A stretch of 64,000 nucleotides of DNA from Pollutibacter soli (GTDB lineage: Bacteria > Bacteroidota > Bacteroidia > Chitinophagales > Chitinophagaceae), in NCBI GenBank assembly GCA_029269725.1, contig JARJHS010000002.1:868001-932000 (forward strand). Reading direction: 5' to 3'. The stretch's first letter is position 1. Each line of letters begins with the position of its first letter. Both the position numbers and the translations under genes were made by a program. The notes beneath the pieces were generated by a model that worked only from the letters and a program-made list of their open reading frames with translations, did no database searches and was not told the origin of the DNA. Below, in pieces: positions 1 through 64,000 of the stretch.

Positions 1-570
1 CTGTCGGACGGCGCCGCCGCATTCTATCTGACCAATAAAAAAAATGAAACCGGATTAAGCCTCCGAATCGAATGGATCGAAGGTGTTTCCTTTGCAAATA
101 TCCGCGAAGCCTGTATGTATATGGGATGCATAAAAATGCCGGATGGATCCCTTCGGAATTTCATGGATATGACTCCCGATGAGATAAAAGATCTTTCTGT
201 ACTCAGCATCAAGCAGGATGTGAAATTGCTGAGTGAAAATATTGTTCTGCTCGGTGGCGTAGCAATGACAAAGATTTTTAAAAAACGGGGCATTACTGCA
301 AACGACGTGGACTATTATCTCTGTCACATCTCCAGTGAATTTTTCCGTTCCAAAGTACAGGATGAACTAAAAAAAATCGGCCTGGATATGCCTGAAGAAA
401 AATGGTTTGTCAACCTGAGCTCTGTGGGCAACGTCGGCGCTGCAAGTATCTACCTCATGATGGATGAACTCTATCACAGTGGTAAACTGAAAAAAGGAGA
501 CCGGATTTTCTTCTCTGTTCCAGAGAGCTCGAGGTTTTCTTATATGTACGCTTACCTGACCGTGGTTTAA
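1..570 (+). CDS. darB: DarB-like beta-ketoacyl-ACP synthase III, 3' part
   Basis: The reading frame is open from the first base, so the N-terminal part, including the catalytic Cys, lies outside the window. What is visible is the C-terminal half of a FabH-type ketosynthase: a DGAAAFYL stretch at the very start, the catalytic-His region (CHISSEFF, His codon 325-327) and the catalytic-Asn loop (GNVGAAS, Asn codon 430-432). In flexirubin clusters a KAS III of this kind (DarB) works with DarA to condense two beta-keto acyl chains into a cyclohexanedione that becomes the dialkylresorcinol. The symbol rests on the neighbourhood more than on residues: the following genes are those of flexirubin clusters. 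A generic FabH is the alternative. It ends at TAA 568-570, and a 200-base gap separates it from the next gene. Confidence 0.8.
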   Translation: MSDGAAAFYLTNKKNETGLSLRIEWIEGVSFANIREACMYMGCIKMPDGSLRNFMDMTPDEIKDLSVLSIKQDVKLLSENIVLLGGVAMTKIFKKRGITANDVDYYLCHISSEFFRSKVQDELKKIGLDMPEEKWFVNLSSVGNVGAASIYLMMDELYHSGKLKKGDRIFFSVPESSRFSYMYAYLTVV

Positions 571-773
571 TCACAAAGCAACAGGTAGCAGACCGCAGCA
601 ATGTGCATGCAATTTCCGAATGACGGATTCGATTTAAAGCTTATATACAGGTAATCATTTTTGTTACCGCACAGGGCTGACCCTGAACCTTAAACTTATA
701 ACTTTCAACTCCTGCTCGCTACTTACTACTCACTACTTACTTTTTTAGTAATTTGTCCCGTTAAACCGGTATT
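571..773. other. Intergenic gap with a 7-base-period array
   Basis: No gene is visible. Bases 684-746 form nine heptads of the type nAACTTA/CTACTNA in tight register (see the repeat entry). A TAATTTG sequence at 749-755 lies 18 bases upstream of the next ATG and could be a -7 box, but no -33 TTTG is seen at the right distance. Confidence 0.5.
684..746. repeat. 7-base-period degenerate tandem array
   Basis: Nine consecutive heptads in register, beginning TGAACCT, TAAACTT, ATAACTT and later CTACTTA, CTACTCA, CTACTTA. The unit drifts along the array while the period stays at 7. It belongs to the dispersed family described in the findings. Confidence 0.75.
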
Positions 774-1181
774 ATGGAAAAAGATAAAATACCCCAGGAT
801 GATGGCGCACTGAATAAATTGACGAGGGAAGTATGTTATGCCGTAGATGAATCCGGAAATTATACTACAGCACTGAGTACAGGATGGGAAGTTAAAGCGG
901 CAGCTCTTGGCCTCGCCTGGGATGATATCCAGCAAAGGATAAAAGATGCGCATGATAAGGTAGTGCGCAAAGAGGCGAGCCCTGTGTTATTTTTTATGGA
1001 ATGGAGATTGATGGATGTACCCATTCTTGCGTCCTATACCGGTTTCTGGCAATGGACGGTGAAGAGACATTTAAAATACGACGTGTTTCAGAAATTATCA
1101 GATAAAAAGCTGCAGAAATATGCGGAAGCATTTGATATTTCTGTGAACGACCTCAAAACCATGAACGTACATGAAGAATGA
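774..1181 (+). CDS. Conserved flexirubin-cluster protein of unknown function
   Basis: A 135-residue protein without a signal peptide or membrane segment, rich in Lys, Asp and aromatic residues. It is predicted helical, with a Trp-rich central part (FFMEWRLMDVPILASYTGFW around residues 73-92). I recognise no catalytic motif. Its stop overlaps the start of the BtrH-like gene by 11 bases, so the two are very probably translated together. That pairing, and the position directly after darB, suggest an accessory role in pigment assembly, for example a partner or chaperone for the acyltransferase. This is inference from position only. The ATG at 774 is the first in frame. Confidence 0.75.
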   Translation: MEKDKIPQDDGALNKLTREVCYAVDESGNYTTALSTGWEVKAAALGLAWDDIQQRIKDAHDKVVRKEASPVLFFMEWRLMDVPILASYTGFWQWTVKRHLKYDVFQKLSDKKLQKYAEAFDISVNDLKTMNVHEE

Positions 1182-2187
1182 TTTTGTTCATCTGCAGGCT
1201 GCACATTGTGAAAATGGCGTGACCACCAATTTGTTGAGAAAAGCTGGCGCAGATAAATTGACAGAGCCGTTATCGTTCGGGATTGGTTCAGGGCTGTTTT
1301 TCATTTATATACCGTTTTTAAAAGTGAATAAAGGGCCGGCGATCGCATTCCGTACAATGCCCGGTCACATTTTTAAACGTACAGCCAAGTCACTCGGTAT
1401 TTCGATTCACAGGGAAACTTTCCGATCAAAGGAAAAAGCAGAACAACGTCTCGACGAATGTATAGAGGCGGGACTTGCTGTGGGTTGCCAGGTAGGAGTG
1501 TACTATCTCACTTATTTTCCGAAAGAATATCGTTTTCATTTTAACGCGCATAACCTCATCATTTACGGACGTGAAGGTGATGAATATCTGGTGAGTGATC
1601 CGGTAATGGAATCGGTGACGACGCTTACAAAGTTTGATCTTACACGCGTGCGTTTTGCAAAAGGCGCGATGTCGCCCAAGGGGCAACTTTATTATCCAAA
1701 GGAGAATAAAATTGTAACTGATGAACAGATCCGTGAGGGAATAAAATCCGGCATCAGGCGAAACGTGCGTGATATGCTTCATATTCCTGGCCCCATTGCT
1801 GGAGTGAGCGGGATAGTGTATACGGCTAACCGGATTCGCAAATGGCGGGATAAGCTGGGTCTGAAAGATGCAGGATTGTATCTCGCTCAGCTGGTACGTA
1901 TGCAGGAAGAAATCGGAACAGGTGGCGGTGGATTTCGCTATATCTACGGTGCATTTTTACAGGAGGCTTATGCCTATCTACCACAGGATGAGTTATTGGA
2001 TATTTCAAAAAAGTTTACAAAATCAGGTGATCTCTGGCGCAATGCTGCGGTTCATGCAGCAGGTATATATAAAGGCAGACTGACTACTCAGCAGGATTTC
2101 GATTTAATGGCTGATCAGATGATGGCCATTGCTGCACTGGAAAAAGATGCTTTCCAGGATCTGAAAAAAATCAAATGGCGTTCATGA
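1171..2187 (+). CDS. BtrH-N domain protein, candidate acyl-ACP acyltransferase
   Basis: A 338-residue protein whose first ~180 residues look like the BtrH N-terminal domain, a papain/C39-like fold. BtrH moves an acyl group from the carrier protein BtrI onto an aminoglycoside in butirosin synthesis. A plausible triad is visible: Cys13 in AHCENGVTT, His127 in NAHNLIIYG and Asp143 in VSDPV. The C-terminal ~150 residues are helical. There is no signal peptide, so it acts in the cytoplasm. It overlaps the preceding gene by 11 bases and the next ABC gene by 4 to 13. Inference: it could form the ester between the polyene acyl-ACP and the resorcinol hydroxyl, a step with no other obvious enzyme here. 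Confidence 0.82.
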   Translation: MKNDFVHLQAAHCENGVTTNLLRKAGADKLTEPLSFGIGSGLFFIYIPFLKVNKGPAIAFRTMPGHIFKRTAKSLGISIHRETFRSKEKAEQRLDECIEAGLAVGCQVGVYYLTYFPKEYRFHFNAHNLIIYGREGDEYLVSDPVMESVTTLTKFDLTRVRFAKGAMSPKGQLYYPKENKIVTDEQIREGIKSGIRRNVRDMLHIPGPIAGVSGIVYTANRIRKWRDKLGLKDAGLYLAQLVRMQEEIGTGGGGFRYIYGAFLQEAYAYLPQDELLDISKKFTKSGDLWRNAAVHAAGIYKGRLTTQQDFDLMADQMMAIAALEKDAFQDLKKIKWRS

Positions 2188-2939
2188 ATTTTCCGGCGGT
2201 GAGGATAGAAAACCTGAGTTTCATGTATCCGGGCCAGGCTCACCATTCCATCACCGGCATCAATCTTACAATTGCTGCAGGTGACAGGTTTGGTTTGTTC
2301 GGACCTAACGGTGCCGGCAAAACGACATTGATGGGATGCATGACTGGCATTCTGGATTTTACTGATGGAAGCATTGAAATTTTTGGCGAGAAAGTGAGCA
2401 GGAAGAACAGGTCATTCTGTTCAGTATTAGGATACGTACCACAGGAATATTCTTTTTACCAGGAGCTTGATCCGCTGGAAAACCTCGAATACTTCGGTGC
2501 GATGTCGGGCCTGAAAATGCCTGCAATCAAAAAGAAATCAGAAGAGCTGCTGAAAGTACTCGGCCTGTGGGATGTGCGTACTAAGCAGGTTGAAAAGTTT
2601 TCAGGCGGAATGAAACGTCGGGTGAATATCGCTATCAGTGTAATGCATGAACCGAAGATTTTATTCCTGGATGAACCGACAGTGGGCGTTGATGTACAAA
2701 CACGTTTCGCAATAATGGACTACCTGATGGAATTGAACAGAAGAGGAACGACGCTCGTCTATACATCCCATCAGCTCGCTGAGGCGCAAAACCTGTGTAA
2801 TAATTTTGCACTGATTGACCAGGGAAACATAATCGCACACGATACACTTGAACATCTCCTTGCAGCCCATGAAGCAGAAGGGCTGGAAGGATTGTTTATC
2901 AAATTAACAGGTAAAGCATACAGGGATAGTGATGTTTAA
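2175..2939 (+). CDS. ABC transporter ATP-binding protein
   Basis: A 254-residue ATPase subunit with Walker A GPNGAGKTT (residues 43-51), Q-loop region VPQEYSFY, signature FSGGMKRR (Ser143) and Walker B LFLDEP (Asp166-Glu167), followed by the H-loop in YTSHQLAEA. It resembles the ABC-2 export group (DrrA/NatA-like). It powers the permease encoded next, which overlaps it by 8 bases. ATG 2175 is used here; ATG 2184 forms an ATGA overlap with the upstream stop and may be the true start, giving a protein three residues shorter. The substrate is not readable from sequence; a pigment precursor or lipid fits the context. Confidence 0.93.
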   Translation: MAFMNFPAVRIENLSFMYPGQAHHSITGINLTIAAGDRFGLFGPNGAGKTTLMGCMTGILDFTDGSIEIFGEKVSRKNRSFCSVLGYVPQEYSFYQELDPLENLEYFGAMSGLKMPAIKKKSEELLKVLGLWDVRTKQVEKFSGGMKRRVNIAISVMHEPKILFLDEPTVGVDVQTRFAIMDYLMELNRRGTTLVYTSHQLAEAQNLCNNFALIDQGNIIAHDTLEHLLAAHEAEGLEGLFIKLTGKAYRDSDV

Positions 2940-4209
2940 ACTGCTTTCATCCATAAAAAAAGATGTGCGGATTCTTCTCCGGGACAAAGTAGGGTTATTG
3001 CTGATGTTCCTTATGCCCATTCTTTTAGCGGTGGTGATAACAGCAATTCAGAACAGTACATTCGAACTGGTTAACGATAATAAAATTCCGCTCATAGTAC
3101 TTAACCGCGATACGGGCGAGGCAGGTAAACAATTTCTTGCATCGATCAATGACGCTGGCATTTTTAAAGTGATGCAATCGTTGGAGGTTGATAAAAAGCC
3201 GGATTTTGCCGCGATGATGAAAGCCAACGATGCATTGGTAGCCATACTGATTCCCGAAGATTTTACCATCCGGATAAAAGGAAAAGCAAAAGTTGTTGCG
3301 GCAAAAGCATTGAAAAGTGTCGGTCTCGAAGGTGATAGTCTTTCAATGGAAGTTCAAGTGGATCCGCTGACGATGATGTATCATCCCGTGATGCAGGAAT
3401 CTTTTCGTCAATCAGTACACGGCGCTTTAAAAAGTGCTGTTTCTCTTGTAGAAAGCAAACAGATTTTGAACAGTCTTTACCTAAAACTGAATGATGAGCC
3501 AATGCCTGTTGCTCTTGAAAATGAAATCCTTCACAATACGACAGCTATCAACCAGGTACCTGTTTCAAGAGATGGCAGCAGGAATGTTCCCAATGCAACG
3601 CAACACAATATTCCGGCATGGACAATCTTCGCCATGTTTTTTGTGGTGATCTCACTTGGAAGCAGCGTCGTCAGGGAAAAACTCAATGGCAGTTTTTTAA
3701 GATTGAAAACATTGCCATCAGCATATTTTATATCGCTGATATCCAAACAGATCACTTATTTAATAGTTACACTTATTCAGGCATTGGTCATTTTCGCTAT
3801 AGGTGTTTGGATTTTTCCACTCATACACCTGCCGGCGCTTAATCTGCCGAATGATCTCTTTGCCACTTTTGTTGTTCTGCTGATTTGCGGATGGTGTGCC
3901 GTCAGTTTTGCAATCTGTATCGGAGTATTTGCAAAAACACAGGAACAGGCCAACGGTATCGGCGCAGTTTCCATTGTGTTACTGGCTGCTATTGGAGGAT
4001 TGCTGGTGCCCAGTTTTGCAATGCCGGATTCATTCAGTTACATCATCCGCCTTTCGCCACTGCATTGGTGTCTTGAAGCATTCTATGGATTGTTTTTGGA
4101 AGGCGGAAATCTGAAAGATATTATGATGAATCTTTTACCTTTACTCGCTATAACCATTTTGTTTCAGCTGATTACTATCTGGGGGTTGCGGAAGAAAAAT
4201 CTTATTTGA
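2932..4209 (+). CDS. ABC-2 type transporter permease
   Basis: A 425-residue membrane protein with the ABC-2 layout: one membrane segment near residues 22-43, a long extracytoplasmic domain to about residue 225, then about five closely packed segments to the C-terminus. It pairs with the ATPase just upstream. ATG 2932 is preferred over the GTG directly before it (2929); it overlaps the ATPase stop. Together they probably export a product of the pigment cluster across the inner membrane, or flip a lipid-linked intermediate. Pairs of this kind are regular members of flexirubin clusters. Confidence 0.92.
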   Translation: MFKLLSSIKKDVRILLRDKVGLLLMFLMPILLAVVITAIQNSTFELVNDNKIPLIVLNRDTGEAGKQFLASINDAGIFKVMQSLEVDKKPDFAAMMKANDALVAILIPEDFTIRIKGKAKVVAAKALKSVGLEGDSLSMEVQVDPLTMMYHPVMQESFRQSVHGALKSAVSLVESKQILNSLYLKLNDEPMPVALENEILHNTTAINQVPVSRDGSRNVPNATQHNIPAWTIFAMFFVVISLGSSVVREKLNGSFLRLKTLPSAYFISLISKQITYLIVTLIQALVIFAIGVWIFPLIHLPALNLPNDLFATFVVLLICGWCAVSFAICIGVFAKTQEQANGIGAVSIVLLAAIGGLLVPSFAMPDSFSYIIRLSPLHWCLEAFYGLFLEGGNLKDIMMNLLPLLAITILFQLITIWGLRKKNLI

Positions 4210-4223
4210 ATTTAAAATTTAAC

Positions 4224-4487
4224 ATGGAAAAAGAAGCACTTAAGCTGCAGTTAAAACAACAAATCATACAGTTTCTGAATCTGGTGTCTATGAAGCCTGA
4301 AGACATCAAAGATGATGAGCCGCTTTTTGGTGAAGGTCTTGGCCTCGATTCTATCGATTCACTCGAACTGATCGTATTATTACAGAGGGAATATGGCATC
4401 AATATCCAGGATCCTAAAGAAGGCAGGAAGATTCTTGTTGATGTGAATACTATGGTAGATTATATCGAAAAGAACCGTACAAAATAA
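4224..4487 (+). CDS. Acyl carrier protein 1
   Basis: An 87-residue acyl carrier protein with the phosphopantetheine site GLDSIDSLEL (Ser43). It is acidic and four-helical by pattern. ATG 4224 is chosen; an upstream TTG at 4206 overlaps the permease gene and would add a segment with no ACP similarity. It is followed after one base by a ketosynthase and then a chain-length-factor-like gene. The ACP at 28658 is clearly its paralogue, sharing the PEDI, DD, PLF, EGLGLDSID and LELIVLLQ blocks, and it heads the same gene order. Its role is to hold the growing aryl-polyene or fatty chain. Confidence 0.95.
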   Translation: MEKEALKLQLKQQIIQFLNLVSMKPEDIKDDEPLFGEGLGLDSIDSLELIVLLQREYGINIQDPKEGRKILVDVNTMVDYIEKNRTK

Positions 4488-4488
4488 T

Positions 4489-5682
4489 GTGGCTTTGAGC
4501 AGGATTCTGGTAACTGGCATGGGTGTAGTGAGTGCAATCGGAAGCAATGTTGCAGAAAACAGGCAATCACTGATCAATGGAATCTGTGGTATCACCCGAC
4601 TCGAGGGTTTTCAAAGTCGTTTTGCGGGACTGATGCCTTTCGGCGAAATCAAAAAAAACAATTCCGGCCTCGCAGCGAAATACAATCTTACCAAGCCCGG
4701 AATTACCAGGCCCTGTTTGCTAGGCCTGATGGCGATGAAGGAGATGCTGGATGATGCCGGTCTGGACGAAAAAATTTTACGAAGCCGTTCTACAGCATTT
4801 ATAAATGCTACAACCGTTGGAGGAATGTGCCTTACAGATGAACTCTATCATGATGCTAATGCAGCAGATACTGGTTCGCCTTACCTTGGGGCTTATGATA
4901 ATGCAGATACCACGCTTTTTCTTCGCGAATATTTCGGAATCGGGGGTGTCGTGAACAGCATCAATACAGCTTGTTCATCTTCGGCCAATGCAATTGCATT
5001 TGGTGCAGCATTGATAAAAACAGGAAGAGCAGACCGGGTAATCGCCGGCGGGGTAGATTGCCTCGCAAAATTCACGATCAATGGATTCAACTCTCTGCAT
5101 ATACTATCCAATGAATTGTGCAGGCCATTCGATGAATCACGTAAAGGACTCAATCTCGGAGAAGCAGCGGCTTATGTTGTACTCGAATCAGAAGATGTGG
5201 CTCAGAATAAAAAGTCATACGCAACTTTAACAGGTTACTGTAATGCAAATGATGCGTTCCATCCATCATCGTTGTCAGATACCGGGGTCGGCCCATATAA
5301 TGCGATGCATGGGGCTTTGCAAAAAGCATCGTTGAGTCCTGGAGATATCGGTTACATAAACGCACATGGTACAGGTACAGAAAACAATGATCTTGTTGAA
5401 AGTGTCGCTATGCAGCGCCTTTTTGAAAATCAACCAGCATTCAGTTCAACAAAAGGGAATACCGGTCATACACTGGGGGCAGCAGGATCACTCGAGTCAA
5501 TATTCAGCATACTCTGTCTGACGAACCAGGAAATATATCCCGCCCTGCAGTTTGAAAATAAAATTCCTGAAACCGGGCTAATACCGAACAGAGAATATCG
5601 GAAGTATGTCATTGAACATGTCATGACGAATTCATTCGGCTTCGGTGGCAATTGTACATCATTAATTTTCTCCCGCTCCTGA
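4489..5682 (+). CDS. Beta-ketoacyl-ACP synthase (KAS I/II type), cassette A
   Basis: A 397-residue condensing enzyme with the complete catalytic set: Cys162 in NTACSSSANA, His293 in INAHGTGT and His327 in TGHTLGAAGS. It elongates an ACP-bound chain by decarboxylative condensation with malonyl-ACP. The start is GTG 4489, directly after the ACP stop; the first ATG nearby is out of frame. The downstream partner lacks the catalytic triad, so the two probably form a KS-CLF heterodimer as in aryl-polyene synthases. The gene at 28921 is a close paralogue. Confidence 0.95.
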   Translation: MALSRILVTGMGVVSAIGSNVAENRQSLINGICGITRLEGFQSRFAGLMPFGEIKKNNSGLAAKYNLTKPGITRPCLLGLMAMKEMLDDAGLDEKILRSRSTAFINATTVGGMCLTDELYHDANAADTGSPYLGAYDNADTTLFLREYFGIGGVVNSINTACSSSANAIAFGAALIKTGRADRVIAGGVDCLAKFTINGFNSLHILSNELCRPFDESRKGLNLGEAAAYVVLESEDVAQNKKSYATLTGYCNANDAFHPSSLSDTGVGPYNAMHGALQKASLSPGDIGYINAHGTGTENNDLVESVAMQRLFENQPAFSSTKGNTGHTLGAAGSLESIFSILCLTNQEIYPALQFENKIPETGLIPNREYRKYVIEHVMTNSFGFGGNCTSLIFSRS

Positions 5683-5684
5683 AC

Positions 5685-6722
5685 ATGCTGTACATCCACC
5701 ATACGAGTTGTATTTCACCGCAGAAAACCTACGGAGGTGAAGCGTTGTCATTTGATAAAAATTCGGTGGATGGAAAATTGCTTTCTATTGAACCTGATTA
5801 TTCCGGCATTCCAATAAATATCCTGAGGAGAATGGGGAAAGCCGTGCGCATGGGAGTAGGGGCCGCACTTCCATTATTAAAACCGGGTCAGCCCAACGGA
5901 ATTATTTTCGGAACAGCTATAGGAGGAATGGAGGATTGCATAAAATTCCTCAACCAGATCGTGCAGTATGAAGAGGGAATGCTTACCCCGGGAAATTTTG
6001 TGCAGAGCACACCGAATGCTGTCGCTTCGCAGATCGGACTGATGACAAAAAATACAGGTTACAACATTACGCATGTACACCGCGGCCTTGCATTTGAAAT
6101 GGCCTTGCTGGATGCGATGATGATGTGTGAAGAAAAACCCGATGCAGAATGGCTTGTAGGCGGCGTGGATGAAATTTCTGCATACAATTACAATATTGAA
6201 AGGCTGGGCGGCTGGTACAAAACAGCTGATGCTTCTTCTGAAAATTTATTTACGTCTGCTACTCCAGGCTCTATAGCTGGTGAAGGCGCCGCGATGTTCA
6301 GGGTCAGCGGAAAAGGAACCAATGCAATTGCAGCAATCGAAGCAGTAGAGACAATTCATACGAAGGAGATAATCGAATTATCTGACCGTTGGAAAGAATT
6401 TCTTGACTTGCATTTCGGCAAAGAATCTCCCGAACTCATCATTTCCGGCGACAATGGTGATAGCAGAATAGTTCCATTTTATAAAGCCATACAGGAAACC
6501 ACTCCCGCAGGTGCTGATATACTTCGTTTCAAACAATTCAGTGGTGAATTTCCAACAGCTACAGGATTTGCTTTATGGCTTGCCGTCTCCATCAACAAAT
6601 TAAATTCTTTACCAGATTCAGCCTTTATTTCCCGGCGTGGAATTGCGTCTTACCGCAACGCAGTGATTTATAATAATTACAAAGGCGAACAGCACAGCTT
6701 TATCCTCGTTCAATTACCATAA
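5685..6722 (+). CDS. Ketosynthase-like chain length factor, cassette A
   Basis: A 345-residue thiolase-fold protein of the kind annotated as ketosynthase chain length factor in aryl-polyene clusters. All three catalytic positions are changed: the Cys region reads VHRGLAFEMALL, the first His region reads ISGDNGD and the second reads FSGEFPTATGFALW. It therefore cannot condense by itself and probably partners the KS just upstream, which ends two bases earlier. ATG 5685 is chosen because its paralogue (30125) begins with the same pattern (MxLYIH or MLYIHH, then ISPQ). The longer TTG start at 5652 would lie inside the upstream gene. Confidence 0.88.
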   Translation: MLYIHHTSCISPQKTYGGEALSFDKNSVDGKLLSIEPDYSGIPINILRRMGKAVRMGVGAALPLLKPGQPNGIIFGTAIGGMEDCIKFLNQIVQYEEGMLTPGNFVQSTPNAVASQIGLMTKNTGYNITHVHRGLAFEMALLDAMMMCEEKPDAEWLVGGVDEISAYNYNIERLGGWYKTADASSENLFTSATPGSIAGEGAAMFRVSGKGTNAIAAIEAVETIHTKEIIELSDRWKEFLDLHFGKESPELIISGDNGDSRIVPFYKAIQETTPAGADILRFKQFSGEFPTATGFALWLAVSINKLNSLPDSAFISRRGIASYRNAVIYNNYKGEQHSFILVQLP

Positions 6723-6885
6723 AAATTTTTCCTTTTTCTTTTTCCATTTGTCACAATTATTTAAGAAGTGTGTTTTAGTAATTAAAAACCACAATAATAT
6801 TTACGCCTTCCAGTTATTACTGGCGATCCGTAAATCAGTATTGAGATTTTTAAATCAAATAAAAATTTTTGAAAAAGGACAAGCT

Positions 6886-7494
6886 ATGAAAAAGGTATTA
6901 TCAGTAATGACTGGTTTTCTGCTGTTTGCTGCCGCCAGTACCCAGGCACAGAAATTAAAACTGGTGGAAGGTGATCTCTCAGTTCTGGAAAATGAAACTG
7001 CACTCAATATTCAATTTAGTTATGATAATATGAGTGTCGGAAAATTTGACAAAGAATCAGAATACATTGCAAAAAAGACGGAAGAGTACAATAAAAAAGA
7101 ACCAGGTCGTGGCGACAACTGGGCGAAAAACTGGGTACTCGATCGTAAAGATAAATTCGAGCCTAAGTTCAACGAGCTTTTTGAGCGCGAGTTTGAAAAG
7201 ACAATTACTTACAACTCAAAAACTCCCGCGAAATACACACTGATCTTTAGAACCATCTTCACTGAACCTGGTTTCAATGTGGGAGTTATGCGTAAAAATG
7301 CACAGATCGACGCTGAAGTACTCGTGGTGGAAACTGCGAATCCTGCAAAAGTGATCGCAAAAATTAAAGTTGACAATGCACTTGGTCGCACATTCGGCGG
7401 TTACGATTTTGATACCGGTGGACGCATTATGGAATGTTATGCAGATGCAGGCAAGGCCCTGGGTAAATATTTCCGCAAGAGCACCAAAGGTTAA
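6886..7494 (+). CDS. Secreted protein of unknown function
   Basis: A 202-residue protein with a clear Sec signal peptide (MKKVLSVMTGFLLF, cleavage expected after TQA near residue 21). The mature part is rich in Lys, Glu and Asn and has no motif I recognise. ATG 6886 is chosen over a start at 6748 because it places the signal peptide at the N-terminus and has a purine-rich stretch just upstream (AAAAAGGAC). It is the last gene before a terminator-like hairpin at 7518-7552, so it closes the first operon. A location in the periplasm or outer membrane and a role in envelope handling of the pigment are inference. Confidence 0.8.
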   Translation: MKKVLSVMTGFLLFAAASTQAQKLKLVEGDLSVLENETALNIQFSYDNMSVGKFDKESEYIAKKTEEYNKKEPGRGDNWAKNWVLDRKDKFEPKFNELFEREFEKTITYNSKTPAKYTLIFRTIFTEPGFNVGVMRKNAQIDAEVLVVETANPAKVIAKIKVDNALGRTFGGYDFDTGGRIMECYADAGKALGKYFRKSTKG

Positions 7495-7517
7495 TCATTA
7501 TTTAAAAGATATTCATC

Positions 7518-7552
7518 AGCCGGGCACGAGGTTACTCTGACCGGCTTTTTTC
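7518..7552 (+). terminator. Rho-independent terminator
   Basis: AGCCGG (7518-7523) pairs with CCGGCT (7541-7546), with a smaller GAG/CTC pairing inside the loop, and a run of six T follows (7546-7551). It lies 23 bases after the stop of the secreted protein gene. Confidence 0.7.
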
Positions 7553-7579
7553 GTTGAACGTTGTACGTTCAACGTTGAA
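7552..7579. repeat. 7-base-period array (CGTTNNA type)
   Basis: Four heptads in exact register: CGTTGAA, CGTTGTA, CGTTCAA, CGTTGAA. They lie between the terminator and the next start. Because CGTTGAA and CGTTCAA are partly complementary, the array can also fold. Confidence 0.8.
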
Positions 7580-7586
7580 CCTTTCG

Positions 7587-7594
7587 TAATTTGC
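7587..7594 (+). promoter_or_regulatory. Possible Bacteroidota -7 box before the glycosyltransferase gene
   Basis: TAATTTGC lies 5 bases before ATG 7600 and just after a terminator, so a new transcript would have almost no leader. It differs from TAnnTTTG by one base of spacing. A TTG at 7561-7563 could be the -33 element but is slightly far. Confidence 0.3.
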
Positions 7595-7599
7595 AGACT

Positions 7600-8802
7600 A
7601 TGCCGTCGAGCACCGAAGTTCCTGTGTTTAAAGCTGATTTTGATGACACAAAAACCTGTGTCATTATACCTACCTACAATAATGCAGGCACACTCCCACA
7701 GGTTATCCGCGATGTTTCTGAGTACAGTTCCAATATCATTGTGGTGAATGATGGATCAACCGACAACACCTCAGAAATATTGAAGGAATTCAGGAACATA
7801 GAATTGGTAAATTACCCGGTAAATAAGGGTAAGGGCTGGGCGTTGAGGCAGGCATTTAAACGTGCAATTGTGCTGGGTTTCGAGAATGCCATTACGATAG
7901 ATTCTGATGGTCAGCACTTCGCAAAAGATCTACCGGCATTTATTGAAAAAATGAAGTGCTCTCCGCGTACGATCATTATGGGTGCCAGAAATATGGACCA
8001 GGAAGGAATTCCCGGAAAGAGCAGTTTTGGTCACAAATTTTCAAATTTCTGGTTTAAAGTAGAAACAGGGTTCAAATGTCCGGATACGCAAACCGGGTAT
8101 CGGCTCTATCCTTTAGATCCTATCAGGCGCATGCGATTTTTTACACGCAAGTATGAATTTGAAATTGAAGTGCTGGTACGCTCAGCGTGGAAAGGGATTC
8201 ATGTGGATGCAATTCCGATCAGCGTGTATTATGCGCCCGGCGGAAAGCGCATCACACATTTTAGACCTTTCAGGGATTTTACAAGGATAAGTATTCTCAA
8301 CACGATTCTCGTACTGATTACTTTTTTGTATATAAAGCCGAGAAACTTTTTGAGAACATTATTTGATAAAAAAAAATTCAGGCAGGCAGTTAACGAGCAT
8401 CTTTTTAACCCAAATCAATCTGACGCATTAAAATCAATCTCAATTGCATTTGGTGTGTTCATGGGAATTGTTCCCATCTGGGGTTTTCAACTTGTCGTGG
8501 CCATTTTTTTTTCTGTTTTATTCAGATTGAATACTGCATTGGTGATCATCGCTGCCAACATCAGCATACCACCAATGATCCCGCTGATAATTTTCCTGAG
8601 TTATAAAATGGGTGCCTTGTGGATGGGTGAACAACAAAGCAGAATCATCTTCAGTAACGATATCAGCCTTGAAGCGGTAAAGAACAACCTGGAACAATAT
8701 ATCTACGGAAGTTGCACGCTGGCCCTGGCTGCAGGAGTATTGTTGGGTTTAATCAGTTTTTTATTGCTCAGAATTTTTAAAAGAAAACCTTTACTGGCCT
8801 GA
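7600..8802 (+). CDS. Family 2 glycosyltransferase with DUF2062 tail
   Basis: A 400-residue protein. Residues ~18-235 are a GT-A family 2 transferase, with the nucleotide-sugar pattern VVNDGSTDN and an acidic IDSDGQH motif, of the DPM1/polyprenyl-phosphate sugar transferase type. From about residue 270 a DUF2062 domain with three to four membrane segments follows (GVFMGIVPIWGFQ). ATG 7600 is chosen over TTG 7591. It stands first in a tight row (16 bases to the MMPL fusion). Such GT2-DUF2062 proteins occur regularly in flexirubin and aryl-polyene clusters. The acceptor is unknown; glycosylation of a lipid carrier or of the pigment is possible. Confidence 0.9.
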   Translation: MPSSTEVPVFKADFDDTKTCVIIPTYNNAGTLPQVIRDVSEYSSNIIVVNDGSTDNTSEILKEFRNIELVNYPVNKGKGWALRQAFKRAIVLGFENAITIDSDGQHFAKDLPAFIEKMKCSPRTIIMGARNMDQEGIPGKSSFGHKFSNFWFKVETGFKCPDTQTGYRLYPLDPIRRMRFFTRKYEFEIEVLVRSAWKGIHVDAIPISVYYAPGGKRITHFRPFRDFTRISILNTILVLITFLYIKPRNFLRTLFDKKKFRQAVNEHLFNPNQSDALKSISIAFGVFMGIVPIWGFQLVVAIFFSVLFRLNTALVIIAANISIPPMIPLIIFLSYKMGALWMGEQQSRIIFSNDISLEAVKNNLEQYIYGSCTLALAAGVLLGLISFLLLRIFKRKPLLA

Positions 8803-8818
8803 GCCATAATTTATCCCT

Positions 8819-11800
8819 GTGATTTTTCTTAAAATATATCAGTTTTTTGTGAAGAATAAACCTGCGTATTTTCTTGCGCTGGTTTTGAGTTTCGTTGTGG
8901 TTAGCTGGCTCGCTTCGGGTATTCACCTCGAAGAAGATATTTCAAGAATACTACCGGCGGATGAAAAGCTTTCTAAACTAAACCAGGTTTTCCGCGAGTC
9001 GAAGTTTGCGGATCAGTTAGTACTGCGTATAGGCCTGAAAGATTCTACGAAGACTGAACCCGATAGCCTGGTTGCGTATGCTGACGTTCTTTTGCCTGCC
9101 ATTGACAAAAGCATCAGGCCATATATAAAATCAATTCAATCCGCCGCCGATCCTGAAGATGCTATAGCACTCGTAAAAGATATTCAGGATCATCTTCCCT
9201 ATTACCTGGAAGAAAATGATTACCAACGGCTCGATAGTCTGATCACTCCAGATGCCATTCATCAAACGCTTCAGCAAAATATTCGTACACTTTCATCACC
9301 CATGGGTATGGCGATGGGAGAGGTCATCAGTCGTGATCCTGTTGGCATCAGTTATCCTGCATTGCGTAACCTGGAAAAACTGAATGCCGATGATAACCTT
9401 GAGTTATACAACGGTTATCTCGTTTCAAAAGATCACAGAGATCTGATGGTGATGATCACTCCATCTTTTCCACCTGGGAACACGGGTCAGAATGCGTTGT
9501 TTCTTCGCGGACTCGACTCTTTGATAAATCATTATCATGCAAACGGTTTTTCTCATATTGATGCAGGCTATTTTGGCGCAACAGCTGTTTCCACCGGTAA
9601 CGCACTTCAATTAAGAAAGGATGCGATGCTTACACAGGGTATTACTCTTTTGTTCCTGGTGTTGTTCTTCGCATTTTATTTCAGAAAGAGAAGAGCCCCA
9701 TTACTGATCCTGTTACCCGTTGCTTTTGGTGCATTGTTTTCTTTAGCAGCAATTCGTTTGATTGATGGGAGTATTTCAGTTATTGCTCTTGGTGCTGGTT
9801 CGATTGTACTGGGTATCGCAGTAAATTATTCATTGCACGTATTCAACCATTACCGGCATGTAAGAAATATGGAGACGGTAATCAGTGACCTCACACTGCC
9901 AATGACGGTGGGAGGATTTACTACTATTGCCGGATTTCTTTCGCTTCAGTTTACAGATTCCGCGATGCTTGCAGATCTCGGATTATTTGCAGCTTTTAGC
10001 CTTATTGGCGCCGCACTGGCTTCGCTGATATTTTTGCCGCCGCTCGCTGCAGAAAAAAATCATCAGCCCGTTACAGTTAACAAAAGCAAATCCTGGATCG
10101 ATCGTTTCTCTGGTTACCGGTTTGAATATAACCGCTGGCTGGTACTGGGTATTATTGCCCTGACCATTCTTTTTTCATTCTATGCGGGCAAGGCTGGTTT
10201 TGAAAGTGAGATGATGAACATGAATTACATGTCGTCAACTCTCCGGAAAAGCGAATCACAAATCAGCAGGATAAATGCCGATGCATTGCAATCAGTCTAT
10301 CTCGTTACTGAAGGCAAAACATTAGAGGAAGCACTGCGCAGAAGCGAAAAGAAACAAAGCGTCCTTGACTCCCTGGTTAAAAATGGAACCGTCAGGAAAT
10401 ATGCAGGACTTTCTTCCGCGATGATTTCCGACTCACTCAGAAAAACAAGAGTTGCAAGATGGAATACATTCTGGGATGAGAAGAAAAAACAATCGTTGTT
10501 CCGGCAGCTTGATAAAGAAGGAAAATCTCTCGGTTATAATCCCACTGCATTTGAACAGTTTCGTGAATTACTCAGCAAAGATTACACGATTCCAGATACG
10601 AACAGCAGAAACTATATTTCGGATGCAGCTCTGAGTGGTTACTTAGCGCAGACACCTGATCATGTTTCGTTGTATACACTCATAAAAGTTGCTCCCGGAA
10701 AAAGAGCAGAAATATATGCAGCTCTCGGTGAATCAGAAGGGCAGGTAGTAATGGACAAACAATACATTACATCCCGACTGGTGGAAATCGTGAACAAGGA
10801 TTTCACCAGGATTGCATTGATCACATCAATCCTTGTGTTCGTTGTTTTGCTGATAACCTATGGTCGGATCGAACTTGCGCTGGTGGCATTTATTCCGATG
10901 GTGATTACATGGATATGGATACTGGGAATCATGGGAATGGCGGGTCTGAAATTCAATATCGTAAACATCATTATATCTGCTTTGATTTTTGCCCTCGGTG
11001 ACGACTACAGTCTGTTTATCATGGACGGCCTTGTGAATGAATATCGCGCCGGGAAAAAAACGCTCGCATCGTTCAAGTCATCGATAGTATTATCTGCACT
11101 AACAACTATTACAGGTCTTGGTGTTCTGATCTTTGCAAAGCATCCGGCATTAAGATCAATCGCTGTAATATCTATTATCGGCATTGCATCAGTCGCGCTG
11201 ATTGCACAGGTAATGATTCCCTTCTTTTTTAGTTTGATCATCCGCAACAGGGTGGCTAAAAAATATTTCCCCTGGACCTTTACAGGATTTCTCACCTCCG
11301 TTTTTGCGTTTACCTATTTTGTACTCGGTTGCATATTATGTACACTACTCGGTTTGGTTTTGTACCTGTTCAAACCGTTCGGAAAAGAAAAAGTAAAATT
11401 GTTTTATCACCGGGTAATCTCAAAATATTGCTGGTCAGTGATGTACATCATGGGCAACCATGAGAAAAAAATTTTCAATACAACCAATGAGGACTTCAAA
11501 AAGCCAGCGGTGTTAATTGCGAATCATCAATCCTTCCTTGACATATTATGCATGATTATGCTTCATCCCAAGCTCATTCTTTTTACAAATAAATGGGTTT
11601 GGAACTCTCCTGTATTTGGTGCTGTGGTCAGGATGGCCGATTATTTTCCCGTTGCACGTGGAGTAGAAAATGGCATCGGGCAGATAGCTGAAAGAGTGAA
11701 AGAAGGCTATTCGGTAGTAATCTTTCCGGAAGGTACCAGAACACCGGATGGTGTAATGAAGCGATTTCACAAAGGAGCTTTCTTTTTAGCTGAGCAACTG

Positions 11801-12688
11801 AACCTCGACATCATTCCTGTAGTTATACATGGTACGGGATATACGATGACGAAGGGAGATTTTCTTCTGAAGAATGGACAAATCTCTTTGAAGATACTTC
11901 CCAGGATTACACCTGATGACAATCGTTTTGGCCAGGGTTATGCAGAACGTGCAAAATTGATTGGCAGATTTTTCAGATCAGAGTTTGCGAATCTGAAGGC
12001 TGAAATTGAAACACCCGATTATTTCAGGGAGAAGCTGAAATACAATTTTATCTATAAGGGGCCTGTGCTGGAATGGTACATGCGCATAAAGACCAGGCTT
12101 GAAAAAAACTACAAATCATTTAATGAAATCGTTCCGAAAAAAGGGAAGATACTGGATGTCGGATGTGGTTATGGTTTTATGAGTTATATGCTGGCTTTTT
12201 CTTCCGCGGAAAGAGAAATTACAGGTATCGATTTTGATGATGACAAGATTTCAACAGCAAGGCATTGCTTCAGCAGAAACGAAGAAATCAATTTTGAAAC
12301 CGCAGATATAATGCAGTTCCGGTTCGGAAACTATGATTGTATCATTCTTGCCGATATGTTGCATTATCTTCAGCCGGGGCAGCAGAAATTAATCCTCGAA
12401 AAATGCATCCGGCAATTGAATGTCAGAGGTACAATCGTGATTCGCGATGGCAATAAAGAGTTGGTGGAAAAACATAAGGGCACTGTGTTGACTGAATTCT
12501 TTTCAACAAAGCTGATCGGGTTTAATAAAACATCTGCAAAAGGCTTGTCTTTCTTATCCGGTGAAATGGTTCGCGAACTGGCGAGGAATTATGGTTTGCA
12601 GATTACTGAAATTGATGAGACGAAGTATACTTCGAATATGTTGTTCATTTTGAAAAAGGAGAAGGACGTAAACTATGCATCGGTTTGA
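8819..12688 (+). CDS. MMPL transporter / acyltransferase / methyltransferase fusion
   Basis: A 1289-residue trifunctional protein. Residues ~1-830 form an RND/MMPL exporter with two blocks of membrane segments, each after a large extracytoplasmic loop. Residues ~860-1060 are a lysophospholipid (PlsC-type) acyltransferase with H903-Q-S-F-L-D908 and FPEGTR (from 969). Residues ~1085-1289 are a class I SAM methyltransferase with motif I DVGCGYG (Asp1113). The start is GTG 8819, 16 bases after the upstream stop. The same three-domain protein is known from Bacteroidota pigment clusters. It likely exports the pigment or a pigment lipid and modifies it. Its end overlaps the following oxidoreductase by 14 bases. 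Confidence 0.94.
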   Translation: MIFLKIYQFFVKNKPAYFLALVLSFVVVSWLASGIHLEEDISRILPADEKLSKLNQVFRESKFADQLVLRIGLKDSTKTEPDSLVAYADVLLPAIDKSIRPYIKSIQSAADPEDAIALVKDIQDHLPYYLEENDYQRLDSLITPDAIHQTLQQNIRTLSSPMGMAMGEVISRDPVGISYPALRNLEKLNADDNLELYNGYLVSKDHRDLMVMITPSFPPGNTGQNALFLRGLDSLINHYHANGFSHIDAGYFGATAVSTGNALQLRKDAMLTQGITLLFLVLFFAFYFRKRRAPLLILLPVAFGALFSLAAIRLIDGSISVIALGAGSIVLGIAVNYSLHVFNHYRHVRNMETVISDLTLPMTVGGFTTIAGFLSLQFTDSAMLADLGLFAAFSLIGAALASLIFLPPLAAEKNHQPVTVNKSKSWIDRFSGYRFEYNRWLVLGIIALTILFSFYAGKAGFESEMMNMNYMSSTLRKSESQISRINADALQSVYLVTEGKTLEEALRRSEKKQSVLDSLVKNGTVRKYAGLSSAMISDSLRKTRVARWNTFWDEKKKQSLFRQLDKEGKSLGYNPTAFEQFRELLSKDYTIPDTNSRNYISDAALSGYLAQTPDHVSLYTLIKVAPGKRAEIYAALGESEGQVVMDKQYITSRLVEIVNKDFTRIALITSILVFVVLLITYGRIELALVAFIPMVITWIWILGIMGMAGLKFNIVNIIISALIFALGDDYSLFIMDGLVNEYRAGKKTLASFKSSIVLSALTTITGLGVLIFAKHPALRSIAVISIIGIASVALIAQVMIPFFFSLIIRNRVAKKYFPWTFTGFLTSVFAFTYFVLGCILCTLLGLVLYLFKPFGKEKVKLFYHRVISKYCWSVMYIMGNHEKKIFNTTNEDFKKPAVLIANHQSFLDILCMIMLHPKLILFTNKWVWNSPVFGAVVRMADYFPVARGVENGIGQIAERVKEGYSVVIFPEGTRTPDGVMKRFHKGAFFLAEQLNLDIIPVVIHGTGYTMTKGDFLLKNGQISLKILPRITPDDNRFGQGYAERAKLIGRFFRSEFANLKAEIETPDYFREKLKYNFIYKGPVLEWYMRIKTRLEKNYKSFNEIVPKKGKILDVGCGYGFMSYMLAFSSAEREITGIDFDDDKISTARHCFSRNEEINFETADIMQFRFGNYDCIILADMLHYLQPGQQKLILEKCIRQLNVRGTIVIRDGNKELVEKHKGTVLTEFFSTKLIGFNKTSAKGLSFLSGEMVRELARNYGLQITEIDETKYTSNMLFILKKEKDVNYASV

Positions 12689-14195
12689 CATTGTGATCAT
12701 AGGTAGTGGTATGGGCGGCCTGGTCTGCGGCGATCTCCTGAGCAGGGAAGGTTACCAGGTGTGCATAATTGAAAAAAATAAACAGCTGGGTGGCTGCCTG
12801 CAGAGTTTTTCCAGGGATAAAAGGATATTCGAGTCAGGGGTACATTATATCGGTGGTTTGGAAAAGGGACAGAATCTGTACCGGATTTTCGACTACCTGG
12901 GATTGATGGAGAAGCTACACCTGGAGAGGATAAATGAAGATGCTTTTGATAAGATAATTATCGGGGATGATCCGAAAGTGTATTCGCTTGCACAGGGTTG
13001 GGATCAGTTTTATGATTCGCTTCTCAGGGATTTTCCCGGAGAAGAACCAGGATTAAAAAAGTATCGCGATACGCTTCGCGGGATATGTCTTCGTTTCCCT
13101 TTGTACAACTTACGTTCGGGAGGATCTTTTGCCGAGAAGACGGAAGCGATGGAAGTGGATACGGAACGATTTATAAAGTCGTGTACGGAAAATGAAAAGC
13201 TGCGGGCTGTGCTCGGCGGAAATAATATTCTTTATGCCGGCCGCGGAAATGAAACTCCTTTGTATGTACATGCATTGATACAGAATCACTATATCGAAAG
13301 TTCATGGAAATGTCTCAACGGCGGATCGCAGATTGGTAAATTTCTTGCTGCAAATATCCGTGAAAGAGGAGGAGTAATATTGCGAAATACAGAAGTGAAG
13401 AAAATAGTTGGAGATGGAAAAGAGGCAACCCATGTTACTTTAGCTGATGGAAATGTAATCTATGCTGCTGTTTTCATTTCTAATCTCCATCCTATGAAAA
13501 CTTTGGAAATGCTGGAAGGTCTCCGCATTAAACCTGCCTATCAGCATCGTCTCGAAAGTCTTAAGAATACCGTTTCTTCATTTACACTCAATATCGTTCT
13601 GAAGAAAAATACAGTTCCCTACCAGAGCAGTAATACTTATTTTCATAAGGAAGGAAAGTTATGGTCACTCGATGAATATACGCAGGACAACTGGCCGTTG
13701 GGATATGGAGTGTTCTTCACTCCGCAACGTGATAATCATCAATGGGCCGAATCAGTAAGTATAATAACTTATATGCATTTCGAAGAAGTTGAGCAATGGG
13801 GAGATACTTTCAATACAACATTGTATCCGTCCGAAAGAACTGCAGAGTACCAGGAGTTCAAAAAACTTAAGGAAGAGAAGTTGCTGGATTGCGTAGCTGA
13901 ACGTTTTCCTGGTATACGGGAAAATATTGAAGCCATTTATTCAGCTACTCCGCTGTCTTATCGTGACTATATCGGAAATGATGATGGATCCTTATATGGA
14001 ATTGCGAAGGATTATCGCGAGCCATTAAAAACATTGATTCCGCCGAGAACTCATGTATCCAACCTTTTTCTTACGGGACAGAACCTGAACCTGCACGGAA
14101 TTCTTGGTGCAACCATCAGTGCTTTATCAACAACGACTGCAGTCATGGGAAATGATTCTGTTGTGGAAAAAATCCGAAATGCCGAAAACGCGTAA
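12675..14195 (+). CDS. FAD-dependent oxidoreductase, phytoene desaturase/isomerase-like
   Basis: A 506-residue flavoprotein with an N-terminal dinucleotide-binding motif (IGSGMGGLVCG, residues ~9-19), the adjacent acidic strand end (IIEKNKQLGG) and a C-terminal FAD contact (LTGQNLNLHGILGA). This matches the phytoene desaturase/carotenoid isomerase group. In a polyene pigment cluster it may desaturate or isomerise the polyene chain or aromatise a ring; which of these cannot be read. ATG 12675 overlaps the fusion gene by 14 bases, and the next gene starts inside its end, so the three are co-translated. Confidence 0.88.
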   Translation: MHRFDIVIIGSGMGGLVCGDLLSREGYQVCIIEKNKQLGGCLQSFSRDKRIFESGVHYIGGLEKGQNLYRIFDYLGLMEKLHLERINEDAFDKIIIGDDPKVYSLAQGWDQFYDSLLRDFPGEEPGLKKYRDTLRGICLRFPLYNLRSGGSFAEKTEAMEVDTERFIKSCTENEKLRAVLGGNNILYAGRGNETPLYVHALIQNHYIESSWKCLNGGSQIGKFLAANIRERGGVILRNTEVKKIVGDGKEATHVTLADGNVIYAAVFISNLHPMKTLEMLEGLRIKPAYQHRLESLKNTVSSFTLNIVLKKNTVPYQSSNTYFHKEGKLWSLDEYTQDNWPLGYGVFFTPQRDNHQWAESVSIITYMHFEEVEQWGDTFNTTLYPSERTAEYQEFKKLKEEKLLDCVAERFPGIRENIEAIYSATPLSYRDYIGNDDGSLYGIAKDYREPLKTLIPPRTHVSNLFLTGQNLNLHGILGATISALSTTTAVMGNDSVVEKIRNAENA

Positions 14196-15855
14196 AATAT
14201 TCCGTTGGGTTTTATATTTCATCGGGACAATACTTTTATTGTGTCTTGGTCTTTTTATCTATGTAAGTATTGTTTCAAAAACAGAACCACCATTAATCAC
14301 CAACCGGGCTGCAGATACGTGGCAAAGAGAAGATAAAGGAGAGGGTTTTTATACCTTAAAGAACAGTTGGTTTCGAAAAAGTAAGTCAGGATTGTATGAA
14401 ATGTACGTGGAGGGAAATCCATATGAAATGGGTGTGATTAACGGGAAATTAAGTAAAGAGCTTGTCGTAAACCAGGAGATCTATTTCAATGAACAGATCT
14501 CAAAAATGATTCCATCAAAATCTTACCTGCACTTTCTGAAATATTTCGTCGGGTGGTTTAACCGCCACCTGGATAAAAATGTCAGTGATGAATATAGAAA
14601 AGAAATTTACGGCGTTTCGCAATCTGCATCAGGTGACTTCGGATACATTGGAACTCCCTACCAGCGAATCTTAAATTACCACGCAGCACATGATATCGGT
14701 CATGCCTTGCAGAGTATGGCACTGGTGGGTTGTACATCTTTTGGTACCTGGGATAATCTGTCGGCTGATGGTACAATGATCATCGGTCGCAATTTTGATT
14801 TTTATGTAGGCGACAAATTCGCAACCGACAAGATCGTTGCATTTTATCATCCATCCACAGGAAACAGGTTTATGACTGTAACCTGGGGAGGGTTTATCGG
14901 TGCAGTCTCCGGCATGAATGAAAAAGGTTTGACAGTAACTATCAATGCTGCAAAAACAGCAATTCCTTCCGGCGCGGAAACACCTGTATCCCTTGTTGCA
15001 AGAGAGATCCTGCAGTATGCCGGCAATATAGAAGAAGCGAAAAAGATTGCAGCCAGCCGCAAGATGTTTGTATCAGAATCTTTCCTTGTCGCTTCAGCCG
15101 CAGATCATAAAGCTGTCGTCATTGAGAAGACGCCGGAAGCAATGGATGTATATGATCCGGGAAAAGACTATATCGTTTGTGCTAATCATTTCCAGGGATC
15201 GTCACTGGTAAATACGGTCGAAAACCAGGAACAGATACATGAGAGTGCCTCGGAATACAGGTATAAACGTCTGCAGCAGTTGCTTGATTCCAATGGAAAA
15301 AATACAGTGGAAAAAACCATCGGTATCCTGCGCGATCAGAAAGGGATTAATAATCGTAATATCGGTATGGGGAATGAGAAGGCCATCAACCAGCTGATTG
15401 CTCATCACTCCATTGTTTTTGAACCGGAGAAAAGACTGGTATGGGTATCAACATCACCATGGCAGCTGGGAGAATATGTAGCATATGATTTAAATAAGGT
15501 TTTTGGACTTGCAGGAAAATCCAGTAATGAAGAGATTTCCGATAGTTCACTCCGTGTACCAGCAGATAGCTTCTTGCAGACGAAATCATTCGCCGATTTT
15601 GAAAGATTCCGGAGCTACCGGAAACGCATACTTGACCATCAGCCGGTGAACGCCGACAGCATCGTGGCTTCCAATCCTGAGTACTATCATGCGTGGGTCC
15701 TGGCGGGCGATGAAAGTTTCAGAAAGGAGGACTATCAGAAAGCGATGCAGTTTTATGCTAAGGCGCTTACCAAGGAAATTGCTACAAAAAAAGAATACGA
15801 CTATATTCACGGGCAAATGGAAAAGACTGGCCGTAAAATAGAAAAAAGCTTATGA
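14179..15855 (+). CDS. C45-type Ntn-hydrolase (acyltransferase/hydrolase)
   Basis: A 558-residue protein anchored by one N-terminal membrane segment (residues ~12-31). It has the core of the acyl-CoA:6-aminopenicillanate acyltransferase (C45) family. The motif VGCTSFGTW places the self-cleavage nucleophile at Cys185, and NFDFYVGD follows as in the family. The last ~60 residues look like a single TPR-type helix pair (HAWVLAGDESFRKEDYQKAM). ATG 14179 starts just before the membrane segment; the longer frame from 14104 lies wholly inside the upstream gene. Likely periplasmic. It could transfer or hydrolyse an acyl or amide group on the product; the substrate is unknown. Confidence 0.87.
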   Translation: MPKTRKIFRWVLYFIGTILLLCLGLFIYVSIVSKTEPPLITNRAADTWQREDKGEGFYTLKNSWFRKSKSGLYEMYVEGNPYEMGVINGKLSKELVVNQEIYFNEQISKMIPSKSYLHFLKYFVGWFNRHLDKNVSDEYRKEIYGVSQSASGDFGYIGTPYQRILNYHAAHDIGHALQSMALVGCTSFGTWDNLSADGTMIIGRNFDFYVGDKFATDKIVAFYHPSTGNRFMTVTWGGFIGAVSGMNEKGLTVTINAAKTAIPSGAETPVSLVAREILQYAGNIEEAKKIAASRKMFVSESFLVASAADHKAVVIEKTPEAMDVYDPGKDYIVCANHFQGSSLVNTVENQEQIHESASEYRYKRLQQLLDSNGKNTVEKTIGILRDQKGINNRNIGMGNEKAINQLIAHHSIVFEPEKRLVWVSTSPWQLGEYVAYDLNKVFGLAGKSSNEEISDSSLRVPADSFLQTKSFADFERFRSYRKRILDHQPVNADSIVASNPEYYHAWVLAGDESFRKEDYQKAMQFYAKALTKEIATKKEYDYIHGQMEKTGRKIEKSL

Positions 15856-16226
15856 TCCGCGGGATTGGGATCGATATGATCGAAGTGGAAAGGATCGCCC
15901 TCAAAGTAGGGAAGGACAGTGGGTTTCGTGAGCTCGTTTTTTCGCAGGATGAAATTGATTATTGCGAAAGCAAAACACATTGCGCTGAACACTACGCCGC
16001 GAGGTTTGCTGCAAAAGAAGCATTCTTTAAGGCACTTGGCACGGGTTGGAAAAACGGTACTGCATTTAACGAAATAGAAATTGTACATGATACAGAAGGA
16101 TGTCCGCACCTTCGTTTCAAAGGAGAAACTGCAAAGACTGTAGAATCATTAAAACTTGGAAAGATCATTGTTTCTTTGTCTCATATCAAAACAGTAGCAA
16201 CAGCAATAGTTATTATCGAAAGTTAA
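15852..16226 (+). CDS. acpS: Holo-ACP synthase (AcpS-type phosphopantetheinyl transferase)
   Basis: A 124-residue AcpS-size protein with the two metal-binding motifs: GIDMIEVERI (Asp8) and ARFAAKEAFFKALGTG (Glu56). It transfers 4'-phosphopantetheine from CoA to the Ser of the carrier proteins encoded nearby. The ATG overlaps the previous stop as ATGA. A pathway-dedicated transferase for the three ACPs of this cluster is the simplest reading; whether the genome has another copy cannot be seen here. Confidence 0.93.
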   Translation: MIRGIGIDMIEVERIALKVGKDSGFRELVFSQDEIDYCESKTHCAEHYAARFAAKEAFFKALGTGWKNGTAFNEIEIVHDTEGCPHLRFKGETAKTVESLKLGKIIVSLSHIKTVATAIVIIES

Positions 16227-16227
16227 T

Positions 16228-17517
16228 ATGCAGCAGAATCAGCTTTCATTTCAGAAGGAAGACGTCATCAGGAAATTCCAGGAAGAAAAATTACGGGAGC
16301 TGATTAACTATCTGCATTTGAATTCTCCGTTTTACAAGGAACTTTTTAAACATCACAATATTGCTCCCGATCAGATCTGCACACTCGAAGATCTGACCCG
16401 CATTCCTCTTACAACAAAAGAAGATCTGCAGCAACGAAACCTGGATTTTCTTTGTGTGCCGAGGGATAAAGTGATTGAGTATAGCTCTACTTCGGGTACG
16501 CTTGGTAGTCCGGTAACCATAATGCTGACGGATAATGATCTGAATCGTTTGGCACACAACGAGTATTCGTCATTTGTCTGCGCAGGAGGTCGTCCAGACG
16601 ACGTGTATCAGCTGATGCTAACACTTGATCGCCAGTTCATGGCGGGCATGGCTTACTATTCAGGTATACGGAAGCTGGGGGCAGGAATTATAAGGCTGGG
16701 TCCCGGAGTGCCTTCCTTGCAATGGGAGACAATTGTGCGCATTAAACCGACAGCTATTGTCGCGGTGCCTTCCTTCATTGTAAAACTGATTCAGTTTGCA
16801 CTCGAACACGGCATTGACATCAATAAAACTTCGGTAAAAAAAGCCGTGTGTATCGGAGAGAATATCCGAAATACAGATTTCTCATTGAACATGCTTGGTA
16901 AGAAGATTACCGGGCATTGGGATATTCAATTGTATTCGACTTATGCTTCAACAGAAATGCAAACGGCTTTCACGGAATGCAATGAAGGTCGTGGTGGTCA
17001 TTTGCAACCAGAACTGTTGATTCTTGAAATCTTAAATGAAAATGATCAACCTGTCGGGCCGGGTGAAGCCGGAGAGGTGACGATCACGACATTGGGTGTT
17101 GAAGCAATGCCATTGCTCAGGTATAAGACAGGTGATGTTTGTATGTATGTGAATGACCACTGTTCCTGCGGCAGGAACACAGTACGGCTTTCACCGATCA
17201 TAGGCAGAAAAAAACAGATGATCAAATACAAGGGCACAACCCTGTATCCACCTGCTTTGTTTGACCTGTTGAATGAAATGGAAGAGGTTGCCGATTTTGT
17301 TGCTGAGGTATACTCAAACGATATCGGTATGGATGAAGTTTTACTGCATCTGGAGGCAGTTAATTATTCAGAAGAAACTGATCGAAAGATCAGGGCTTAT
17401 CTCCAGGCAAGGTTAAGGGTCAGTCCGCATGTACGATACGTTACAAAAGATGAAATACGAGCGATGCAATTTCCGGAATCGGGAAGAAAGGCTGTTAAAT
17501 TCATTGACCGCAGATGA
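16228..17517 (+). CDS. Aryl-acid activating enzyme, phenylacetate-CoA ligase family
   Basis: A 429-residue ANL-superfamily enzyme of the PaaK type. The phosphate-binding loop reads YSSTSGTLGSPV (residues ~89-100), the adenine motif region contains YSTYASTEMQ, and the hinge follows LLRYKTGD. It starts one base after acpS. Close to a tyrosine ammonia-lyase and several ACPs, it most likely activates 4-coumarate (as CoA ester or directly onto ACP) to prime the aryl polyene. Substrate choice cannot be read from the motifs. Confidence 0.9.
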   Translation: MQQNQLSFQKEDVIRKFQEEKLRELINYLHLNSPFYKELFKHHNIAPDQICTLEDLTRIPLTTKEDLQQRNLDFLCVPRDKVIEYSSTSGTLGSPVTIMLTDNDLNRLAHNEYSSFVCAGGRPDDVYQLMLTLDRQFMAGMAYYSGIRKLGAGIIRLGPGVPSLQWETIVRIKPTAIVAVPSFIVKLIQFALEHGIDINKTSVKKAVCIGENIRNTDFSLNMLGKKITGHWDIQLYSTYASTEMQTAFTECNEGRGGHLQPELLILEILNENDQPVGPGEAGEVTITTLGVEAMPLLRYKTGDVCMYVNDHCSCGRNTVRLSPIIGRKKQMIKYKGTTLYPPALFDLLNEMEEVADFVAEVYSNDIGMDEVLLHLEAVNYSEETDRKIRAYLQARLRVSPHVRYVTKDEIRAMQFPESGRKAVKFIDRR

Positions 17518-17863
17518 ATTATTTCTTCAAAATCTGTACAAAGATTTAATCAGAACCAGGTTATGAAAATCGTTGAAGTTTGTCAGATAATTTCGGATGG
17601 GTAAAGTCGATACTTCATTTTTCACGACGTCAGGGTAAGCAAATTCATCGGCAATATTCCGAATTCGTAAAGCTGTTTCCGGTGATTTTCCGCTCCTGTT
17701 TCGACTATCCATTTTGATTACGACGTAGGATTTCAGATTAAATAGACAGGGTCTCACATTTATCTGTTGCCTGCTGCCCGCTCCCTGCTGCCTATTTCCG
17801 ATCTTTACCTTAATTTCGCACGTTTTATTACTTTACGGTTAAATTGAAAAATTACCCAATATC
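17518..17863. other. Intergenic gap, 346 bases
   Basis: No convincing gene. A 76-codon minus-strand frame (17527-17757) has no recognisable family and only a GTG start. A 7-base-period array lies at 17766-17800. TTAATTTCGC at 17810-17819 and TTTTATTAC at 17823-17831 are AT-rich candidates for the promoter of the ammonia-lyase gene, without a clear -33/-7 pair. Confidence 0.5.
17766..17800. repeat. 7-base-period array (GCTGCCT type)
   Basis: Five heptads in register: GTTGCCT, GCTGCCC, GCTCCCT, GCTGCCT, ATTTCCG. It is unusually GC-rich for an intergenic stretch of this genome, yet it has the same period as the AT-rich arrays elsewhere. Confidence 0.72.
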
Positions 17864-19465
17864 ATGACTCATGTTGGCGGACGGGAATTGACGAGTGCAG
17901 ACTTTGTAGATGTGCTTTTCCGGGATAAGCAGATTGTTCTGGATGAGAAAGCGGTGGACAATGTTGCCGAAAACTTTAAGTTTTTGCGCGGCTTTTCGTC
18001 CAATAAACTCATTTATGGTATTAATACTGGCTTTGGTCCGATGGCGCAGTATAAAGTGAGCGAGGAAAATTTGCTGCAGCTTCAGTACAATCTTATCAGA
18101 AGTCATAGTTCAGGCGGTGGCAATCTGCTCGACCCGGTATTGGTGAAAGCGCTGATGCTGGCCCGGCTCAACAGCATGATCCAGGCTTTTTCAGGAGTGC
18201 ATGTTGAAACAGTCCAATTATTAAAAGATCTTATAAATAAAAATGTTACTCCCTGTATTTATGATCATGGAGGAGTAGGTGCAAGCGGCGACCTTGTTCA
18301 ACTTGCTCACCTCGCATTGGTAATGATTGGTGATGGCGAAGTGATTTATGAAGGAAAGGTTCAGCCGACTGCGGATGTTTTTAACAGGCTGGGAATAAAG
18401 CCTCTCCACATTCACATCAGGGAAGGTCTTGCCTTGATTAATGGAACTTCTGCTATGACGGGCATTGGAATGGTGAACATCATCCAGGCAACAAAGCTGT
18501 TGGAATGGTCAGTGATGTTATCAGCAATGATTAATGAAATTGTGGAAGCTTTTGATGATCACTACAGTTATGAGTTAAACGTAGTTAAAAAACACAAAGG
18601 TCAGAACCGGATCGCTGCAATGCTGCGTGATATTTTGCAGGACAGTAAAATGATCCGGGATCGCTCACAACATTTATACAATCCTGAAAATTTAAACCAG
18701 GAAAAATTTGAAGACAAGGTCCAGGAATACTATTCACTCCGCTGCGTTTCGCAGGTATTGGGACCAGTTTATGATACAATTATCCAGGCGGAAAAAGTCG
18801 TGACAGATGAATTGAATTCTGTCAACGACAACCCGGTTATTGATCATCAGAATCACAATATTTTTCATGGCGGTAATTTCCACGGCGATTATGTTTCGCT
18901 GGAGATGGACAAACTGAAAATCGCCATTACGAAACTGTCAATGCTTTCTGAACGTCAGCTCAATTATCTGATGAATGAAAAGCTGAACCAGAAGTTTCCG
19001 CCGTTTGTAAACCTTGGAGTTCTCGGATTCAATTTTGGTATGCAGGGTATGCAGTTCACCGCCACTTCAACTGTTGCCGAAAATCAGACCTTGTCATTCC
19101 CGATGTACGTGCACAGTATCCCTAACAACAACGACAACCAGGATATTGTAAGCATGGGCTGTAACGCAGCGATCATGACAAAAAAGGTCATCGATAATTC
19201 TTTTGAGGTGCTGACGATCCAGATGATGTCCGTGGTACAGGCGATCGATTATCTGGAGTGTGTTGATAAATTGTCTGCCCGCACAAAGGCATTATATCGT
19301 GAAGTACGCGAGTTGTTCCCTGTGTTTGTTGAAGATTTCCCTAAATATAAAGACTTGCAGAAACTGAGGGATCATTTCAAAACTGTTGCTCCGTTGATTT
19401 CAGGAAACCGTGCTACCAGCTATAGCACCAATGGTGTTCTCGACAGCACAACAACCGAACGCTGA
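17864..19465 (+). CDS. Tyrosine (aromatic amino acid) ammonia-lyase
   Basis: A 533-residue member of the HAL/PAL/TAL family. The MIO cofactor forms from Ala140-Ser141-Gly142 in GVGASGDLVQLAH. The substrate-pocket pair is Ser80-His81 (RSHSSGGG), and the conserved blocks NTGFGPMAQY, NGTSAMTGIG and SIPNNNDNQDIVSMG are present. As I recall it, the Flavobacterium johnsoniae tyrosine ammonia-lyase shares most of these blocks. Its product would be 4-coumarate, the starter of the flexirubin polyene. Histidine ammonia-lyase is the alternative; no hut genes are near, and the pigment context favours tyrosine. Confidence 0.92.
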   Translation: MTHVGGRELTSADFVDVLFRDKQIVLDEKAVDNVAENFKFLRGFSSNKLIYGINTGFGPMAQYKVSEENLLQLQYNLIRSHSSGGGNLLDPVLVKALMLARLNSMIQAFSGVHVETVQLLKDLINKNVTPCIYDHGGVGASGDLVQLAHLALVMIGDGEVIYEGKVQPTADVFNRLGIKPLHIHIREGLALINGTSAMTGIGMVNIIQATKLLEWSVMLSAMINEIVEAFDDHYSYELNVVKKHKGQNRIAAMLRDILQDSKMIRDRSQHLYNPENLNQEKFEDKVQEYYSLRCVSQVLGPVYDTIIQAEKVVTDELNSVNDNPVIDHQNHNIFHGGNFHGDYVSLEMDKLKIAITKLSMLSERQLNYLMNEKLNQKFPPFVNLGVLGFNFGMQGMQFTATSTVAENQTLSFPMYVHSIPNNNDNQDIVSMGCNAAIMTKKVIDNSFEVLTIQMMSVVQAIDYLECVDKLSARTKALYREVRELFPVFVEDFPKYKDLQKLRDHFKTVAPLISGNRATSYSTNGVLDSTTTER

Positions 19466-19489
19466 TCTTCATAAAATAAATTCCAGTAC

Positions 19490-20218
19490 ATGAAATGCGC
19501 ATTGGTCACTGGCGGATCCCGTGGTATCGGAAAAGCCATATGCATTGAACTTTCCACCCATGGCTATTTTATTCTCATTAACTATCGCAGCAACGAGAAA
19601 GAAGCATTGGACACTTTGGAACAGGTGAGGGCCAGGGGCGCGGATGGTGAGATTATTGCTTTTGACGTAGCTGATCGTCACCAGATTACTGAAGTATTGG
19701 GTGGATGGATAGAGAAAAACCAGGATAAAGAAATTGAAGTACTGGTTAACAATGCGGGTATTAAGGATGACGGACTGATGATGTGGATGAAGGATGAACA
19801 GTGGGACCAGGTGCTTGGAACCAGTCTGAATGGTTTCTTCTTTGTTACCCGTTTGGTGTTGAATAATATGTTGCTTCGTCGGTATGGCCGGATCATTAAT
19901 GTAGTGTCTCTTTCCGGAATCAAAGGCATGGCAGGACAGGTAAATTACTCGGCTGCAAAAGCTGGTGTAATCGGATCAACAAAAGCATTGGCACAGGAAG
20001 TCGGGAGGAGAGGTATAACAGTGAATGCAGTTGCACCGGGTTTTATTAAAACAGACATGACGGAAGAAATGAATGAAAAAGAATTGCAGGCGCATATTCC
20101 CGTCAGGCGTTTTGGTACAGCGGATGAAGTCGCGCATACCGTAGCATTCCTCGCTTCTCCACGTTCCGGGTATATCACTGGTGAAGTTATTTCGGTAAAT
20201 GGCGGTCTCTACACCTGA
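19490..20218 (+). CDS. 3-oxoacyl-ACP reductase, FabG-like SDR
   Basis: A 242-residue short-chain dehydrogenase with the NAD(P)H motif TGGSRGIGKA (residues 7-16), NNAG at ~85-88, and Ser plus YSAAK as catalytic Ser-Tyr-Lys. It ends with the usual SGYITGEVISVNGGL. It would reduce the beta-keto group of the growing aryl polyene before dehydration. It begins 24 bases after the ammonia-lyase stop and is the last gene before a hairpin at 20311-20336. Confidence 0.93.
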   Translation: MKCALVTGGSRGIGKAICIELSTHGYFILINYRSNEKEALDTLEQVRARGADGEIIAFDVADRHQITEVLGGWIEKNQDKEIEVLVNNAGIKDDGLMMWMKDEQWDQVLGTSLNGFFFVTRLVLNNMLLRRYGRIINVVSLSGIKGMAGQVNYSAAKAGVIGSTKALAQEVGRRGITVNAVAPGFIKTDMTEEMNEKELQAHIPVRRFGTADEVAHTVAFLASPRSGYITGEVISVNGGLYT

Positions 20219-20539
20219 TCGGTGTAACCTATTAAGCTGCTAAAAATCAACATCATTTTTCGTGTTTTAAACTACAAAAGCGGTTTAATGTTTACGTAAT
20301 TTGCAACTGCAAACGGGGCATAAATTCCCCCGTTTTCAGATACTAAAAACGTAATTTGCCATTTCCTGCGGTGAGGAAACTGTTTTTCAGGAAAATAAAG
20401 AATTTATCAGGGTGTTCACTAATATGTGATGAGATTAAGCGTTACATATGAAGACATTATCAGTAAAAATTGTTTCTCCCGGATCGGGTTTTATAAATAG
20501 TATGCAGGTTAATTTAATTTCAGACAAGTCAGGCGGCAT
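20219..20539 (+). promoter_or_regulatory. Intergenic control region between two pigment operons
   Basis: A 321-base region holding a perfect 8-bp hairpin (20311-20336), two TAATTTGC boxes (20297-20304 and 20352-20359) that could serve as -7 elements, and a 31-codon frame (20448-20543). The TGA of that frame overlaps the ATG of the ketosynthase gene. The layout fits termination of the upstream operon, re-initiation for the downstream one and a short leader frame before the first gene. No -33 TTTG at a good distance is seen for either box. Confidence 0.45.
20311..20336. terminator. Hairpin, terminator-like
   Basis: AAACGGGG (20311-20318) pairs perfectly with CCCCGTTT (20328-20335) around a 9-base loop. 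A-rich and T-rich ends flank it (only four T on the right). It may end the ammonia-lyase/reductase transcript, or act as a 5' hairpin if transcription starts at the 20297 box. Confidence 0.5.
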
Positions 20540-20543
20540 ATGA
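20448..20543 (+). CDS. Short leader ORF (31 aa) coupled to the ketosynthase gene
   Basis: ATG 20448 opens a 31-codon frame ending at TGA 20541-20543, which overlaps ATG 20540 of the next gene (ATATGA). The peptide starts MKTLSVKIVSPGSG. No family is recognised. Translational coupling is the only argument for its being real; it could equally be chance in an AT-rich leader. Confidence 0.3.
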   Translation: MKTLSVKIVSPGSGFINSMQVNLISDKSGGI

Positions 20544-21760
20544 ACAGAGTGGTGATTACGGGAATGGGAATTTACTCCTGCATCGGGAAAAACCTAGAGG
20601 AAGTCAGGAACTCGTTGTACGAAGGAAAATCCGGGATCGTTTTTGATCCCGTTCGAAAAGAATTCGGATACCGGTCCGGATTGACGGGCTATCTGGAAAA
20701 ACCCAATTTAAAGGGAATGCTCGACAGGCGGGCCAGGATCATGCTGCCTGAGCAGGGTGAGTACGCCTATATAGCCACCGTGGAAGCGCTGGCAATGGCG
20801 GGAATTGATGCCGATTATATTCAGAATCATGAAATAGGCATCCTTTATGGCAATGATAGTTCGGCAAAATCCGTTATTGAGTCCAACGATATTATCCGCG
20901 AAAAAAAGGATACGATGTTGGTTGGGTCAGGTTATGTTTTCCAGACGATGAACAGTACGGTGACCATGAACCTGGCAACGATCTTTAAATTAAGGGGAGT
21001 CAACTTTACCATCAGTGCTGCCTGCGCAAGTGGTTCGCATTCTATAGGCCTTGGATACCATTTCATCAAAACCGGTCTGCAGGATTGTATTATTTGTGGT
21101 GGCGCCCAGGAAACGGGTCATTTTTCGATGGGAAGTTTTGACGCATTGTCGGCCTTTTCCATTCACGAATCGGAACCAGAGAAAGCATCACGGCCTTTTG
21201 ATCGCGATCGGGACGGACTAATTCCCAGCGGTGGCGGCGCAACTGTGATACTCGAAAGTCTTGAGTCGGCACAAAAAAGAGGCGCGAAGATCCTGGCGGA
21301 AGTAGTAGGCTACGGATTTTCATCCAACGGTTCGCATATTTCTAACCCGACAGTAGATGGCCCCGTCAGGTCGCTTCAGATGGCTCTGAAAGACGCGGGT
21401 CTGCAGGCAAAGGACATTGAGTACATCAATGCTCACGCGACCAGTACGCCCGCCGGAGATGCCAGCGAAGCGAAAGCGATTGATGAGGTGTTTGGCGAAA
21501 CTAGGCCTTATGTGAGTTCGACCAAGTCGATGACGGGACACGAATGCTGGATGGCAGGTGCCAGTGAAATTGTTTACTCCATGTTAATGATGGAAAATTC
21601 TTTCATTGCACCGAATATAAATTTCACAAATCCTGACGAAGACTCGTCGAAACTGAATATAGTAAATAGTACTATAGAAAAAGATATAAACGTATTTTTG
21701 TCCAACTCATTTGGGTTTGGTGGAACTAATTCGTCATTGATTATCAGAAAATTGAATTAA
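20540..21760 (+). CDS. Beta-ketoacyl-ACP synthase (KAS I/II type)
   Basis: A 406-residue condensing enzyme with Cys162 (AACASGSHS), His299 (INAHATST) and His334 (TGHECWMAGA) all present. The change from the usual GH-T-LGA pattern to GHECWMAGA, and ATST in place of GTGT, bring it closer to FabB-type enzymes than to the two cassette enzymes at 4489 and 28921. It is followed after four bases by its own ACP. Likely role: elongation of the fatty or aryl-polyene chain. The start coincides with the end of the short upstream frame. Confidence 0.94.
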   Translation: MNRVVITGMGIYSCIGKNLEEVRNSLYEGKSGIVFDPVRKEFGYRSGLTGYLEKPNLKGMLDRRARIMLPEQGEYAYIATVEALAMAGIDADYIQNHEIGILYGNDSSAKSVIESNDIIREKKDTMLVGSGYVFQTMNSTVTMNLATIFKLRGVNFTISAACASGSHSIGLGYHFIKTGLQDCIICGGAQETGHFSMGSFDALSAFSIHESEPEKASRPFDRDRDGLIPSGGGATVILESLESAQKRGAKILAEVVGYGFSSNGSHISNPTVDGPVRSLQMALKDAGLQAKDIEYINAHATSTPAGDASEAKAIDEVFGETRPYVSSTKSMTGHECWMAGASEIVYSMLMMENSFIAPNINFTNPDEDSSKLNIVNSTIEKDINVFLSNSFGFGGTNSSLIIRKLN

Positions 21761-21764
21761 ACAG

Positions 21765-22028
21765 ATGCTTATGAGCCCTGAAGAAATAATAGAGAGGATT
21801 AATGCCTTCCTCGTTGAAGAGTTTGAAGAAGATGCTGAAAACATCCGGCCGGAAGCAAAGCTCAAAGAAACTTTAGAACTGGATAGCCTGGACTATATCG
21901 ACCTCGTGGTGGTAATCGAAAGCAATTTTTCATTTAAGGTAAAACCGGAAGATTTTGCTGGCATCGTCACTTTCCAGGATTTTTATGACTACGTCATTTC
22001 AAAAGTAAATGCTAAAGCCTTCGCATAA
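21765..22028 (+). CDS. Acyl carrier protein 2
   Basis: An 87-residue acyl carrier protein with the phosphopantetheine site ELDSLDYIDL (Ser41), strongly acidic near the N-terminus (EEFEEDAEN). It is not a close paralogue of the two other ACPs, which share GLGLDSID, so it probably serves a different condensing enzyme, presumably the one just upstream. ATG 21765 is used; ATG 21771 is equally possible. Its stop overlaps the next start by one base (TAATG). Confidence 0.94.
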   Translation: MLMSPEEIIERINAFLVEEFEEDAENIRPEAKLKETLELDSLDYIDLVVVIESNFSFKVKPEDFAGIVTFQDFYDYVISKVNAKAFA

Positions 22029-22909
22029 TGCCTTTATGGCAAGGTAAATCCAGGGGAACACCTTTAGGTTACAGAATATTCGTAGCAACATTAAAACATC
22101 TTGGTCTCACTCCTGCTTATGCCTTACTGCATCTGGTAGCCTTCTATTACCTGGTTTTTTCATTTAAATCCTCACGGATCTCTTATCGCTTTTTTCGTGA
22201 TCGGATGCATTATTCTCCTGGTAAGGCGGTTACCCATGTGTATAAGAACTATGTGCGGTTTGGAGAATCGATTATTGATAAAATTGCAGTACTCTCGGGA
22301 ATACCTACCCGACTTTCATTCAATTTTGATGATGAATACCTGCTTCATGAAATGATTTCAAGAGGAAGGGGCGGTCTCTTACTGAGCGCTCATATCGGGA
22401 ACTGGGAAGTGGCTGGAAACCTGCTCCGGCGGCTGAAAACAAAAATCAATATTGTTTTGTTTGATGGTGAAGATGAAGCCATCAGGAAATATATTACCGG
22501 CGTTACCGGCGATTGGCAGGTAGGGGTGATCGTACTAAAAGAAGATTTATCTCATATCTATGCCATCAGCGAAGCATTGCGAAACAACGAACTGATCTGT
22601 ATGCATGCTGATCGTTTTCTTGAAGGTAATAAAACCATCAGTACAGATTTTTTAGGTTCAAAGGCAAGGTTCCCGATAGGCCCCTTTGTACTTGCTCAGA
22701 CTTTTAAAGTGCCTGTCACTTTTGTTTTTGCCATGAAACAAACAAAATTTCACTATTATTTATACGGATCTCAACTCCTCGACGATTATAGCAAGGAAAA
22801 AACAAAGGGAATGCAACTAATGGTTGATAAATTTGCGGCAGATATGGAAGAAAAAGTGAAACTATACCCAGACCAATGGTATAATTTCTACAATTTCTGG
22901 CAGGCATAA
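22028..22909 (+). CDS. Lipid A biosynthesis-type (LpxL/HtrB-like) acyltransferase
   Basis: A 293-residue membrane-associated acyltransferase with the H-x4-E motif HIGNWE (about residues 120-125) and an N-terminal hydrophobic segment (~25-45). The family transfers acyl chains from acyl-ACP to lipid A precursors. Sitting between an ACP and a hotdog protein in a pigment operon, it more likely acts on the pigment. It is one of three candidate acyltransferases in the cluster, along with the BtrH-like protein and the PlsC domain of the fusion, and related proteins are usual members of aryl-polyene clusters. Confidence 0.9.
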   Translation: MPLWQGKSRGTPLGYRIFVATLKHLGLTPAYALLHLVAFYYLVFSFKSSRISYRFFRDRMHYSPGKAVTHVYKNYVRFGESIIDKIAVLSGIPTRLSFNFDDEYLLHEMISRGRGGLLLSAHIGNWEVAGNLLRRLKTKINIVLFDGEDEAIRKYITGVTGDWQVGVIVLKEDLSHIYAISEALRNNELICMHADRFLEGNKTISTDFLGSKARFPIGPFVLAQTFKVPVTFVFAMKQTKFHYYLYGSQLLDDYSKEKTKGMQLMVDKFAADMEEKVKLYPDQWYNFYNFWQA

Positions 22910-23347
22910 ATGAGCAATTTTCCCAACATATTATCACTGATTCCTCAGCGTCCTAACTTTGTTATGGTTGATGAACTGGTAAATGTGACTGATGATACGT
23001 GCTCCACAAAATTTACCATCCGGGCTGACAATGTTTTATTAGACGAGAACAGTTTTTCAGAAGGCGGTTTGGTGGAAAACATTGCACAAACAGCCGCAGC
23101 GCATGCCGGCTTTGTGGCTTTGAATAAAAATGAACCTGTTAAAACAGGATTTATTGGTGCAGTAACAAATCTGAAAATTACTGAACTCCCCTCTAATGGA
23201 TCTTTGCTTGAAACAAACATTAAAATAGAAAATCAGATATTTGATGTCACACTCATTTCCGGACAAGTGTCCTGTGAAGGCAGACTGGTAGCAAGCTGCG
23301 AAATGAAAATTTTTTTATTACCAGACAATAAAATCACATCAAAATGA
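22910..23347 (+). CDS. Hotdog-fold 3-hydroxyacyl-ACP dehydratase-like protein
   Basis: A 145-residue protein with the FabZ/ApeI-type layout: LIPQRPNFVMVDEL near the N-terminus and GLVENIAQTAAAHAG at ~53-67, where family members have the active-site helix. The usual GHFPG motif is absent and the region reads DENSFSEGGLVE, so it matches the aryl-polyene dehydratases rather than housekeeping FabZ. Its start follows the acyltransferase stop directly, and its stop overlaps the next gene as ATGA. Likely role: dehydration of 3-hydroxy intermediates to give the conjugated polyene. Confidence 0.82.
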   Translation: MSNFPNILSLIPQRPNFVMVDELVNVTDDTCSTKFTIRADNVLLDENSFSEGGLVENIAQTAAAHAGFVALNKNEPVKTGFIGAVTNLKITELPSNGSLLETNIKIENQIFDVTLISGQVSCEGRLVASCEMKIFLLPDNKITSK

Positions 23348-23985
23348 GAAAGCAGATACTATTATTAACGACGGCATTTCTGGTGATTGCTTCGCTCTCA
23401 CTGAATGCACAATCCGTAAAAGATATTTTTGATCCTTCTAAACCGATATTTTACTACGGTCTTGATTTTACCAAAGTGAAAATCATTAACGACGCAGAGG
23501 CGAATGCAAATGATATTGTTGACCGCCAGTTTGATGGCCTGAACGATCTCATGGTGAGCGAAGCAAAAAAATATGATATCGCAGGTGCAGTAAAAAGAAC
23601 TGATCTTCCCAGTGATCTTGGTTTCGTTTCGAAAAGGAACCGTGCAGTAAAACCTGATGACATTAAATCATCCAATTCGGCAGATTATGATCGCTTGAAA
23701 GAAGCAGATATTCAGACGCTGGTATCCGGCTTTGATTTTGGAGATCACAAAGGAATTGGTCTGTTGATTGTTGTTGAATCACTCAGTAAATCGAAGAAGG
23801 CTGCTGCTATGTGGTGGACATTTGTTGATATCGCCACAAAAAAAGTGTTACTGACTCAGCGACTGGAAGGAAAAACAGGAATGGCTTTCAGTTGGAGAAA
23901 TTATTGGGCCGTTCCGATTAAAGATGTTATTGACGATGTGAAGAAGAAAAAATTCAACGAATGGAAATCCAGATATGGCAGTTAG
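23344..23985 (+). CDS. Secreted protein of unknown function
   Basis: A 213-residue protein with a Sec signal peptide (MRKQILLLTTAFLVIASLSL, cleavage expected after NAQ). The mature part contains FYYGLDFTKVKII and a later FGDHKGIGLLIVVESL strand. I know no function. It overlaps the dehydratase gene by four bases, which ties it to the pigment operon. Together with the secreted protein at 6886 it suggests that periplasmic helpers are part of the pathway. Confidence 0.8.
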   Translation: MRKQILLLTTAFLVIASLSLNAQSVKDIFDPSKPIFYYGLDFTKVKIINDAEANANDIVDRQFDGLNDLMVSEAKKYDIAGAVKRTDLPSDLGFVSKRNRAVKPDDIKSSNSADYDRLKEADIQTLVSGFDFGDHKGIGLLIVVESLSKSKKAAAMWWTFVDIATKKVLLTQRLEGKTGMAFSWRNYWAVPIKDVIDDVKKKKFNEWKSRYGS

Positions 23986-24041
23986 TTGTTGTATTCTGAT
24001 AACTGGAATAAGTCAAACTGCTGTTATTTCCGTACTTAGAT

Positions 24042-24464
24042 ATGCCTGATCAACTAAAACACACTATTGAAGTATTGGTCCGTTTCAATGAAGCGGACCC
24101 TTTAGGCATTGTGTGGCATGGCCATTATATCCGCTATTTTGAAGATGGCCGCGAATCCTTTGGTCTGGCCAACGGATTGGGATATCTCGATGTATATGAC
24201 AAAGGGTTTGTGATCCCGGTGGTGAGTGTGCACTGTGATTTTAAAAAATCATTACGGTACGGCGAGAAAGTATTGGTGGAAACAATATATGTGCCCAGCG
24301 AAGCGGCGCGACTCAGATTTGAGTATCGTTTATTCAACGCTGTGACTAAGGACCTGGTTGCTACCGGGTATTCTGTGCAGGTTTTTCTGCGCCGCGAGGA
24401 TAACCTTCTTCAATTGACAAACCCTCCTTTTTTTGAAAGCTGGAAAAAAGAAAAAGGACTTTAA
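24042..24464 (+). CDS. Acyl-CoA/ACP thioesterase, 4HBT (YbgC/FadM) type
   Basis: A 140-residue hotdog thioesterase with the family motif FNEADPLGIVWHGHYIRYFE (residues ~14-33); the Asp is the expected catalytic residue. It would release or proof-read acyl chains on ACP, or hydrolyse stalled aroyl thioesters. A 56-base gap precedes it, and it is followed after 14 bases by a ketosynthase. Confidence 0.93.
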   Translation: MPDQLKHTIEVLVRFNEADPLGIVWHGHYIRYFEDGRESFGLANGLGYLDVYDKGFVIPVVSVHCDFKKSLRYGEKVLVETIYVPSEAARLRFEYRLFNAVTKDLVATGYSVQVFLRREDNLLQLTNPPFFESWKKEKGL

Positions 24465-24478
24465 ACAGGAATATCAGC

Positions 24479-25618
24479 ATGAGGAAAGGGGCGTTTATCG
24501 TTGCAGATAATATTTATTCTCCCGCAGGATCTACAACCAGGGAAAATTTTGAAACGATCATTGGTGGCGGCTCCGGTGTGCGCACACACGAAGACATTTC
24601 TATAAGTAAAACTCCATTTGTTGCTTCATTGATAGGAGAGGGAAGGAACGGAAAACATTTTCCGGATTCAGTTAAGGGATTTTCCCGTTTTGAAAATCTG
24701 TTGACGCTTTCGGTTCAGGATGCGCTTCGGTCCGGAAATGTCGATCCTAAAGAAGAAAAAACTTTGCTGATTATTTCTTCAACGAAAGGGAATATCAGTA
24801 TGCTGGAGTCGGGTGGCGATCAGATCGCGAAAGCAGACGCAATCAGTCTCGTTGCATCTGCAAAAAAGATCGCTGCGCATTTTCAATTTCAACATCAACC
24901 GCTGGTGATCTCAAACGCATGTATTTCCGGATTACTAGCGATCATCACTGCGAAAAGATTGATTGAATCAGATAGTTATGAAACGGTAGTTGTTGCAGGC
25001 GCAGATGAAATCACATCATTCATATTCTCCGGTTTCCAGTCTTTCCAGGCATTAAGCGATACTGTTTGCCGGCCGTTCGATGCGGCGAGAAAAGGCATTA
25101 ACCTTGGTGAAGGAGCAGCAACAATTATCTTATCCGGTAATGATAAATACGAAGGCAACATCAGGATCAGCGGCGGCTCCGTCAGAAACGATGCCAATCA
25201 CATCTCCGGGCCTTCAAGAACAGGGGAGGAACTTTTTCTTGCCATCAATAGCGCACTGGATGAAGCTGGTTTGAAATCTTCCGAAATCGAGTTCATTTCT
25301 GCTCATGGAACTGCTACGATTTATAATGATGAAATGGAAGCCAAAGCGATTAGTTTGGCTAATTTGCAGGATGTCCCGGTCAACAGCCTGAAAGGATATT
25401 TCGGTCATACACTTGGGGCAGCTGGAATCATTGAAACCATCATTACAAAACAAAGCATGCTCGAAGGATTAATAGTTCCCACACCCGGTTTTGAAGAATC
25501 CGGTGTGTCAATGCCTTTGAACATTTCGAATAAATTGCGAACCGCATCTATTACACATAGCCTTAAAACGGCATCTGGCTTTGGTGGCTGCAACGCAGCT
25601 ATTACGCTTAGTCGCTGA
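24479..25618 (+). CDS. Beta-ketoacyl-ACP synthase, divergent
   Basis: A 379-residue condensing enzyme, shorter than the other ketosynthases here, with Cys148 in SNACISGLLA, His276 in SAHGTAT and His310 in FGHTLGAAGI. All three catalytic residues are kept. The N-terminal ~70 residues diverge from KAS II (no TGMG motif, reading IVADNIYSPAG instead), so it may be specialised, for example for a starter or a final extension. It is a regular type in aryl-polyene clusters. Confidence 0.93.
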   Translation: MRKGAFIVADNIYSPAGSTTRENFETIIGGGSGVRTHEDISISKTPFVASLIGEGRNGKHFPDSVKGFSRFENLLTLSVQDALRSGNVDPKEEKTLLIISSTKGNISMLESGGDQIAKADAISLVASAKKIAAHFQFQHQPLVISNACISGLLAIITAKRLIESDSYETVVVAGADEITSFIFSGFQSFQALSDTVCRPFDAARKGINLGEGAATIILSGNDKYEGNIRISGGSVRNDANHISGPSRTGEELFLAINSALDEAGLKSSEIEFISAHGTATIYNDEMEAKAISLANLQDVPVNSLKGYFGHTLGAAGIIETIITKQSMLEGLIVPTPGFEESGVSMPLNISNKLRTASITHSLKTASGFGGCNAAITLSR

Positions 25619-25673
25619 ATATAAAATCTCATTACCTATTTCAAAACTGATACATAAACAAGGCAACTGATTC

Positions 25674-26741
25674 ATGAATTTTTTCAGTAAAGACAGAAAG
25701 ACTGCTTTCGAGGCAAAAGAACAGGCTCAATGGATTGCTTTTGGACCAATGATTTTCCAGGCCGCACGAGTACTCAGGAACAGCGGCATTCTGCAGATGA
25801 TCGAAGAAAGCGGAACCGATGGTGTAACCATTGAACAGATTACAGAACAACTTAAACTGTCAACCTATGGCGTTCGTGTGTTGCTGGAATCCGGTTTGAG
25901 TATCGGGCTCGTGATTGTAAACGACGGAATATATACACTTACAAAAACCGGATATTTTATTCTTCACGATCCCCTGACCCGTACAAACATGGATTTTGTA
26001 CATGACGTCAATTACAAGGGGATGTATTATCTTGATAAAAGCATAGAAAACGGTAAACCAGAAGGGCTGAAAGAACTCGGCAACTGGCCAACGATTTATG
26101 AAGGACTCTCCAGTCTTCCGCCACATGTACAAAAAAGCTGGTTTAGTTTTGATCACTTTTTTTCAGATGATGCATTTCCACTGGTACTCAGGCATGTTTA
26201 CGGAACAGGTGTAAGAAAACTGCTGGATGTTGGTGGTAATACAGGCAAATGGGCCGTTGCATCGACCGGATTCAGAGATGATATTGAAGTAACCATCATG
26301 GATCTTCCTGGTCAGTTGAATGTTGCAAAAAAGAAAATAGCAGAGATGGGCCTGGAAGATCGTGTAAGCTTTAAGGCGGTAAATATTCTCGATGAAACGG
26401 TGAAATTTCCCACCGGATATGAAGCGATCTGGATGAGTCAGTTCCTGGATTGTTTTTCAGAAGCTGAAATAGTATCCATTCTGAAAAGAGCACATGCAGC
26501 ACTTGATGAAAAAGGAAAACTTTTCATACTGGAACCGTTCTGGGATCTTCAGCGATTTGAAGTGGCAGCTTTTTGTCTTCATCAGACTTCATTATATTTT
26601 ACTGCGCTTGCAAACGGCAACAGCCAGATGTACAGCGCAGCCATATTCCTGAAGTGTGTAGATGAGGCCGGGTTCACTATCGAAAAACAAGTCAACGGAA
26701 TCGGCCTCAGTCAAACGCTTTTAACCTGCAGAAAAAAATAA
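25674..26741 (+). CDS. SAM-dependent methyltransferase, PF00891-like
   Basis: A 355-residue methyltransferase with an N-terminal winged-helix dimerisation domain (~30-100) and a Rossmann domain with motif I LLDVGGNTGKW (Asp185). In the small-molecule O-methyltransferases the catalytic base is His in an L-H-D-W pattern; here that region reads QFLDCFSEAE, so the His is missing. A C-methyltransferase on the aromatic ring would fit, since flexirubins often carry ring methyl groups, but this is inference. Confidence 0.88.
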   Translation: MNFFSKDRKTAFEAKEQAQWIAFGPMIFQAARVLRNSGILQMIEESGTDGVTIEQITEQLKLSTYGVRVLLESGLSIGLVIVNDGIYTLTKTGYFILHDPLTRTNMDFVHDVNYKGMYYLDKSIENGKPEGLKELGNWPTIYEGLSSLPPHVQKSWFSFDHFFSDDAFPLVLRHVYGTGVRKLLDVGGNTGKWAVASTGFRDDIEVTIMDLPGQLNVAKKKIAEMGLEDRVSFKAVNILDETVKFPTGYEAIWMSQFLDCFSEAEIVSILKRAHAALDEKGKLFILEPFWDLQRFEVAAFCLHQTSLYFTALANGNSQMYSAAIFLKCVDEAGFTIEKQVNGIGLSQTLLTCRKK

Positions 26742-26771
26742 GTTAACAACCATTTTTTAATTATCATAAGT

Positions 26772-28025
26772 ATGAAACAGATTAGTGTAGATGTGCTTGT
26801 CATTGGTGCTGGTCCTTCCGGAACCGTTGCTGCGTCTATCATCAACAAGGCAGGATTTTCCGTTGCCGTTGTTGAGAAAATGAAATTTCCACGATTCGTT
26901 ATAGGTGAAAGTCTTTTGCCAAAATGTATGGAAGCTTTGGATGAAGCAGGATTTCTTGACGCTGTTAAATCAAAAGGTTTCCAGCAAAAATTCGGGGCAA
27001 AGTTTGTGAAGAATGGAAAGATCTGCGATTATTTCTTTGCTGACCAGTACACCCCTGGATGGAACTGGACATGGCAGGTACCTCGCGCCGAGTTTGATAA
27101 GACGCTTGCAGATGAATGCGAAAAAATGGGAATACCAGTGTCTTACGAAACCACGGTAACGGGTATACGTTTTTTCGATGATGAAAGTTCTGTTACAACG
27201 GTCCAGTATACCGATGGCTCGACAGCAGAGATCACCGCCAGGTTTATTGTTGATGGCAGTGGATATGGTCGCGTCATCCCTCGTCTGTTCAATCTTGATC
27301 GTCCTTCCACGTTGCCTCCAAGAAAAGCATTGTTTGCACACACCGTCGACAAGAAAAGATCAATGTCCGATGAACCTAACCGAATCACCATCGTAACACA
27401 TAAACCAGGTGTTTGGGTTTGGGTGATTCCATTTTCCACGGGCATTACTTCATTGGGATTTGTCGGAACTCCGGATTTCTTCAAAACATTCGATGGAAAT
27501 GATGAGCAGGTGTATCGTGCATTAATTGAATCAGAACCTTACCTCGCTGAACGATTCAGGGATGTGGAACTGGTTTTTTCACCACGCGTACTGGAATCAT
27601 GGTCTTCTACAACGGACAAATTTTATGGAAACGGATTCGTGCTGACAGGGAATGTTACCGAATTCCTTGATCCCATTTTTTCGTCCGGTGTTACCCTCGC
27701 AACTATTTCAAGCCAGAATGCTGCGCACCTGGTGATTAAAAAACTGAAAGGCGAAAATGTGAACTGGGAAAAAGAATATATGGAACCCGTCATGCAGGGG
27801 GTTAATACTTTCCGTTCCTATGTTACTTCCTGGTATGATGGAACACTGGACACTATTTTCTTTGCCGAAAAGCAGGTGCCCGAGATAAAAAATATGATCT
27901 GTTCTGTTTTGGCCGGATATGTGTGGGATACTACCAATCCTTATGTTAAAAACCATATCCAGGCATTACAGGTACTTGCGCGCAAAATTGAGTACAGGGA
28001 TATGATGGAGAAAAAAACATCCTAA
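26772..28025 (+). CDS. Flavin-dependent halogenase-like enzyme
   Basis: A 417-residue FAD enzyme with three signatures of flavin-dependent halogenases: GAGPSG (12-17), W215-V-W-V-I-P220 matching WxWxIP, and F298-L-D-P301-I-F-S304-S-G306 matching FxxPxxSxG. Lys73 in GFQQKFGAKF sits where phenol halogenases carry their catalytic Lys. Some flexirubins are chlorinated on the ring, so a halogenase belongs in such a cluster. A related monooxygenase or geranylgeranyl-reductase-like enzyme is the alternative. It lies 30 bases after the methyltransferase gene, so both are likely ring-decorating enzymes. Confidence 0.85.
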   Translation: MKQISVDVLVIGAGPSGTVAASIINKAGFSVAVVEKMKFPRFVIGESLLPKCMEALDEAGFLDAVKSKGFQQKFGAKFVKNGKICDYFFADQYTPGWNWTWQVPRAEFDKTLADECEKMGIPVSYETTVTGIRFFDDESSVTTVQYTDGSTAEITARFIVDGSGYGRVIPRLFNLDRPSTLPPRKALFAHTVDKKRSMSDEPNRITIVTHKPGVWVWVIPFSTGITSLGFVGTPDFFKTFDGNDEQVYRALIESEPYLAERFRDVELVFSPRVLESWSSTTDKFYGNGFVLTGNVTEFLDPIFSSGVTLATISSQNAAHLVIKKLKGENVNWEKEYMEPVMQGVNTFRSYVTSWYDGTLDTIFFAEKQVPEIKNMICSVLAGYVWDTTNPYVKNHIQALQVLARKIEYRDMMEKKTS

Positions 28026-28038
28026 AGAAATTAATAGG

Positions 28039-28653
28039 TTGTCAAGCGATCTTTATATCAATGCCAGTGTTACTGTCAAAAACGGGATAGTAATGCGTAA
28101 CGGTGAGTTGTATTTTAAAGCAGGTTCGGAAGATCCCTCTTCTATCCTTGCAGAAATTTATGAACATCTTCTGCCGGCCTATCCTAAATTTTATAAGATG
28201 GATCAGCTTTCAAAGCTGGGTTGGCTGGCGACTGAGATTCTGCTCGGGCCGGAGTTCAGGTACAAAAATTATCCTGCAGACAAAGTAGGTATCGTACTTT
28301 CCAATGCCAATGCGAGCCTGGATACTGATATCCGGTATTACGATACCGTAAAAGATATTGCGAGCCCGGCTTTGTTCGTTTATACTTTACCCAATATTGT
28401 CGCTGGCGAAATCAGCATCAGGCATCGCTTGAAAGGAGAAAATGCCTTTTTTATTTTCGATCATTTCAATGCCGGTTTTATTCAACAATATGTCAGCGGC
28501 CTGCTGAATAATGATAACTTGCAGGCTTGTATTTGCGGATGGGTGGAAACCCTTGGTAAACAGCTGGACGCGGCTTTATTTCTGGTGGAGAAAACACCGA
28601 ATGCTGGCGCGGTAGGTTTTACACCAGCTATTATGAATCAAATTTATCAGTAA
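28039..28653 (+). CDS. Half-length ketosynthase-like protein
   Basis: A 204-residue protein that looks like the N-terminal half of a ketosynthase fold: SPALFVYTLPNIVAGEI matches the strand and helix before the active site, but the expected Cys region reads FFIFDHFNAGF and the His-bearing C-terminal half is absent. It is therefore non-catalytic. The start is taken as TTG 28039, with ATG 28093 as the alternative. It ends four bases before ACP 3 and so heads cassette B. A structural or docking role beside the KS-CLF pair is a guess. No relic of the missing half is seen downstream, so it is unlikely to be a fresh pseudogene. Confidence 0.72.
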   Translation: MSSDLYINASVTVKNGIVMRNGELYFKAGSEDPSSILAEIYEHLLPAYPKFYKMDQLSKLGWLATEILLGPEFRYKNYPADKVGIVLSNANASLDTDIRYYDTVKDIASPALFVYTLPNIVAGEISIRHRLKGENAFFIFDHFNAGFIQQYVSGLLNNDNLQACICGWVETLGKQLDAALFLVEKTPNAGAVGFTPAIMNQIYQ

Positions 28654-28657
28654 GGAG

Positions 28658-28921
28658 ATGGAGAAATTAATGTCGGATCTGAAAAAGCAGATCATAGAGC
28701 AGTTGAACCTGCAGGATGTAAAACCCGAAGATATCGGAGATGACCAGCCACTGTTCGTAGAAGGACTTGGATTGGATTCTATCGATGCGCTTGAATTGAT
28801 TGTGTTGCTACAGCAACATTATAAGATCAAGATTTCAAATGCTGAAGACGGACCAAAAGTATTCCGCTCTGTGCGTACTATGGCTGAATACATCACCACT
28901 CACCAGCCCAGTAATGCCTGA
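28658..28921 (+). CDS. Acyl carrier protein 3
   Basis: An 87-residue ACP with Ser41 in GLGLDSIDALEL. It is the paralogue of ACP 1 (4224). ATG 28658 is used; ATG 28670 would give 83 residues. Its TGA overlaps the ketosynthase ATG by one base. Confidence 0.94.
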   Translation: MEKLMSDLKKQIIEQLNLQDVKPEDIGDDQPLFVEGLGLDSIDALELIVLLQQHYKIKISNAEDGPKVFRSVRTMAEYITTHQPSNA

Positions 28922-30123
28922 TGAATAGCGCACCTGTTTTTATTGCTTCTACAGGTACCATTTCATCCATTGGAAAGGATACAGAAACCTCTCTGCAATC
29001 CCTCGAAAACGGAGTTGCAGGAATGGATACCATGCACTGGCTCGAAAGTTCGCATAAAGGAAAGCTGCCCGTCGCTGAAGTCAAATTTTCCAATGCGGAA
29101 CTCGCATCGATCTGCGGATTGAACGAACATATCCCACGCACCGCACTCTTGTCTGCAATTGCCGCTAAAGAAGCGGTTGATAAATCCGGAATTGATCTGA
29201 AATCCGGTTTGCGCATCGGTTTTATTTCTGCGAACACGGTTGGAGGAATGGATAAAACGGAAAACTTTTTTAAACCATTTCTCGCTGACCATTCAAAAGG
29301 ACATCTGCGCAATGTAGTGCATCATGAATGCGGGTCAGTTACAGAAATCGTAGCAGATCTTTTAGGTGTGAAAGATTTTATCAGCACAATCAGTACCGCC
29401 TGCTCCTCTTCTGCAAACGCGATCTTTTTCGGAGCAAGACTGATCAAACAAAATAGATTGGATGTAGTGATTGCTGGTGGTGCTGATGCGCTCACGCGAT
29501 TTACACTGAATGGTTTCAATACACTGATGATCCTGGATGATAAGTTTTGCAGGCCCTTTGATGAAAACAGGAAAGGTCTGAACCTGGGGGAAGGTGCGGG
29601 TTATGTAGTAATGGTGTCAGAAAAAATCGCAAATACATTAAAAACAAAACCAACGATCAGTCTGAGCGGGTATGCAAATGCAAATGATGCTTATCACCAG
29701 ACGGCTTCGTCACCGGATGGCGCGGGTTCTTATTTTGCAATGAAATTCGCGCTTGAAATGAGCAGATTAAAGCCAGCCGATATCAGTTATATAAACCTTC
29801 ATGGCACCGGTACGCAGAATAACGACATCGCGGAAGGAACAGCTGTAAAAAGATTGTTTGATCCTGTTTTTCCTCCGATGAGTTCCACAAAATCATTTAC
29901 TGGCCATACCCTCGGTGCAAGCGGTGGCATCGAAGCCGTTTTCTCTGTACTGGCACTCCAGAACGATTTGATATTTCCCAATCTTCGGTTTGAAACAGCC
30001 ATTACAGGACTTCCCTTCAAACCTGTTACAGAATTGTTGAAGGGAAAAGGTTTGAAACATGTAATGTCAAATTCTTTTGGCTTCGGAGGCAATTGTTCTT
30101 CACTCGTTTTTTCAAAAAGCTGA
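28921..30123 (+). CDS. Beta-ketoacyl-ACP synthase (KAS I/II type), cassette B
   Basis: A 400-residue condensing enzyme with Cys161 (STACSSSANA), His294 (NLHGTGTQ) and His329 (TGHTLGASGG). It is the closest relative in the window of the enzyme at 4489: both carry TVGGM, CSSSANAI, GFN and the HGTGTxNND block, and both end with SFGFGGNC. It is flanked by ACP 3 and a second chain-length-factor-like gene, so the whole three-gene set is duplicated. Two KS-CLF pairs may make two different chains, for example the polyene acid and the resorcinol side chains. Confidence 0.95.
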   Translation: MNSAPVFIASTGTISSIGKDTETSLQSLENGVAGMDTMHWLESSHKGKLPVAEVKFSNAELASICGLNEHIPRTALLSAIAAKEAVDKSGIDLKSGLRIGFISANTVGGMDKTENFFKPFLADHSKGHLRNVVHHECGSVTEIVADLLGVKDFISTISTACSSSANAIFFGARLIKQNRLDVVIAGGADALTRFTLNGFNTLMILDDKFCRPFDENRKGLNLGEGAGYVVMVSEKIANTLKTKPTISLSGYANANDAYHQTASSPDGAGSYFAMKFALEMSRLKPADISYINLHGTGTQNNDIAEGTAVKRLFDPVFPPMSSTKSFTGHTLGASGGIEAVFSVLALQNDLIFPNLRFETAITGLPFKPVTELLKGKGLKHVMSNSFGFGGNCSSLVFSKS

Positions 30124-30124
30124 T

Positions 30125-31156
30125 ATGAAACTGTACATACATTCATCATCGGCAATTTCACCTCAGCCTGGTTTTACGGACGAGGGCTTTCCGGCACAAA
30201 TCCGTAAACCGGAATCCAACAGGTTTGATGTTGTCGAACCGGAATACAGGGAATGGATAGATCCGAAACTGATCCGAAGAATGAGCAGGATCATAAGAAT
30301 GGGGGTGGCAGCAGCAAAGAAAAGTCTGCAAACAGCTAAACTTGAAATGCCTGACGCAATCATCACCGGTACTGCATATGGATGTCTTGAGGATACGGGC
30401 GTGTTTATACAGCGGATGGTGGAGCAAGGTGAGGAAATGTTATCGCCAACTGCTTTTATACAATCCACGCATAATACAGTCGCTGCGCAGATCGCTTTGT
30501 TATTGAAATGCCATAATTACAATAACACCTTTGTTCATCGTGCTTTTTCATTTGAATCAGCACTACTCGATGCAGCCTTGCTACTGGAAGAAAATCCCCG
30601 GCAGAAAATACTTGTTGGTGCTGCTGATGAAATCACCAGTTACAGCTACGACATTCTTTCGCGCTTCGATATATACAAGAAAAATGAAGAAGTGGGCGAT
30701 AAGCTGATCGGTTCCGGAACGACAGGAACGATTGCAGGTGAAGGCTCCGCTTTCTTTGTGATTTCAGGAGAAAAAAATGATCAGTCAATTTCATGCATAG
30801 ATGATTTCGCTTCGTTGTACAAACCTGTTGATGCTGGTGAGACGGAAAAATTTATCATAGATTTTTTAAAATCTTCGGATACAGATATAAAAAACGTTGA
30901 CCTTATTTTGTCAGGACACAATGGCGACAACAAAGGCGATGCAATTTATGATGCTCTTCAGGAGAAATTGTTCGGAGGAATTCCTATGCGGACTTTCAAG
31001 AACTATTGCGGTGAATATCCTACAGCGATTTCATTTGCACTTTGGTACGCTTCATTGCTGATATCAGAAAATGCTAAAGGCTCACCAAAGAAAATTCTCA
31101 TCTGGAATCATTATAAAGGCACGCATCATTCATTAATCCTTCTCAGTGCATGCTGA
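30125..31156 (+). CDS. Ketosynthase-like chain length factor, cassette B
   Basis: A 343-residue paralogue of the protein at 5685, with the same losses: FVHRAFSFESALL at the Cys position, LSGHNGDN at the first His and CGEYPTAISFALW at the second. ATG 30125 follows the KS stop by one base and gives MKLYIHSSSAISPQ, mirroring the cassette A protein. It probably forms the inactive subunit of a KS heterodimer and sets chain length. Confidence 0.88.
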   Translation: MKLYIHSSSAISPQPGFTDEGFPAQIRKPESNRFDVVEPEYREWIDPKLIRRMSRIIRMGVAAAKKSLQTAKLEMPDAIITGTAYGCLEDTGVFIQRMVEQGEEMLSPTAFIQSTHNTVAAQIALLLKCHNYNNTFVHRAFSFESALLDAALLLEENPRQKILVGAADEITSYSYDILSRFDIYKKNEEVGDKLIGSGTTGTIAGEGSAFFVISGEKNDQSISCIDDFASLYKPVDAGETEKFIIDFLKSSDTDIKNVDLILSGHNGDNKGDAIYDALQEKLFGGIPMRTFKNYCGEYPTAISFALWYASLLISENAKGSPKKILIWNHYKGTHHSLILLSAC

Positions 31157-31923
31157 AGTTTCGCAATACCACTATTCTTTTTACAGTTATTATAGCTGTG
31201 CTTTTGCTGGCTAAAATATTGTTGGCATGGCCGGTATGGCCTATCGGTATTGCTGCACTCATTTATCTTACGGTTCTTTTTTTTGGGAGTTATCGCATCG
31301 ACTCACAATTTTATCTGCCGGTGGTTTGTTCTGCAAAAACAAACGATAAAAAAATTGCCATCAGTTTTGATGATGGCCCCGATGAACACTATACACCAAG
31401 GATACTTAGTACACTGAAAGAATTTCATTTTCCCGCTATATTTTTTTGCATCGGTAAAAAGATAGGAGGGAGAGAAAAAATACTCAAAGCAATTACTGAT
31501 GCCGGGCACCTGGTTGGCAATCACAGCTTTTCGCACGATTTCTGGTTTTCAATGAAATCTGCGGAAAACATGAATCTGGATCTCTCTGCTGCAGATGATG
31601 AGATAAAAAAGATAATAGGGGTGCAACCAAAACTATTTCGTCCGCCATATGGTGTAACGAATCCGAATATCCGAAAAGCGGTTGAATATGGACGTTATAC
31701 CGCAGTTGGATGGAGCATCCGGTCCATGGATACTGTAATAAACGATCGAAATAAATTGCTCAGCAAACTGAAGTCATCACTTCGCCCGGGAGCTGTAATT
31801 CTGTTTCATGATACGAGCCTGACAATGGCAGAAATTCTTCCGGAATTTTTCCAGGAAATAAAAAACCGCGGATACGAAGTAGTCAGGATCGATCAGCTTC
31901 TTAATCTGAAACCTTATGCGTAA
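31150..31923 (+). CDS. Polysaccharide deacetylase family protein (NodB domain)
   Basis: A 257-residue protein with two N-terminal membrane segments (residues ~5-25 and ~27-48) and a NodB homology domain: SFDDGP (72-77, metal and base Asp), NHSFSH (His125 and His129) and RPPYG. The family removes acetyl groups from GlcNAc polymers in the envelope, in a metal-dependent way. It overlaps the CLF gene by 7 bases and the next gene by 8, so it is part of the operon. Such a deacetylase recurs in flexirubin clusters; its role there is not known to me. Confidence 0.9.
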   Translation: MLKFRNTTILFTVIIAVLLLAKILLAWPVWPIGIAALIYLTVLFFGSYRIDSQFYLPVVCSAKTNDKKIAISFDDGPDEHYTPRILSTLKEFHFPAIFFCIGKKIGGREKILKAITDAGHLVGNHSFSHDFWFSMKSAENMNLDLSAADDEIKKIIGVQPKLFRPPYGVTNPNIRKAVEYGRYTAVGWSIRSMDTVINDRNKLLSKLKSSLRPGAVILFHDTSLTMAEILPEFFQEIKNRGYEVVRIDQLLNLKPYA

Positions 31924-32551
31924 CATAATTGTAACTACAACTTTTTGTTTTTTCTCCACCGTACTGTATGCGCAGTATTCTGGTTACACTGCTGTGCCGG
32001 ATCCGGCAGCATTTAAAGAGCAATTCAGTTCGAACTCAAAAAAAACCGAAAGCATCCAGAGTGATTTTACACAGGAGAAAACCTTAAGCCTGCTGAGCGA
32101 AAAAATCAATTCAAAAGGTAAGTTCTGGTTTAAGCGGGAAAATAAAGTGAGAATGGAATACCAGCAACCATTTCAATACCTGTTGGTAATGAATCAGGGT
32201 GAAATACTGATCAAAGATGGAGTGAAGGAAACAAAGGTATCTTCTTCGTCAGGGAAATTAATTCAGCAGGTAAACAGGATTACCGTGGATTGTGTTCAGG
32301 GTACAGTGTTTTCGAATCCGGATTTTATTACAAAGGTTTTCGAAAATAAATCCGGTTGGCTGGTGGAAATGACACCCGTGGCAAAGAATATGAAAGAGCT
32401 TTTCAAAAACATTGTGGTGATCATTGATAAATCGGATTATGCAGTGCAGACGGTTGAAATGAATGAACTTCGTGGGGATCAGACAAAAATTCGTTTTCTA
32501 AATAAACAACTGAATGCAAAAATTCCTGATCATCTTTTTGCTGTCAGGTAG
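31916..32551 (+). CDS. LolA-like outer-membrane lipoprotein carrier
   Basis: A 211-residue periplasmic protein with a signal peptide (cleavage near YAQ, residue ~20) and the LolA pattern: SIQSDFTQEKTLSLL early, then KFWFKRENKVRMEYQQP and LVMNQGEILIKDG. LolA-like proteins in aryl-polyene clusters are thought to shuttle the lipid-like pigment across the periplasm. The next gene starts 38 bases before its stop. Confidence 0.88.
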   Translation: MRNIIVTTTFCFFSTVLYAQYSGYTAVPDPAAFKEQFSSNSKKTESIQSDFTQEKTLSLLSEKINSKGKFWFKRENKVRMEYQQPFQYLLVMNQGEILIKDGVKETKVSSSSGKLIQQVNRITVDCVQGTVFSNPDFITKVFENKSGWLVEMTPVAKNMKELFKNIVVIIDKSDYAVQTVEMNELRGDQTKIRFLNKQLNAKIPDHLFAVR

Positions 32552-33158
32552 CATTTTTGCTTTCCCTTCCTGCAGAACGCCATTTCAGCATCTTTCTGCA
32601 ACGGCTGATTCTTCATTTACTGCGCTCGAAGAATTTCGGCCCGCGTTTGGTGTTGGATTTTACAAAACAGAAGTGGATGTTACAGGCCGACACCTGAGTG
32701 GAATACTTGTGATCAAAAAAATGCCGGACAGCAGTATGCGTGTGGTGTTTACCAATGAAGCGGGTCCTGTGTATTTTGATTTTTCCTGGACGGCAGTGGG
32801 TGAGTTTATAGTGGAGTCAATCATGGCTCAGTTGAACAAAAAATCAGTGATTAAAACACTGAAAAAGGATTTTGAATTAATATTGATGAACCGGCTCGTA
32901 CAAGGGAAGTATGAGATTAGAGAGAGTGAAACACAACGCTGGTTTATTTTTAGCAGACCAAAAGGATATGATGTTTATCTCACAAATAAATCGTCGACAA
33001 CACTTGAGTTGATGAAGCGCATGGGTAAACGAAAACCGGTTGTGAAAGCGACAATGGTTCCCGATGTTGATGGAATTCCATCTTCATTTACAATAGAACA
33101 TCAGCAGTTCCAGTTCAAAATACAGCTCAATAAAATGAAGCGAGATGTTATTGAATGA
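32514..33158 (+). CDS. LolB-like lipoprotein of the pigment cluster
   Basis: A 214-residue protein with an N-terminal hydrophobic stretch ending in FAFPSC, a plausible but not canonical lipobox (Cys20). The mature region has beta-strand character and the VFTNEAGPVYFDF type of strand seen in LolB or DUF3261-type lipoproteins of aryl-polyene clusters. It begins inside the LolA-like gene (38-base overlap), which suggests the two act as a pair. I cannot tell outer from inner membrane. Confidence 0.78.
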   Translation: MQKFLIIFLLSGSIFAFPSCRTPFQHLSATADSSFTALEEFRPAFGVGFYKTEVDVTGRHLSGILVIKKMPDSSMRVVFTNEAGPVYFDFSWTAVGEFIVESIMAQLNKKSVIKTLKKDFELILMNRLVQGKYEIRESETQRWFIFSRPKGYDVYLTNKSSTTLELMKRMGKRKPVVKATMVPDVDGIPSSFTIEHQQFQFKIQLNKMKRDVIE

Positions 33159-33513
33159 TTTTTACCGGATAAAAACACATACGGTTGAATCTGAAAAGAT
33201 CAATGCAGAAATAATTTTTGACAAAGATCATGCGATTTTCAAAGGTCATTTCCCCGGGCAGCCCGTGGTTCCGGGAGTTTGCATGCTGATGCTGGTAAAA
33301 GAAATCATAACTGAGCTTCACAACCGATCATTCTTATTCAATGACATTCCTCAGATGAAGTTTCTTTCCATGATTAATCCCAATCAACATCCGGAAGTTG
33401 ATGTACAAATACAACTGAAAAAAACTGAAGAAGGCAAAACGATTGTCGATGCAATGCTGAAAAAAGAAGAGGTTGTTTTTTTTAAAATGAAAGCCCGGAT
33501 AGCAGATTCATGA
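33145..33513 (+). CDS. FabZ/FabA-type hotdog 3-hydroxyacyl-ACP dehydratase
   Basis: A 122-residue hotdog protein with FKGHFPGQPVVPGVCMLML (residues ~32-50), including the catalytic His of FabZ-type dehydratases. It is shorter than FabZ at the C-terminus, as are dehydratase-like members of aryl-polyene clusters. It overlaps the LolB-like gene by 14 bases and is the last gene of the pigment cluster. Together with 22910 it gives two dehydratase-like activities. Confidence 0.87.
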   Translation: MLLNDFYRIKTHTVESEKINAEIIFDKDHAIFKGHFPGQPVVPGVCMLMLVKEIITELHNRSFLFNDIPQMKFLSMINPNQHPEVDVQIQLKKTEEGKTIVDAMLKKEEVVFFKMKARIADS

Positions 33514-33781
33514 TATGTTTAGCATGAATGGTGATTTGCAGAACAGGATCGATTTCCATTTACTCCGAAAAATGTATTTCCTACCTATGTGCCTATGATA
33601 TCTATCTGACCTATGTGATTTAATAAAAAACTGTAATTGCGGAGAAATTTGAACCACATAGTTCACATAAGGAAAACATAGTCACATAGGTGAATATTCA
33701 GTCTCCTGCTGTAATTATAGAACTTTGAGATACCAACAAACTTCCGGGAGTAATAAACGTCCATTCGTTATTAACAAGACA
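33514..33781. other. Gap between convergent genes with an inverted repeat
   Basis: No gene is visible. The main content is the long inverted repeat at 33584-33690; the rest is unremarkable AT-rich sequence. Confidence 0.6.
33584..33690. repeat. Imperfect long inverted repeat (CCTATGTG arms)
   Basis: The left arm 33584-33620 and right arm 33653-33690 are inverted copies built from CCTATGTG/CACATAGG and CTATG/CATAG words, separated by about 32 bases. It lies between convergent genes and could end transcription from both sides, or be a small non-coding mobile repeat. Confidence 0.65.
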
Positions 33782-34333
33782 CTAGTTCAGTGAAGGATCA
33801 ACCGGGAAATTGATCATCATTTCATATTCTCCGCCCAGATTTCTCAGCGAATCTTTCCAGATTTCATCAAGTTTCCGATGAAATACAAGATTGCGGTGCG
33901 CGGGTAGTACCAGCCAGCTTTTTTCTTTCAGTTCTGTTTCCAGCTGCCCGCCCGTCCATCCCGAGTAGCCGATATAAAAACGGATCTTGTTCCTGTCTAT
34001 CTTTTCTGCCCGGATCATTTCGATAGCCTTTTCAAAATTGCCGCCCCAGAAAACACCCTCAGCCACTTCAAATCCATCAGGGATCAGTTCCGGGTATTGA
34101 TGCAGAAAATGTATCGTGTCTTTTTGAACCGGTCCGCCATAATGTACAGGAATATCGATTCCGACCAATTCCGGTATAAGTTCATCCAGCGTGTGCTGAT
34201 AGTTTCTGTTCAACACGAAGCCAAAACTGCCTTCTTCCTGGTGCTCGCAAAGCAGCACGACAGTCCTGCTGAAATTGGGATCTTTCAGAAATGGTTCGGC
34301 TATCAGTAAAGTTCCGGCAGAAGGTGACGTCAT
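33782..34333 (-). CDS. AlgH/YqgE family protein (UPF0301)
   Basis: A 183-residue protein with the family blocks AGTLLIAEPFLKDPNFSRTV near the N-terminus, GSFGFVLNR, YGGPVQKDTI and YSGWTGGQLE. The molecular function is not established; the family was first tied to alginate regulation in Pseudomonas and is very widespread. It is transcribed away from the histidine kinase gene at 34484 and converges on the pigment cluster. Confidence 0.93.
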   Translation of the reverse strand: MTSPSAGTLLIAEPFLKDPNFSRTVVLLCEHQEEGSFGFVLNRNYQHTLDELIPELVGIDIPVHYGGPVQKDTIHFLHQYPELIPDGFEVAEGVFWGGNFEKAIEMIRAEKIDRNKIRFYIGYSGWTGGQLETELKEKSWLVLPAHRNLVFHRKLDEIWKDSLRNLGGEYEMMINFPVDPSLN

Positions 34334-34380
34334 TATTTCTAAGATAATGGATAATCCGTTAATTTACAAGCAATCTTAGG

Positions 34381-34415
34381 CGTTAAGCGTCGGACGTTTA
34401 ACGTTTAACGTTTTC
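34381..34415. repeat. 7-base-period array (CGTTTAA type)
   Basis: Five heptads in register: CGTTAAG, CGTCGGA, CGTTTAA, CGTTTAA, CGTTTTC. It lies in the divergent gap between the AlgH-like and histidine kinase genes. Confidence 0.8.
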
Positions 34416-34469
34416 CTAAACCTAAGTTAAATAGAAATTTTCCGGGAATAAAGCTGAGTGCGTCCCCGT

Positions 34470-34477
34470 TATTTTGC
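34470..34477 (+). promoter_or_regulatory. Possible -7 box before the histidine kinase gene
   Basis: TATTTTGC, 6 bases before ATG 34484, resembles the Bacteroidota -7 element with one base less spacing. No clear -33 TTTG is present, so this is weak. Confidence 0.28.
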
Positions 34478-34483
34478 AGGCCG

Positions 34484-35833
34484 ATGAAGAAAATCTTTAC
34501 ACTCATTACCATACTGATCTCTCTTTCGCTGGTTGGCATAATTGTCATCCAGGTTTCGTGGATCAAAAAATCACTTCTTATCCAAAAGGAGCAGGTTAAT
34601 GAGCATATCAGTAAAGCCATGTACGAAGTGGTGGACGAACTGGTAGAGGAAAAGAGCAAATTTCCGACTTTTATATCACCGAAAATAATGTCTGAGTGGC
34701 CAAGGGATCAACTCCTGAACCTGATGCGTGCTCCGACCATTGCCCAGCGATATAAAGTAAAAGGCATACAGGAAAAACTTCGCAAAGCATTCGAAAAACA
34801 AGGTTTAAAGGATACTAAGTTCGAGTTCGCAATCATTTCAAGTACAAATACATTCGGATATGAAATGCAGTCGGCGAATTTTGATCAGAGTTATGATGCT
34901 GCATTGGAAGATACTGCTCATAACTGGATAGCGATATGGCCCTTGGTTTCTAATTCCGGTTCTGAAACGGAAAGCCTTTCACCTGATGAAAAACTCATCA
35001 TCATCATTTCAGATCTGCAGGATTTTGTGCTTAAATCTCTCGGATGGATGATCAGCGGTGCAATTCTGTTTACCGTAATTATTATCACTGCTTTCTTCCT
35101 GACTGTTCGCACACTGTTACGGCAGAAAAAATTGAGTGAGATCAAATCTGACTTCATCAATAACATGACCCATGAACTGAAAACTCCTCTGGCTACTATA
35201 TCTCTCGCAGTTGATGCTATCAGGAACGATAAAGTAATCGCTGATAAAGAAAAACTGAGTTATTTCAGCAATATCATCAAAGACGAAAACAAAAGGATGA
35301 ACAAGCAGGTGGAAACCATCCTGCAGGCTGCGTTGCTGGATAAACAACAGATACAGTTACAGCTTCAGCCATTGCATGTTCATAAAATTCTCCAGGGAAT
35401 CCAGGATAATTTCAGTCTTCAATTGAACGACAGAGGAGGGAAGGCAACACTTGATCTCGGTGCTTCAACAGATGAAATCGTGGGCGACGAAGTTCATATC
35501 ACGAATATGCTTTCGAACCTGGTGGACAATGCCGTAAAATATTCGAGAGAGAATGTGCCGCCTGTGATAAAAATATCTACTCATGACATGGGCAAATATA
35601 TCCGCATACGCATTGAAGACAATGGTATCGGTATGAATAAAGAAGCGCTCTCCCGTATATTCGAGAAGTTTTACCGCGTGCATACCGGCAATGTTCACAA
35701 CGTAAAAGGGTTTGGACTGGGCTTAAGCTATGTTAAGAGCATGGTCGATGCACACCAGGGAAGGATTAAAGCCGAAAGTGTTCCGGGAAGCGGCAGTGCA
35801 TTTACAGTAGACCTCCCCGTTAGTAAAGAATAA
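34484..35833 (+). CDS. Membrane sensor histidine kinase
   Basis: A 449-residue kinase with two membrane segments (~5-27 and ~187-210) around a ~160-residue periplasmic sensor with no recognised fold. A HisKA domain follows with phospho-acceptor His230 in NMTHELKTPLA, then HATPase_c with the N box (LVDNAVKYS), the G1 box (IEDNGIGM) and the G2 region (GFGLGLSYVKSM). It resembles the RprX-type kinases of Bacteroidota. No response regulator gene is adjacent, so its partner must be elsewhere. Confidence 0.93.
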   Translation: MKKIFTLITILISLSLVGIIVIQVSWIKKSLLIQKEQVNEHISKAMYEVVDELVEEKSKFPTFISPKIMSEWPRDQLLNLMRAPTIAQRYKVKGIQEKLRKAFEKQGLKDTKFEFAIISSTNTFGYEMQSANFDQSYDAALEDTAHNWIAIWPLVSNSGSETESLSPDEKLIIIISDLQDFVLKSLGWMISGAILFTVIIITAFFLTVRTLLRQKKLSEIKSDFINNMTHELKTPLATISLAVDAIRNDKVIADKEKLSYFSNIIKDENKRMNKQVETILQAALLDKQQIQLQLQPLHVHKILQGIQDNFSLQLNDRGGKATLDLGASTDEIVGDEVHITNMLSNLVDNAVKYSRENVPPVIKISTHDMGKYIRIRIEDNGIGMNKEALSRIFEKFYRVHTGNVHNVKGFGLGLSYVKSMVDAHQGRIKAESVPGSGSAFTVDLPVSKE

Positions 35834-36091
35834 TCTCCAGACTAATTTAGGGCCTGCTGTTTATTGTGCAAATCCGGATGGATATTGAACTGCAAAAGAA
35901 TTTTGATGCAGTGTCTGCATGGATATAAAAAGTCAAAGCGTGAAATCCTTTGCATCTGGTTGACCTCCACATCAGGTTTTTACTTCGGATTATCTATTCT
36001 ACACTTCTGCAAATACACCTCTTCAGCGAACAACGATGAACGAACAACGATGAACGAGAAACGCCGCCGCCCTCACATTTTTTGTTTTAGA
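35834..36091. other. Gap between convergent genes, with a 7-base-period array
   Basis: No credible gene. A 121-codon plus-strand frame runs through it into the peptidase gene but has no protein-like features. Bases 36022-36063 form a heptad array. Confidence 0.5.
36022..36063. repeat. 7-base-period array (AACAACG/ATGAACG type)
   Basis: Six heptads in register: TTCAGCG, AACAACG, ATGAACG, AACAACG, ATGAACG, AGAAACG. Here two heptamers alternate to give a 14-base super-repeat. Confidence 0.8.
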
Positions 36092-37603
36092 TCAGAGAGA
36101 CATTTGTGGTTCCTCTTTCAGGTTCTTTTTTGCTGGCTTAAAGTTTCTCCATTTACAATTATCCTCACCTATATGCATTTTTTCGCGTATCACTTCGGCG
36201 ACAACTTCTTCTCCGGCGGATCTGGTTAATGGTCGCAGTGCTCGCGCTTTTCGTGGAGCGGGTGGAAGCGTTTTATGATAGGCTTTGAGCATTTTTATCC
36301 AATGCGTGTCATCGGCAAAATCCGGCTTATCTTTTTTGGAATAAATAGAATCGTCAAATTCTTCCTTTGTCCGCGGAAATGCAATGGACACACCGCGTCC
36401 GCCAAGCTCCCGTTTTCCGCTGCCTGGATCAATAACCTTATAATTATTCCCCATATAACCACGGATATAGTACAGCAGGTGAAAGTGAATAAACCTCATG
36501 ATCATATCATTGAGTTTATGATCGGTTTTATTGAAGAAAAGAAAATTCTCAAAGAACCAAACCATGTCTATGTTGTAGACGCTGTACATAGAGCGTTCCA
36601 TCTGGTACGTATAATCCATACAACATTCCAGTGCTTTTGTGATATGTGCCGAATGCAGATTCATTTTTTCAATCATCCGGTCGCAGATATCATTAAAAAG
36701 TTTCACAAGATTATTCAGTCGTATCGTATCAACTGCCGTAAGCGAAACACCCATTTCCCTGAACTCAGGAATTTCAGAATCGTAATCAGCATAATTTTTT
36801 ACATAATTCACAGCGACGAACATGCTGGCCAGTTCATATGGTAAGATGGTTGGCCGACGGTTCAGATACTGGGCAAGATCGCGATAACCCAAACCAAGGG
36901 AAGTCATTTCATCTACGGATGCAACAAAATAGTTTGTCGCATTTTTGAAACTGTAAGCGTGTTCAATCTGCTGGCCCCAGCAACAATCCAGCCCAACAAA
37001 GCCTAAACCCTTTTCGCCGAATACTTTCACCAATGTCTCAGATAGTTTTTTATAACTGAGATATTCACCTTCATTACTGTTTGTATAAATAGCAAGGATG
37101 ATATTATCATTTTTATCAAATTCTGAATATCCTTCAAAATCCTGGAGGTCGCCACCAAGCCTCGTAAGTTCCTCTTCTATTTGTTCTTCGGTTCCTGCAG
37201 GCTTCTTCATCAGCTTAGTGGTAAAAATTTTTCCTAAAACGATATCTGTACCCTCCGCACCTCCATGTCCTTTATAAATAAATCCATAGTTTTCCGAAGG
37301 ATACTGATTTTTAATCCAGGTAAGCGCTTTCGCCAGTATTTTTGGATTCGCAAGATCGTCGAAGTCGGGAGTGAATACATAATCAGGTTCCGTTTCTCCG
37401 TACACTGTATCCTTTTTTACAAGATAGACTGCCGGGTGTTCAGGTGCTTTTGGAAATTTTGGATCCGGCATTCCGTCAAAAAGCACAACATAATTTACCA
37501 GGTCATTTGAATCGGCTTTGCCGATTTCGTTAATTACTGAAATGCTGTCGTAGATGAGATTATTCTCAGCATTGATCTGTATAATGATGGTCCACTTTTT
37601 CAT
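36092..37603 (-). CDS. Clostripain-family (C11) cysteine peptidase
   Basis: A 503-residue protein with the C11 caspase-like core: catalytic His113 in YKGHGGAEG and catalytic Cys in GLDCCWG (Cys208 fits the D-x-C pattern). The family cleaves after Arg or Lys. No signal peptide is seen (it begins MKKWTIIIQINAEN), so the protein may stay in the cytoplasm, unlike secreted clostripain. The start codon is only 39 bases from that of the divergent propeller kinase. The C-terminal ~70 residues are a basic low-complexity tail. Confidence 0.88.
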   Translation of the reverse strand: MKKWTIIIQINAENNLIYDSISVINEIGKADSNDLVNYVVLFDGMPDPKFPKAPEHPAVYLVKKDTVYGETEPDYVFTPDFDDLANPKILAKALTWIKNQYPSENYGFIYKGHGGAEGTDIVLGKIFTTKLMKKPAGTEEQIEEELTRLGGDLQDFEGYSEFDKNDNIILAIYTNSNEGEYLSYKKLSETLVKVFGEKGLGFVGLDCCWGQQIEHAYSFKNATNYFVASVDEMTSLGLGYRDLAQYLNRRPTILPYELASMFVAVNYVKNYADYDSEIPEFREMGVSLTAVDTIRLNNLVKLFNDICDRMIEKMNLHSAHITKALECCMDYTYQMERSMYSVYNIDMVWFFENFLFFNKTDHKLNDMIMRFIHFHLLYYIRGYMGNNYKVIDPGSGKRELGGRGVSIAFPRTKEEFDDSIYSKKDKPDFADDTHWIKMLKAYHKTLPPAPRKARALRPLTRSAGEEVVAEVIREKMHIGEDNCKWRNFKPAKKNLKEEPQMSL

Positions 37604-37642
37604 AACTATTAGGCTTTATTAAATTTATTTATTCTGAAAGCG

Positions 37643-40600
37643 ATGCCCAAAGGGTTTTTTAACGGGTTGCTAATCCTTTTTCTCTGCGCAGTACAGGCGC
37701 AGGGTCAACAACTCCTTTTCAAAACCTATTCTTTTCAACAGGGGCTTAACTCATATAACATTTTCAAAACATATCAGGACGCATACGGATTTGTCTGGGT
37801 AGCAACCCAGGACGGCGCATATCGATACAACGGCCGCCAGTTTGAAGTATTCAAGAAAAATAATACGGATGGAAAAAGCTGGGCAGGCGTCGCATTCCTG
37901 GATTTCGCGCCGGTAAATGATACCTCATTGTTATTCGCCGGATTTAATTCTGGAATGGAAGAATTAAATCTGAATGATCTCCATGTCAGGAAGATCAGAT
38001 CCAAACTGCCTAATCTCTGGTTGAAAAAAATTTATGTGGATACGCTTGGCACAACATGGGTCGGTGGAGAGGATTTTCTTGCGTGGAAAACGAAAGACCA
38101 GGAAGATTTTCATATCGTCGATTCTTTTCCCGGGTTCTCGGAAGAGATCGACATTCAGTTTATAACGCCATTGCACTGGCCCTACCTGGCGGTGGGTGTT
38201 GCTGAATATGGAACTGTACTATACGATATCAGAAATCGCAGACAGGTCAGTAGTATCACTGATAAGCAGCAAAAAACCGAAAAGGACGGTTGTTTCTATT
38301 TTCTTTTTCTCAAAGGCGAAGGTGATGATGTTTATGCGGCAACCAGTGTTGGTTTGGCCAGGGGGAAATTTGATAAATCTGGCTGGGTGGCGAAAGAATG
38401 GTTTATGGATCCGGTATTTGAAGGAAGAACCATCAATACGATGGTAAGAGACAAACACAACCGTTTCTGGTTTGCCACAAATAACGGAATGATTTGTTTT
38501 GATATCACAAGACCTCTTGCTACTCTGTACCTCGCCGAGAAACAGAAAAAATACCGGCTGCAGGACAATAAGATTAATCACCTCATGCTGGATAATCAGA
38601 ATAATCTGTGGATCAGTACTTCAGGTCCTTTGCAACGTGTGAATCTGGATTCCGGATTTATACGATATTTTTCGGGTGACCTTGCCGGTAGTGATCCAAT
38701 GGATCATGTTTATTCACTTGTTAAAAAAAGCAACAGTGAGATTTTTGCCACGGGAACCGATGGATTGTACCTGACCAATATTTTAACAGCAGTTACTAAG
38801 CGCGTACCAGGTTCGGAAGCGCTAGGAGTGGTACATCATATTGAAGAGCTGGAAACCGATTACTGGCTGGTGAGCAGCGAGAAAGGAATGTTCGCATATA
38901 TTCCTTCCAGCGGAAAAATTTCTCAGCAAACTCTTTTTGATCGATTCCCGGAATGGCGGTCTTATTCCAGCTACTATTTTAATGATGTGCACAATGCGGG
39001 CGATGTTTCCTATTGGGCAAGTGAGGGTATGCAGGGATTGGTACGCTGGGATAGAAAGCAACATACGATCAGGCAGTTTAAAAATGGTGAAGCCAATTCC
39101 GGCGGAATTCCTGAAAACCATATCCGCAATCTCGCCGAAGACAGGGAAGGAAATCTTTGGCTCCTGATGGATAACTCCGTAGCGATTTTTAATACTAAGA
39201 AAGACAGCGTTGACAAAATCATCCTTTATATCAGGGATAGTACCAACCGAACGGGTCTTCAGAATGACCTGTTCTCCGATTTGTATGATGATGGAAAAAT
39301 TTTATGGTATGGTACTTATGGAGGTGGATTGAATGGCCTGGATAAAACATCAGGCGAGTGGCAATACATTACAGAAAAGGATGGATTAAGCAATAATTGT
39401 GTATACAGCATTCTTCCCGAAAATGATTCCGTTTTTTGGGTAAGTACCAACCATGGTATTTCGCGTGTGCATTCCCGTCAGAAATCATGTACCAACTATT
39501 TTATTGAAGACGGGCTGCAGGATAATTCCTTTGATGAAAAAGGCAAACTTGCTATCGGTAACAGAATCTATTTCGGTGGCTTAAATGGCTTTACGGAAAT
39601 TGATCTTGATCTGTACAGGATACAGGTAACAGATTTCCCGGTGTATTGTCACAAGGTTGAATATTACCGCGGTGCAGAGAAGCAGGTAATCAATTCATTG
39701 AAGTGGACTGAGGTACGTCTGCCGGCTGGTACGAGCATCGTTTCCATGCACCTGGCAGCGTTGAGTTTTACCGATAATCACAAGATCAGGTTTAGCTATA
39801 AAGTGGATGGTGTACAGGATGAATATATCGATGTCAGTGAAAATAATATCATAACGTTGAACACACTTTCATACGGTAGTTATTCTGTGAGTATCCGTTA
39901 CCTCAGGGAAGATGGTTCATTTGGTGAGCATGAGCTTGCGATGAATATTTATATACAGCCACGTTGGTATCAATCCTGGTGGTTTAAATTGATCCTCGTA
40001 ATTGCATTCGCTGGAATTCTGTATGGACTGTACCTGAACAGGATCGCGCAATTAAAGAAAGAAGAGCGCCTTCGACGGAAAATTTCAGGTGATCTTCACG
40101 ACGATATCGGCAGTACATTAAATAGCATAAAAATCTTTACCAATCTGTCTATTGCCAGGCCAGGAGATAGTTCATATTTATTTCAGATCCGGGAGCAAAC
40201 TCAAAACGCCATCAGTGGAGTACGCGACCTGATGTGGGTGTTAAATGATAAGTTGGATACGGCGGGTGATCTTGTACATCGGTTTGAACAGTTTGCCGGT
40301 AGTCTTGCACAAGCAAGAAATATCCATCTTGAAAAAAATATTCCATTTGATATTTCCGGAATGACATTGCCAAAGGATGTAAAGAGAAATCTTTATTTAA
40401 TTTTTAAAGAAGCTTTTAACAACAGTATCAAGTATGCACAACCGAAGACCTTTGGTTATACTTTCCAACCCGGCAAGTCTGGTAGGCCATTGATTACACT
40501 CAGGGATGACGGAAATGGCTTTGATAGCAATGCAGAAACAGAAGGATATGGTTTGAAAAGTATGCAACAGCGAGCCGAACAAATCGGTTACAGGATGGAA

Positions 40601-40651
40601 CTGAGGTCAGGCATGGGAGAGGGTACAACGATCCTGCTCAGGCCTGTTTAA
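37643..40651 (+). CDS. Two-component propeller sensor histidine kinase (HisKA_3)
   Basis: A 1002-residue sensor. After a signal peptide (to about residue 22) comes a long periplasmic region of Reg_prop beta-propeller repeats (units such as DAYGFVWVATQDGAYRYNG and DREGNLWLLMDN), then a Y_Y_Y domain, one membrane segment (~785-803) and a NarL-type kinase core with His819 in GDLHDDIGSTLNS and an ATPase ending in GEGTTILLRP. Its stop overlaps that of the convergent NarL-type regulator by four bases (TTAA), and the regulator is its obvious partner. Such sensors often read polysaccharide fragments; the ligand here is unknown. Confidence 0.93.
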   Translation: MPKGFFNGLLILFLCAVQAQGQQLLFKTYSFQQGLNSYNIFKTYQDAYGFVWVATQDGAYRYNGRQFEVFKKNNTDGKSWAGVAFLDFAPVNDTSLLFAGFNSGMEELNLNDLHVRKIRSKLPNLWLKKIYVDTLGTTWVGGEDFLAWKTKDQEDFHIVDSFPGFSEEIDIQFITPLHWPYLAVGVAEYGTVLYDIRNRRQVSSITDKQQKTEKDGCFYFLFLKGEGDDVYAATSVGLARGKFDKSGWVAKEWFMDPVFEGRTINTMVRDKHNRFWFATNNGMICFDITRPLATLYLAEKQKKYRLQDNKINHLMLDNQNNLWISTSGPLQRVNLDSGFIRYFSGDLAGSDPMDHVYSLVKKSNSEIFATGTDGLYLTNILTAVTKRVPGSEALGVVHHIEELETDYWLVSSEKGMFAYIPSSGKISQQTLFDRFPEWRSYSSYYFNDVHNAGDVSYWASEGMQGLVRWDRKQHTIRQFKNGEANSGGIPENHIRNLAEDREGNLWLLMDNSVAIFNTKKDSVDKIILYIRDSTNRTGLQNDLFSDLYDDGKILWYGTYGGGLNGLDKTSGEWQYITEKDGLSNNCVYSILPENDSVFWVSTNHGISRVHSRQKSCTNYFIEDGLQDNSFDEKGKLAIGNRIYFGGLNGFTEIDLDLYRIQVTDFPVYCHKVEYYRGAEKQVINSLKWTEVRLPAGTSIVSMHLAALSFTDNHKIRFSYKVDGVQDEYIDVSENNIITLNTLSYGSYSVSIRYLREDGSFGEHELAMNIYIQPRWYQSWWFKLILVIAFAGILYGLYLNRIAQLKKEERLRRKISGDLHDDIGSTLNSIKIFTNLSIARPGDSSYLFQIREQTQNAISGVRDLMWVLNDKLDTAGDLVHRFEQFAGSLAQARNIHLEKNIPFDISGMTLPKDVKRNLYLIFKEAFNNSIKYAQPKTFGYTFQPGKSGRPLITLRDDGNGFDSNAETEGYGLKSMQQRAEQIGYRMELRSGMGEGTTILLRPV

Positions 40652-41295
40652 GCATGAACGATTCCATGACGAATGGCATACATCGCCAGCCCGACGCGTG
40701 TTTTAACTTTCAGTTTTTCGAAAAGAATATCCCGGTAGCCGTCTACCGTCCGGGGACTTAATTTCATCTCGCTCGCCACTTCTTTATATGTCAGTTCAGA
40801 AGCTGCGAGGCGCAGGAATTGAATTTCTTTTTCCGTCAGCCGCATAAATCTTTTCATTTCAGGATCCTCATTTTCCATTTTGTTTACACTGTTGACCAAT
40901 CTCCCGGAAACGATATCAGAATAATGAAATCCGTCTTTGATCACATCATCAATTGCAGATTTCAATTCTGAAGGATCGCATTCTTTGAGTACATACCCTC
41001 TGGCTCCATATTTAATCATACGGATGATGGAGGATTCATCATCAACCATACTTAAGGCCAGCACCTTGATATGCGGTTTATTTTGTTTCAACCACAGTGT
41101 TGTTTCAAACCCATCTTTCACTGGCATATTGATATCCATGAGTATGACATCAGGTTCCCTGGATGTTGCCAGTTTCTTTATACAGGCTTCGCCGTTTTCG
41201 GCTTCAAAGGCAATGTCGTAACCAATATCACGAACAAGCCCGGCGAGACCTTGCCTTAAAACGACATGGTCATCAACTAATGCTAACAGTGGCAT
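40648..41295 (-). CDS. NarL/LuxR-family response regulator
   Basis: A 215-residue regulator with a receiver domain (Asp8-Asp9, phospho-acceptor Asp54 in ILMDINMP, Lys near 106) and a C-terminal LuxR helix-turn-helix (LTEKEIQFLRLAASELTYKE). It starts one base after the stop of the pseudo-kinase gene, so the two are one operon, and it converges tail to tail with the propeller kinase. All three probably form one signalling unit. Targets are unknown; the inverted 9-mers upstream of the operon (41924-41962) are a candidate site for autoregulation. Confidence 0.95.
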   Translation of the reverse strand: MPLLALVDDHVVLRQGLAGLVRDIGYDIAFEAENGEACIKKLATSREPDVILMDINMPVKDGFETTLWLKQNKPHIKVLALSMVDDESSIIRMIKYGARGYVLKECDPSELKSAIDDVIKDGFHYSDIVSGRLVNSVNKMENEDPEMKRFMRLTEKEIQFLRLAASELTYKEVASEMKLSPRTVDGYRDILFEKLKVKTRVGLAMYAIRHGIVHA

Positions 41296-41296
41296 A

Positions 41297-41920
41297 TTAC
41301 AATTGAATTGATAATAAAAGAGTATTTACTTCAGTCTCTTCTACTAGTTCGAGCTTACCATTCATCTGTTCAGTTTTTAGCCTTGCATTTTCACTAATAT
41401 GGATAGGCTGCTGATCAGTATTTTTCTTCAATTTGAAACAGATGTTTTTCTGGTCACAATCAATATGAATTGCATGGGGTCGTTGCTGTGAGCTAAAGTT
41501 ATCATTTATTATTTCCTGAACAGTGCAGAAAATGAGCAATTCATCGGTTGCGGAAACAGGTGGCAGTTCGCCATTGATTACCAGCTCAATTTCAGTTCCA
41601 TGCAACAACTGTTTAATCTGGATTTCATTTTTAATAGCGTCAATAAAACCCTTGCGAAGAATTTCATCAGGGATATTCTGCCTCGCCAATGCTTTCAGAT
41701 CCTGTATCACCTGGTACAGTATTTTTCCGGTGTCCTGCGCTTTTTCCTGCTGAGTCTGTTCCAGATTATCTGACAGCAGTCCGAGTTGTAACCTGGCGAG
41801 CCACAGCAACTGTCCAATGTTTTCCTGGAGTTCACGCGAAATTACTTCCAAAGCCCTCCCCTGAATTTCCAATCGATACGGCCATTCTTCCTTCACCTTA
41901 CCAATTGACCCACTGTCCAT
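41297..41920 (-). CDS. Pseudo-histidine kinase, cytoplasmic
   Basis: A 207-residue soluble protein that resembles the DHp and ATPase parts of a HisKA_3 kinase: SRELQENIGQLLWLARLQL matches the usual R-E-L-H-D-N-I-G-Q pattern, but the phospho-acceptor His is Gln32. The ATPase part keeps only a worn N box (EIINDNFSSQQ) and no clear glycine boxes. It can therefore hardly phosphorylate anything. Co-transcribed with a NarL regulator, it may bind the regulator or the DHp bundle of the propeller kinase and tune phosphotransfer. This is inference. No sensor domain or membrane segment is present. Confidence 0.8.
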   Translation of the reverse strand: MDSGSIGKVKEEWPYRLEIQGRALEVISRELQENIGQLLWLARLQLGLLSDNLEQTQQEKAQDTGKILYQVIQDLKALARQNIPDEILRKGFIDAIKNEIQIKQLLHGTEIELVINGELPPVSATDELLIFCTVQEIINDNFSSQQRPHAIHIDCDQKNICFKLKKNTDQQPIHISENARLKTEQMNGKLELVEETEVNTLLLSIQL

Positions 41921-41923
41921 GAA

Positions 41924-41962
41924 ACAAATTGTTTATGATTTAATATCAATGATACAATTTGT
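41924..41962 (-). promoter_or_regulatory. Inverted 9-mers upstream of the pseudo-kinase/regulator operon
   Basis: ACAAATTGT (41924-41932) and its exact inverse ACAATTTGT (41954-41962) lie 30 bases apart centre to centre, about three helical turns. The nearer copy is 4 bases before the start codon of the minus-strand operon. This is a plausible binding site for a dimeric regulator, possibly the encoded NarL-type protein itself. Confidence 0.45.
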
Positions 41963-42034
41963 AGATATGAACCTATCCCGTAAAAAAACGGTATCACCTG
42001 TTAATGCTTTTTTTACTAATGATCGTTGCAGTGG

Positions 42035-42616
42035 TTATTGGTTAATATCCAGATGGTATTTTTCGAGCAGCCCCGGCAGGCCGCTGACAGAAAATTTCGC
42101 TTTTTTCATTTTGTTCATTTCAGGATCAATCCTGAAATTATAAGAAGTGCGAAAGTCTGTTTTTTCAAGAATTGACTGACTGAAAACTGCATCTGCAAGA
42201 TCGCAAAAATCAAATTTTGCAGAACTCAGATCTGCATTTGAAAAATCTGTTCCCTTCATGTGGCAATGATCAAACAGAGAATCTTTCAATTTCATTCCAG
42301 TAAAACTCGAATGATCGGTTACACAATTTTTAAAAGCTGCAGAAAAAAGAAAAGGCGAACTGTCCTCAAAATGAACTCCGAGAATTTTACAGTCGACAAA
42401 CTCCACCGATTGAAATGAAGTTCCTTTTAAAATCGCCAGACTGAGATTGCAGCCAGTAAAAGTACATTCTGAAAATCGTGTAGTTGAAAAATTCAGTTTT
42501 TCAAAATTACATTGAATAAAACGGCAATCGTCATACTCACCTACCTTAAATCCTTCCTTCGGAAAATCGGTTTTCTCAAAAACAATGTCGTCAAAATACT
42601 GATCGGTTCCCGCCAT
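42035..42616 (-). CDS. Pentapeptide-repeat protein
   Basis: A 193-residue protein made almost wholly of pentapeptide repeats with central Phe or Leu (for example FSECTFTGCNLSLA and GTDFSNADLSSAKF), which form a right-handed quadrilateral beta-helix. A C-terminal block YNFRIDPEMNKMKKAKFS matches the end of Qnr/MfpA-like proteins, which mimic DNA and protect gyrase. Chromosomal relatives are common in Bacteroidota and their normal task is unclear. No resistance claim can be made from sequence. Confidence 0.88.
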   Translation of the reverse strand: MAGTDQYFDDIVFEKTDFPKEGFKVGEYDDCRFIQCNFEKLNFSTTRFSECTFTGCNLSLAILKGTSFQSVEFVDCKILGVHFEDSSPFLFSAAFKNCVTDHSSFTGMKLKDSLFDHCHMKGTDFSNADLSSAKFDFCDLADAVFSQSILEKTDFRTSYNFRIDPEMNKMKKAKFSVSGLPGLLEKYHLDINQ

Positions 42617-42739
42617 AACGAAACAGGTATTTTATTGCTGCCTGGTATTTGATAAAAATAAAAATCAGGCAATGCTATTTTTTCGGTTGTATGTCTGCGT
42701 TAACATGAGAATTTAACCACAAATGCACACTGACACAAA

Positions 42740-43969
42740 TTATTTTTTCGGGAATAAGAGACATCCATCGCCATAACTCAGGAAACGGAAATCATGATTT
42801 ATCGCATACTCATAAAGTTCTTTCCATCTCTCTCCGATAAGAGCTGCAACCAGCAACAATAATGTTGACTGCGGCTGATGAAAATTTGTTATAAGCCCAT
42901 TGATCATTCTGAATTGATAGCCTGGCGCGATAAAGATGCCTGTTTTTACGATCAGCCTGGTAATATCATTTTTTTCCATCCATTCAATGAGTGCATTCAA
43001 GGATTGTTCTCTATCAATTTCGCCTGGTAAATCATTATACACTTCCCACTGCGAAATTTCAATGGATTCCATACTGATGTCAGGATGAATCACACATTTC
43101 ACACCCATCCAGTAAACACTTTCAAGTGTTCTTAGTGATGTAGTGCCCACAGCAATAACCGGACGCTTGTTATTTTTCAGCAATTGCAGCTTATCCAGAT
43201 CGATTTCCAGCCATTCAGCATGCATGGTATGACCGGCCATCGTTTCGGATTTCACCGGTTTGAATGTACCCGCACCCACATGCAGCGTCAGAAAAAGAGA
43301 ATCGATTTTATTCTCTTTTAATGATTTGAAAATTTCAGGCGTGAAATGAAGTCCTGCAGTAGGTGCAGCAACTGAACCTTCCGATTCTGCAAAAATCGTC
43401 TGGTATCTTTCCGGATCTTCTGTTGAAGGTGCACGCTTCAGGTATGGAGGCAATGGGGTCTGTCCAACGAAATGAATTACTTCCGAAAAACTCATTTCAT
43501 TGGGAGCCCAGCTGAACCTGACGATAAAACTATCTGCTTCCCTTTCCACGATCTCCGCTTTCAGATGTATCGAATGTCCGGTTTCTGAAAAATGAATGGT
43601 AGGAATATAACCGGGTTTCCATTTGCTGGCACCACCGATCAGGCAGCGCCAGATCGCTGTTTCGTGCTGACTAAGGGCATCAGCAATGCCGGGCTTCCCG
43701 GAAACAGGCGAGAGAAGAAATATTTCAATTATCCCTCCCTCTGCTTTTTTAAATAGTATCCGCGCAGCAATTACCCTGGTGTTATTGAAAACCAGCAGGG
43801 CGTTTTCCGGAAGAAAATGTGCGATATACCGGTATTGGGTTTCTTTAAAACCTTCTTCCTGCAAAACCAGTAGTTTGGATTCATCACGTTTTTCGAGTGG
43901 GAATTTTGCGATCCGGTCATCCGGTAGCGCATAAGTGAAATCTTTAATCGCGAGATCTGAAGGGTGCAT
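42740..43969 (-). CDS. queA: tRNA queuosine ribosyltransferase-isomerase QueA
   Basis: A 409-residue enzyme that adds the epoxycyclopentane unit, taken from SAM, to preQ1 in tRNA during queuosine synthesis. The family pattern is plain: FTYALPDDRIAKFPLEKRDE at the N-terminus, GTFKPVKSE with HTMHAEW, and NFHQPQSTLLLLVAALIGE near the C-terminus. It is longer than E. coli QueA (about 356) because of an insert at ~300-330, a region where Bacteroidota forms often differ. It diverges from mraZ. Confidence 0.95.
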   Translation of the reverse strand: MHPSDLAIKDFTYALPDDRIAKFPLEKRDESKLLVLQEEGFKETQYRYIAHFLPENALLVFNNTRVIAARILFKKAEGGIIEIFLLSPVSGKPGIADALSQHETAIWRCLIGGASKWKPGYIPTIHFSETGHSIHLKAEIVEREADSFIVRFSWAPNEMSFSEVIHFVGQTPLPPYLKRAPSTEDPERYQTIFAESEGSVAAPTAGLHFTPEIFKSLKENKIDSLFLTLHVGAGTFKPVKSETMAGHTMHAEWLEIDLDKLQLLKNNKRPVIAVGTTSLRTLESVYWMGVKCVIHPDISMESIEISQWEVYNDLPGEIDREQSLNALIEWMEKNDITRLIVKTGIFIAPGYQFRMINGLITNFHQPQSTLLLLVAALIGERWKELYEYAINHDFRFLSYGDGCLLFPKK

Positions 43970-44239
43970 ATATTAACAGCTAACTGCTGGTCGATCAAAA
44001 TTAGGGCATCTGTACTTTCCACCGATTAATCATGCAATGCACAGTTTCTAACCTTCCGCCAACAGCTTATCCACAGGGTTTTACACGCTATCCACGTTGT
44101 TTTCATGATTTATTACGGAAAGCCGTATCCGCACTGCGTTTACGTTGTGGAAAAATTAAAAAAATTTAATTTGGAAAGTAAAGTGGGAAAATGTGTTATT
44201 TTGTGTGAATAATGGATCGGTTTTTGTAATTCTCTGTAA
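43970..44239. promoter_or_regulatory. queA/mraZ divergent region with DnaA-box-like sites
   Basis: A 270-base region with TTATCCACA (44067-44075, identical to the DnaA box), CTATCCACG (44088-44096, two mismatches) and TGTGGAAAA (44146-44154, inverted, one mismatch). Further right, TTTG at 44170-44173 and TATTTTG at 44197-44203 (23 bases between) may form the promoter of the dcw cluster. Replication-linked control of division genes is a reasonable but unproven reading. Confidence 0.5.
44170..44203 (+). promoter_or_regulatory. Candidate promoter of the dcw cluster
   Basis: TTTG (44170-44173) and TATTTTG (44197-44203) resemble the Bacteroidota -33 TTTG and -7 TAnnTTTG pair; the -7 box is one base short and the spacer slightly long. 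The mraZ start lies 36 bases downstream. Confidence 0.38.
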
Positions 44240-44695
44240 ATGATTGGTTTTCTCGGTGAATTTGAGGCCACTTTAGACCCTAAAGGTAGGTTTCTGCTGC
44301 CAGCTGGTATAAAAAAACAGCTGCAGGAGGGCGAGAATACTCAATTTGTTATCAACAGGGGATTTGAAAAATGCCTGACACTATACCCGTTGAGTGCGTG
44401 GAATCCGATTTTCGACAACATCAGCAAACTGAATGATTTTGAGCCACAGGTCCGGGAGTTTCGCAGGTATTTCCTGAACGGAGCTATAAGCCTGGAACTG
44501 GACAGTGCCGGCCGGCTCCTGGTGCCAAAAAACCTGATGGAGCACGCAGGCCTGGAAAAAGACATAGTGCTGGTGTCGGCAATGACGAAGATTGAGATTT
44601 GGGATAAAGGGAGGTACCAACAGTTCTTTGAGGCGATTTCGCCGGAAAAATTCAGCAATCTGGCAGCACAGGTAATGGGCAGGCCAAATGTTTAA
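44240..44695 (+). CDS. mraZ: Transcriptional regulator MraZ
   Basis: A 151-residue protein with two AbrB-like MraZ domains: GEFEATLDPKGRFLLPAG (residues ~6-23) and LELDSAGRLLVPKNL (~83-97). In other bacteria MraZ forms a ring that binds repeats before its own gene and represses the dcw cluster. It heads the cluster here, as in most bacteria. The usual MraZ box repeats (TGGG-type) are not clear in the 270-base region upstream; only single GTGGGAAA-like words are visible. Confidence 0.96.
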   Translation: MIGFLGEFEATLDPKGRFLLPAGIKKQLQEGENTQFVINRGFEKCLTLYPLSAWNPIFDNISKLNDFEPQVREFRRYFLNGAISLELDSAGRLLVPKNLMEHAGLEKDIVLVSAMTKIEIWDKGRYQQFFEAISPEKFSNLAAQVMGRPNV

Positions 44696-44712
44696 CCGCA
44701 TGCAATCAGCTT

Positions 44713-45651
44713 ATGGCGGAACAGGAAAATGACGAACGAAATAGTGAGGTGTACCATGTGCCTGTAATGTTTCGTGAGGTTATTGAAGGGCTTGCAATTA
44801 AGCCAGATGGCGTGTATGTCGATTGCACGTTTGGCGCGGGTGGCCATAGCCGGGGTATACTGGAAAAACTGGGAGCAGATGGAAAGCTGATCGTATTCGA
44901 CCAGGATGCAGATGCGAAACAAAACCTGCCCAACGACCAGCGGGTAATTTTTGTACCTGAGAATTTCAGGTATATAGGCAGGTTTCTGAAGTTCTACAAA
45001 GCCTCTCCTGTCGATGGAATACTTGCAGATCTGGGCGTAAGCAGCCACCAGTTCGATGAAGCGGAGCGCGGGTTTTCTATCCGGTTTGATGCGCCATTGG
45101 ACATGAGAATGGATCAGCGTGCAAAGGTTACGGCAGCAACCTTATTAGAAGAGATGAGTGAGCAGGAACTGCACAAATTGTTTGAACAGTATGGTGAGGT
45201 TACAAATTCAAAAACACTTGCCAAAACAATTGTTCAGAAAAGGACCTCGCTGCCACTGAAGACCAGCCGGCAATTTAAAGATGCCGTTGCGGAATGTGTA
45301 AAAGGAAATCCGAATAAATATTTCGCCCAGGTATTCCAGGCCCTGCGAATAAAAGTGAATGACGAGTTTGGTGCGCTGGAAACAATGCTTACACAGGTCG
45401 CAGACCTGCTGAAACCCGAAGGAAGAATTGCTGTAATAACCTTTCACAGTCTTGAAGACAGGATGGTGAAACAATTTTTTAAATACGGCAGTGTGAATGA
45501 GCCCGAAGCGGATGAAATCTACGGTAACCGAGGGAGGTCGCCTTTCACGCTGATCACAAAGAAACCTATTCTTCCCTCACCGGAAGAAATAAGAACGAAC
45601 CCCAGGGCAAGAAGCGCGAAACTGCGCATTGCTATGAAAGCTGAAAGCTAA
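44713..45651 (+). CDS. rsmH: 16S rRNA (cytosine1402-N4)-methyltransferase RsmH
   Basis: A 312-residue methyltransferase with HVPVMFREV at the N-terminus, motif I VDCTFGAGGHSRGIL, GILADLGVSSHQ, and FHSLEDRMVKQF with NPRARSAKLR at the C-terminus. It methylates N4 of C1402 in 16S rRNA in the ribosomal P site. It is the usual second gene of the dcw cluster, 17 bases after mraZ. Confidence 0.97.
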   Translation: MAEQENDERNSEVYHVPVMFREVIEGLAIKPDGVYVDCTFGAGGHSRGILEKLGADGKLIVFDQDADAKQNLPNDQRVIFVPENFRYIGRFLKFYKASPVDGILADLGVSSHQFDEAERGFSIRFDAPLDMRMDQRAKVTAATLLEEMSEQELHKLFEQYGEVTNSKTLAKTIVQKRTSLPLKTSRQFKDAVAECVKGNPNKYFAQVFQALRIKVNDEFGALETMLTQVADLLKPEGRIAVITFHSLEDRMVKQFFKYGSVNEPEADEIYGNRGRSPFTLITKKPILPSPEEIRTNPRARSAKLRIAMKAES

Positions 45652-45707
45652 CTATCGAATTTGCTGTTTAAAATCCAATATCCTGAACAACCACCAACGG
45701 ATTTTAC

Positions 45708-46040
45708 ATGCAAGACCAACAGGAACAAAGAGAACCCCGCCGGGAATGGAAACGCCTATTCCTTAACTACCAATGGATGGTAAGGAATATCGGCTTCTTT
45801 CTGTTTTTGTCTTTCCTCGCCGTCGTGTATATCTATAACGGTCACCTCGCTGAAAAGAAAATAAAAGACATCAACCGCAGTGCGCGCGAATTGCGTGAAC
45901 TGCAGTACGAGTATAAGACCATCAAGAGCGAGCTGATGTTTAAAACAAAACAATCCGAAGTAGTAAAAGCTGTGGAACCACTGGGACTGAAAGAACTCGT
46001 GGTGCCACCAATGAAACTTAAAGACTCTATGCCATTGTAA
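45708..46040 (+). CDS. ftsL: FtsL-like division protein
   Basis: A 110-residue bitopic membrane protein: a short basic N-terminal tail, one membrane segment (~27-44) and a periplasmic coiled-coil part (KIKDINRSARELRELQYEY). Size, topology and position between rsmH and the PBP gene identify it as the FtsL equivalent, since sequence conservation in this family is low. It would link FtsQ/FtsB-type partners with the septal synthase. Confidence 0.85.
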   Translation: MQDQQEQREPRREWKRLFLNYQWMVRNIGFFLFLSFLAVVYIYNGHLAEKKIKDINRSARELRELQYEYKTIKSELMFKTKQSEVVKAVEPLGLKELVVPPMKLKDSMPL

Positions 46041-46066
46041 ACAAGTATTGAAAACGAACTGCTGTA

Positions 46067-48196
46067 TTGGAAATTAAAAAAGACATACTATGGCGCGTGT
46101 ACCTGATCTTCCTGGGCATTGTTGTGTTCAGCCTGGTAATATTGGGTAAAGCCATTTATATACAGCAGGCTGAGGGAAGTTACTGGATCGGGCTGAGCGA
46201 TAGCCTGCACCTGCAATATCGCGAAATGGATGCCGATCGCGGTACGATCTATAGTGAAGATGGCAGCATGCTGAGCTCTTCCATTCCTTTCTTTGATATC
46301 AGGATCGATTTTGCGGCAGATGGGTTACGCGAGAAAAACGGAAAACGATTCAATACTTATGTTGATTCACTTTCGGCATCCCTGGCAGGAATGTTCCACG
46401 ACAAACCTGCAAAAACTTACGCAAAGGAATTAAAGGCAGCCTATAAAAAGAAAGAGCGGTATTACCTCCTCAAGCGGAATGTAAGTTTCCGGCAGTACCA
46501 GGAAATACGGGAGTTCCCGTTGGTAAACCAGGGCAGAAATAAAAGCGGTTTCATTTTCGAGGACAAAGAAAAAAGAATGGCTCCCTACGGCCTGCTGGCT
46601 AACAGGACGATCGGGCTTTCACGGGAATATGTAGACGAAAGTGGAAAAACGATTTCAAAAAATGTAGGCCTCGAAAAGGCCTATGATAGTTTGTTGAAGG
46701 GCGTTACCGGGAAACGACTTGTGCGTCGCATTTCAGGTGGTTCTTATGTACCAATTGAAGGTTCCGAAATTGAACCAATCAACGGAAAAGATATTCTCAC
46801 AACGATCGACGTAAATATCCAGGACATCACGGAGCAGGCTTTGATGAAAATGATGATCAGCAATGAAGCTGAACATGGGACTGCGATAGTGATGGAGGTG
46901 AAAACCGGAAAGATCAAAGCGATTGCCAATCTCGGAAGACAATCAGACGGCAGCTATTTCGAAGACATGAATTATGCCGTAACCAAATCTGAACCTGGTT
47001 CAACATTCAAACTCGTAACGATGCTTTCAGTCTTGGAAGATGGTTATGTGCATCTGAATGACAAGGTAAATATTGAAGGCGGTGTCTGGCGTGTAGGCAC
47101 GAGAACAGTTTATGACAGTGAGCAACGTGGTCTCTTCGATGTGACTGTTAAGCAGGCATTCGAACTCAGTTCCAATGTGGGAATGGCGAAACTGATGACG
47201 CAGTATTATTATCGCCAGCCGCAGTCATTTCTTAATCATCTGTACAGGTTAAGATTGGATACACTCACCGGTTTGAATCTGCCAGGCGAAACAAAGCCAG
47301 TCATCCCCACACCCAAAAGCAAATACTGGAGCGCACCCACTTTACCATGGATGGGTTTTGGATATAATCTTTCCCTTACACCGATGCATACGCTCATGAT
47401 CTACAATGCCATTGCAAACAATGGAAAGATGATGAAGCCTTATCTGGTGAATGCAATCATGAAGGACGGCAAGATCATCGAAGAGTACGAACCCACAACA
47501 CTAGTTGAAAGCGTTTGCAAGGAATCAACACTTGTACAGTTGAAAGAATGCCTTGAAGGAGTTGTAACGAACGGTACTGCTAAAGCTTTGCAGCAACCAC
47601 TGTATGATTTTGCAGGCAAAACAGGGACGGCACTGGTAGCAAACGGAACAAGAGGTTATGCAGATCATATTTATCAGTCATCGTTTGCCGGATATTTTCC
47701 GGCTACCGATCCGCAGTATTCATGCATTGTGGTGATAAAGAATAAGCCTCATGCAAGAGTTTATTATGGCGGTGCGGTGGCTGGTCCGGTGTTCAGAGAG
47801 ATTGCGGATAAGCTTTATTCAAGAAATACAGCAGCACATCAGCTCTACGCCATCACCGAAAAAACCGATAGCAATTTTTATGCATGGAGCGGTTGGAAGG
47901 CAGATTACGAACAGGTTTTCAATTCCATGAAGAAAAATTTTCGTGACTCTGCCAAAGGAAGCGAGTGGACAAATGTGGTGAATAATGATTTTCAACCTAC
48001 CGCAAGAGAACTGGCAATTTCAAAACAGGCGATGCCCGCAGTACAGGGGATGGGATTGAAAGATGCCATCTTCCTGCTTGAGAATATGAAGTTAAAAGTG
48101 GTAGTAAGGGGAAGAGGAAAGGTGAAGGCACAGTCGGTGACAGCAGGAGCAAAGGTTAACAAGGGACAGGTGGTAGTGCTTGAACTCGGAGCCTAA
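46067..48196 (+). CDS. ftsI: Septal penicillin-binding protein (FtsI/PBP) with PASTA domain
   Basis: A 709-residue class B transpeptidase: N-terminal membrane anchor (~10-30), dimerisation domain, and a transpeptidase domain with S312-T-F-K315, S368-S-N370 and K518-T-G-T521. A C-terminal PASTA domain (~645-709, AVQGMGLKDAIFLLENM) follows, unlike E. coli FtsI. The start is TTG 46067, the only start codon that keeps the short cytoplasmic tail and does not read back into ftsL. It cross-links septal peptidoglycan together with FtsW. Confidence 0.95.
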   Translation: MEIKKDILWRVYLIFLGIVVFSLVILGKAIYIQQAEGSYWIGLSDSLHLQYREMDADRGTIYSEDGSMLSSSIPFFDIRIDFAADGLREKNGKRFNTYVDSLSASLAGMFHDKPAKTYAKELKAAYKKKERYYLLKRNVSFRQYQEIREFPLVNQGRNKSGFIFEDKEKRMAPYGLLANRTIGLSREYVDESGKTISKNVGLEKAYDSLLKGVTGKRLVRRISGGSYVPIEGSEIEPINGKDILTTIDVNIQDITEQALMKMMISNEAEHGTAIVMEVKTGKIKAIANLGRQSDGSYFEDMNYAVTKSEPGSTFKLVTMLSVLEDGYVHLNDKVNIEGGVWRVGTRTVYDSEQRGLFDVTVKQAFELSSNVGMAKLMTQYYYRQPQSFLNHLYRLRLDTLTGLNLPGETKPVIPTPKSKYWSAPTLPWMGFGYNLSLTPMHTLMIYNAIANNGKMMKPYLVNAIMKDGKIIEEYEPTTLVESVCKESTLVQLKECLEGVVTNGTAKALQQPLYDFAGKTGTALVANGTRGYADHIYQSSFAGYFPATDPQYSCIVVIKNKPHARVYYGGAVAGPVFREIADKLYSRNTAAHQLYAITEKTDSNFYAWSGWKADYEQVFNSMKKNFRDSAKGSEWTNVVNNDFQPTARELAISKQAMPAVQGMGLKDAIFLLENMKLKVVVRGRGKVKAQSVTAGAKVNKGQVVVLELGA

Positions 48197-48197
48197 G

Positions 48198-48239
48198 TAA
48201 CTGGTAAGAGGAATAAGGTGAGAGGTAAGAAATAGTTGA
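48198..48239. repeat. 7-base-period array (TAAGAGG type)
   Basis: Six heptads in register right after the PBP stop: TAACTGG, TAAGAGG, AATAAGG, TGAGAGG, TAAGAAA, TAGTTGA. Confidence 0.75.
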
Positions 48240-48250
48240 AAGTTAATAAT

Positions 48251-48386
48251 GAGCCCTGTAGGGGCGTAAGACAAGAGCCCTGAAAGAGCGAAAGAAAATA
48301 GATCCGTAGGATCGCCCAATCATTTAGCCGTGGATTTCAATCCACGGGATGTTGAAAATGGAAAACGGATTTCAATCCAGGGATTG
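48251..48386. repeat. REP-like hairpin element
   Basis: A set of short repeats: GAGCCCTG followed by a GAGCG/GGGCG-type word twice (48251-48271 and 48275-48295), a GATCC/GGATC hairpin (48301-48313), a perfect hairpin CCGTGGAT/ATCCACGG (48328-48347) and a partial second copy of its core, GGATTTCAATCC (48367-48378). This mixture is typical of REP-type dispersed elements moved by TnpA-REP (RAYT) transposases. No transposase gene lies in the window. Confidence 0.6.
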
Positions 48387-48442
48387 ATGGAATAAAAAGC
48401 GATCACGAAAAAAAATAAACGAACAATCATTACAGTAAAAAT

Positions 48443-49909
48443 TTGCCACGGTTACAGGACATATTGTACAAAGTAAAAATCCGGTCAGTGAACGGTACAA
48501 CCGATATTGATATCGATGACATCACCATCGATTCAAGAAAAGTGGTTCCCGGAGGATGTTTCATTGCGGTTCGCGGAACGCATGCAGATGGTCATGAATA
48601 TATCGACCAGGCAGTGAAGCAGGGTGCCGCAGTTGTTGTCTGCGAAGAGTTTCCAAAGAAAATGAAGGAAGCTGTATCCTGGATTCAGGTGGAAAATTCA
48701 GCAGAGGCTGCAGGATATATCGCGCACCAGTTTTTTGGTAGCCCGTCCGAAAAATTAAAGCTGGTTGGCGTTACCGGAACCAATGGCAAAACGACTATCG
48801 CGACATTATTGTTCAAATTGTTCACGCTGCTGGATCATCGCTGCGGTTTGGTTTCAACTGTACAAAACCAGGTGGGCGATAAAATCATTCCTGCAACACA
48901 TACCACACCCGATGCAGTGAGTCTGAACAGGTTGCTCCGCCAGATGTTGGACGATGGCTGCACACACGTATTTATGGAATGCAGCAGTCATGCGATTCAT
49001 CAGCATCGTATAACCGGCTTACATTTTACGGGTGCGATATTCAGCAATATCACGCACGATCACCTTGACTATCACAAAACATTCAACGAATACATACGCG
49101 TAAAGAAATCATTTTTTGATCATCTTGATGCCAATGCATTTGCAATATCTAACCTGGATGATAAGCGTGGAGCCGTGATGTTGCAGAACACACCTGCGGA
49201 TAAATTTTATTACAGTCTGCGTACGATCGCTGACTTCAAAGGAAGGATCATTGATAATAGTCTTGGTGGATTGCAGATGACGATCAATGAACAGGAAGTT
49301 CATTTCAGATTGATCGGCGAATTCAATGCATATAATCTTCTCTCGGTGTATGCTGCTGCGCTTTGTTTAGGCGAAGATCGCCAGGAAGTTTTGCGTATCC
49401 TGAGTAATCTCACCGGCGCTGAAGGAAGATTTGATTATCTGATTTCTGCAAAAGACAGAATTATCGGAATTGTTGATTATGCGCATACACCCGATGCACT
49501 ATTGAATGTGCTGACAACTATAAAAAAATTGAGAAGCGGTGGTGAGCAGATTATCACGGTGGTGGGTTGCGGTGGCGACAGGGATCGCACAAAACGAAGA
49601 CTCATGGCTGAGGTGGCATGCGAACATAGTGATAAGGCCATTTTCACTTCTGATAATCCAAGATCAGAAGATCCGGCAGCGATCATCAAAGAAATGGAAG
49701 AGAAGCTCACGCCGGCGGCTAAACGAAAAGTAATATCGATTGTAGACAGGAGGGAGGCAATAAAAACGGCAATCACTGTTTGTCGTGAAGAGGATATCAT
49801 TCTCATCGCAGGTAAAGGACACGAAAAATACCAGGAAATAGCGGGGAACAAATTTCCCTTTGATGATAAGATGGTACTGAAGGAAATGTTTGAATTACTT
49901 GACCGCTGA
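48443..49909 (+). CDS. murE: UDP-MurNAc-tripeptide synthetase MurE
   Basis: A 488-residue Mur ligase with the ATP loop VTGTNGKTTIA (residues ~112-122) and the substrate motif DNPRSEDP, in which DNPR marks meso-diaminopimelate-type enzymes rather than lysine-type ones. It therefore adds meso-DAP to UDP-MurNAc-L-Ala-D-Glu in the cytoplasm. The start is TTG 48443, which gives the usual LQDILYKV beginning; no better ATG is near. Confidence 0.96.
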   Translation: MPRLQDILYKVKIRSVNGTTDIDIDDITIDSRKVVPGGCFIAVRGTHADGHEYIDQAVKQGAAVVVCEEFPKKMKEAVSWIQVENSAEAAGYIAHQFFGSPSEKLKLVGVTGTNGKTTIATLLFKLFTLLDHRCGLVSTVQNQVGDKIIPATHTTPDAVSLNRLLRQMLDDGCTHVFMECSSHAIHQHRITGLHFTGAIFSNITHDHLDYHKTFNEYIRVKKSFFDHLDANAFAISNLDDKRGAVMLQNTPADKFYYSLRTIADFKGRIIDNSLGGLQMTINEQEVHFRLIGEFNAYNLLSVYAAALCLGEDRQEVLRILSNLTGAEGRFDYLISAKDRIIGIVDYAHTPDALLNVLTTIKKLRSGGEQIITVVGCGGDRDRTKRRLMAEVACEHSDKAIFTSDNPRSEDPAAIIKEMEEKLTPAAKRKVISIVDRREAIKTAITVCREEDIILIAGKGHEKYQEIAGNKFPFDDKMVLKEMFELLDR

Positions 49910-49912
49910 AGG

Positions 49913-49940
49913 TGAAACGTAAAACGTATAACGTATAACG
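49913..49940. repeat. 7-base-period array (TATAACG type)
   Basis: Four heptads in register directly after murE: TGAAACG, TAAAACG, TATAACG, TATAACG. Confidence 0.82.
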
Positions 49941-50008
49941 TGCGCCTAAGCTGGTGCAAGATATTGATGGACAATTGAGGTGCCCGGATTGTTGAGATTT
50001 TTGGCTAA

Positions 50009-50053
50009 CTCGACGTATAACGTTCAACGTTATACGTACAACGTAAAACGTAA
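50009..50053. repeat. 7-base-period array running into the mraY start
   Basis: Six heptads CTCGACG, TATAACG, TTCAACG, TTATACG, TACAACG, TAAAACG, then TAA directly before ATG 50054. The array occupies the place of a ribosome-binding site. Confidence 0.82.
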
Positions 50054-51325
50054 ATGGTTTATCATCTTTTTAACTGGCTGACTTCGGAGGGGATCAAATT
50101 CCCGGGGAGTGGACTGTTTCAGTTCATCACTTTCCGGGCATTGATGGCTATCCTCCTCAGTCTGATAATTACGATGATATATGGAGGCCGGATCATTCGA
50201 TATCTGCAGAACAAGCAGGTCGGCGAAAGCGTAAGAGAACTTGGACTACAGGGTGAAGAGAAAAAGAAAGGAACCCCGACGATGGGTGGCATCATCATCC
50301 TGCTCGGAATTTTGATCCCGACATTATTATTCGCTGATCTGAATAAAACTTATATCCGTCTTATGGTGCTTTGCACCATTTGGTTGGGCATCGTTGGATT
50401 TATTGATGACTATCTGAAACTACGGGCAAAAAGACTGGCGCAGAAAGCAGGAGTCGCATATAAAAAAGGCGATAAAGATGGACTTGCCGGATGGTTTAAA
50501 ATACTCGGCCAGGTAGGCCTGGGCATTATCATTGGAGCAACCTTGCTTTTCAACGATAATGTCCAGGTATACCGCGAGTATAAAGGCACCCAGATTCCAT
50601 CGGATGCGATTCCGGTAAAATTCCGTGATACAACACGGCATTTTGTTCCGGCAAATGAACCGATTACAACCATTCCTTTTGTTAAAAGCCACGAGTTCAA
50701 CTATTCGAAACTTTTACCAAAGGCAATGCGTGGCCTTACTTCGATCCTTTATATCGTAATCGTGATATTTATTGTAACAGCTGTATCCAATGGGGCAAAT
50801 ATCACCGATGGTCTGGATGGACTTGCAACCGGGGTATCTGCATTGATCGGCATCTGTCTTGCCATTTTTGCTTATGCGAGTGGTAATCTTTTGCTGGCTG
50901 ATTACCTCAACATCATGTACATACCCAACCTGGGTGAAGTGTCCATATTTATTGCAGCAATGATCGGAGCGTGTATTGGATTCCTGTGGTACAACACATT
51001 TCCTGCTCAGGTTTTTATGGGTGATACGGGAAGTCTTGCACTGGGTGGAATCATCGCTGCGCTGGCGATCATTGTCAGGAAAGAATTATTGATCCCCATT
51101 TTCTGTGGCGTTTTCCTGATAGAAAATCTGAGTGTAATGCTACAGGTGAGTTATTTCAAATACACGAGGAAAAAATACGGCGAAGGAAGAAGAGTCTTCT
51201 TGATGAGCCCTCTTCATCATCATTACCAGAAGCTGGGATACCATGAGAGTAAGATAGCAGTGCGGTTTTGGATCGTGACTTTGTTATGTGTTGTGTTCGC
51301 GATATTATCATTAAAGATCAGGTAG
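50054..51325 (+). CDS. mraY: Phospho-MurNAc-pentapeptide transferase MraY
   Basis: A 423-residue integral membrane enzyme that makes lipid I from UDP-MurNAc-pentapeptide and undecaprenyl phosphate. Visible are about ten membrane segments, KKGTPTMGG, the catalytic Asp pair in GFIDDYLK, NITDGLDGLATG and the C-terminal HHHYQKLG. It is longer than E. coli MraY (360) because of a ~60-residue loop (around 160-225) before NITDG, a form usual in Bacteroidota. Confidence 0.96.
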   Translation: MVYHLFNWLTSEGIKFPGSGLFQFITFRALMAILLSLIITMIYGGRIIRYLQNKQVGESVRELGLQGEEKKKGTPTMGGIIILLGILIPTLLFADLNKTYIRLMVLCTIWLGIVGFIDDYLKLRAKRLAQKAGVAYKKGDKDGLAGWFKILGQVGLGIIIGATLLFNDNVQVYREYKGTQIPSDAIPVKFRDTTRHFVPANEPITTIPFVKSHEFNYSKLLPKAMRGLTSILYIVIVIFIVTAVSNGANITDGLDGLATGVSALIGICLAIFAYASGNLLLADYLNIMYIPNLGEVSIFIAAMIGACIGFLWYNTFPAQVFMGDTGSLALGGIIAALAIIVRKELLIPIFCGVFLIENLSVMLQVSYFKYTRKKYGEGRRVFLMSPLHHHYQKLGYHESKIAVRFWIVTLLCVVFAILSLKIR

Positions 51326-51605
51326 TAAAAATAAAGAGCTGGAGTATTTGTGGATGGAACGTAACGCAGGCGGTTAAACGATGAGTTTGGAAAGTGAACG
51401 GGAAAGAATGGAATTGTATTAAGTAATCAGTACGCAGATCCGGTGACAACCATTCCGGAAGATGATTCGGGGGTCATAAATGCGTCATCCTGAAAAACCA
51501 TCCATACATGTTCTCGAAAACTGAAGATCTGTTCCAGGGCTTCTGTTAACGTACCAAAGAAATTCATCCATTGAAGAACCAATTTTTTTTTGAAAAGGGA
51601 ATGTA
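51326..51605. other. Gap mraY-murD, 280 bases
   Basis: I see no gene, clear hairpin or repeat array. Only very short frames occur. The run of T at 51583-51590 just before murD is not part of a hairpin. Confidence 0.4.
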
Positions 51606-52943
51606 ATGAACAGGCGTCTTGTAATTCTGGGAGGAGGTGAAAGCGGTGTAGGAGCGGCGATCCTGGCGAAGAAGGAAGGGTATGCAGTTTTCGTTTCCGA
51701 TGGCGGTGTGATTAAAGATCATTATAAAAAAGACCTGCAGTCCCGCGGAATTGAATTCGAAGAAGGTGGCCACAGCGCAGAGAAAATGCAATGGGCCGGG
51801 GAAGTCATGAAGAGTCCTGGTATTCCTCACAAAAGTCCTGTAGTACAAGATTTTTTAGAAAGAGGAGTTCCGCTGATCAGTGATATAGAGCTGGCCTATC
51901 GCCACAAAGGGAAGAGCAAAATCATCGGAATCACCGGCAGCAATGGGAAGACGACAACAACGGCAATGATCTTCCACATCTGCAAAACAGCAGGATTGGA
52001 TTGTGCGCTGGTAGGTAATATCGGCTTTTCGATGGCGAGGCAGGTGGCCGAAGATCCGAAAGAATTGTATGTGACGGAGATCAGTAGTTTTCAATTGGAT
52101 GATATCATAACGTTCAGACCTGATGTAGCGGTGCTGACGAATATTACCGAAGATCATCTGGACAGATATGATTATTCTTTTGAAAAGTACATCAGAGCAA
52201 AATTCAATATCGTAAAGAACCAGGAAGCGGGAGATGTTTTTATTTATTGTGAAGACGATCCTGTAACCATGCAATACATCAACCTGATCCCTTTTTCATC
52301 AAACCCATTGCCGTTTGCTATGAGCCGAGAATTGCCCAAGGGCGCGTATATCAACAACAACCACATGGTTATTACCGGACATGAACCGCTGACCATGAGT
52401 ATTTATGACTTTGCCTTAAAAGGAAAACATAATCAGTATAATACCATGGCAGCATGCCTGGCAGCATCGGTTATGGATATCCGAAAAGAAAAGATCCGCG
52501 ATGCGGTAACTTCTTTTGAAAGTCTTGAGCATCGAATGGAACCGGTGTCAACGATAAGAGGGGTAGAATTCATCAATGATAGTAAGGCGACCAATGTAAA
52601 CAGTACCTGGTTTGCTTTGGAAAGTATGGAGAAGCCGGTGATCCTGATATTGGGCGGTGTTGATAAAGGCAATGATTATTCGAGTTTGATGGAACTGGTG
52701 AAAGAAAAAGTGAAAGCGATTGTGTGCATGGGAGTAGACAATACAAAAATTCACAAAGCTTTTGGACAGGAGGTAGAGGTTATGGTAAATACAGCCAGCG
52801 CAAAAGAAGCAGTACATGCTGCATTCCGCCTGGCAGATAAAGGTGATGTTGTGTTACTCAGCCCTGCCTGTGCAAGTTTTGATCTGTTTAAAAATTACGA
52901 AGACAGAGGAAAGCAATTTAAAGAAGCGGTGAGGGAACTGTGA
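51606..52943 (+). CDS. murD: UDP-MurNAc-L-alanine:D-glutamate ligase MurD
   Basis: A 445-residue Mur ligase with the N-terminal UDP-binding motif LGGGESGVGAAILA, ATP loop ITGSNGKTTTTAM (~109-121), NDSKATN and the C-terminal ACASFDLFKNYEDRG. It adds D-Glu to UDP-MurNAc-L-Ala. It follows the standard order after mraY. Confidence 0.97.
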   Translation: MNRRLVILGGGESGVGAAILAKKEGYAVFVSDGGVIKDHYKKDLQSRGIEFEEGGHSAEKMQWAGEVMKSPGIPHKSPVVQDFLERGVPLISDIELAYRHKGKSKIIGITGSNGKTTTTAMIFHICKTAGLDCALVGNIGFSMARQVAEDPKELYVTEISSFQLDDIITFRPDVAVLTNITEDHLDRYDYSFEKYIRAKFNIVKNQEAGDVFIYCEDDPVTMQYINLIPFSSNPLPFAMSRELPKGAYINNNHMVITGHEPLTMSIYDFALKGKHNQYNTMAACLAASVMDIRKEKIRDAVTSFESLEHRMEPVSTIRGVEFINDSKATNVNSTWFALESMEKPVILILGGVDKGNDYSSLMELVKEKVKAIVCMGVDNTKIHKAFGQEVEVMVNTASAKEAVHAAFRLADKGDVVLLSPACASFDLFKNYEDRGKQFKEAVREL

Positions 52944-52971
52944 GTAGGTAGTAAGTAGTAAGTAGTAAGTT
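52944..52971. repeat. 7-base-period array (GTAAGTA type)
   Basis: Four heptads in register immediately after the murD stop: GTAGGTA, GTAAGTA, GTAAGTA, GTAAGTT. Confidence 0.82.
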
Positions 52972-53073
52972 GGGGACAGCCGGCCGATGAGTGTGCCGCC
53001 CTGTTTTCTGTTTCAGTGTTCTGTTTCTGATTTAGGCAAAAGGAACCGCCCGAACCCTATGTTCAGAGGCTCT

Positions 53074-53115
53074 GCAAACGAAGAACGAACAACGAAGACC
53101 GAACAATGAAGAACT
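53074..53115. repeat. 7-base-period array (AAGAACG type)
   Basis: Six heptads in register: GCAAACG, AAGAACG, AACAACG, AAGACCG, AACAATG, AAGAACT. It resembles the array at 36022. Confidence 0.78.
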
Positions 53116-53123
53116 GGCTGTTC

Positions 53124-53193
53124 AAACTATGAACTATGAACTATAAACTTCGAACTATGAACTTCGAACTATGAACTTCGAACTATGAACTAA
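53124..53193. repeat. 7-base-period array (GAACTAT/GAACTTC type)
   Basis: Ten heptads in register, the longest array in the window: GAACTAT and GAACTTC alternate in its second half. It ends six bases before ATG 53199 of ftsW. Confidence 0.88.
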
Positions 53194-53198
53194 AAAAC

Positions 53199-54455
53199 AT
53201 GCCCGTAGAACAAAAAATACCAACTCCAACATTCACCCGCCTTGCGCAGAATACGCGTGGGGACAAAGTGATCTGGGCAATTGTGCTCATACTAACGATG
53301 ATGAGTCTGCTGGTGGTATATAGCAGTACGGGAACTCTTGCATATAAATTATCAAAGAGTACTGAATCATATTTATTCAAACAGGTGGTGTTTATCATCA
53401 TCGGTGTTGTACTGATATATTTCGCGCATCTCGTCAACTATACCATCTATTCGCGGGTGGCATTAATACTATACCTGGTATCAATACCATTACTATTATA
53501 TACTCTCGTTTTTGGTTCAAGTATCAATGAAGCAAACCGATGGATCAAGCTGCCGATCATCAACCTGACTTTCCAGACATCGGATATGGCCAAGCTGGCG
53601 CTGTTCATGTATCTCGGCCGGCAGTTGAGCAGGAAGCAGCCGGTGATCAAGGATTTCAAAAAGGGATTTCTCCCATTGATCATACCGGTAATGGTCACCT
53701 GTGCATTGATAGCGCCAGCGAATCTGTCGACTGCTTTACTCACAGGCGCCACCAGTTTGCTGCTGATGTTTATCGGTCGGGTGAGCATGAAACATATCGG
53801 GCTGGTGATCGGTGTTGCAGCCATTCCTATTATTATTCTCATCAGTATTGCCGGAGCGTATTATGACAAAGCAGAAGGGAAAGCGAAAGAGCTGCCTTCT
53901 ATCCTGACAAAAGGAAGAACAGAAACCTGGGTCAGGCGTGTACAGAATTTTATGTATGCTGACAAAACAGAAACAGTTTACCAGGTTCAGCAGTCAAAGA
54001 TTGCAATTGCGAAAGGCAAATGGGTTGGACTTGGTCCGGGAAACAGTGAAGCAAGGAATTTTCTGCCGCATCCTTATTCCGATTTTATTTACGCCATTAT
54101 CATTGAAGAATATGGATTGATTGGTGGAGCTTTTGTACTATTTATCTATCTCGCATTCCTGTTCCGATGCATAAGAATATTTAAAAGATGCCCATATGCA
54201 TTCGGTGCATTCCTCGCACTCGGTCTCAGCTTCACGCTGGTGATCCAGGCAATGGCAAATATGGCAGTGAATGTAAACCTGTTCCCGGTAACGGGTGTAA
54301 CACTTCCTTTGGTTAGTATGGGCGGGAGTTCATTCCTGTTCACGTGTATTGCTATCGGAATTATACTAAGTGTTGCGAGGAATGTGGAACAGAAAGAAGG
54401 CAAGCTGCAACCCATAACCGAACCGTCTGGTAAAAAGGAGGTAAGTGATGAATAG
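53199..54455 (+). CDS. ftsW: Septal peptidoglycan polymerase FtsW (SEDS)
   Basis: A 418-residue SEDS-family membrane protein with about ten membrane segments. Conserved blocks are SLLVVYSSTGTLA near the N-terminus, VGLGPGNSEARNFLPHPYSD and FIYAIIIEEYGLIGG. With the PBP it polymerises septal glycan strands from lipid II. The order murD-ftsW-murG is standard. Confidence 0.96.
   Translation: MPVEQKIPTPTFTRLAQNTRGDKVIWAIVLILTMMSLLVVYSSTGTLAYKLSKSTESYLFKQVVFIIIGVVLIYFAHLVNYTIYSRVALILYLVSIPLLLYTLVFGSSINEANRWIKLPIINLTFQTSDMAKLALFMYLGRQLSRKQPVIKDFKKGFLPLIIPVMVTCALIAPANLSTALLTGATSLLLMFIGRVSMKHIGLVIGVAAIPIIILISIAGAYYDKAEGKAKELPSILTKGRTETWVRRVQNFMYADKTETVYQVQQSKIAIAKGKWVGLGPGNSEARNFLPHPYSDFIYAIIIEEYGLIGGAFVLFIYLAFLFRCIRIFKRCPYAFGAFLALGLSFTLVIQAMANMAVNVNLFPVTGVTLPLVSMGGSSFLFTCIAIGIILSVARNVEQKEGKLQPITEPSGKKEVSDE
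54435..54441 (+). promoter_or_regulatory. Strong Shine-Dalgarno sequence before murG
   Basis: AAGGAGG lies 6 bases before ATG 54448, inside the end of ftsW. Clear Shine-Dalgarno sequences are rare in this phylum and absent before most genes here. It decides the murG start against GTG 54445. Confidence 0.6.
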
Positions 54456-55554
54456 GAGGAAGATCATCATAGCAGGTGGTGGAACCGGCGGACATATTTT
54501 TCCCGCGATTGCGATTGCGCAGGCGATAAAAAAAATTACTCCCGACACGGATTTCCTTTTTATAGGTGCAAAAGGAAAAATGGAAATGGAGAAAGTGCCA
54601 CAGGCTGGATTCAGGATCGAGGGATTGGATATCGCCGGATTTAATCGTTCTGCACTTTATAAAAATTTTGGGTTACCCATTAAGATCATAAAAAGCTTTA
54701 TCCAGGTACGCCGCATATTTAAGACCTACCAGCCTGATGCCGTGATTGGCGTCGGTGGTTATTCAAGCTTTCCCGTTTTGCGTTGGGCACAACGGAAAGG
54801 GATACCCACTTTTATTCACGAAAGCAATTCTATTGCCGGTCGTGCTAATATAATGCTGGGGAAAAAAGCTACAGAAGTGTTTGTAGCCACGGAAGGAATG
54901 GAGAAGTATTTTCCTGCGGAAGTGGTACGTCATACCGGCAACCCGGTTCGCGATGCAATAGCAGGTGCAAATATCGGCCGGGAAGAAGGGGTTGTGAAGT
55001 TTGGATTGGATCCTTTCAAGAAGACCATTTTCTGTGTAGGCGGAAGTCTTGGAGCGAGAAGTATAAATGAAAGTATCGATGCAGGACTTACACAACTCCT
55101 GCAACAGGATATACAGGTAATCTGGCAGACCGGAAAGCCTTATGCAGAAAAAGGTCGGAATGCTGCAAAAGGAATCCGTGGTATCAGTGTGCATGAGTTC
55201 ATTACCGAAATGCAGTTTGCTTATGCAGCTGCAGACCTGGTGATTTCAAGAGCGGGAGCAATGGCCATTTCGGAAATATGTGTTGCAGGAAAGCCCGCAG
55301 TTTTTGTTCCTTTTCCCCATGCAGCAGAAGATCATCAAACGATCAATGCGCTGACCCTGGAAAAAAAACATGCGGCAGTGATCGTTCCCGATAACCAAAC
55401 GAAAGCGACTCTGGTACCCGTGATCATCGCTTTGTTGAAGGACTCAACGAGGCTTGAAACGATGAAGAATAATGCTGCAGCTCTTGCAGTGAGGGATGCT
55501 GACGAAAAAATAGCAACACTCATTATTAAAAAACTGGATGAGCTTAAGAAATGA
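54448..55554 (+). CDS. murG: Undecaprenyldiphospho-MurNAc-pentapeptide GlcNAc transferase MurG
   Basis: A 368-residue GT-B transferase that converts lipid I to lipid II on the inner membrane face. The lipid-side loop AGGGTGGHIFPAIA, the FIHESNSIAGR block and the nucleotide-site FCVGGSLGARSINES are present, with RAGAMAISEI near the C-terminus. It overlaps ftsW by 8 bases and murC by 4. Confidence 0.96.
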   Translation: MNRRKIIIAGGGTGGHIFPAIAIAQAIKKITPDTDFLFIGAKGKMEMEKVPQAGFRIEGLDIAGFNRSALYKNFGLPIKIIKSFIQVRRIFKTYQPDAVIGVGGYSSFPVLRWAQRKGIPTFIHESNSIAGRANIMLGKKATEVFVATEGMEKYFPAEVVRHTGNPVRDAIAGANIGREEGVVKFGLDPFKKTIFCVGGSLGARSINESIDAGLTQLLQQDIQVIWQTGKPYAEKGRNAAKGIRGISVHEFITEMQFAYAAADLVISRAGAMAISEICVAGKPAVFVPFPHAAEDHQTINALTLEKKHAAVIVPDNQTKATLVPVIIALLKDSTRLETMKNNAAALAVRDADEKIATLIIKKLDELKK

Positions 55555-56906
55555 GTCGGCTGAATGACATACGACACATCTACTTCATCGGTATCGGTGG
55601 TATCGGGATGAGTGCCATTGCGCGCTATTTCCATGCCAACGGTGCTAAAGTGAGCGGCTACGATCGTACTTCCACTGTGCTTACCCGTGAGCTTGAATCC
55701 GAAGGAATGGAAATCGTATATCATGATGATCCGACTACCGTGAAAGGAATGATCGATGCGGTGGTGTATACGCCAGCCATCCCCAAGGACAACAAAGTCA
55801 TGCAGCATTTCCGGATCAATGGATTTTCGTTGCTGAAGCGCAGTGACATTCTCCAATTGATCAGTGAAGCAAGTTTTAATATATGCATTGCAGGTACACA
55901 TGGCAAAACAACCATCAGTACGATGACGGCGCATTTGCTTCGTGACTCGGGATATGGTTGTAACGCTTTCCTTGGAGGTATTTCAGTAAACTATAATACC
56001 AATTTCTGGAGCAGTACAAATAATGTTTGTGTAATTGAAGCTGATGAATACGACAGAAGCTTTTTAAAACTGAGTCCGGATATCGAAGTGATTTCAGCGA
56101 TGGATGCGGACCATCTGGATATCTATGGAACTGCTGCAGAAATGGAGAAAGCATTCATTGCTTTTTCAGCGCGACTGAAACCTGGTGGTGTTTTGTTGAG
56201 CAGGTACGGACTTAAAAGAACTGCTGAACTCGAAGCGCCCGTTCATTTCACCTATGGAGTCAATGAAGAGAAAGCTAACGTCTTTGCAGAAAACATAAAG
56301 ATCAGTGATGGCTCATATGTGTTTGATGTGTTTCATGATCAGTGGAAATTGAATGGCGTGCAATTAAATATGGGTGGAATGCATAATGTGGAAAATAGTA
56401 TCGCAGCAATTGCTATAGCGCACCGGTTGGGAATTGCTGATGACAAAATTAAATCCGCTGTTGCAAGTTTCAGGGGGGTGAAGCGAAGATTTGAATATAT
56501 CGTGAAGAATAACAGGCAGGTGTATATTGATGACTACGCACATCATCCGGAAGAGCTACGGGCTTTAATTTCAAGCGCGAAAAATTTATTCCCTGGAAAA
56601 AAATGTACTGTAATCTTTCAACCACATCTGTTCACAAGAACAAGAGACCTGGTGGATGGGTTTGCAGAAAGCTTAAGCATTGCGGATGAAATTATTTTGC
56701 TGCCGATCTATCCGGCCAGGGAGTTACCAATTCCGGGAGTTACCAGCGAGATGATCCGTGAGAAGATAAAAGATAAGTCGGTGATCATTCTTGAGAAGGG
56801 AAGAATTACGGAATGGGTGGCAGGACGTAAACCTGAATTTTTAATAACCGCAGGTGCAGGTGATATTGATACTTTGGTTAAACCACTGGGAGAAATACTG
56901 AGTTAA
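55551..56906 (+). CDS. murC: UDP-MurNAc:L-alanine ligase MurC
   Basis: A 451-residue Mur ligase with the N-terminal FIGIGGIGMSAIAR, ATP loop AGTHGKTTISTM, the EADEYDRSFL block and DDYAHHPEE. It adds L-Ala to UDP-MurNAc. It begins in an ATGA overlap with murG. Confidence 0.97.
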   Translation: MSRLNDIRHIYFIGIGGIGMSAIARYFHANGAKVSGYDRTSTVLTRELESEGMEIVYHDDPTTVKGMIDAVVYTPAIPKDNKVMQHFRINGFSLLKRSDILQLISEASFNICIAGTHGKTTISTMTAHLLRDSGYGCNAFLGGISVNYNTNFWSSTNNVCVIEADEYDRSFLKLSPDIEVISAMDADHLDIYGTAAEMEKAFIAFSARLKPGGVLLSRYGLKRTAELEAPVHFTYGVNEEKANVFAENIKISDGSYVFDVFHDQWKLNGVQLNMGGMHNVENSIAAIAIAHRLGIADDKIKSAVASFRGVKRRFEYIVKNNRQVYIDDYAHHPEELRALISSAKNLFPGKKCTVIFQPHLFTRTRDLVDGFAESLSIADEIILLPIYPARELPIPGVTSEMIREKIKDKSVIILEKGRITEWVAGRKPEFLITAGAGDIDTLVKPLGEILS

Positions 56907-56910
56907 TGCA

Positions 56911-57972
56911 ATGAAAGCGTCTGGTCGCATATGGAAATTGTTGGTGTTGTCGGGATGGATCATTCTCGGCCTCGGCTTGATCACTCTTTTCGTGGCTGCG
57001 ATGCAGGGTCGCTCGGATAAGCCATGCAAGGACGTGAGCATTGTGATCAAAGGTGGCGATCAGCATCCTTTCATCAATAAGAAGGACATCACTCTCGAAC
57101 TTGAACCCAAAGGAATTGATTATCTACGGGGGCGTTCAGTGAAAGAGTTCAATCTCAAAAATATGGAGGATCGCCTGCAGTTGAATCCATGGGTGAGGAA
57201 TGCAGAATTGTATTTTGACAATAACCATGTACTTCGGGTGAGCGTGGAGGTGAATATGCCGATAGCCAGGATTTTTACGGTGAAGGGAAATTCATTTTAT
57301 ATCGATAGCAGTCTTGATAACCTGCCCTTGAGTGAAAGATACTCTCCGAGACTTCCGGTGTTCACCGGATTTCCAGCTGAAAAAGTACGTGCGAAATCAA
57401 AAGACAGTGTGTTGGTCAGGGACATCCGCAATCTCGCTGATTTCCTCAACACGCATCCTTTCTGGATGGCGCAGATCGACCAGATTGATATTACGGCTGA
57501 AAAGAAGTTTGAGATGGTGCCGAAAGTGGGCGATCACATTATAGTATTTGGTAATGGAGATGATATTGAAAAGCGCTTTCATAAACTGGAAGTGTTTTAC
57601 ACCCAGGTGATGAGTAAGACCGGTTGGAATGATTACAGTGCACTGGATATCCAGTATGGTGACCAGGTAGTGGCGACAAAAAGAAATTATACTTATCATA
57701 AATCCGACACTGCTGTTGAAAAACGGTGGATGAAGGAATGGCAAAAACTATCAGGTCAGATGTTGGCGGCCGACACGTTGCAACGTGTAACGTCAACTAA
57801 TGACTCCCTTTCAACCCGGCCTGAAGATCCGATAACCCAACCTATGACCAATCAACCTTCCGAAAAAAATCCTGATCCCGGGAAGAATAAAAATTCGGGA
57901 TCAAAAGGTACCGTACCTGCTGAAAGACAGAAACCGAAGGCGCTGTATTCGCCGGGAAAGAAACAAACATGA
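56911..57972 (+). CDS. ftsQ: FtsQ/DivIB-like division protein
   Basis: A 353-residue bitopic protein: short cytoplasmic tail, membrane segment (~10-30), a POTRA-like domain from ~45 (VIKGGDQHPFINKKDITL) and a beta domain up to ~270. The last ~70 residues are low-complexity, rich in Pro, Lys, Asn and Ser, and absent from E. coli FtsQ. Position between murC and ftsA supports the call. It would recruit the FtsL/FtsI complex in the periplasm. Confidence 0.9.
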   Translation: MKASGRIWKLLVLSGWIILGLGLITLFVAAMQGRSDKPCKDVSIVIKGGDQHPFINKKDITLELEPKGIDYLRGRSVKEFNLKNMEDRLQLNPWVRNAELYFDNNHVLRVSVEVNMPIARIFTVKGNSFYIDSSLDNLPLSERYSPRLPVFTGFPAEKVRAKSKDSVLVRDIRNLADFLNTHPFWMAQIDQIDITAEKKFEMVPKVGDHIIVFGNGDDIEKRFHKLEVFYTQVMSKTGWNDYSALDIQYGDQVVATKRNYTYHKSDTAVEKRWMKEWQKLSGQMLAADTLQRVTSTNDSLSTRPEDPITQPMTNQPSEKNPDPGKNKNSGSKGTVPAERQKPKALYSPGKKQT

Positions 57973-58044
57973 TCAACGCAGGAAAAGCAGTTGACGATAA
58001 TTGTGAAAGGGGTTTCTGCAAGAGTCGTCAACTGCGCTCCGCGA

Positions 58045-58072
58045 ACGTTCAACGTTTAACGTTTAACGCAGG
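58045..58072. repeat. 7-base-period array (ACGTTTA type)
   Basis: Four heptads in register between ftsQ and ftsA: ACGTTCA, ACGTTTA, ACGTTTA, ACGCAGG. Confidence 0.8.
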
Positions 58073-58107
58073 AACCCGAAAATTAAAGAACGTTTAAAAA
58101 TATAAGC

Positions 58108-59478
58108 ATGTCAAATACTCAACCCATTATTGTCGGTCTCGATATCGGAACCACTAAGATTGCCGCTATTGCCGGTCGAAAGAATGATTTTGGAAAGCTG
58201 GAAATCCTGGGCTTTGGTCGCGCCAATAGTAATGGTGTTCAGCACGGAATGGTTTTAAATATTGATCAGACGATAAAAGCCATACAAACTGCGCTGGAGA
58301 ATTGTTATGCTTCAAATCCCAACCTGGAGATTAGTGAGGTGTATGTCGGCATTGCCGGTCATCATATCAAAAGTTTACAGACACGCGGTGATATCGTTCG
58401 TCGCTCAACAGATGATGAAATTCGCCAGCAGGAAATTGATCAGCTCATTGCAGATCAGTATAAAACATATATACCCGCGGGAGATCAGATCATCGATGTA
58501 ATTCCACAGGAATTTACCGTCGATAATTTCCAGAATATTCCTGATCCGATCGGGTACAGCGGAGTAAAAGTGGGTGCAAATTTTCACATCATCACCGGTG
58601 ATAAAAATGCGATACGCAATATCAACAGAAGTGTTGAGAAAGCCGGCTTGTCAGTAAAAGATCTCGTATTGCAACCACTGGCGTCTTCTGCAGCAGTCAT
58701 GTGTGAGCAGGACCTTGAAGCTGGAGTAGTGATTGTGGATATCGGGGGTGGTACAACAGACCTCGCCGTGTTTTATGAAGGAATTCTGAAACATACTGCT
58801 GTTATTCCATTTGGTGGTGAGAATATCACCAACGATATCAAAACTGGTCTGGGTGTTTTGAAAACCCAGGCAGAGCAGATGAAGATCCAGTTTGGTAGTG
58901 CGCTGGCTGATGAAGCGAAATCAAATGCCTTTATCAATATTCCCGGATTGAGAGGAATGCCGCACAAAGAAATCAGTGTAAAAAATCTGGCGTCGATTAT
59001 ACAGGCGCGCATGAGCGAGATACTCGATTTTGTTACTTATCATTTGAAACAGGTGGGTCTCGATAATCGGGTATTAAATGGTGGCATTGTGCTTACAGGG
59101 GGCGGATCGCAATTGAAACACCTGATCCAGCTTACAGAATATGTAACGGGGTTGAATGCGAGGATCGGATTTCCGAATGAACATCTTGCGGCGGGTCATA
59201 TCGAAGAATTGGCCAAACCGATGTACGCCACCTGTATCGGCCTGATCCTGAAAGGATATAATGTTTTTGAGAATGTCCAGTATCAGCAGCATAAGGCTGA
59301 AAAGAAAGTTCGGTCTGCCGGAACAGTTAGCCCGGAGGAAGCGACGGCAGAAGTATTCGTTGAAGAGGAAATTGCAACAGTAAAGGTGGGTAAAAGAAAA
59401 AGTTTGAAAGGATTTATGGATTCTATAAAAGACGGGTTGATCGACCTGTTCAAGGAAGAAGAAGACCGAAAGTTATAA
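58108..59478 (+). CDS. ftsA: Cell division protein FtsA
   Basis: A 456-residue actin-like ATPase with phosphate-1 VGLDIGTTKIAAIAG (residues ~9-23), phosphate-2 VIVDIGGGTTDLAVF and adenosine motif GGIVLTGGGSQLKHL. The C-terminal KRKSLKGFMDSIKDGLIDLF (~430-449) looks like the amphipathic membrane-targeting helix. It tethers FtsZ to the membrane and recruits division proteins. Confidence 0.97.
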   Translation: MSNTQPIIVGLDIGTTKIAAIAGRKNDFGKLEILGFGRANSNGVQHGMVLNIDQTIKAIQTALENCYASNPNLEISEVYVGIAGHHIKSLQTRGDIVRRSTDDEIRQQEIDQLIADQYKTYIPAGDQIIDVIPQEFTVDNFQNIPDPIGYSGVKVGANFHIITGDKNAIRNINRSVEKAGLSVKDLVLQPLASSAAVMCEQDLEAGVVIVDIGGGTTDLAVFYEGILKHTAVIPFGGENITNDIKTGLGVLKTQAEQMKIQFGSALADEAKSNAFINIPGLRGMPHKEISVKNLASIIQARMSEILDFVTYHLKQVGLDNRVLNGGIVLTGGGSQLKHLIQLTEYVTGLNARIGFPNEHLAAGHIEELAKPMYATCIGLILKGYNVFENVQYQQHKAEKKVRSAGTVSPEEATAEVFVEEEIATVKVGKRKSLKGFMDSIKDGLIDLFKEEEDRKL

Positions 59479-59604
59479 GCCTGTGCTTAACCAAGTGTGC
59501 TTATCCCTGAAACCACAAGACAGATCCGGCCACAGAAAGAAAACCGTATTTACTAATCCATCCTGCTGTGCAAAGTGCGGAAGCGGGTTGAAAAAAACAA
59601 AACC

Positions 59605-61446
59605 ATGATCCATTTTGATTTACCGAAAGACCAATCATCTATCATCAAAGTAGTAGGTGTTGGCGGTGGTGGAAGTAACGCAGTCAACTATATGTTCAGT
59701 CAGGGGATTGACGGTGTTGATTTCGTGATTTGTAACACTGATTCGCAGGCGCTTTCACTGAGCAAGGTGCCAAATAAGATTCAGCTCGGGCCCGCGCTCA
59801 CACAGGGTTTGGGTGCAGGAGCAAATCCTGCAATCGGGCGCCAGGCAACAGAAGAAAGTCTCGAAGAAATTCGTCGCATTCTTGAAGTAAATACCAAAAT
59901 GGTTTTTGTGACCGCAGGTATGGGCGGTGGAACCGGAACAGGCGGAGCTCCCATCGTTGCAAAAATCAGTCGCGACCTCGGTATACTTACGGTAGGCATC
60001 GTAACAACACCTTTTTCTTATGAAGGAAAGAAAAGAATTCAACATGCACAGGAGGGTATCAATCAGCTGAAGCAGTATGTTGATACCTTGCTGGTGATCA
60101 GCAATGATAAACTGCGACATCAGTTTGGAAATCTTACCATGCGTGCTGCATTTTCTACTGCAGATAATGTACTTGCGACAGCGGCAAAATGTATTACCGA
60201 TGTAATCAATTCCACGGGTCAGATCAACGTCGACTTCGCTGACGTTTGTACGGTTATGCGTAACGGTGGTGTTGCAATTCTGGGTAGTGCAACTGCATCT
60301 GGCGAAAATCGTGCGAAACTGGCAATTGAACATGCGTTGAATTCTCCGTTACTTAACGATAACGATATCCAGGGTGCGAAATGGATACTCATCAATATCA
60401 ATTCAAGTGAGGGATCGAATGAATTCACTATGGATGAAGTTGAAATCATTCAGCAATACATCATATCCCAGGCAGGTCCGGATACGGATGTAATCCTCGG
60501 TATGGGTTATGATAGTTCTCTTGGTGACCAGATTGGAATCACATTAATCGCTACCGGTTTCGAACATAAAAATCCGTTTGATGTTCCGTCTTCAAAAGAA
60601 TCAGCAACCGGGAAAGCACCTGAGAAAGTTGTGCTAAATCTTGGTGATCAGCCTGAAAGAAAAGTTTATGCACAGGTGCCAAAACCTGTTGTGGAAAAAG
60701 ATCCGATGCAGCCAACTTTGGTAGAAACAGTACAAACTCCTGTAAACCAGCCAGATGCTCCACCAGCCAAGGAAACATTGACCCTGGCGGAGGAAAATGA
60801 CTCTACCATATTTGATGATGGCAGTGTATCTTTATTGCCCGGATATCAAATTCCTACAGAAGATCTGACACCAGCCAAGCTGCAACAGGCAGCTGATGCA
60901 TACCCGAGCCAACAAACAGTACCGGATTATAAAGAAGCTAGCACCACCGTAACGTTAGGTGGATTTTTGGCCAGGCCATCCAACATCTATGCAGAGGACC
61001 CTGTAAAGTTAGAATCCAAAGATCAAGATTCTAATGAAGAGCCTCATCAGTTGAATATGCCAAAAGAAGCTGATCCCTTCTTCGACATGCAGCTGGTGAT
61101 AAAAGAAACCCCCGCGGCGGATGAACAGCCAAGGGCACCATCTACTCATGTTACATTGGCTCCAGTCGAGGAGCCTGCTTTGCAGGACGAGACGGAGGAA
61201 CAGAAACGTAAGGCTGCAGAGCGTTTGCACAAGTTGCGCAACTTGAGCTTTAACCTCAATTCAGCCGATCCAAATAATGAGTTTGAAAATGTGCCGGCTT
61301 ACATCCGCCGCAATTTACAGGTGCATAACACTGCTCTGACCTCCGTCGAAAAATTCTACAGCAAGTACGAAGTAAAAACCGACGAGAATAACCAGGCCCA
61401 GATCAGTACCATCAATACTTTTCTTGACGGGAAAAAACCGGATTAA
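59605..61446 (+). CDS. ftsZ: Cell division GTPase FtsZ
   Basis: A 613-residue tubulin homologue with GVGGGGSNAVNYM at the N-terminus, the GTP signature GGGTGTGG (107-114) and the T7 catalytic-loop region in the globular part (to ~320). The remaining ~290 residues are mostly a disordered linker rich in Pro, Glu and Asp; the end (QAQISTINTFLDGKKPD) may carry the FtsA-binding peptide. E. coli FtsZ has 383 residues; long tails are common in Bacteroidota. ATG 59605 is chosen over GTG 59575, which would add ten residues without family support. Confidence 0.97.
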   Translation: MIHFDLPKDQSSIIKVVGVGGGGSNAVNYMFSQGIDGVDFVICNTDSQALSLSKVPNKIQLGPALTQGLGAGANPAIGRQATEESLEEIRRILEVNTKMVFVTAGMGGGTGTGGAPIVAKISRDLGILTVGIVTTPFSYEGKKRIQHAQEGINQLKQYVDTLLVISNDKLRHQFGNLTMRAAFSTADNVLATAAKCITDVINSTGQINVDFADVCTVMRNGGVAILGSATASGENRAKLAIEHALNSPLLNDNDIQGAKWILININSSEGSNEFTMDEVEIIQQYIISQAGPDTDVILGMGYDSSLGDQIGITLIATGFEHKNPFDVPSSKESATGKAPEKVVLNLGDQPERKVYAQVPKPVVEKDPMQPTLVETVQTPVNQPDAPPAKETLTLAEENDSTIFDDGSVSLLPGYQIPTEDLTPAKLQQAADAYPSQQTVPDYKEASTTVTLGGFLARPSNIYAEDPVKLESKDQDSNEEPHQLNMPKEADPFFDMQLVIKETPAADEQPRAPSTHVTLAPVEEPALQDETEEQKRKAAERLHKLRNLSFNLNSADPNNEFENVPAYIRRNLQVHNTALTSVEKFYSKYEVKTDENNQAQISTINTFLDGKKPD

Positions 61447-61451
61447 TTCAG

Positions 61452-61480
61452 GAGACCTGTTGCTTCACGCAACAGGTCTC
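61452..61480 (+). terminator. Hairpin after ftsZ
   Basis: A perfect 12-bp stem GAGACCTGTTGC/GCAACAGGTCTC around a TTCAC loop, 5 bases after the ftsZ stop. Only three T follow directly, so it may protect the mRNA end as much as terminate. Confidence 0.65.
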
Positions 61481-61515
61481 TTTGTTCATAGTTGTACCTT
61501 TCTGAAACTACATAG

Positions 61516-61545
61516 GCCCACCTCTTCGTGAGGGGGCTTTTTTTT
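61516..61545 (+). terminator. Rho-independent terminator
   Basis: GCCC-A-CCTC pairs with GAGGGGGC around TTCGT (one bulged A), followed by eight T (61538-61545). It is the best terminator in the window and closes the dcw cluster. Confidence 0.8.
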
Positions 61546-61827
61546 CAGGTATGAAGAAGTTGAAAATAGAGGGTTTAAATTCTGAAGTTGGGGAAGCATT
61601 ACCTGAAAAAATCAATAAAAGATTTTTGTTGAAGAATCAGATGAATAGATTACATAACGGGTAAACAGTTTCTTTTACGACAATTCTAATACCATTTAAA
61701 ACACCACTATAAACAGGGTAGCGAATAAAATTTTATTATGAGCTAACTACAATCTGTACACTATCAACTCCAATTACCCCCACAGTACTTTGGGGCCTTT
61801 TGCCTGAACTGCGGGCCTTCCGGTATA

Positions 61828-61862
61828 AACTTCTGCCGTCGGCTGTCAACCATCTGCTGTCT
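61828..61862. repeat. 7-base-period array (GCTGTCT type)
   Basis: Five heptads in register: AACTTCT, GCCGTCG, GCTGTCA, ACCATCT, GCTGTCT. It is more degenerate than the others. Confidence 0.6.
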
Positions 61863-61877
61863 ATCCGAACATTACTC

Positions 61878-61908
61878 TTTATAATATATATCGAACTGAT
61901 TATTTTTG
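61878..61908 (+). promoter_or_regulatory. Candidate Bacteroidota promoter
   Basis: TTTA (-33-like, in CTCTTTA, 61878-61881) and TATTTTTG (61901-61908, an exact TAnnTTTG -7 box) are about 19 bases apart. ATG 61918 follows 9 bases later, so the message would be almost leaderless. Confidence 0.5.
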
Positions 61909-61917
61909 TGATCGGAT

Positions 61918-62871
61918 ATGCCAACAGTACTAATCACAGGAGGAACGGGTTTAATAGGAACGGCCCTCAGCCAGAACTTGATCAATGAAGGTTACGACGT
62001 AATTGTGTTATCACGGCATCCGCAGGAAACTGCGTCCCGGCACAATGTGGATTCTGAGAGAAATTTTTTCAGATCCAGCGGAAATATTTTTTATGCGGGA
62101 TGGGATATCCGAAAAATGACAATCGATTCCCAGGCTTTCAAACAGGCTGACTTTATAGTTCACCTGGCAGGTGCTGGTGTTGCTGACAGGCCCTGGACGG
62201 AAGCCCGAAAAAAAGAAATTGTTGAGAGCCGCACCCGCAGCAGCGAACTCGTAATCAAGTACCTGAAAGAAGTGCCCAATAAAGTTCGTGCAGTAATCAG
62301 TGTTTCCGCTATCGGATGGTACGGACCTGACCACGGAAAGCCTTTCGTTGAAACCGATCCTGCTTCAAATGATTTTCTGGGACAAACCTGCTTGAAATGG
62401 GAACAAAGCATCGAGCCGGTTACAGAGCTGGGTAAACGACTTGTAAAGCTGAGGTCGGGAATTGTACTCAGTAATGATGGCGGTGCTTTGAAAGAGTTTA
62501 AAAAACCTATTCGATTCGGTATTGCTACTGTACTTGGTGATGGTCAGCAAATGACCAGCTGGGTGCATATAGATGATCTCTGCCGCGCATTTGTTTTTGC
62601 GCTTGAAGATCCACATCTCGTCGGTGCATTCAATGTTACAGCTCCTCAAACTGTTACCAGCCGTGAGCTCACATTACAGCTCGCAGAAAAAATGAACGGC
62701 AAAAAATTCATCAAAGCCAAAATCCCTGCCAGATTGCTGAAAATGGTGATGGGAGAAATGAGTACTGAAGTTTTGAAAAGCGCTACTGTCAGTTCAGAAA
62801 AAATCCGCAGCAAAGGATTTGTTTTCAGGTTTCCTTCGCTGGAAGGAGCGTTGGATAATTTGATTGATTAG
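61918..62871 (+). CDS. TIGR01777 family NAD(P)-dependent epimerase-like protein
   Basis: A 317-residue extended SDR protein with ITGGTGLIGTALSQ (residues ~5-18), IVHLAGAGVADRPW, RSGIVLSNDGGAL and WVHIDDLCRAF. This set marks the TIGR01777/YfcH group (SDR39U1 in animals), whose substrate is unknown. The usual catalytic YxxxK is not clear in this group. It is a single gene with its own promoter candidate. Confidence 0.92.
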   Translation: MPTVLITGGTGLIGTALSQNLINEGYDVIVLSRHPQETASRHNVDSERNFFRSSGNIFYAGWDIRKMTIDSQAFKQADFIVHLAGAGVADRPWTEARKKEIVESRTRSSELVIKYLKEVPNKVRAVISVSAIGWYGPDHGKPFVETDPASNDFLGQTCLKWEQSIEPVTELGKRLVKLRSGIVLSNDGGALKEFKKPIRFGIATVLGDGQQMTSWVHIDDLCRAFVFALEDPHLVGAFNVTAPQTVTSRELTLQLAEKMNGKKFIKAKIPARLLKMVMGEMSTEVLKSATVSSEKIRSKGFVFRFPSLEGALDNLID

Positions 62872-63110
62872 ACGGTAGAAGTGAGTAGTACCAAGCTGAT
62901 GAATAGCGGTTTTCAATGTCAGGAACATTTTTGTTTTTTGTAGAGGTAAGACCTGTCTTGTCTCTGCAAGAATGAGAAACAACAAGTTTCATAAACATGG
63001 AGAGTGAAGGAAGCTTATCGATAAAAAAGAGATTTCAGGAATACGTCGTTCATTCTTCGTTGAAACAGCCGGCTGTTCCCTGCTTACAACTTACTATGCT
63101 CACCATCTGC
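62872..63110. other. Gap between convergent genes
   Basis: I see no gene or clear hairpin. A 66-codon plus-strand frame from 62997 runs into the antisense side of the protease gene and lacks protein-like features. Confidence 0.4.
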
Positions 63111-63773
63111 TCATTCAATTCCCTCTACCTCCCGATGGTCCGGATGATACACATTTGTGAAATCTCCAAGTATCGCTTTGTTATTTCTGAATCTTAATCT
63201 GGTTAATCTAAGATTTTCGATATCCTGCGCATTTACGCGGCGATGCATGGGATGCATTGTACCACCTGGTGCTCCAGGTTGCGCAGCTGGATCGTACTGA
63301 AATTGAGGATCAACCCATGTTCCACGCGGATACATAATCCCCGGACGTCCGCGCCCACGGATATCCAGCTGGGTCGGGTGTTCCAGCCCAATACCATGAC
63401 CAAACTCATGAGCAGCGGTTGTTGATCCGACATAAAGATTCTCAAGTTTGAAATAACCCGAGTTACTTCCAATTGCATCAACAAAAGATATATTTCCGAA
63501 TGCATACTCTTCGATCCTGTAATAATTATTTTTCGGATCAGTATTGCCTACAACTTCTTCAGGCATAATATCTGGTCTCCATTGCGGAACTATTCTGAAT
63601 ATAACGTTATAGGGTAGTCGATTTATTAAAATTTCACCATGAGCTTCATTCCAGAGCGTTTCAATTTCCTCCGAAATCACTTTCGTAATCTGTGCCGTCG
63701 AAGCACTTCCATAAGTGATTATGGTCGCATCCAGTAAAATATTTTGTGAAGAGGCCAGTGTTACTTCAACCAT
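63111..63773 (-). CDS. Metzincin-type zinc metalloprotease
   Basis: A 220-residue protein with the full metzincin zinc site HEFGHGIGLEH (His122, His126, His132, Glu123) and a likely Met-turn at IMYPRG about 15 residues later, followed by a Pro/Gly-rich stretch. It is close to M10/matrixin-like enzymes. No signal peptide is seen in the first residues, so export, if any, would need another route, or the start is further upstream. It is a lone gene facing the TIGR01777 gene. Confidence 0.82.
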   Translation of the reverse strand: MVEVTLASSQNILLDATIITYGSASTAQITKVISEEIETLWNEAHGEILINRLPYNVIFRIVPQWRPDIMPEEVVGNTDPKNNYYRIEEYAFGNISFVDAIGSNSGYFKLENLYVGSTTAAHEFGHGIGLEHPTQLDIRGRGRPGIMYPRGTWVDPQFQYDPAAQPGAPGGTMHPMHRRVNAQDIENLRLTRLRFRNNKAILGDFTNVYHPDHREVEGIE

Positions 63774-64000
63774 TATAATAAAATTATGAATTCCATATCC
63801 AATCGGTATTTCCTATTGAGAAAACGCATGCGTTGGCTCTCCAACCAGCCTGCTTCAACAGGAGCAGGAACGTTACATCTTGTTGCAATTTCTGGTGCAT
63901 TTCGGCCCCGCGAAAGATGACTTATAACTTATCACTTACCACTAGCGTTGCGTCTTTAGTCAAAGATTTTCAATTGGTTATCATTACTGTTCTTAAAATT
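63774..64000. other. Region upstream of the protease gene
   Basis: No gene is visible to the window end. CCTGCT/AGCAGG words at 63849-63870 could form a small hairpin, and a heptad array lies at 63919-63946. Confidence 0.4.
63919..63946. repeat. 7-base-period array (AACTTAT type)
   Basis: Four heptads in register: GACTTAT, AACTTAT, CACTTAC, CACTAGC. The units resemble those at 684-746. Confidence 0.72.

Follow-up and report, generated by a model that had tools for sequence, protein, structure and literature searches.

Seven-base tandem arrays in intergenic DNA of Pollutibacter soli as probable arms of several dispersed inverted-arm element families

The window analyzed here is a 64,000-nt stretch of the Pollutibacter soli genome in which short tandem arrays with a seven-base step lie in the gaps between genes. 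We scored lag-7 segments with +1 for a match and -1.5 for a mismatch, called a segment at a score of at least 10, and found 12, all described on the forward strand. The leftmost, a C-type CTACTTA array (719..741; 8 C, 0 G; score 11), lies on the right side of its gap (relative position 0.78), shortly before the start codon at 774. It is followed by a CGTTGAA/AACGTTN array (7552..7583; score 12.5, self-complementarity 18) that contains the near-perfect palindrome GTTGAACGT-TGT-ACGTTCAAC, by a C-type CTGCTGCC/CTGTTGCC array on the right side of its gap (17764..17793; 14 C, 7 G; score 10.5), and by an ACGTTTA array in a divergent gap (34394..34413; 3 G, 3 C; score 13). The CGAACAA/CGATGAA array at 36024..36063 (score 10.5), in a convergent gap, has a 14-base higher-order unit, which TRF places at 36027-36057 (period 14, 100%); it is on the right side yet has 10 G and 9 C, contrary to the polarity described below. 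An AACGTAT array on the left side of its gap (49909..49941; 7 G, 4 C; score 18.5) begins at the upstream gene's stop codon, and an AACGTNN array with an internal palindrome, ACGTATAACGTT-C-AACGTTATACGT at 50013-50037, extends to the start codon at 50054 (50013..50054; score 15, self-complementarity 22.5). A G-type AGTAAGT array (52943..52970; 9 G, 0 C; score 18.5) also begins at a stop codon. Farther right, an AACGAAG/AACGAAC array located right of the middle of its gap (53077..53103; score 12.5) is separated by a GGCTGTT linker (53116..53122) from an AACTATG/AACTTCG array (53125..53192; 13 C, 8 G; score 26) that ends beside the start codon at 53199. An AACGTTN array (58044..58068; score 15.5, self-complementarity 15.5) lies upstream of an ftsA-like gene, and G033, a genome of the same genus, has a longer AACGT array at this site. 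The rightmost array (ACTTATA, 63917..63943; score 12.5) is placed beyond the start of a minus-strand gene (63111-63773), in a gap that extends past the window edge.

These scattered arrays are real and are not random seven-base stutters. Sixty windows simulated with a second-order Markov model held a mean of 0.12 lag-7 segments (maximum 2), and at the same threshold the window itself yielded no segments at lag 6 or lag 8 and seven at lag 14. The initial annotation had listed arrays at 14 coordinates, 12 of which score as lag-7 segments; the arrays claimed at 48198 (best segment 48216-48230, score 5.5) and 61828 (61832-61847, score 4) are weak or absent. Elsewhere in the genome, C1:1-400000 gave 49, 34, 21 and 11 segments scoring at least 10 at lags 7, 14, 21 and 28, whereas lags 6 and 8 gave 13 and 2. 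Taken together, this region and the window (464 kb, 7.6% of the genome) have a mean intergenic matching of 0.3025 at lag 7, compared with 0.2745 at lag 6 and 0.2716 at lag 8, so the predicted intergenic excess over the adjacent lags holds within this 7.6%; coding DNA has no lag-7 excess (0.2495, compared with 0.2691 and 0.2488). When the arrays were cut out, little intergenic excess was left (0.2766 at lag 7 versus 0.2732 and 0.2708 at lags 6 and 8), and we therefore reject a general intergenic lag-7 excess beyond the arrays. The claim that arrays avoid coding regions was largely borne out: nine of the 12 window arrays overlap no called gene and three overlap one by a single base each, and in C1 121 of 1756 array bases fall inside genes called with a simple gene caller made for this analysis. 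Extrapolated to the whole genome, the arrays would number about 750. As tandem 7-base units above statistical expectation and mainly outside genes, they have the properties of heptanucleotide long simple sequence repeats (LSSRs).

Local slippage of such repeats implies a separate origin of the unit at every site, and this is not what we found. Among 100 intergenic arrays of the genome, 87 have an exact 11-mer that recurs in an array of a different locus (mean 34.2, maximum 47 after phase permutation), and 318 pairs of loci share 11-mers (phase-permuted 22.6, maximum 37). The units are drawn from a restricted dictionary common to loci and are not free to vary; the earlier observation that the heptamer differs widely is correct for neighboring arrays but not genome-wide. 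The array at 53125..53192 is a member of a dispersed family: the 261 bases around it have 45 matches in the genome, counting the locus itself, and the AACTATG-family 17-mer AACTATGAACTATGAAC is found 22 + 19 times. The sequence AACAGCC/GGCTGTT lies at most 18 nt from 14 of 200 array edges and has 26 occurrences in the whole of the sampled non-array intergenic DNA, edges included; it adjoins further arrays in this genome and is also present in L002, L003, L004, L006 and L008. The order of unit variants across loci exceeds that obtained by unit shuffling in two Pinibacter genomes, G060 (120 26-mers versus a mean of 47, maximum 69) and G062 (65 versus 27, maximum 42), is borderline in a third, G061 (14 versus 6.7, maximum 14), and gives no signal in P. 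soli (18-mers, 5 versus 3.4; 22-mers, 1 versus 0.4; 26-mers, 0).

The arrays also have a polarity, scored as G > C in the left half of a gap and C > G in the right half, with ties left out. It held for 38 of 47 arrays in P. soli (p = 2.5e-5, or 8e-4 allowing an assumed background of 0.58) and for 335 of 415 arrays in the three Pinibacter genomes, in every gap orientation. In P. soli part of it reflects a weak skew of the DNA outside the arrays, and it breaks down on the right side of convergent gaps, where 3 arrays are G-type and 4 are C-type. Many arrays have an inverted partner, defined as a reverse-complement array within 300 bp: 114 of 175 in G060 (17 with a direct partner, 11 in the other-locus control), 72 of 128 in G061 (7 and 7), 121 of 179 in G062 (16 and 11) and 9 of 54 in C1 of P. 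soli (4 and 3), where 8 more are self-palindromic. None of the 12 window arrays has an inverted partner at threshold, two have a direct partner and three are self-palindromic. An inverted 12-mer is common to the two halves of 132 of 614 Pinibacter gaps (9.2 with halves shuffled, 11 direct) and 10 of 205 P. soli gaps (1.1 shuffled, 4 direct), a count that would also take in ordinary terminators. Two inverted conserved arms around a divergent spacer, as in REPINs, are present in all three Pinibacter genomes, and the Pinibacter group has terminal inverted repeats like those of MITEs.

Comparison with relatives indicates how the arms change. In this sample the period is indeed always 7, as stated earlier, but relatives have periods 7, 8 and 9; 400-kb samples from three of them hold 58, 43 and 57 period-8 segments. 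Within the genus, the 68-nt array at 53125-53192 corresponds to 33 nt at the orthologous site of G033, a difference of five units (counted by eye), which fits a process with a step of about seven bases, as the proposal of a 7-base copying step had supposed. Whole elements are replaced at orthologous sites: at G060 C4:55881, G060 has a period-7 element, G061 a period-8 element and G062 a different period-7 hairpin. The spacer at 177273 is inverted between G060 and G062 (0.66 direct, 0.95 inverted). Matches between spacers are mostly between orthologous sites; for a TAATTAA-type element, matches at other loci extend over both the arms and the spacer at 68-74%, and in this family the spacer may therefore be less than fully locus-specific. 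Single base changes in paired arms have no preference for keeping pairs (G.T 64, A.C 67), and 49 of 53 complementary double changes are in elements that have a gapped arm, the other 4 falling in 3 gap-free elements. Arms thus alter by whole units or by full replacement, with single-base decay, and not by base-by-base compensation. In elements that can be aligned, compensation at the base level is so scarce that we reject both quasi-palindrome correction of one arm by the other and selection for pairing as the chief origin of matched arms. Candidate empty sites were mostly replacements, with one ambiguous CTAGT repeat at G060 C4:99403, and none of them could be established as a clear-cut insertion flanked by a target duplication. 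K-mer enrichment for a conserved inner motif beside Pinibacter arms returned mostly arm-like words. Nor did the spacers resemble structured RNAs (mean fold z -0.43 for 166 spacers of 20-160 nt, 13% below -2), and the strongest-folding ones are those containing a terminator-like hairpin.

The units not being free to vary, the G/C polarity, the inverted partners and the occurrence of periods 7, 8 and 9 changed our interpretation of the arrays. We think it probable that they are arms, either in pairs or orphaned, that belong to several families of dispersed intergenic inverted-arm elements, REPIN- or MITE-like, that are nested and decayed. Such an element would have a tandem array of 7-base units (7, 8 or 9 in relatives) at both ends in inverted orientation, with a mostly G-type 5' arm and a mostly C-type 3' arm enclosing a locus-specific spacer. 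Copies would spread or replace each other in intergenic DNA and insert within one another, and decay after nesting would leave mosaics and solo arms of the kind present in the window. Arm length would shift by whole units, most likely through replication slippage, which may also lie behind the period. Selection on spacing rather than on sequence, an alternative that the initial annotation had raised, is not supported, given the shared dictionary, the left/right polarity and the different periods in relatives.

Ordinary heptanucleotide SSRs, produced by slippage with a preferred 7-base step, neutral and purged from coding DNA by selection, could account for the extragenic lag-7 signal and the whole-unit difference at the G033 site, and a polymerase interaction has already been proposed for the 7-base step (Mrazek 2007, as described in PMC4679880 and PMC4692102). 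We nevertheless consider this explanation rather unlikely, as it predicts neither the shared dictionary, the polarity and the inverted pairs nor periods 8 and 9 in relatives. That the arrays are hairpins with a function in RNA or DNA, as transcription terminators or as stabilizers of 3' ends, selected for structure while their sequence drifts, seems quite unlikely. Paired arms do often start at a stop codon (median distance from outer edge to stop 1 nt in G060, n = 66, and -2 in G061, n = 42), and G+C-rich hairpins resembling terminators lie in some spacers, two of them being found in sister genomes as well. However, the compensatory or wobble changes that structure selection would produce are not evident in the base-change counts given above, divergent gaps also carry arrays with the same polarity, and the stop-codon excess over all arrays is modest (0.51 versus 0.39 within 10 nt); in P. 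soli, anchoring at stop codons is weak at best (0.25 versus 0.18 within 10 nt, n = 51).

A dedicated enzyme, such as a polymerase that uses a template to extend hairpin ends by units of 7 to 9 bases, would fit sites at which sister species carry entire arms of different unit or period but partly retain the spacer, for example G060 C4:59150 (period 8, versus period 9 in G061) and G060 C4:298217, but the numerous units per genome imply numerous templates, and we regard it as highly improbable. A further reading is a novel class of mobile Bacteroidota hairpins whose ends are written and rewritten in 7- to 9-base units by some activity, and which insert into the spacers of existing copies beside an AACAGCC-like motif; in some lineages much of the intergenic DNA would then be a palimpsest of periodic hairpins nested in one another, with a vocabulary particular to the lineage. 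In our judgment this is unlikely.

If the arrays belong to inverted-arm elements, RAYTs (Y1 transposases) are candidate mobilizers. No mobilizing enzyme emerged from the analysis. In P. soli, a heptad array lies within 1.5 kb of one of four Y1-transposase loci, about 1.1 kb away, and the flanking of a RAYT gene by its own repeat, as in REPIN systems, is not seen there with period 7; G022, an array-rich genome that is 89% complete, has 43 copies of the AACTATG 17-mer yet no PF01797 match. A RAYT as mobilizer in P. soli is therefore unsupported. In Pinibacter, a period-9 arm or hairpin adjoins one RAYT in G060, G061 and G062 (L217, L221, L229), and period-8 pairs flank another on both sides in G062 (L227). 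The palindromes closest to these genes are G+C-rich and without periodicity.

Our data suggest that the elements bear similarity to several known repeats. In Xanthomonas, GGGAATC heptameric repeats include 70 (Xcc) and 75 (Xac) cases of two convergent arrays that form an inverted repeat (Rehm et al. 2015, PMC4692102). Like the arrays described here, they are intergenic and dispersed genome-wide, with heterogeneous units and some inverted pairs, and they sit nearer the 5' neighboring ORF, which we count as a likeness; they differ in having one G-rich unit, as opposed to about a dozen units in mosaics, the AACAGCC linker, and units of 8 or 9 in relatives. TAACTGA repeats, which occur in Beggiatoaceae, cyanobacteria and five Bacteroidetes (MacGregor 2015, PMC4679880), are likewise intergenic heptad arrays, often beside start codons; indels in them between two Cyanothece strains are mostly in 7-nt increments, and some Bacteroidetes intergenic regions with TAACTGA also hold other heptamer repeats. 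That study followed a single unit in direct repeats, with one indirect repeat among 169 sets, and its description, as far as examined, contains no paired-arm architecture. It also reports varied, often mixed heptamers in Microcystis aeruginosa, so the earlier statement of a common unit in cyanobacterial heptads was too strict. REPINs are extragenic inverted doublets with a less conserved spacer and typical spacings, whose singlets have been interpreted as remnants and which insert into or beside other copies (Bertels and Rainey 2011, PMC3116915). The elements proposed here resemble them in all these respects, but have arms that are tandem 7- to 9-base arrays; REPIN palindromes end in GTAG or CGTC tags (PMC3733652). 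The BrickBuilt MITE of Porphyromonas gingivalis (PMC4596501), also in Bacteroidota and intergenic, combines tandem repeats with inverted ends, but it has its 23-base unit inside the element, 19 copies in one strain and no arrays as arms. Among the matches listed from open-licence literature, judged by titles and the beginnings of abstracts, none described hairpins with multi-unit periodic arms in Chitinophagaceae. Both an excess of heptads and inverted pairs of heptads are known elsewhere, in Xanthomonas with one unit, whereas many units occur here.

In many bacteria, long repeats most commonly have a step of seven bases, for which the published explanation is a property of the polymerase. The sister genomes carry inverted-arm families with 7-, 8- and 9-base steps side by side, with polarity and shared units, and this coexistence offers a way to test whether the step is a trait of the element family rather than of the polymerase. 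A further caution is that solo heptad arrays may be remnants of elements and not local stutters.

Scored by lag-7 matching (match +1, mismatch -1.5), the window contains 12 segments with a score of at least 10, which correspond to 12 of the 14 intergenic heptad arrays listed in the initial annotation; the other two, at 48198 and 61828, scored 5.5 and 4. Sixty simulated windows contained a mean of 0.12 such segments (maximum, 2), and the proposed preference for seven bases over neighboring periods held, with 12 segments at lag 7 versus none at lag 6 and none at lag 8. Our own-genome sample (genome size 6.12 Mb, 37 contigs) consisted of the window and 400 kb of contig C1, where the corresponding counts were 49, 13 and 2. 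The predicted intergenic excess was also borne out, with matching of 0.3025 at lag 7 versus 0.2745 at lag 6 and 0.2716 at lag 8, and 0.2495 at lag 7 in coding DNA. The claim that arrays avoid genes proved mostly correct, as 121 of 1756 array bases in C1 fall inside called genes (gene calls from a simple codon-usage script, approximate above all at gene starts).

Positions 44000-61500 of the window, approximately, are presumably a cell division and wall gene cluster that includes an FtsA-like gene at 58108-59478. In the FtsA comparison, most of the nearest titled relatives were metagenome bins carrying the labels Chitinophagaceae, Chitinophagales or Sphingobacteriales; the rest included some named Chitinophagaceae. 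Across a wider sample of 80 ftsA loci and 20 shorter stretches, distribution of the arrays was patchy: 42 of the 80 loci contained at least one lag-7 segment, and 15 of the 20 further stretches (genus and order) contained none. One stretch from a genome of the same order (L244, from 5658) carries a long period-7 array with a unit that is mostly AAGA plus three variable bases.

Array units form a dictionary. Among 100 intergenic arrays with a score of at least 8 from C1 and the window, 87 have an exact 11-mer (either strand) in common with an array at another locus, versus a mean of 34.2 and a maximum of 47 after permutation of the seven phase columns within each array; with the AACGTT type left out, 61 of 74 share an 11-mer versus 18.6 in the control. 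The self-reverse-complementary pattern AACGTTNAACGTTNAACGTT has 89 partly overlapping matches in the genome, and its read-backwards control has none. A 17-mer of the AACTATG type occurs 22 + 19 times in this genome, 55 + 37 and 16 + 27 times in two other array-rich genomes (G033 and G022, respectively), and is absent from the other 38 of the 41 genus genomes searched. Of 200 array edges, 14 have the word AACAGCC/GGCTGTT within 18 nt, and the word occurs 26 times across all sampled non-array intergenic DNA; it adjoins or separates arrays at five stretches (L002, L003, L004, L006 and L008), and in the window, at 53116-53122, it stands between an AACGAAG array and an AACTATG array.

Arrays also have a polarity, being richer in G in the left half of the gap between genes and richer in C in the right half. 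Ignoring ties, this holds for 38 of 47 own-genome arrays and for 335 of 415 arrays from the Pinibacter group, sampled as 400 kb each from three genomes of one genus, G060 ('Chitinophagaceae bacterium 26-R-25'), G061 (Pinibacter soli) and G062. A weak skew (size 0.01 to 0.12) is also present in non-array intergenic DNA, with the same sign in 7 of 8 own-genome classes and 8 of 8 Pinibacter group classes; allowing for an assumed background of 0.58 in the own genome and 0.56 in the Pinibacter group gives p-values of 8e-4 and 2e-26, respectively. The polarity is present in every gap orientation in the Pinibacter group and is even (3 to 4) in the right half of convergent gaps in the own genome. Twelve own-genome repeat words in their G-rich form, picked after the gaps had been inspected and including tandem occurrences that are not independent, occur in that form on the left, or as its complement on the right, in 163 of 203 cases (hand-summed), the exception being GTTCTTAG (3 of 7).

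In the Pinibacter group, most arrays are arms of inverted pairs. With all arrays of periods 7, 8 and 9 merged, an inverted partner was found within 300 bp for 114 of 175, 72 of 128 and 121 of 179 arrays in G060, G061 and G062, versus 17, 7 and 16 with a direct partner and 11, 7 and 11 when the search was made in the flanks of an array picked at random. G outnumbers C in the 5' arm of 52 of 63, 32 of 43 and 63 of 71 pairs, with the reverse in 9, 4 and 4. Period-8 segments number 58, 43 and 57, and period-9 arms are present at some sites. In C1, 9 of 54 arrays are paired, compared with 4 that have a direct partner and 3 in the other-locus control, and 8 form palindromes by themselves; none of the 12 window arrays has an inverted partner, a direct one is present for 2, and 3 are self-palindromic. 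The G022 ortholog of the window gap at 49909-50054 (L173, L177) carries a heptad hairpin, GGTTCATGGTTCATAGTTCATCGTTCATGGT-attg-CCATGAACCATGAACC.

Spacers between arms have typical lengths in some families (37-39 in 8 of 11 AACTGAAT pairs) and look locus-specific: most of the 20 matches found within the set of 109 spacers are orthologs, and the remainder are overlapping pairs, array-bearing stretches or 13-mers. As an exception, one TAATTAA-type element matched elsewhere across arms and spacer (68-74%). At G060 C4:183132-183350 (L122 3132-3350), paired period-8 AATTTGAA arms enclose a tRNA-Tyr gene (L122 3173-3257, ARAGORN). The entire block is conserved in G061 (flanks 93-96%).

Orthologous gaps differ in their elements. 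In 61 comparisons of a G060 element with its orthologous gap in G061, the gap carries a pair in 33, unpaired arrays alone in 10 and none in 18; the values are 47, 5 and 8 for 60 elements from G060 to G062, and 30, 2 and 2 for 34 from G061 to G062, with several of the "none" gaps containing a different hairpin or a shorter one below threshold. Both arms are strongly unlike the ortholog in 14 of 33 (G060-G061), 20 of 47 (G060-G062) and 11 of 30 (G061-G062) pairs, a figure that unequal arm lengths lower; within a genome, the agreement between arms is 0.92-0.94, a value biased upward by requiring pairs in both genomes. At G060 C4:55881, the three species have three different hairpins; the G062 ortholog of 152627 has one element nested within remnants of another; and the spacer at 177273 is inverted between G060 and G062 (identity 0.66 direct, 0.95 inverted). 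A period-9 hairpin family, GAACGCAGATTTTCATGATT..AATCATGAAAATCTGCGTTC, occupies sites of period-8 elements in G060 (G060 C4:162172; L217, about 1030-1160; G061 orthologs of G060 C4:57063 and 290678). In the own genus, the window array at 53125-53192 is 68 nt and its G033 counterpart 33 nt, five units apart as counted by eye.

If selection acted on the hairpin, pairing would be accounted for, but the missing compensation would not. Alignable elements gave 89 comparisons (3 were dropped for identity below 70%, others for unequal arms or missing bases) and 2216 paired positions, with 68 double changes versus 14.7 expected, 53 of them complementary. Because 49 of these 53 fall in elements with gapped arms, they reflect replacement or register shift rather than base-by-base compensation. 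Single changes in paired arms gave 64 G.T and 67 A.C. The heptanucleotide excess and the proposal of a 7-nt polymerase step come from Mrazek (2007), as described in PMC4679880 and PMC4692102; a polymerase-step model accounts for period and location, but alone it leaves the dictionary, polarity, pairing and periods 8 and 9 unexplained. Rehm 2015 (PMC4692102) already describes inverted pairs of heptad arrays, closer to the 5' neighboring ORF, in two xanthomonads, which removes much of the novelty of our observations. Four features were not seen in the publications consulted: a dictionary of many units, polarity as a general property, families with periods of 7, 8 and 9, and turnover at orthologous sites.

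As a candidate mobilizer we considered the RAYT (Y1 transposase, PF01797), found in 23 of 41 genus genomes, with no PF01797 match in the array-rich G022 (89% complete). An array lies within 1.5 kb of one of four own-genome RAYT loci. A period-9 arm or hairpin adjoins one RAYT in all three Pinibacter group genomes, and period-8 pairs flank another on both sides in G062; in both cases the palindromes nearest the gene are G+C-rich and non-periodic. In the Pinibacter group, two RAYT-like Y1 transposase genes (L217, L221, L229; L216, L227) are accompanied by ordinary palindromes rich in G+C that look like genuine REP families: TGCAAGGCT..AGCCTTGCA and GGCGCAGATATGC..GCATATCTGCGCC, as read by eye.

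We propose that dispersed inverted-arm elements would insert and then decay. For the own genome, the evidence for such elements consists of the dictionary, the polarity and direct pairs, the last being a minority. In the Pinibacter group, decaying dispersed inverted-arm elements explain the dictionary, polarity, pairing, periods and lack of compensation.
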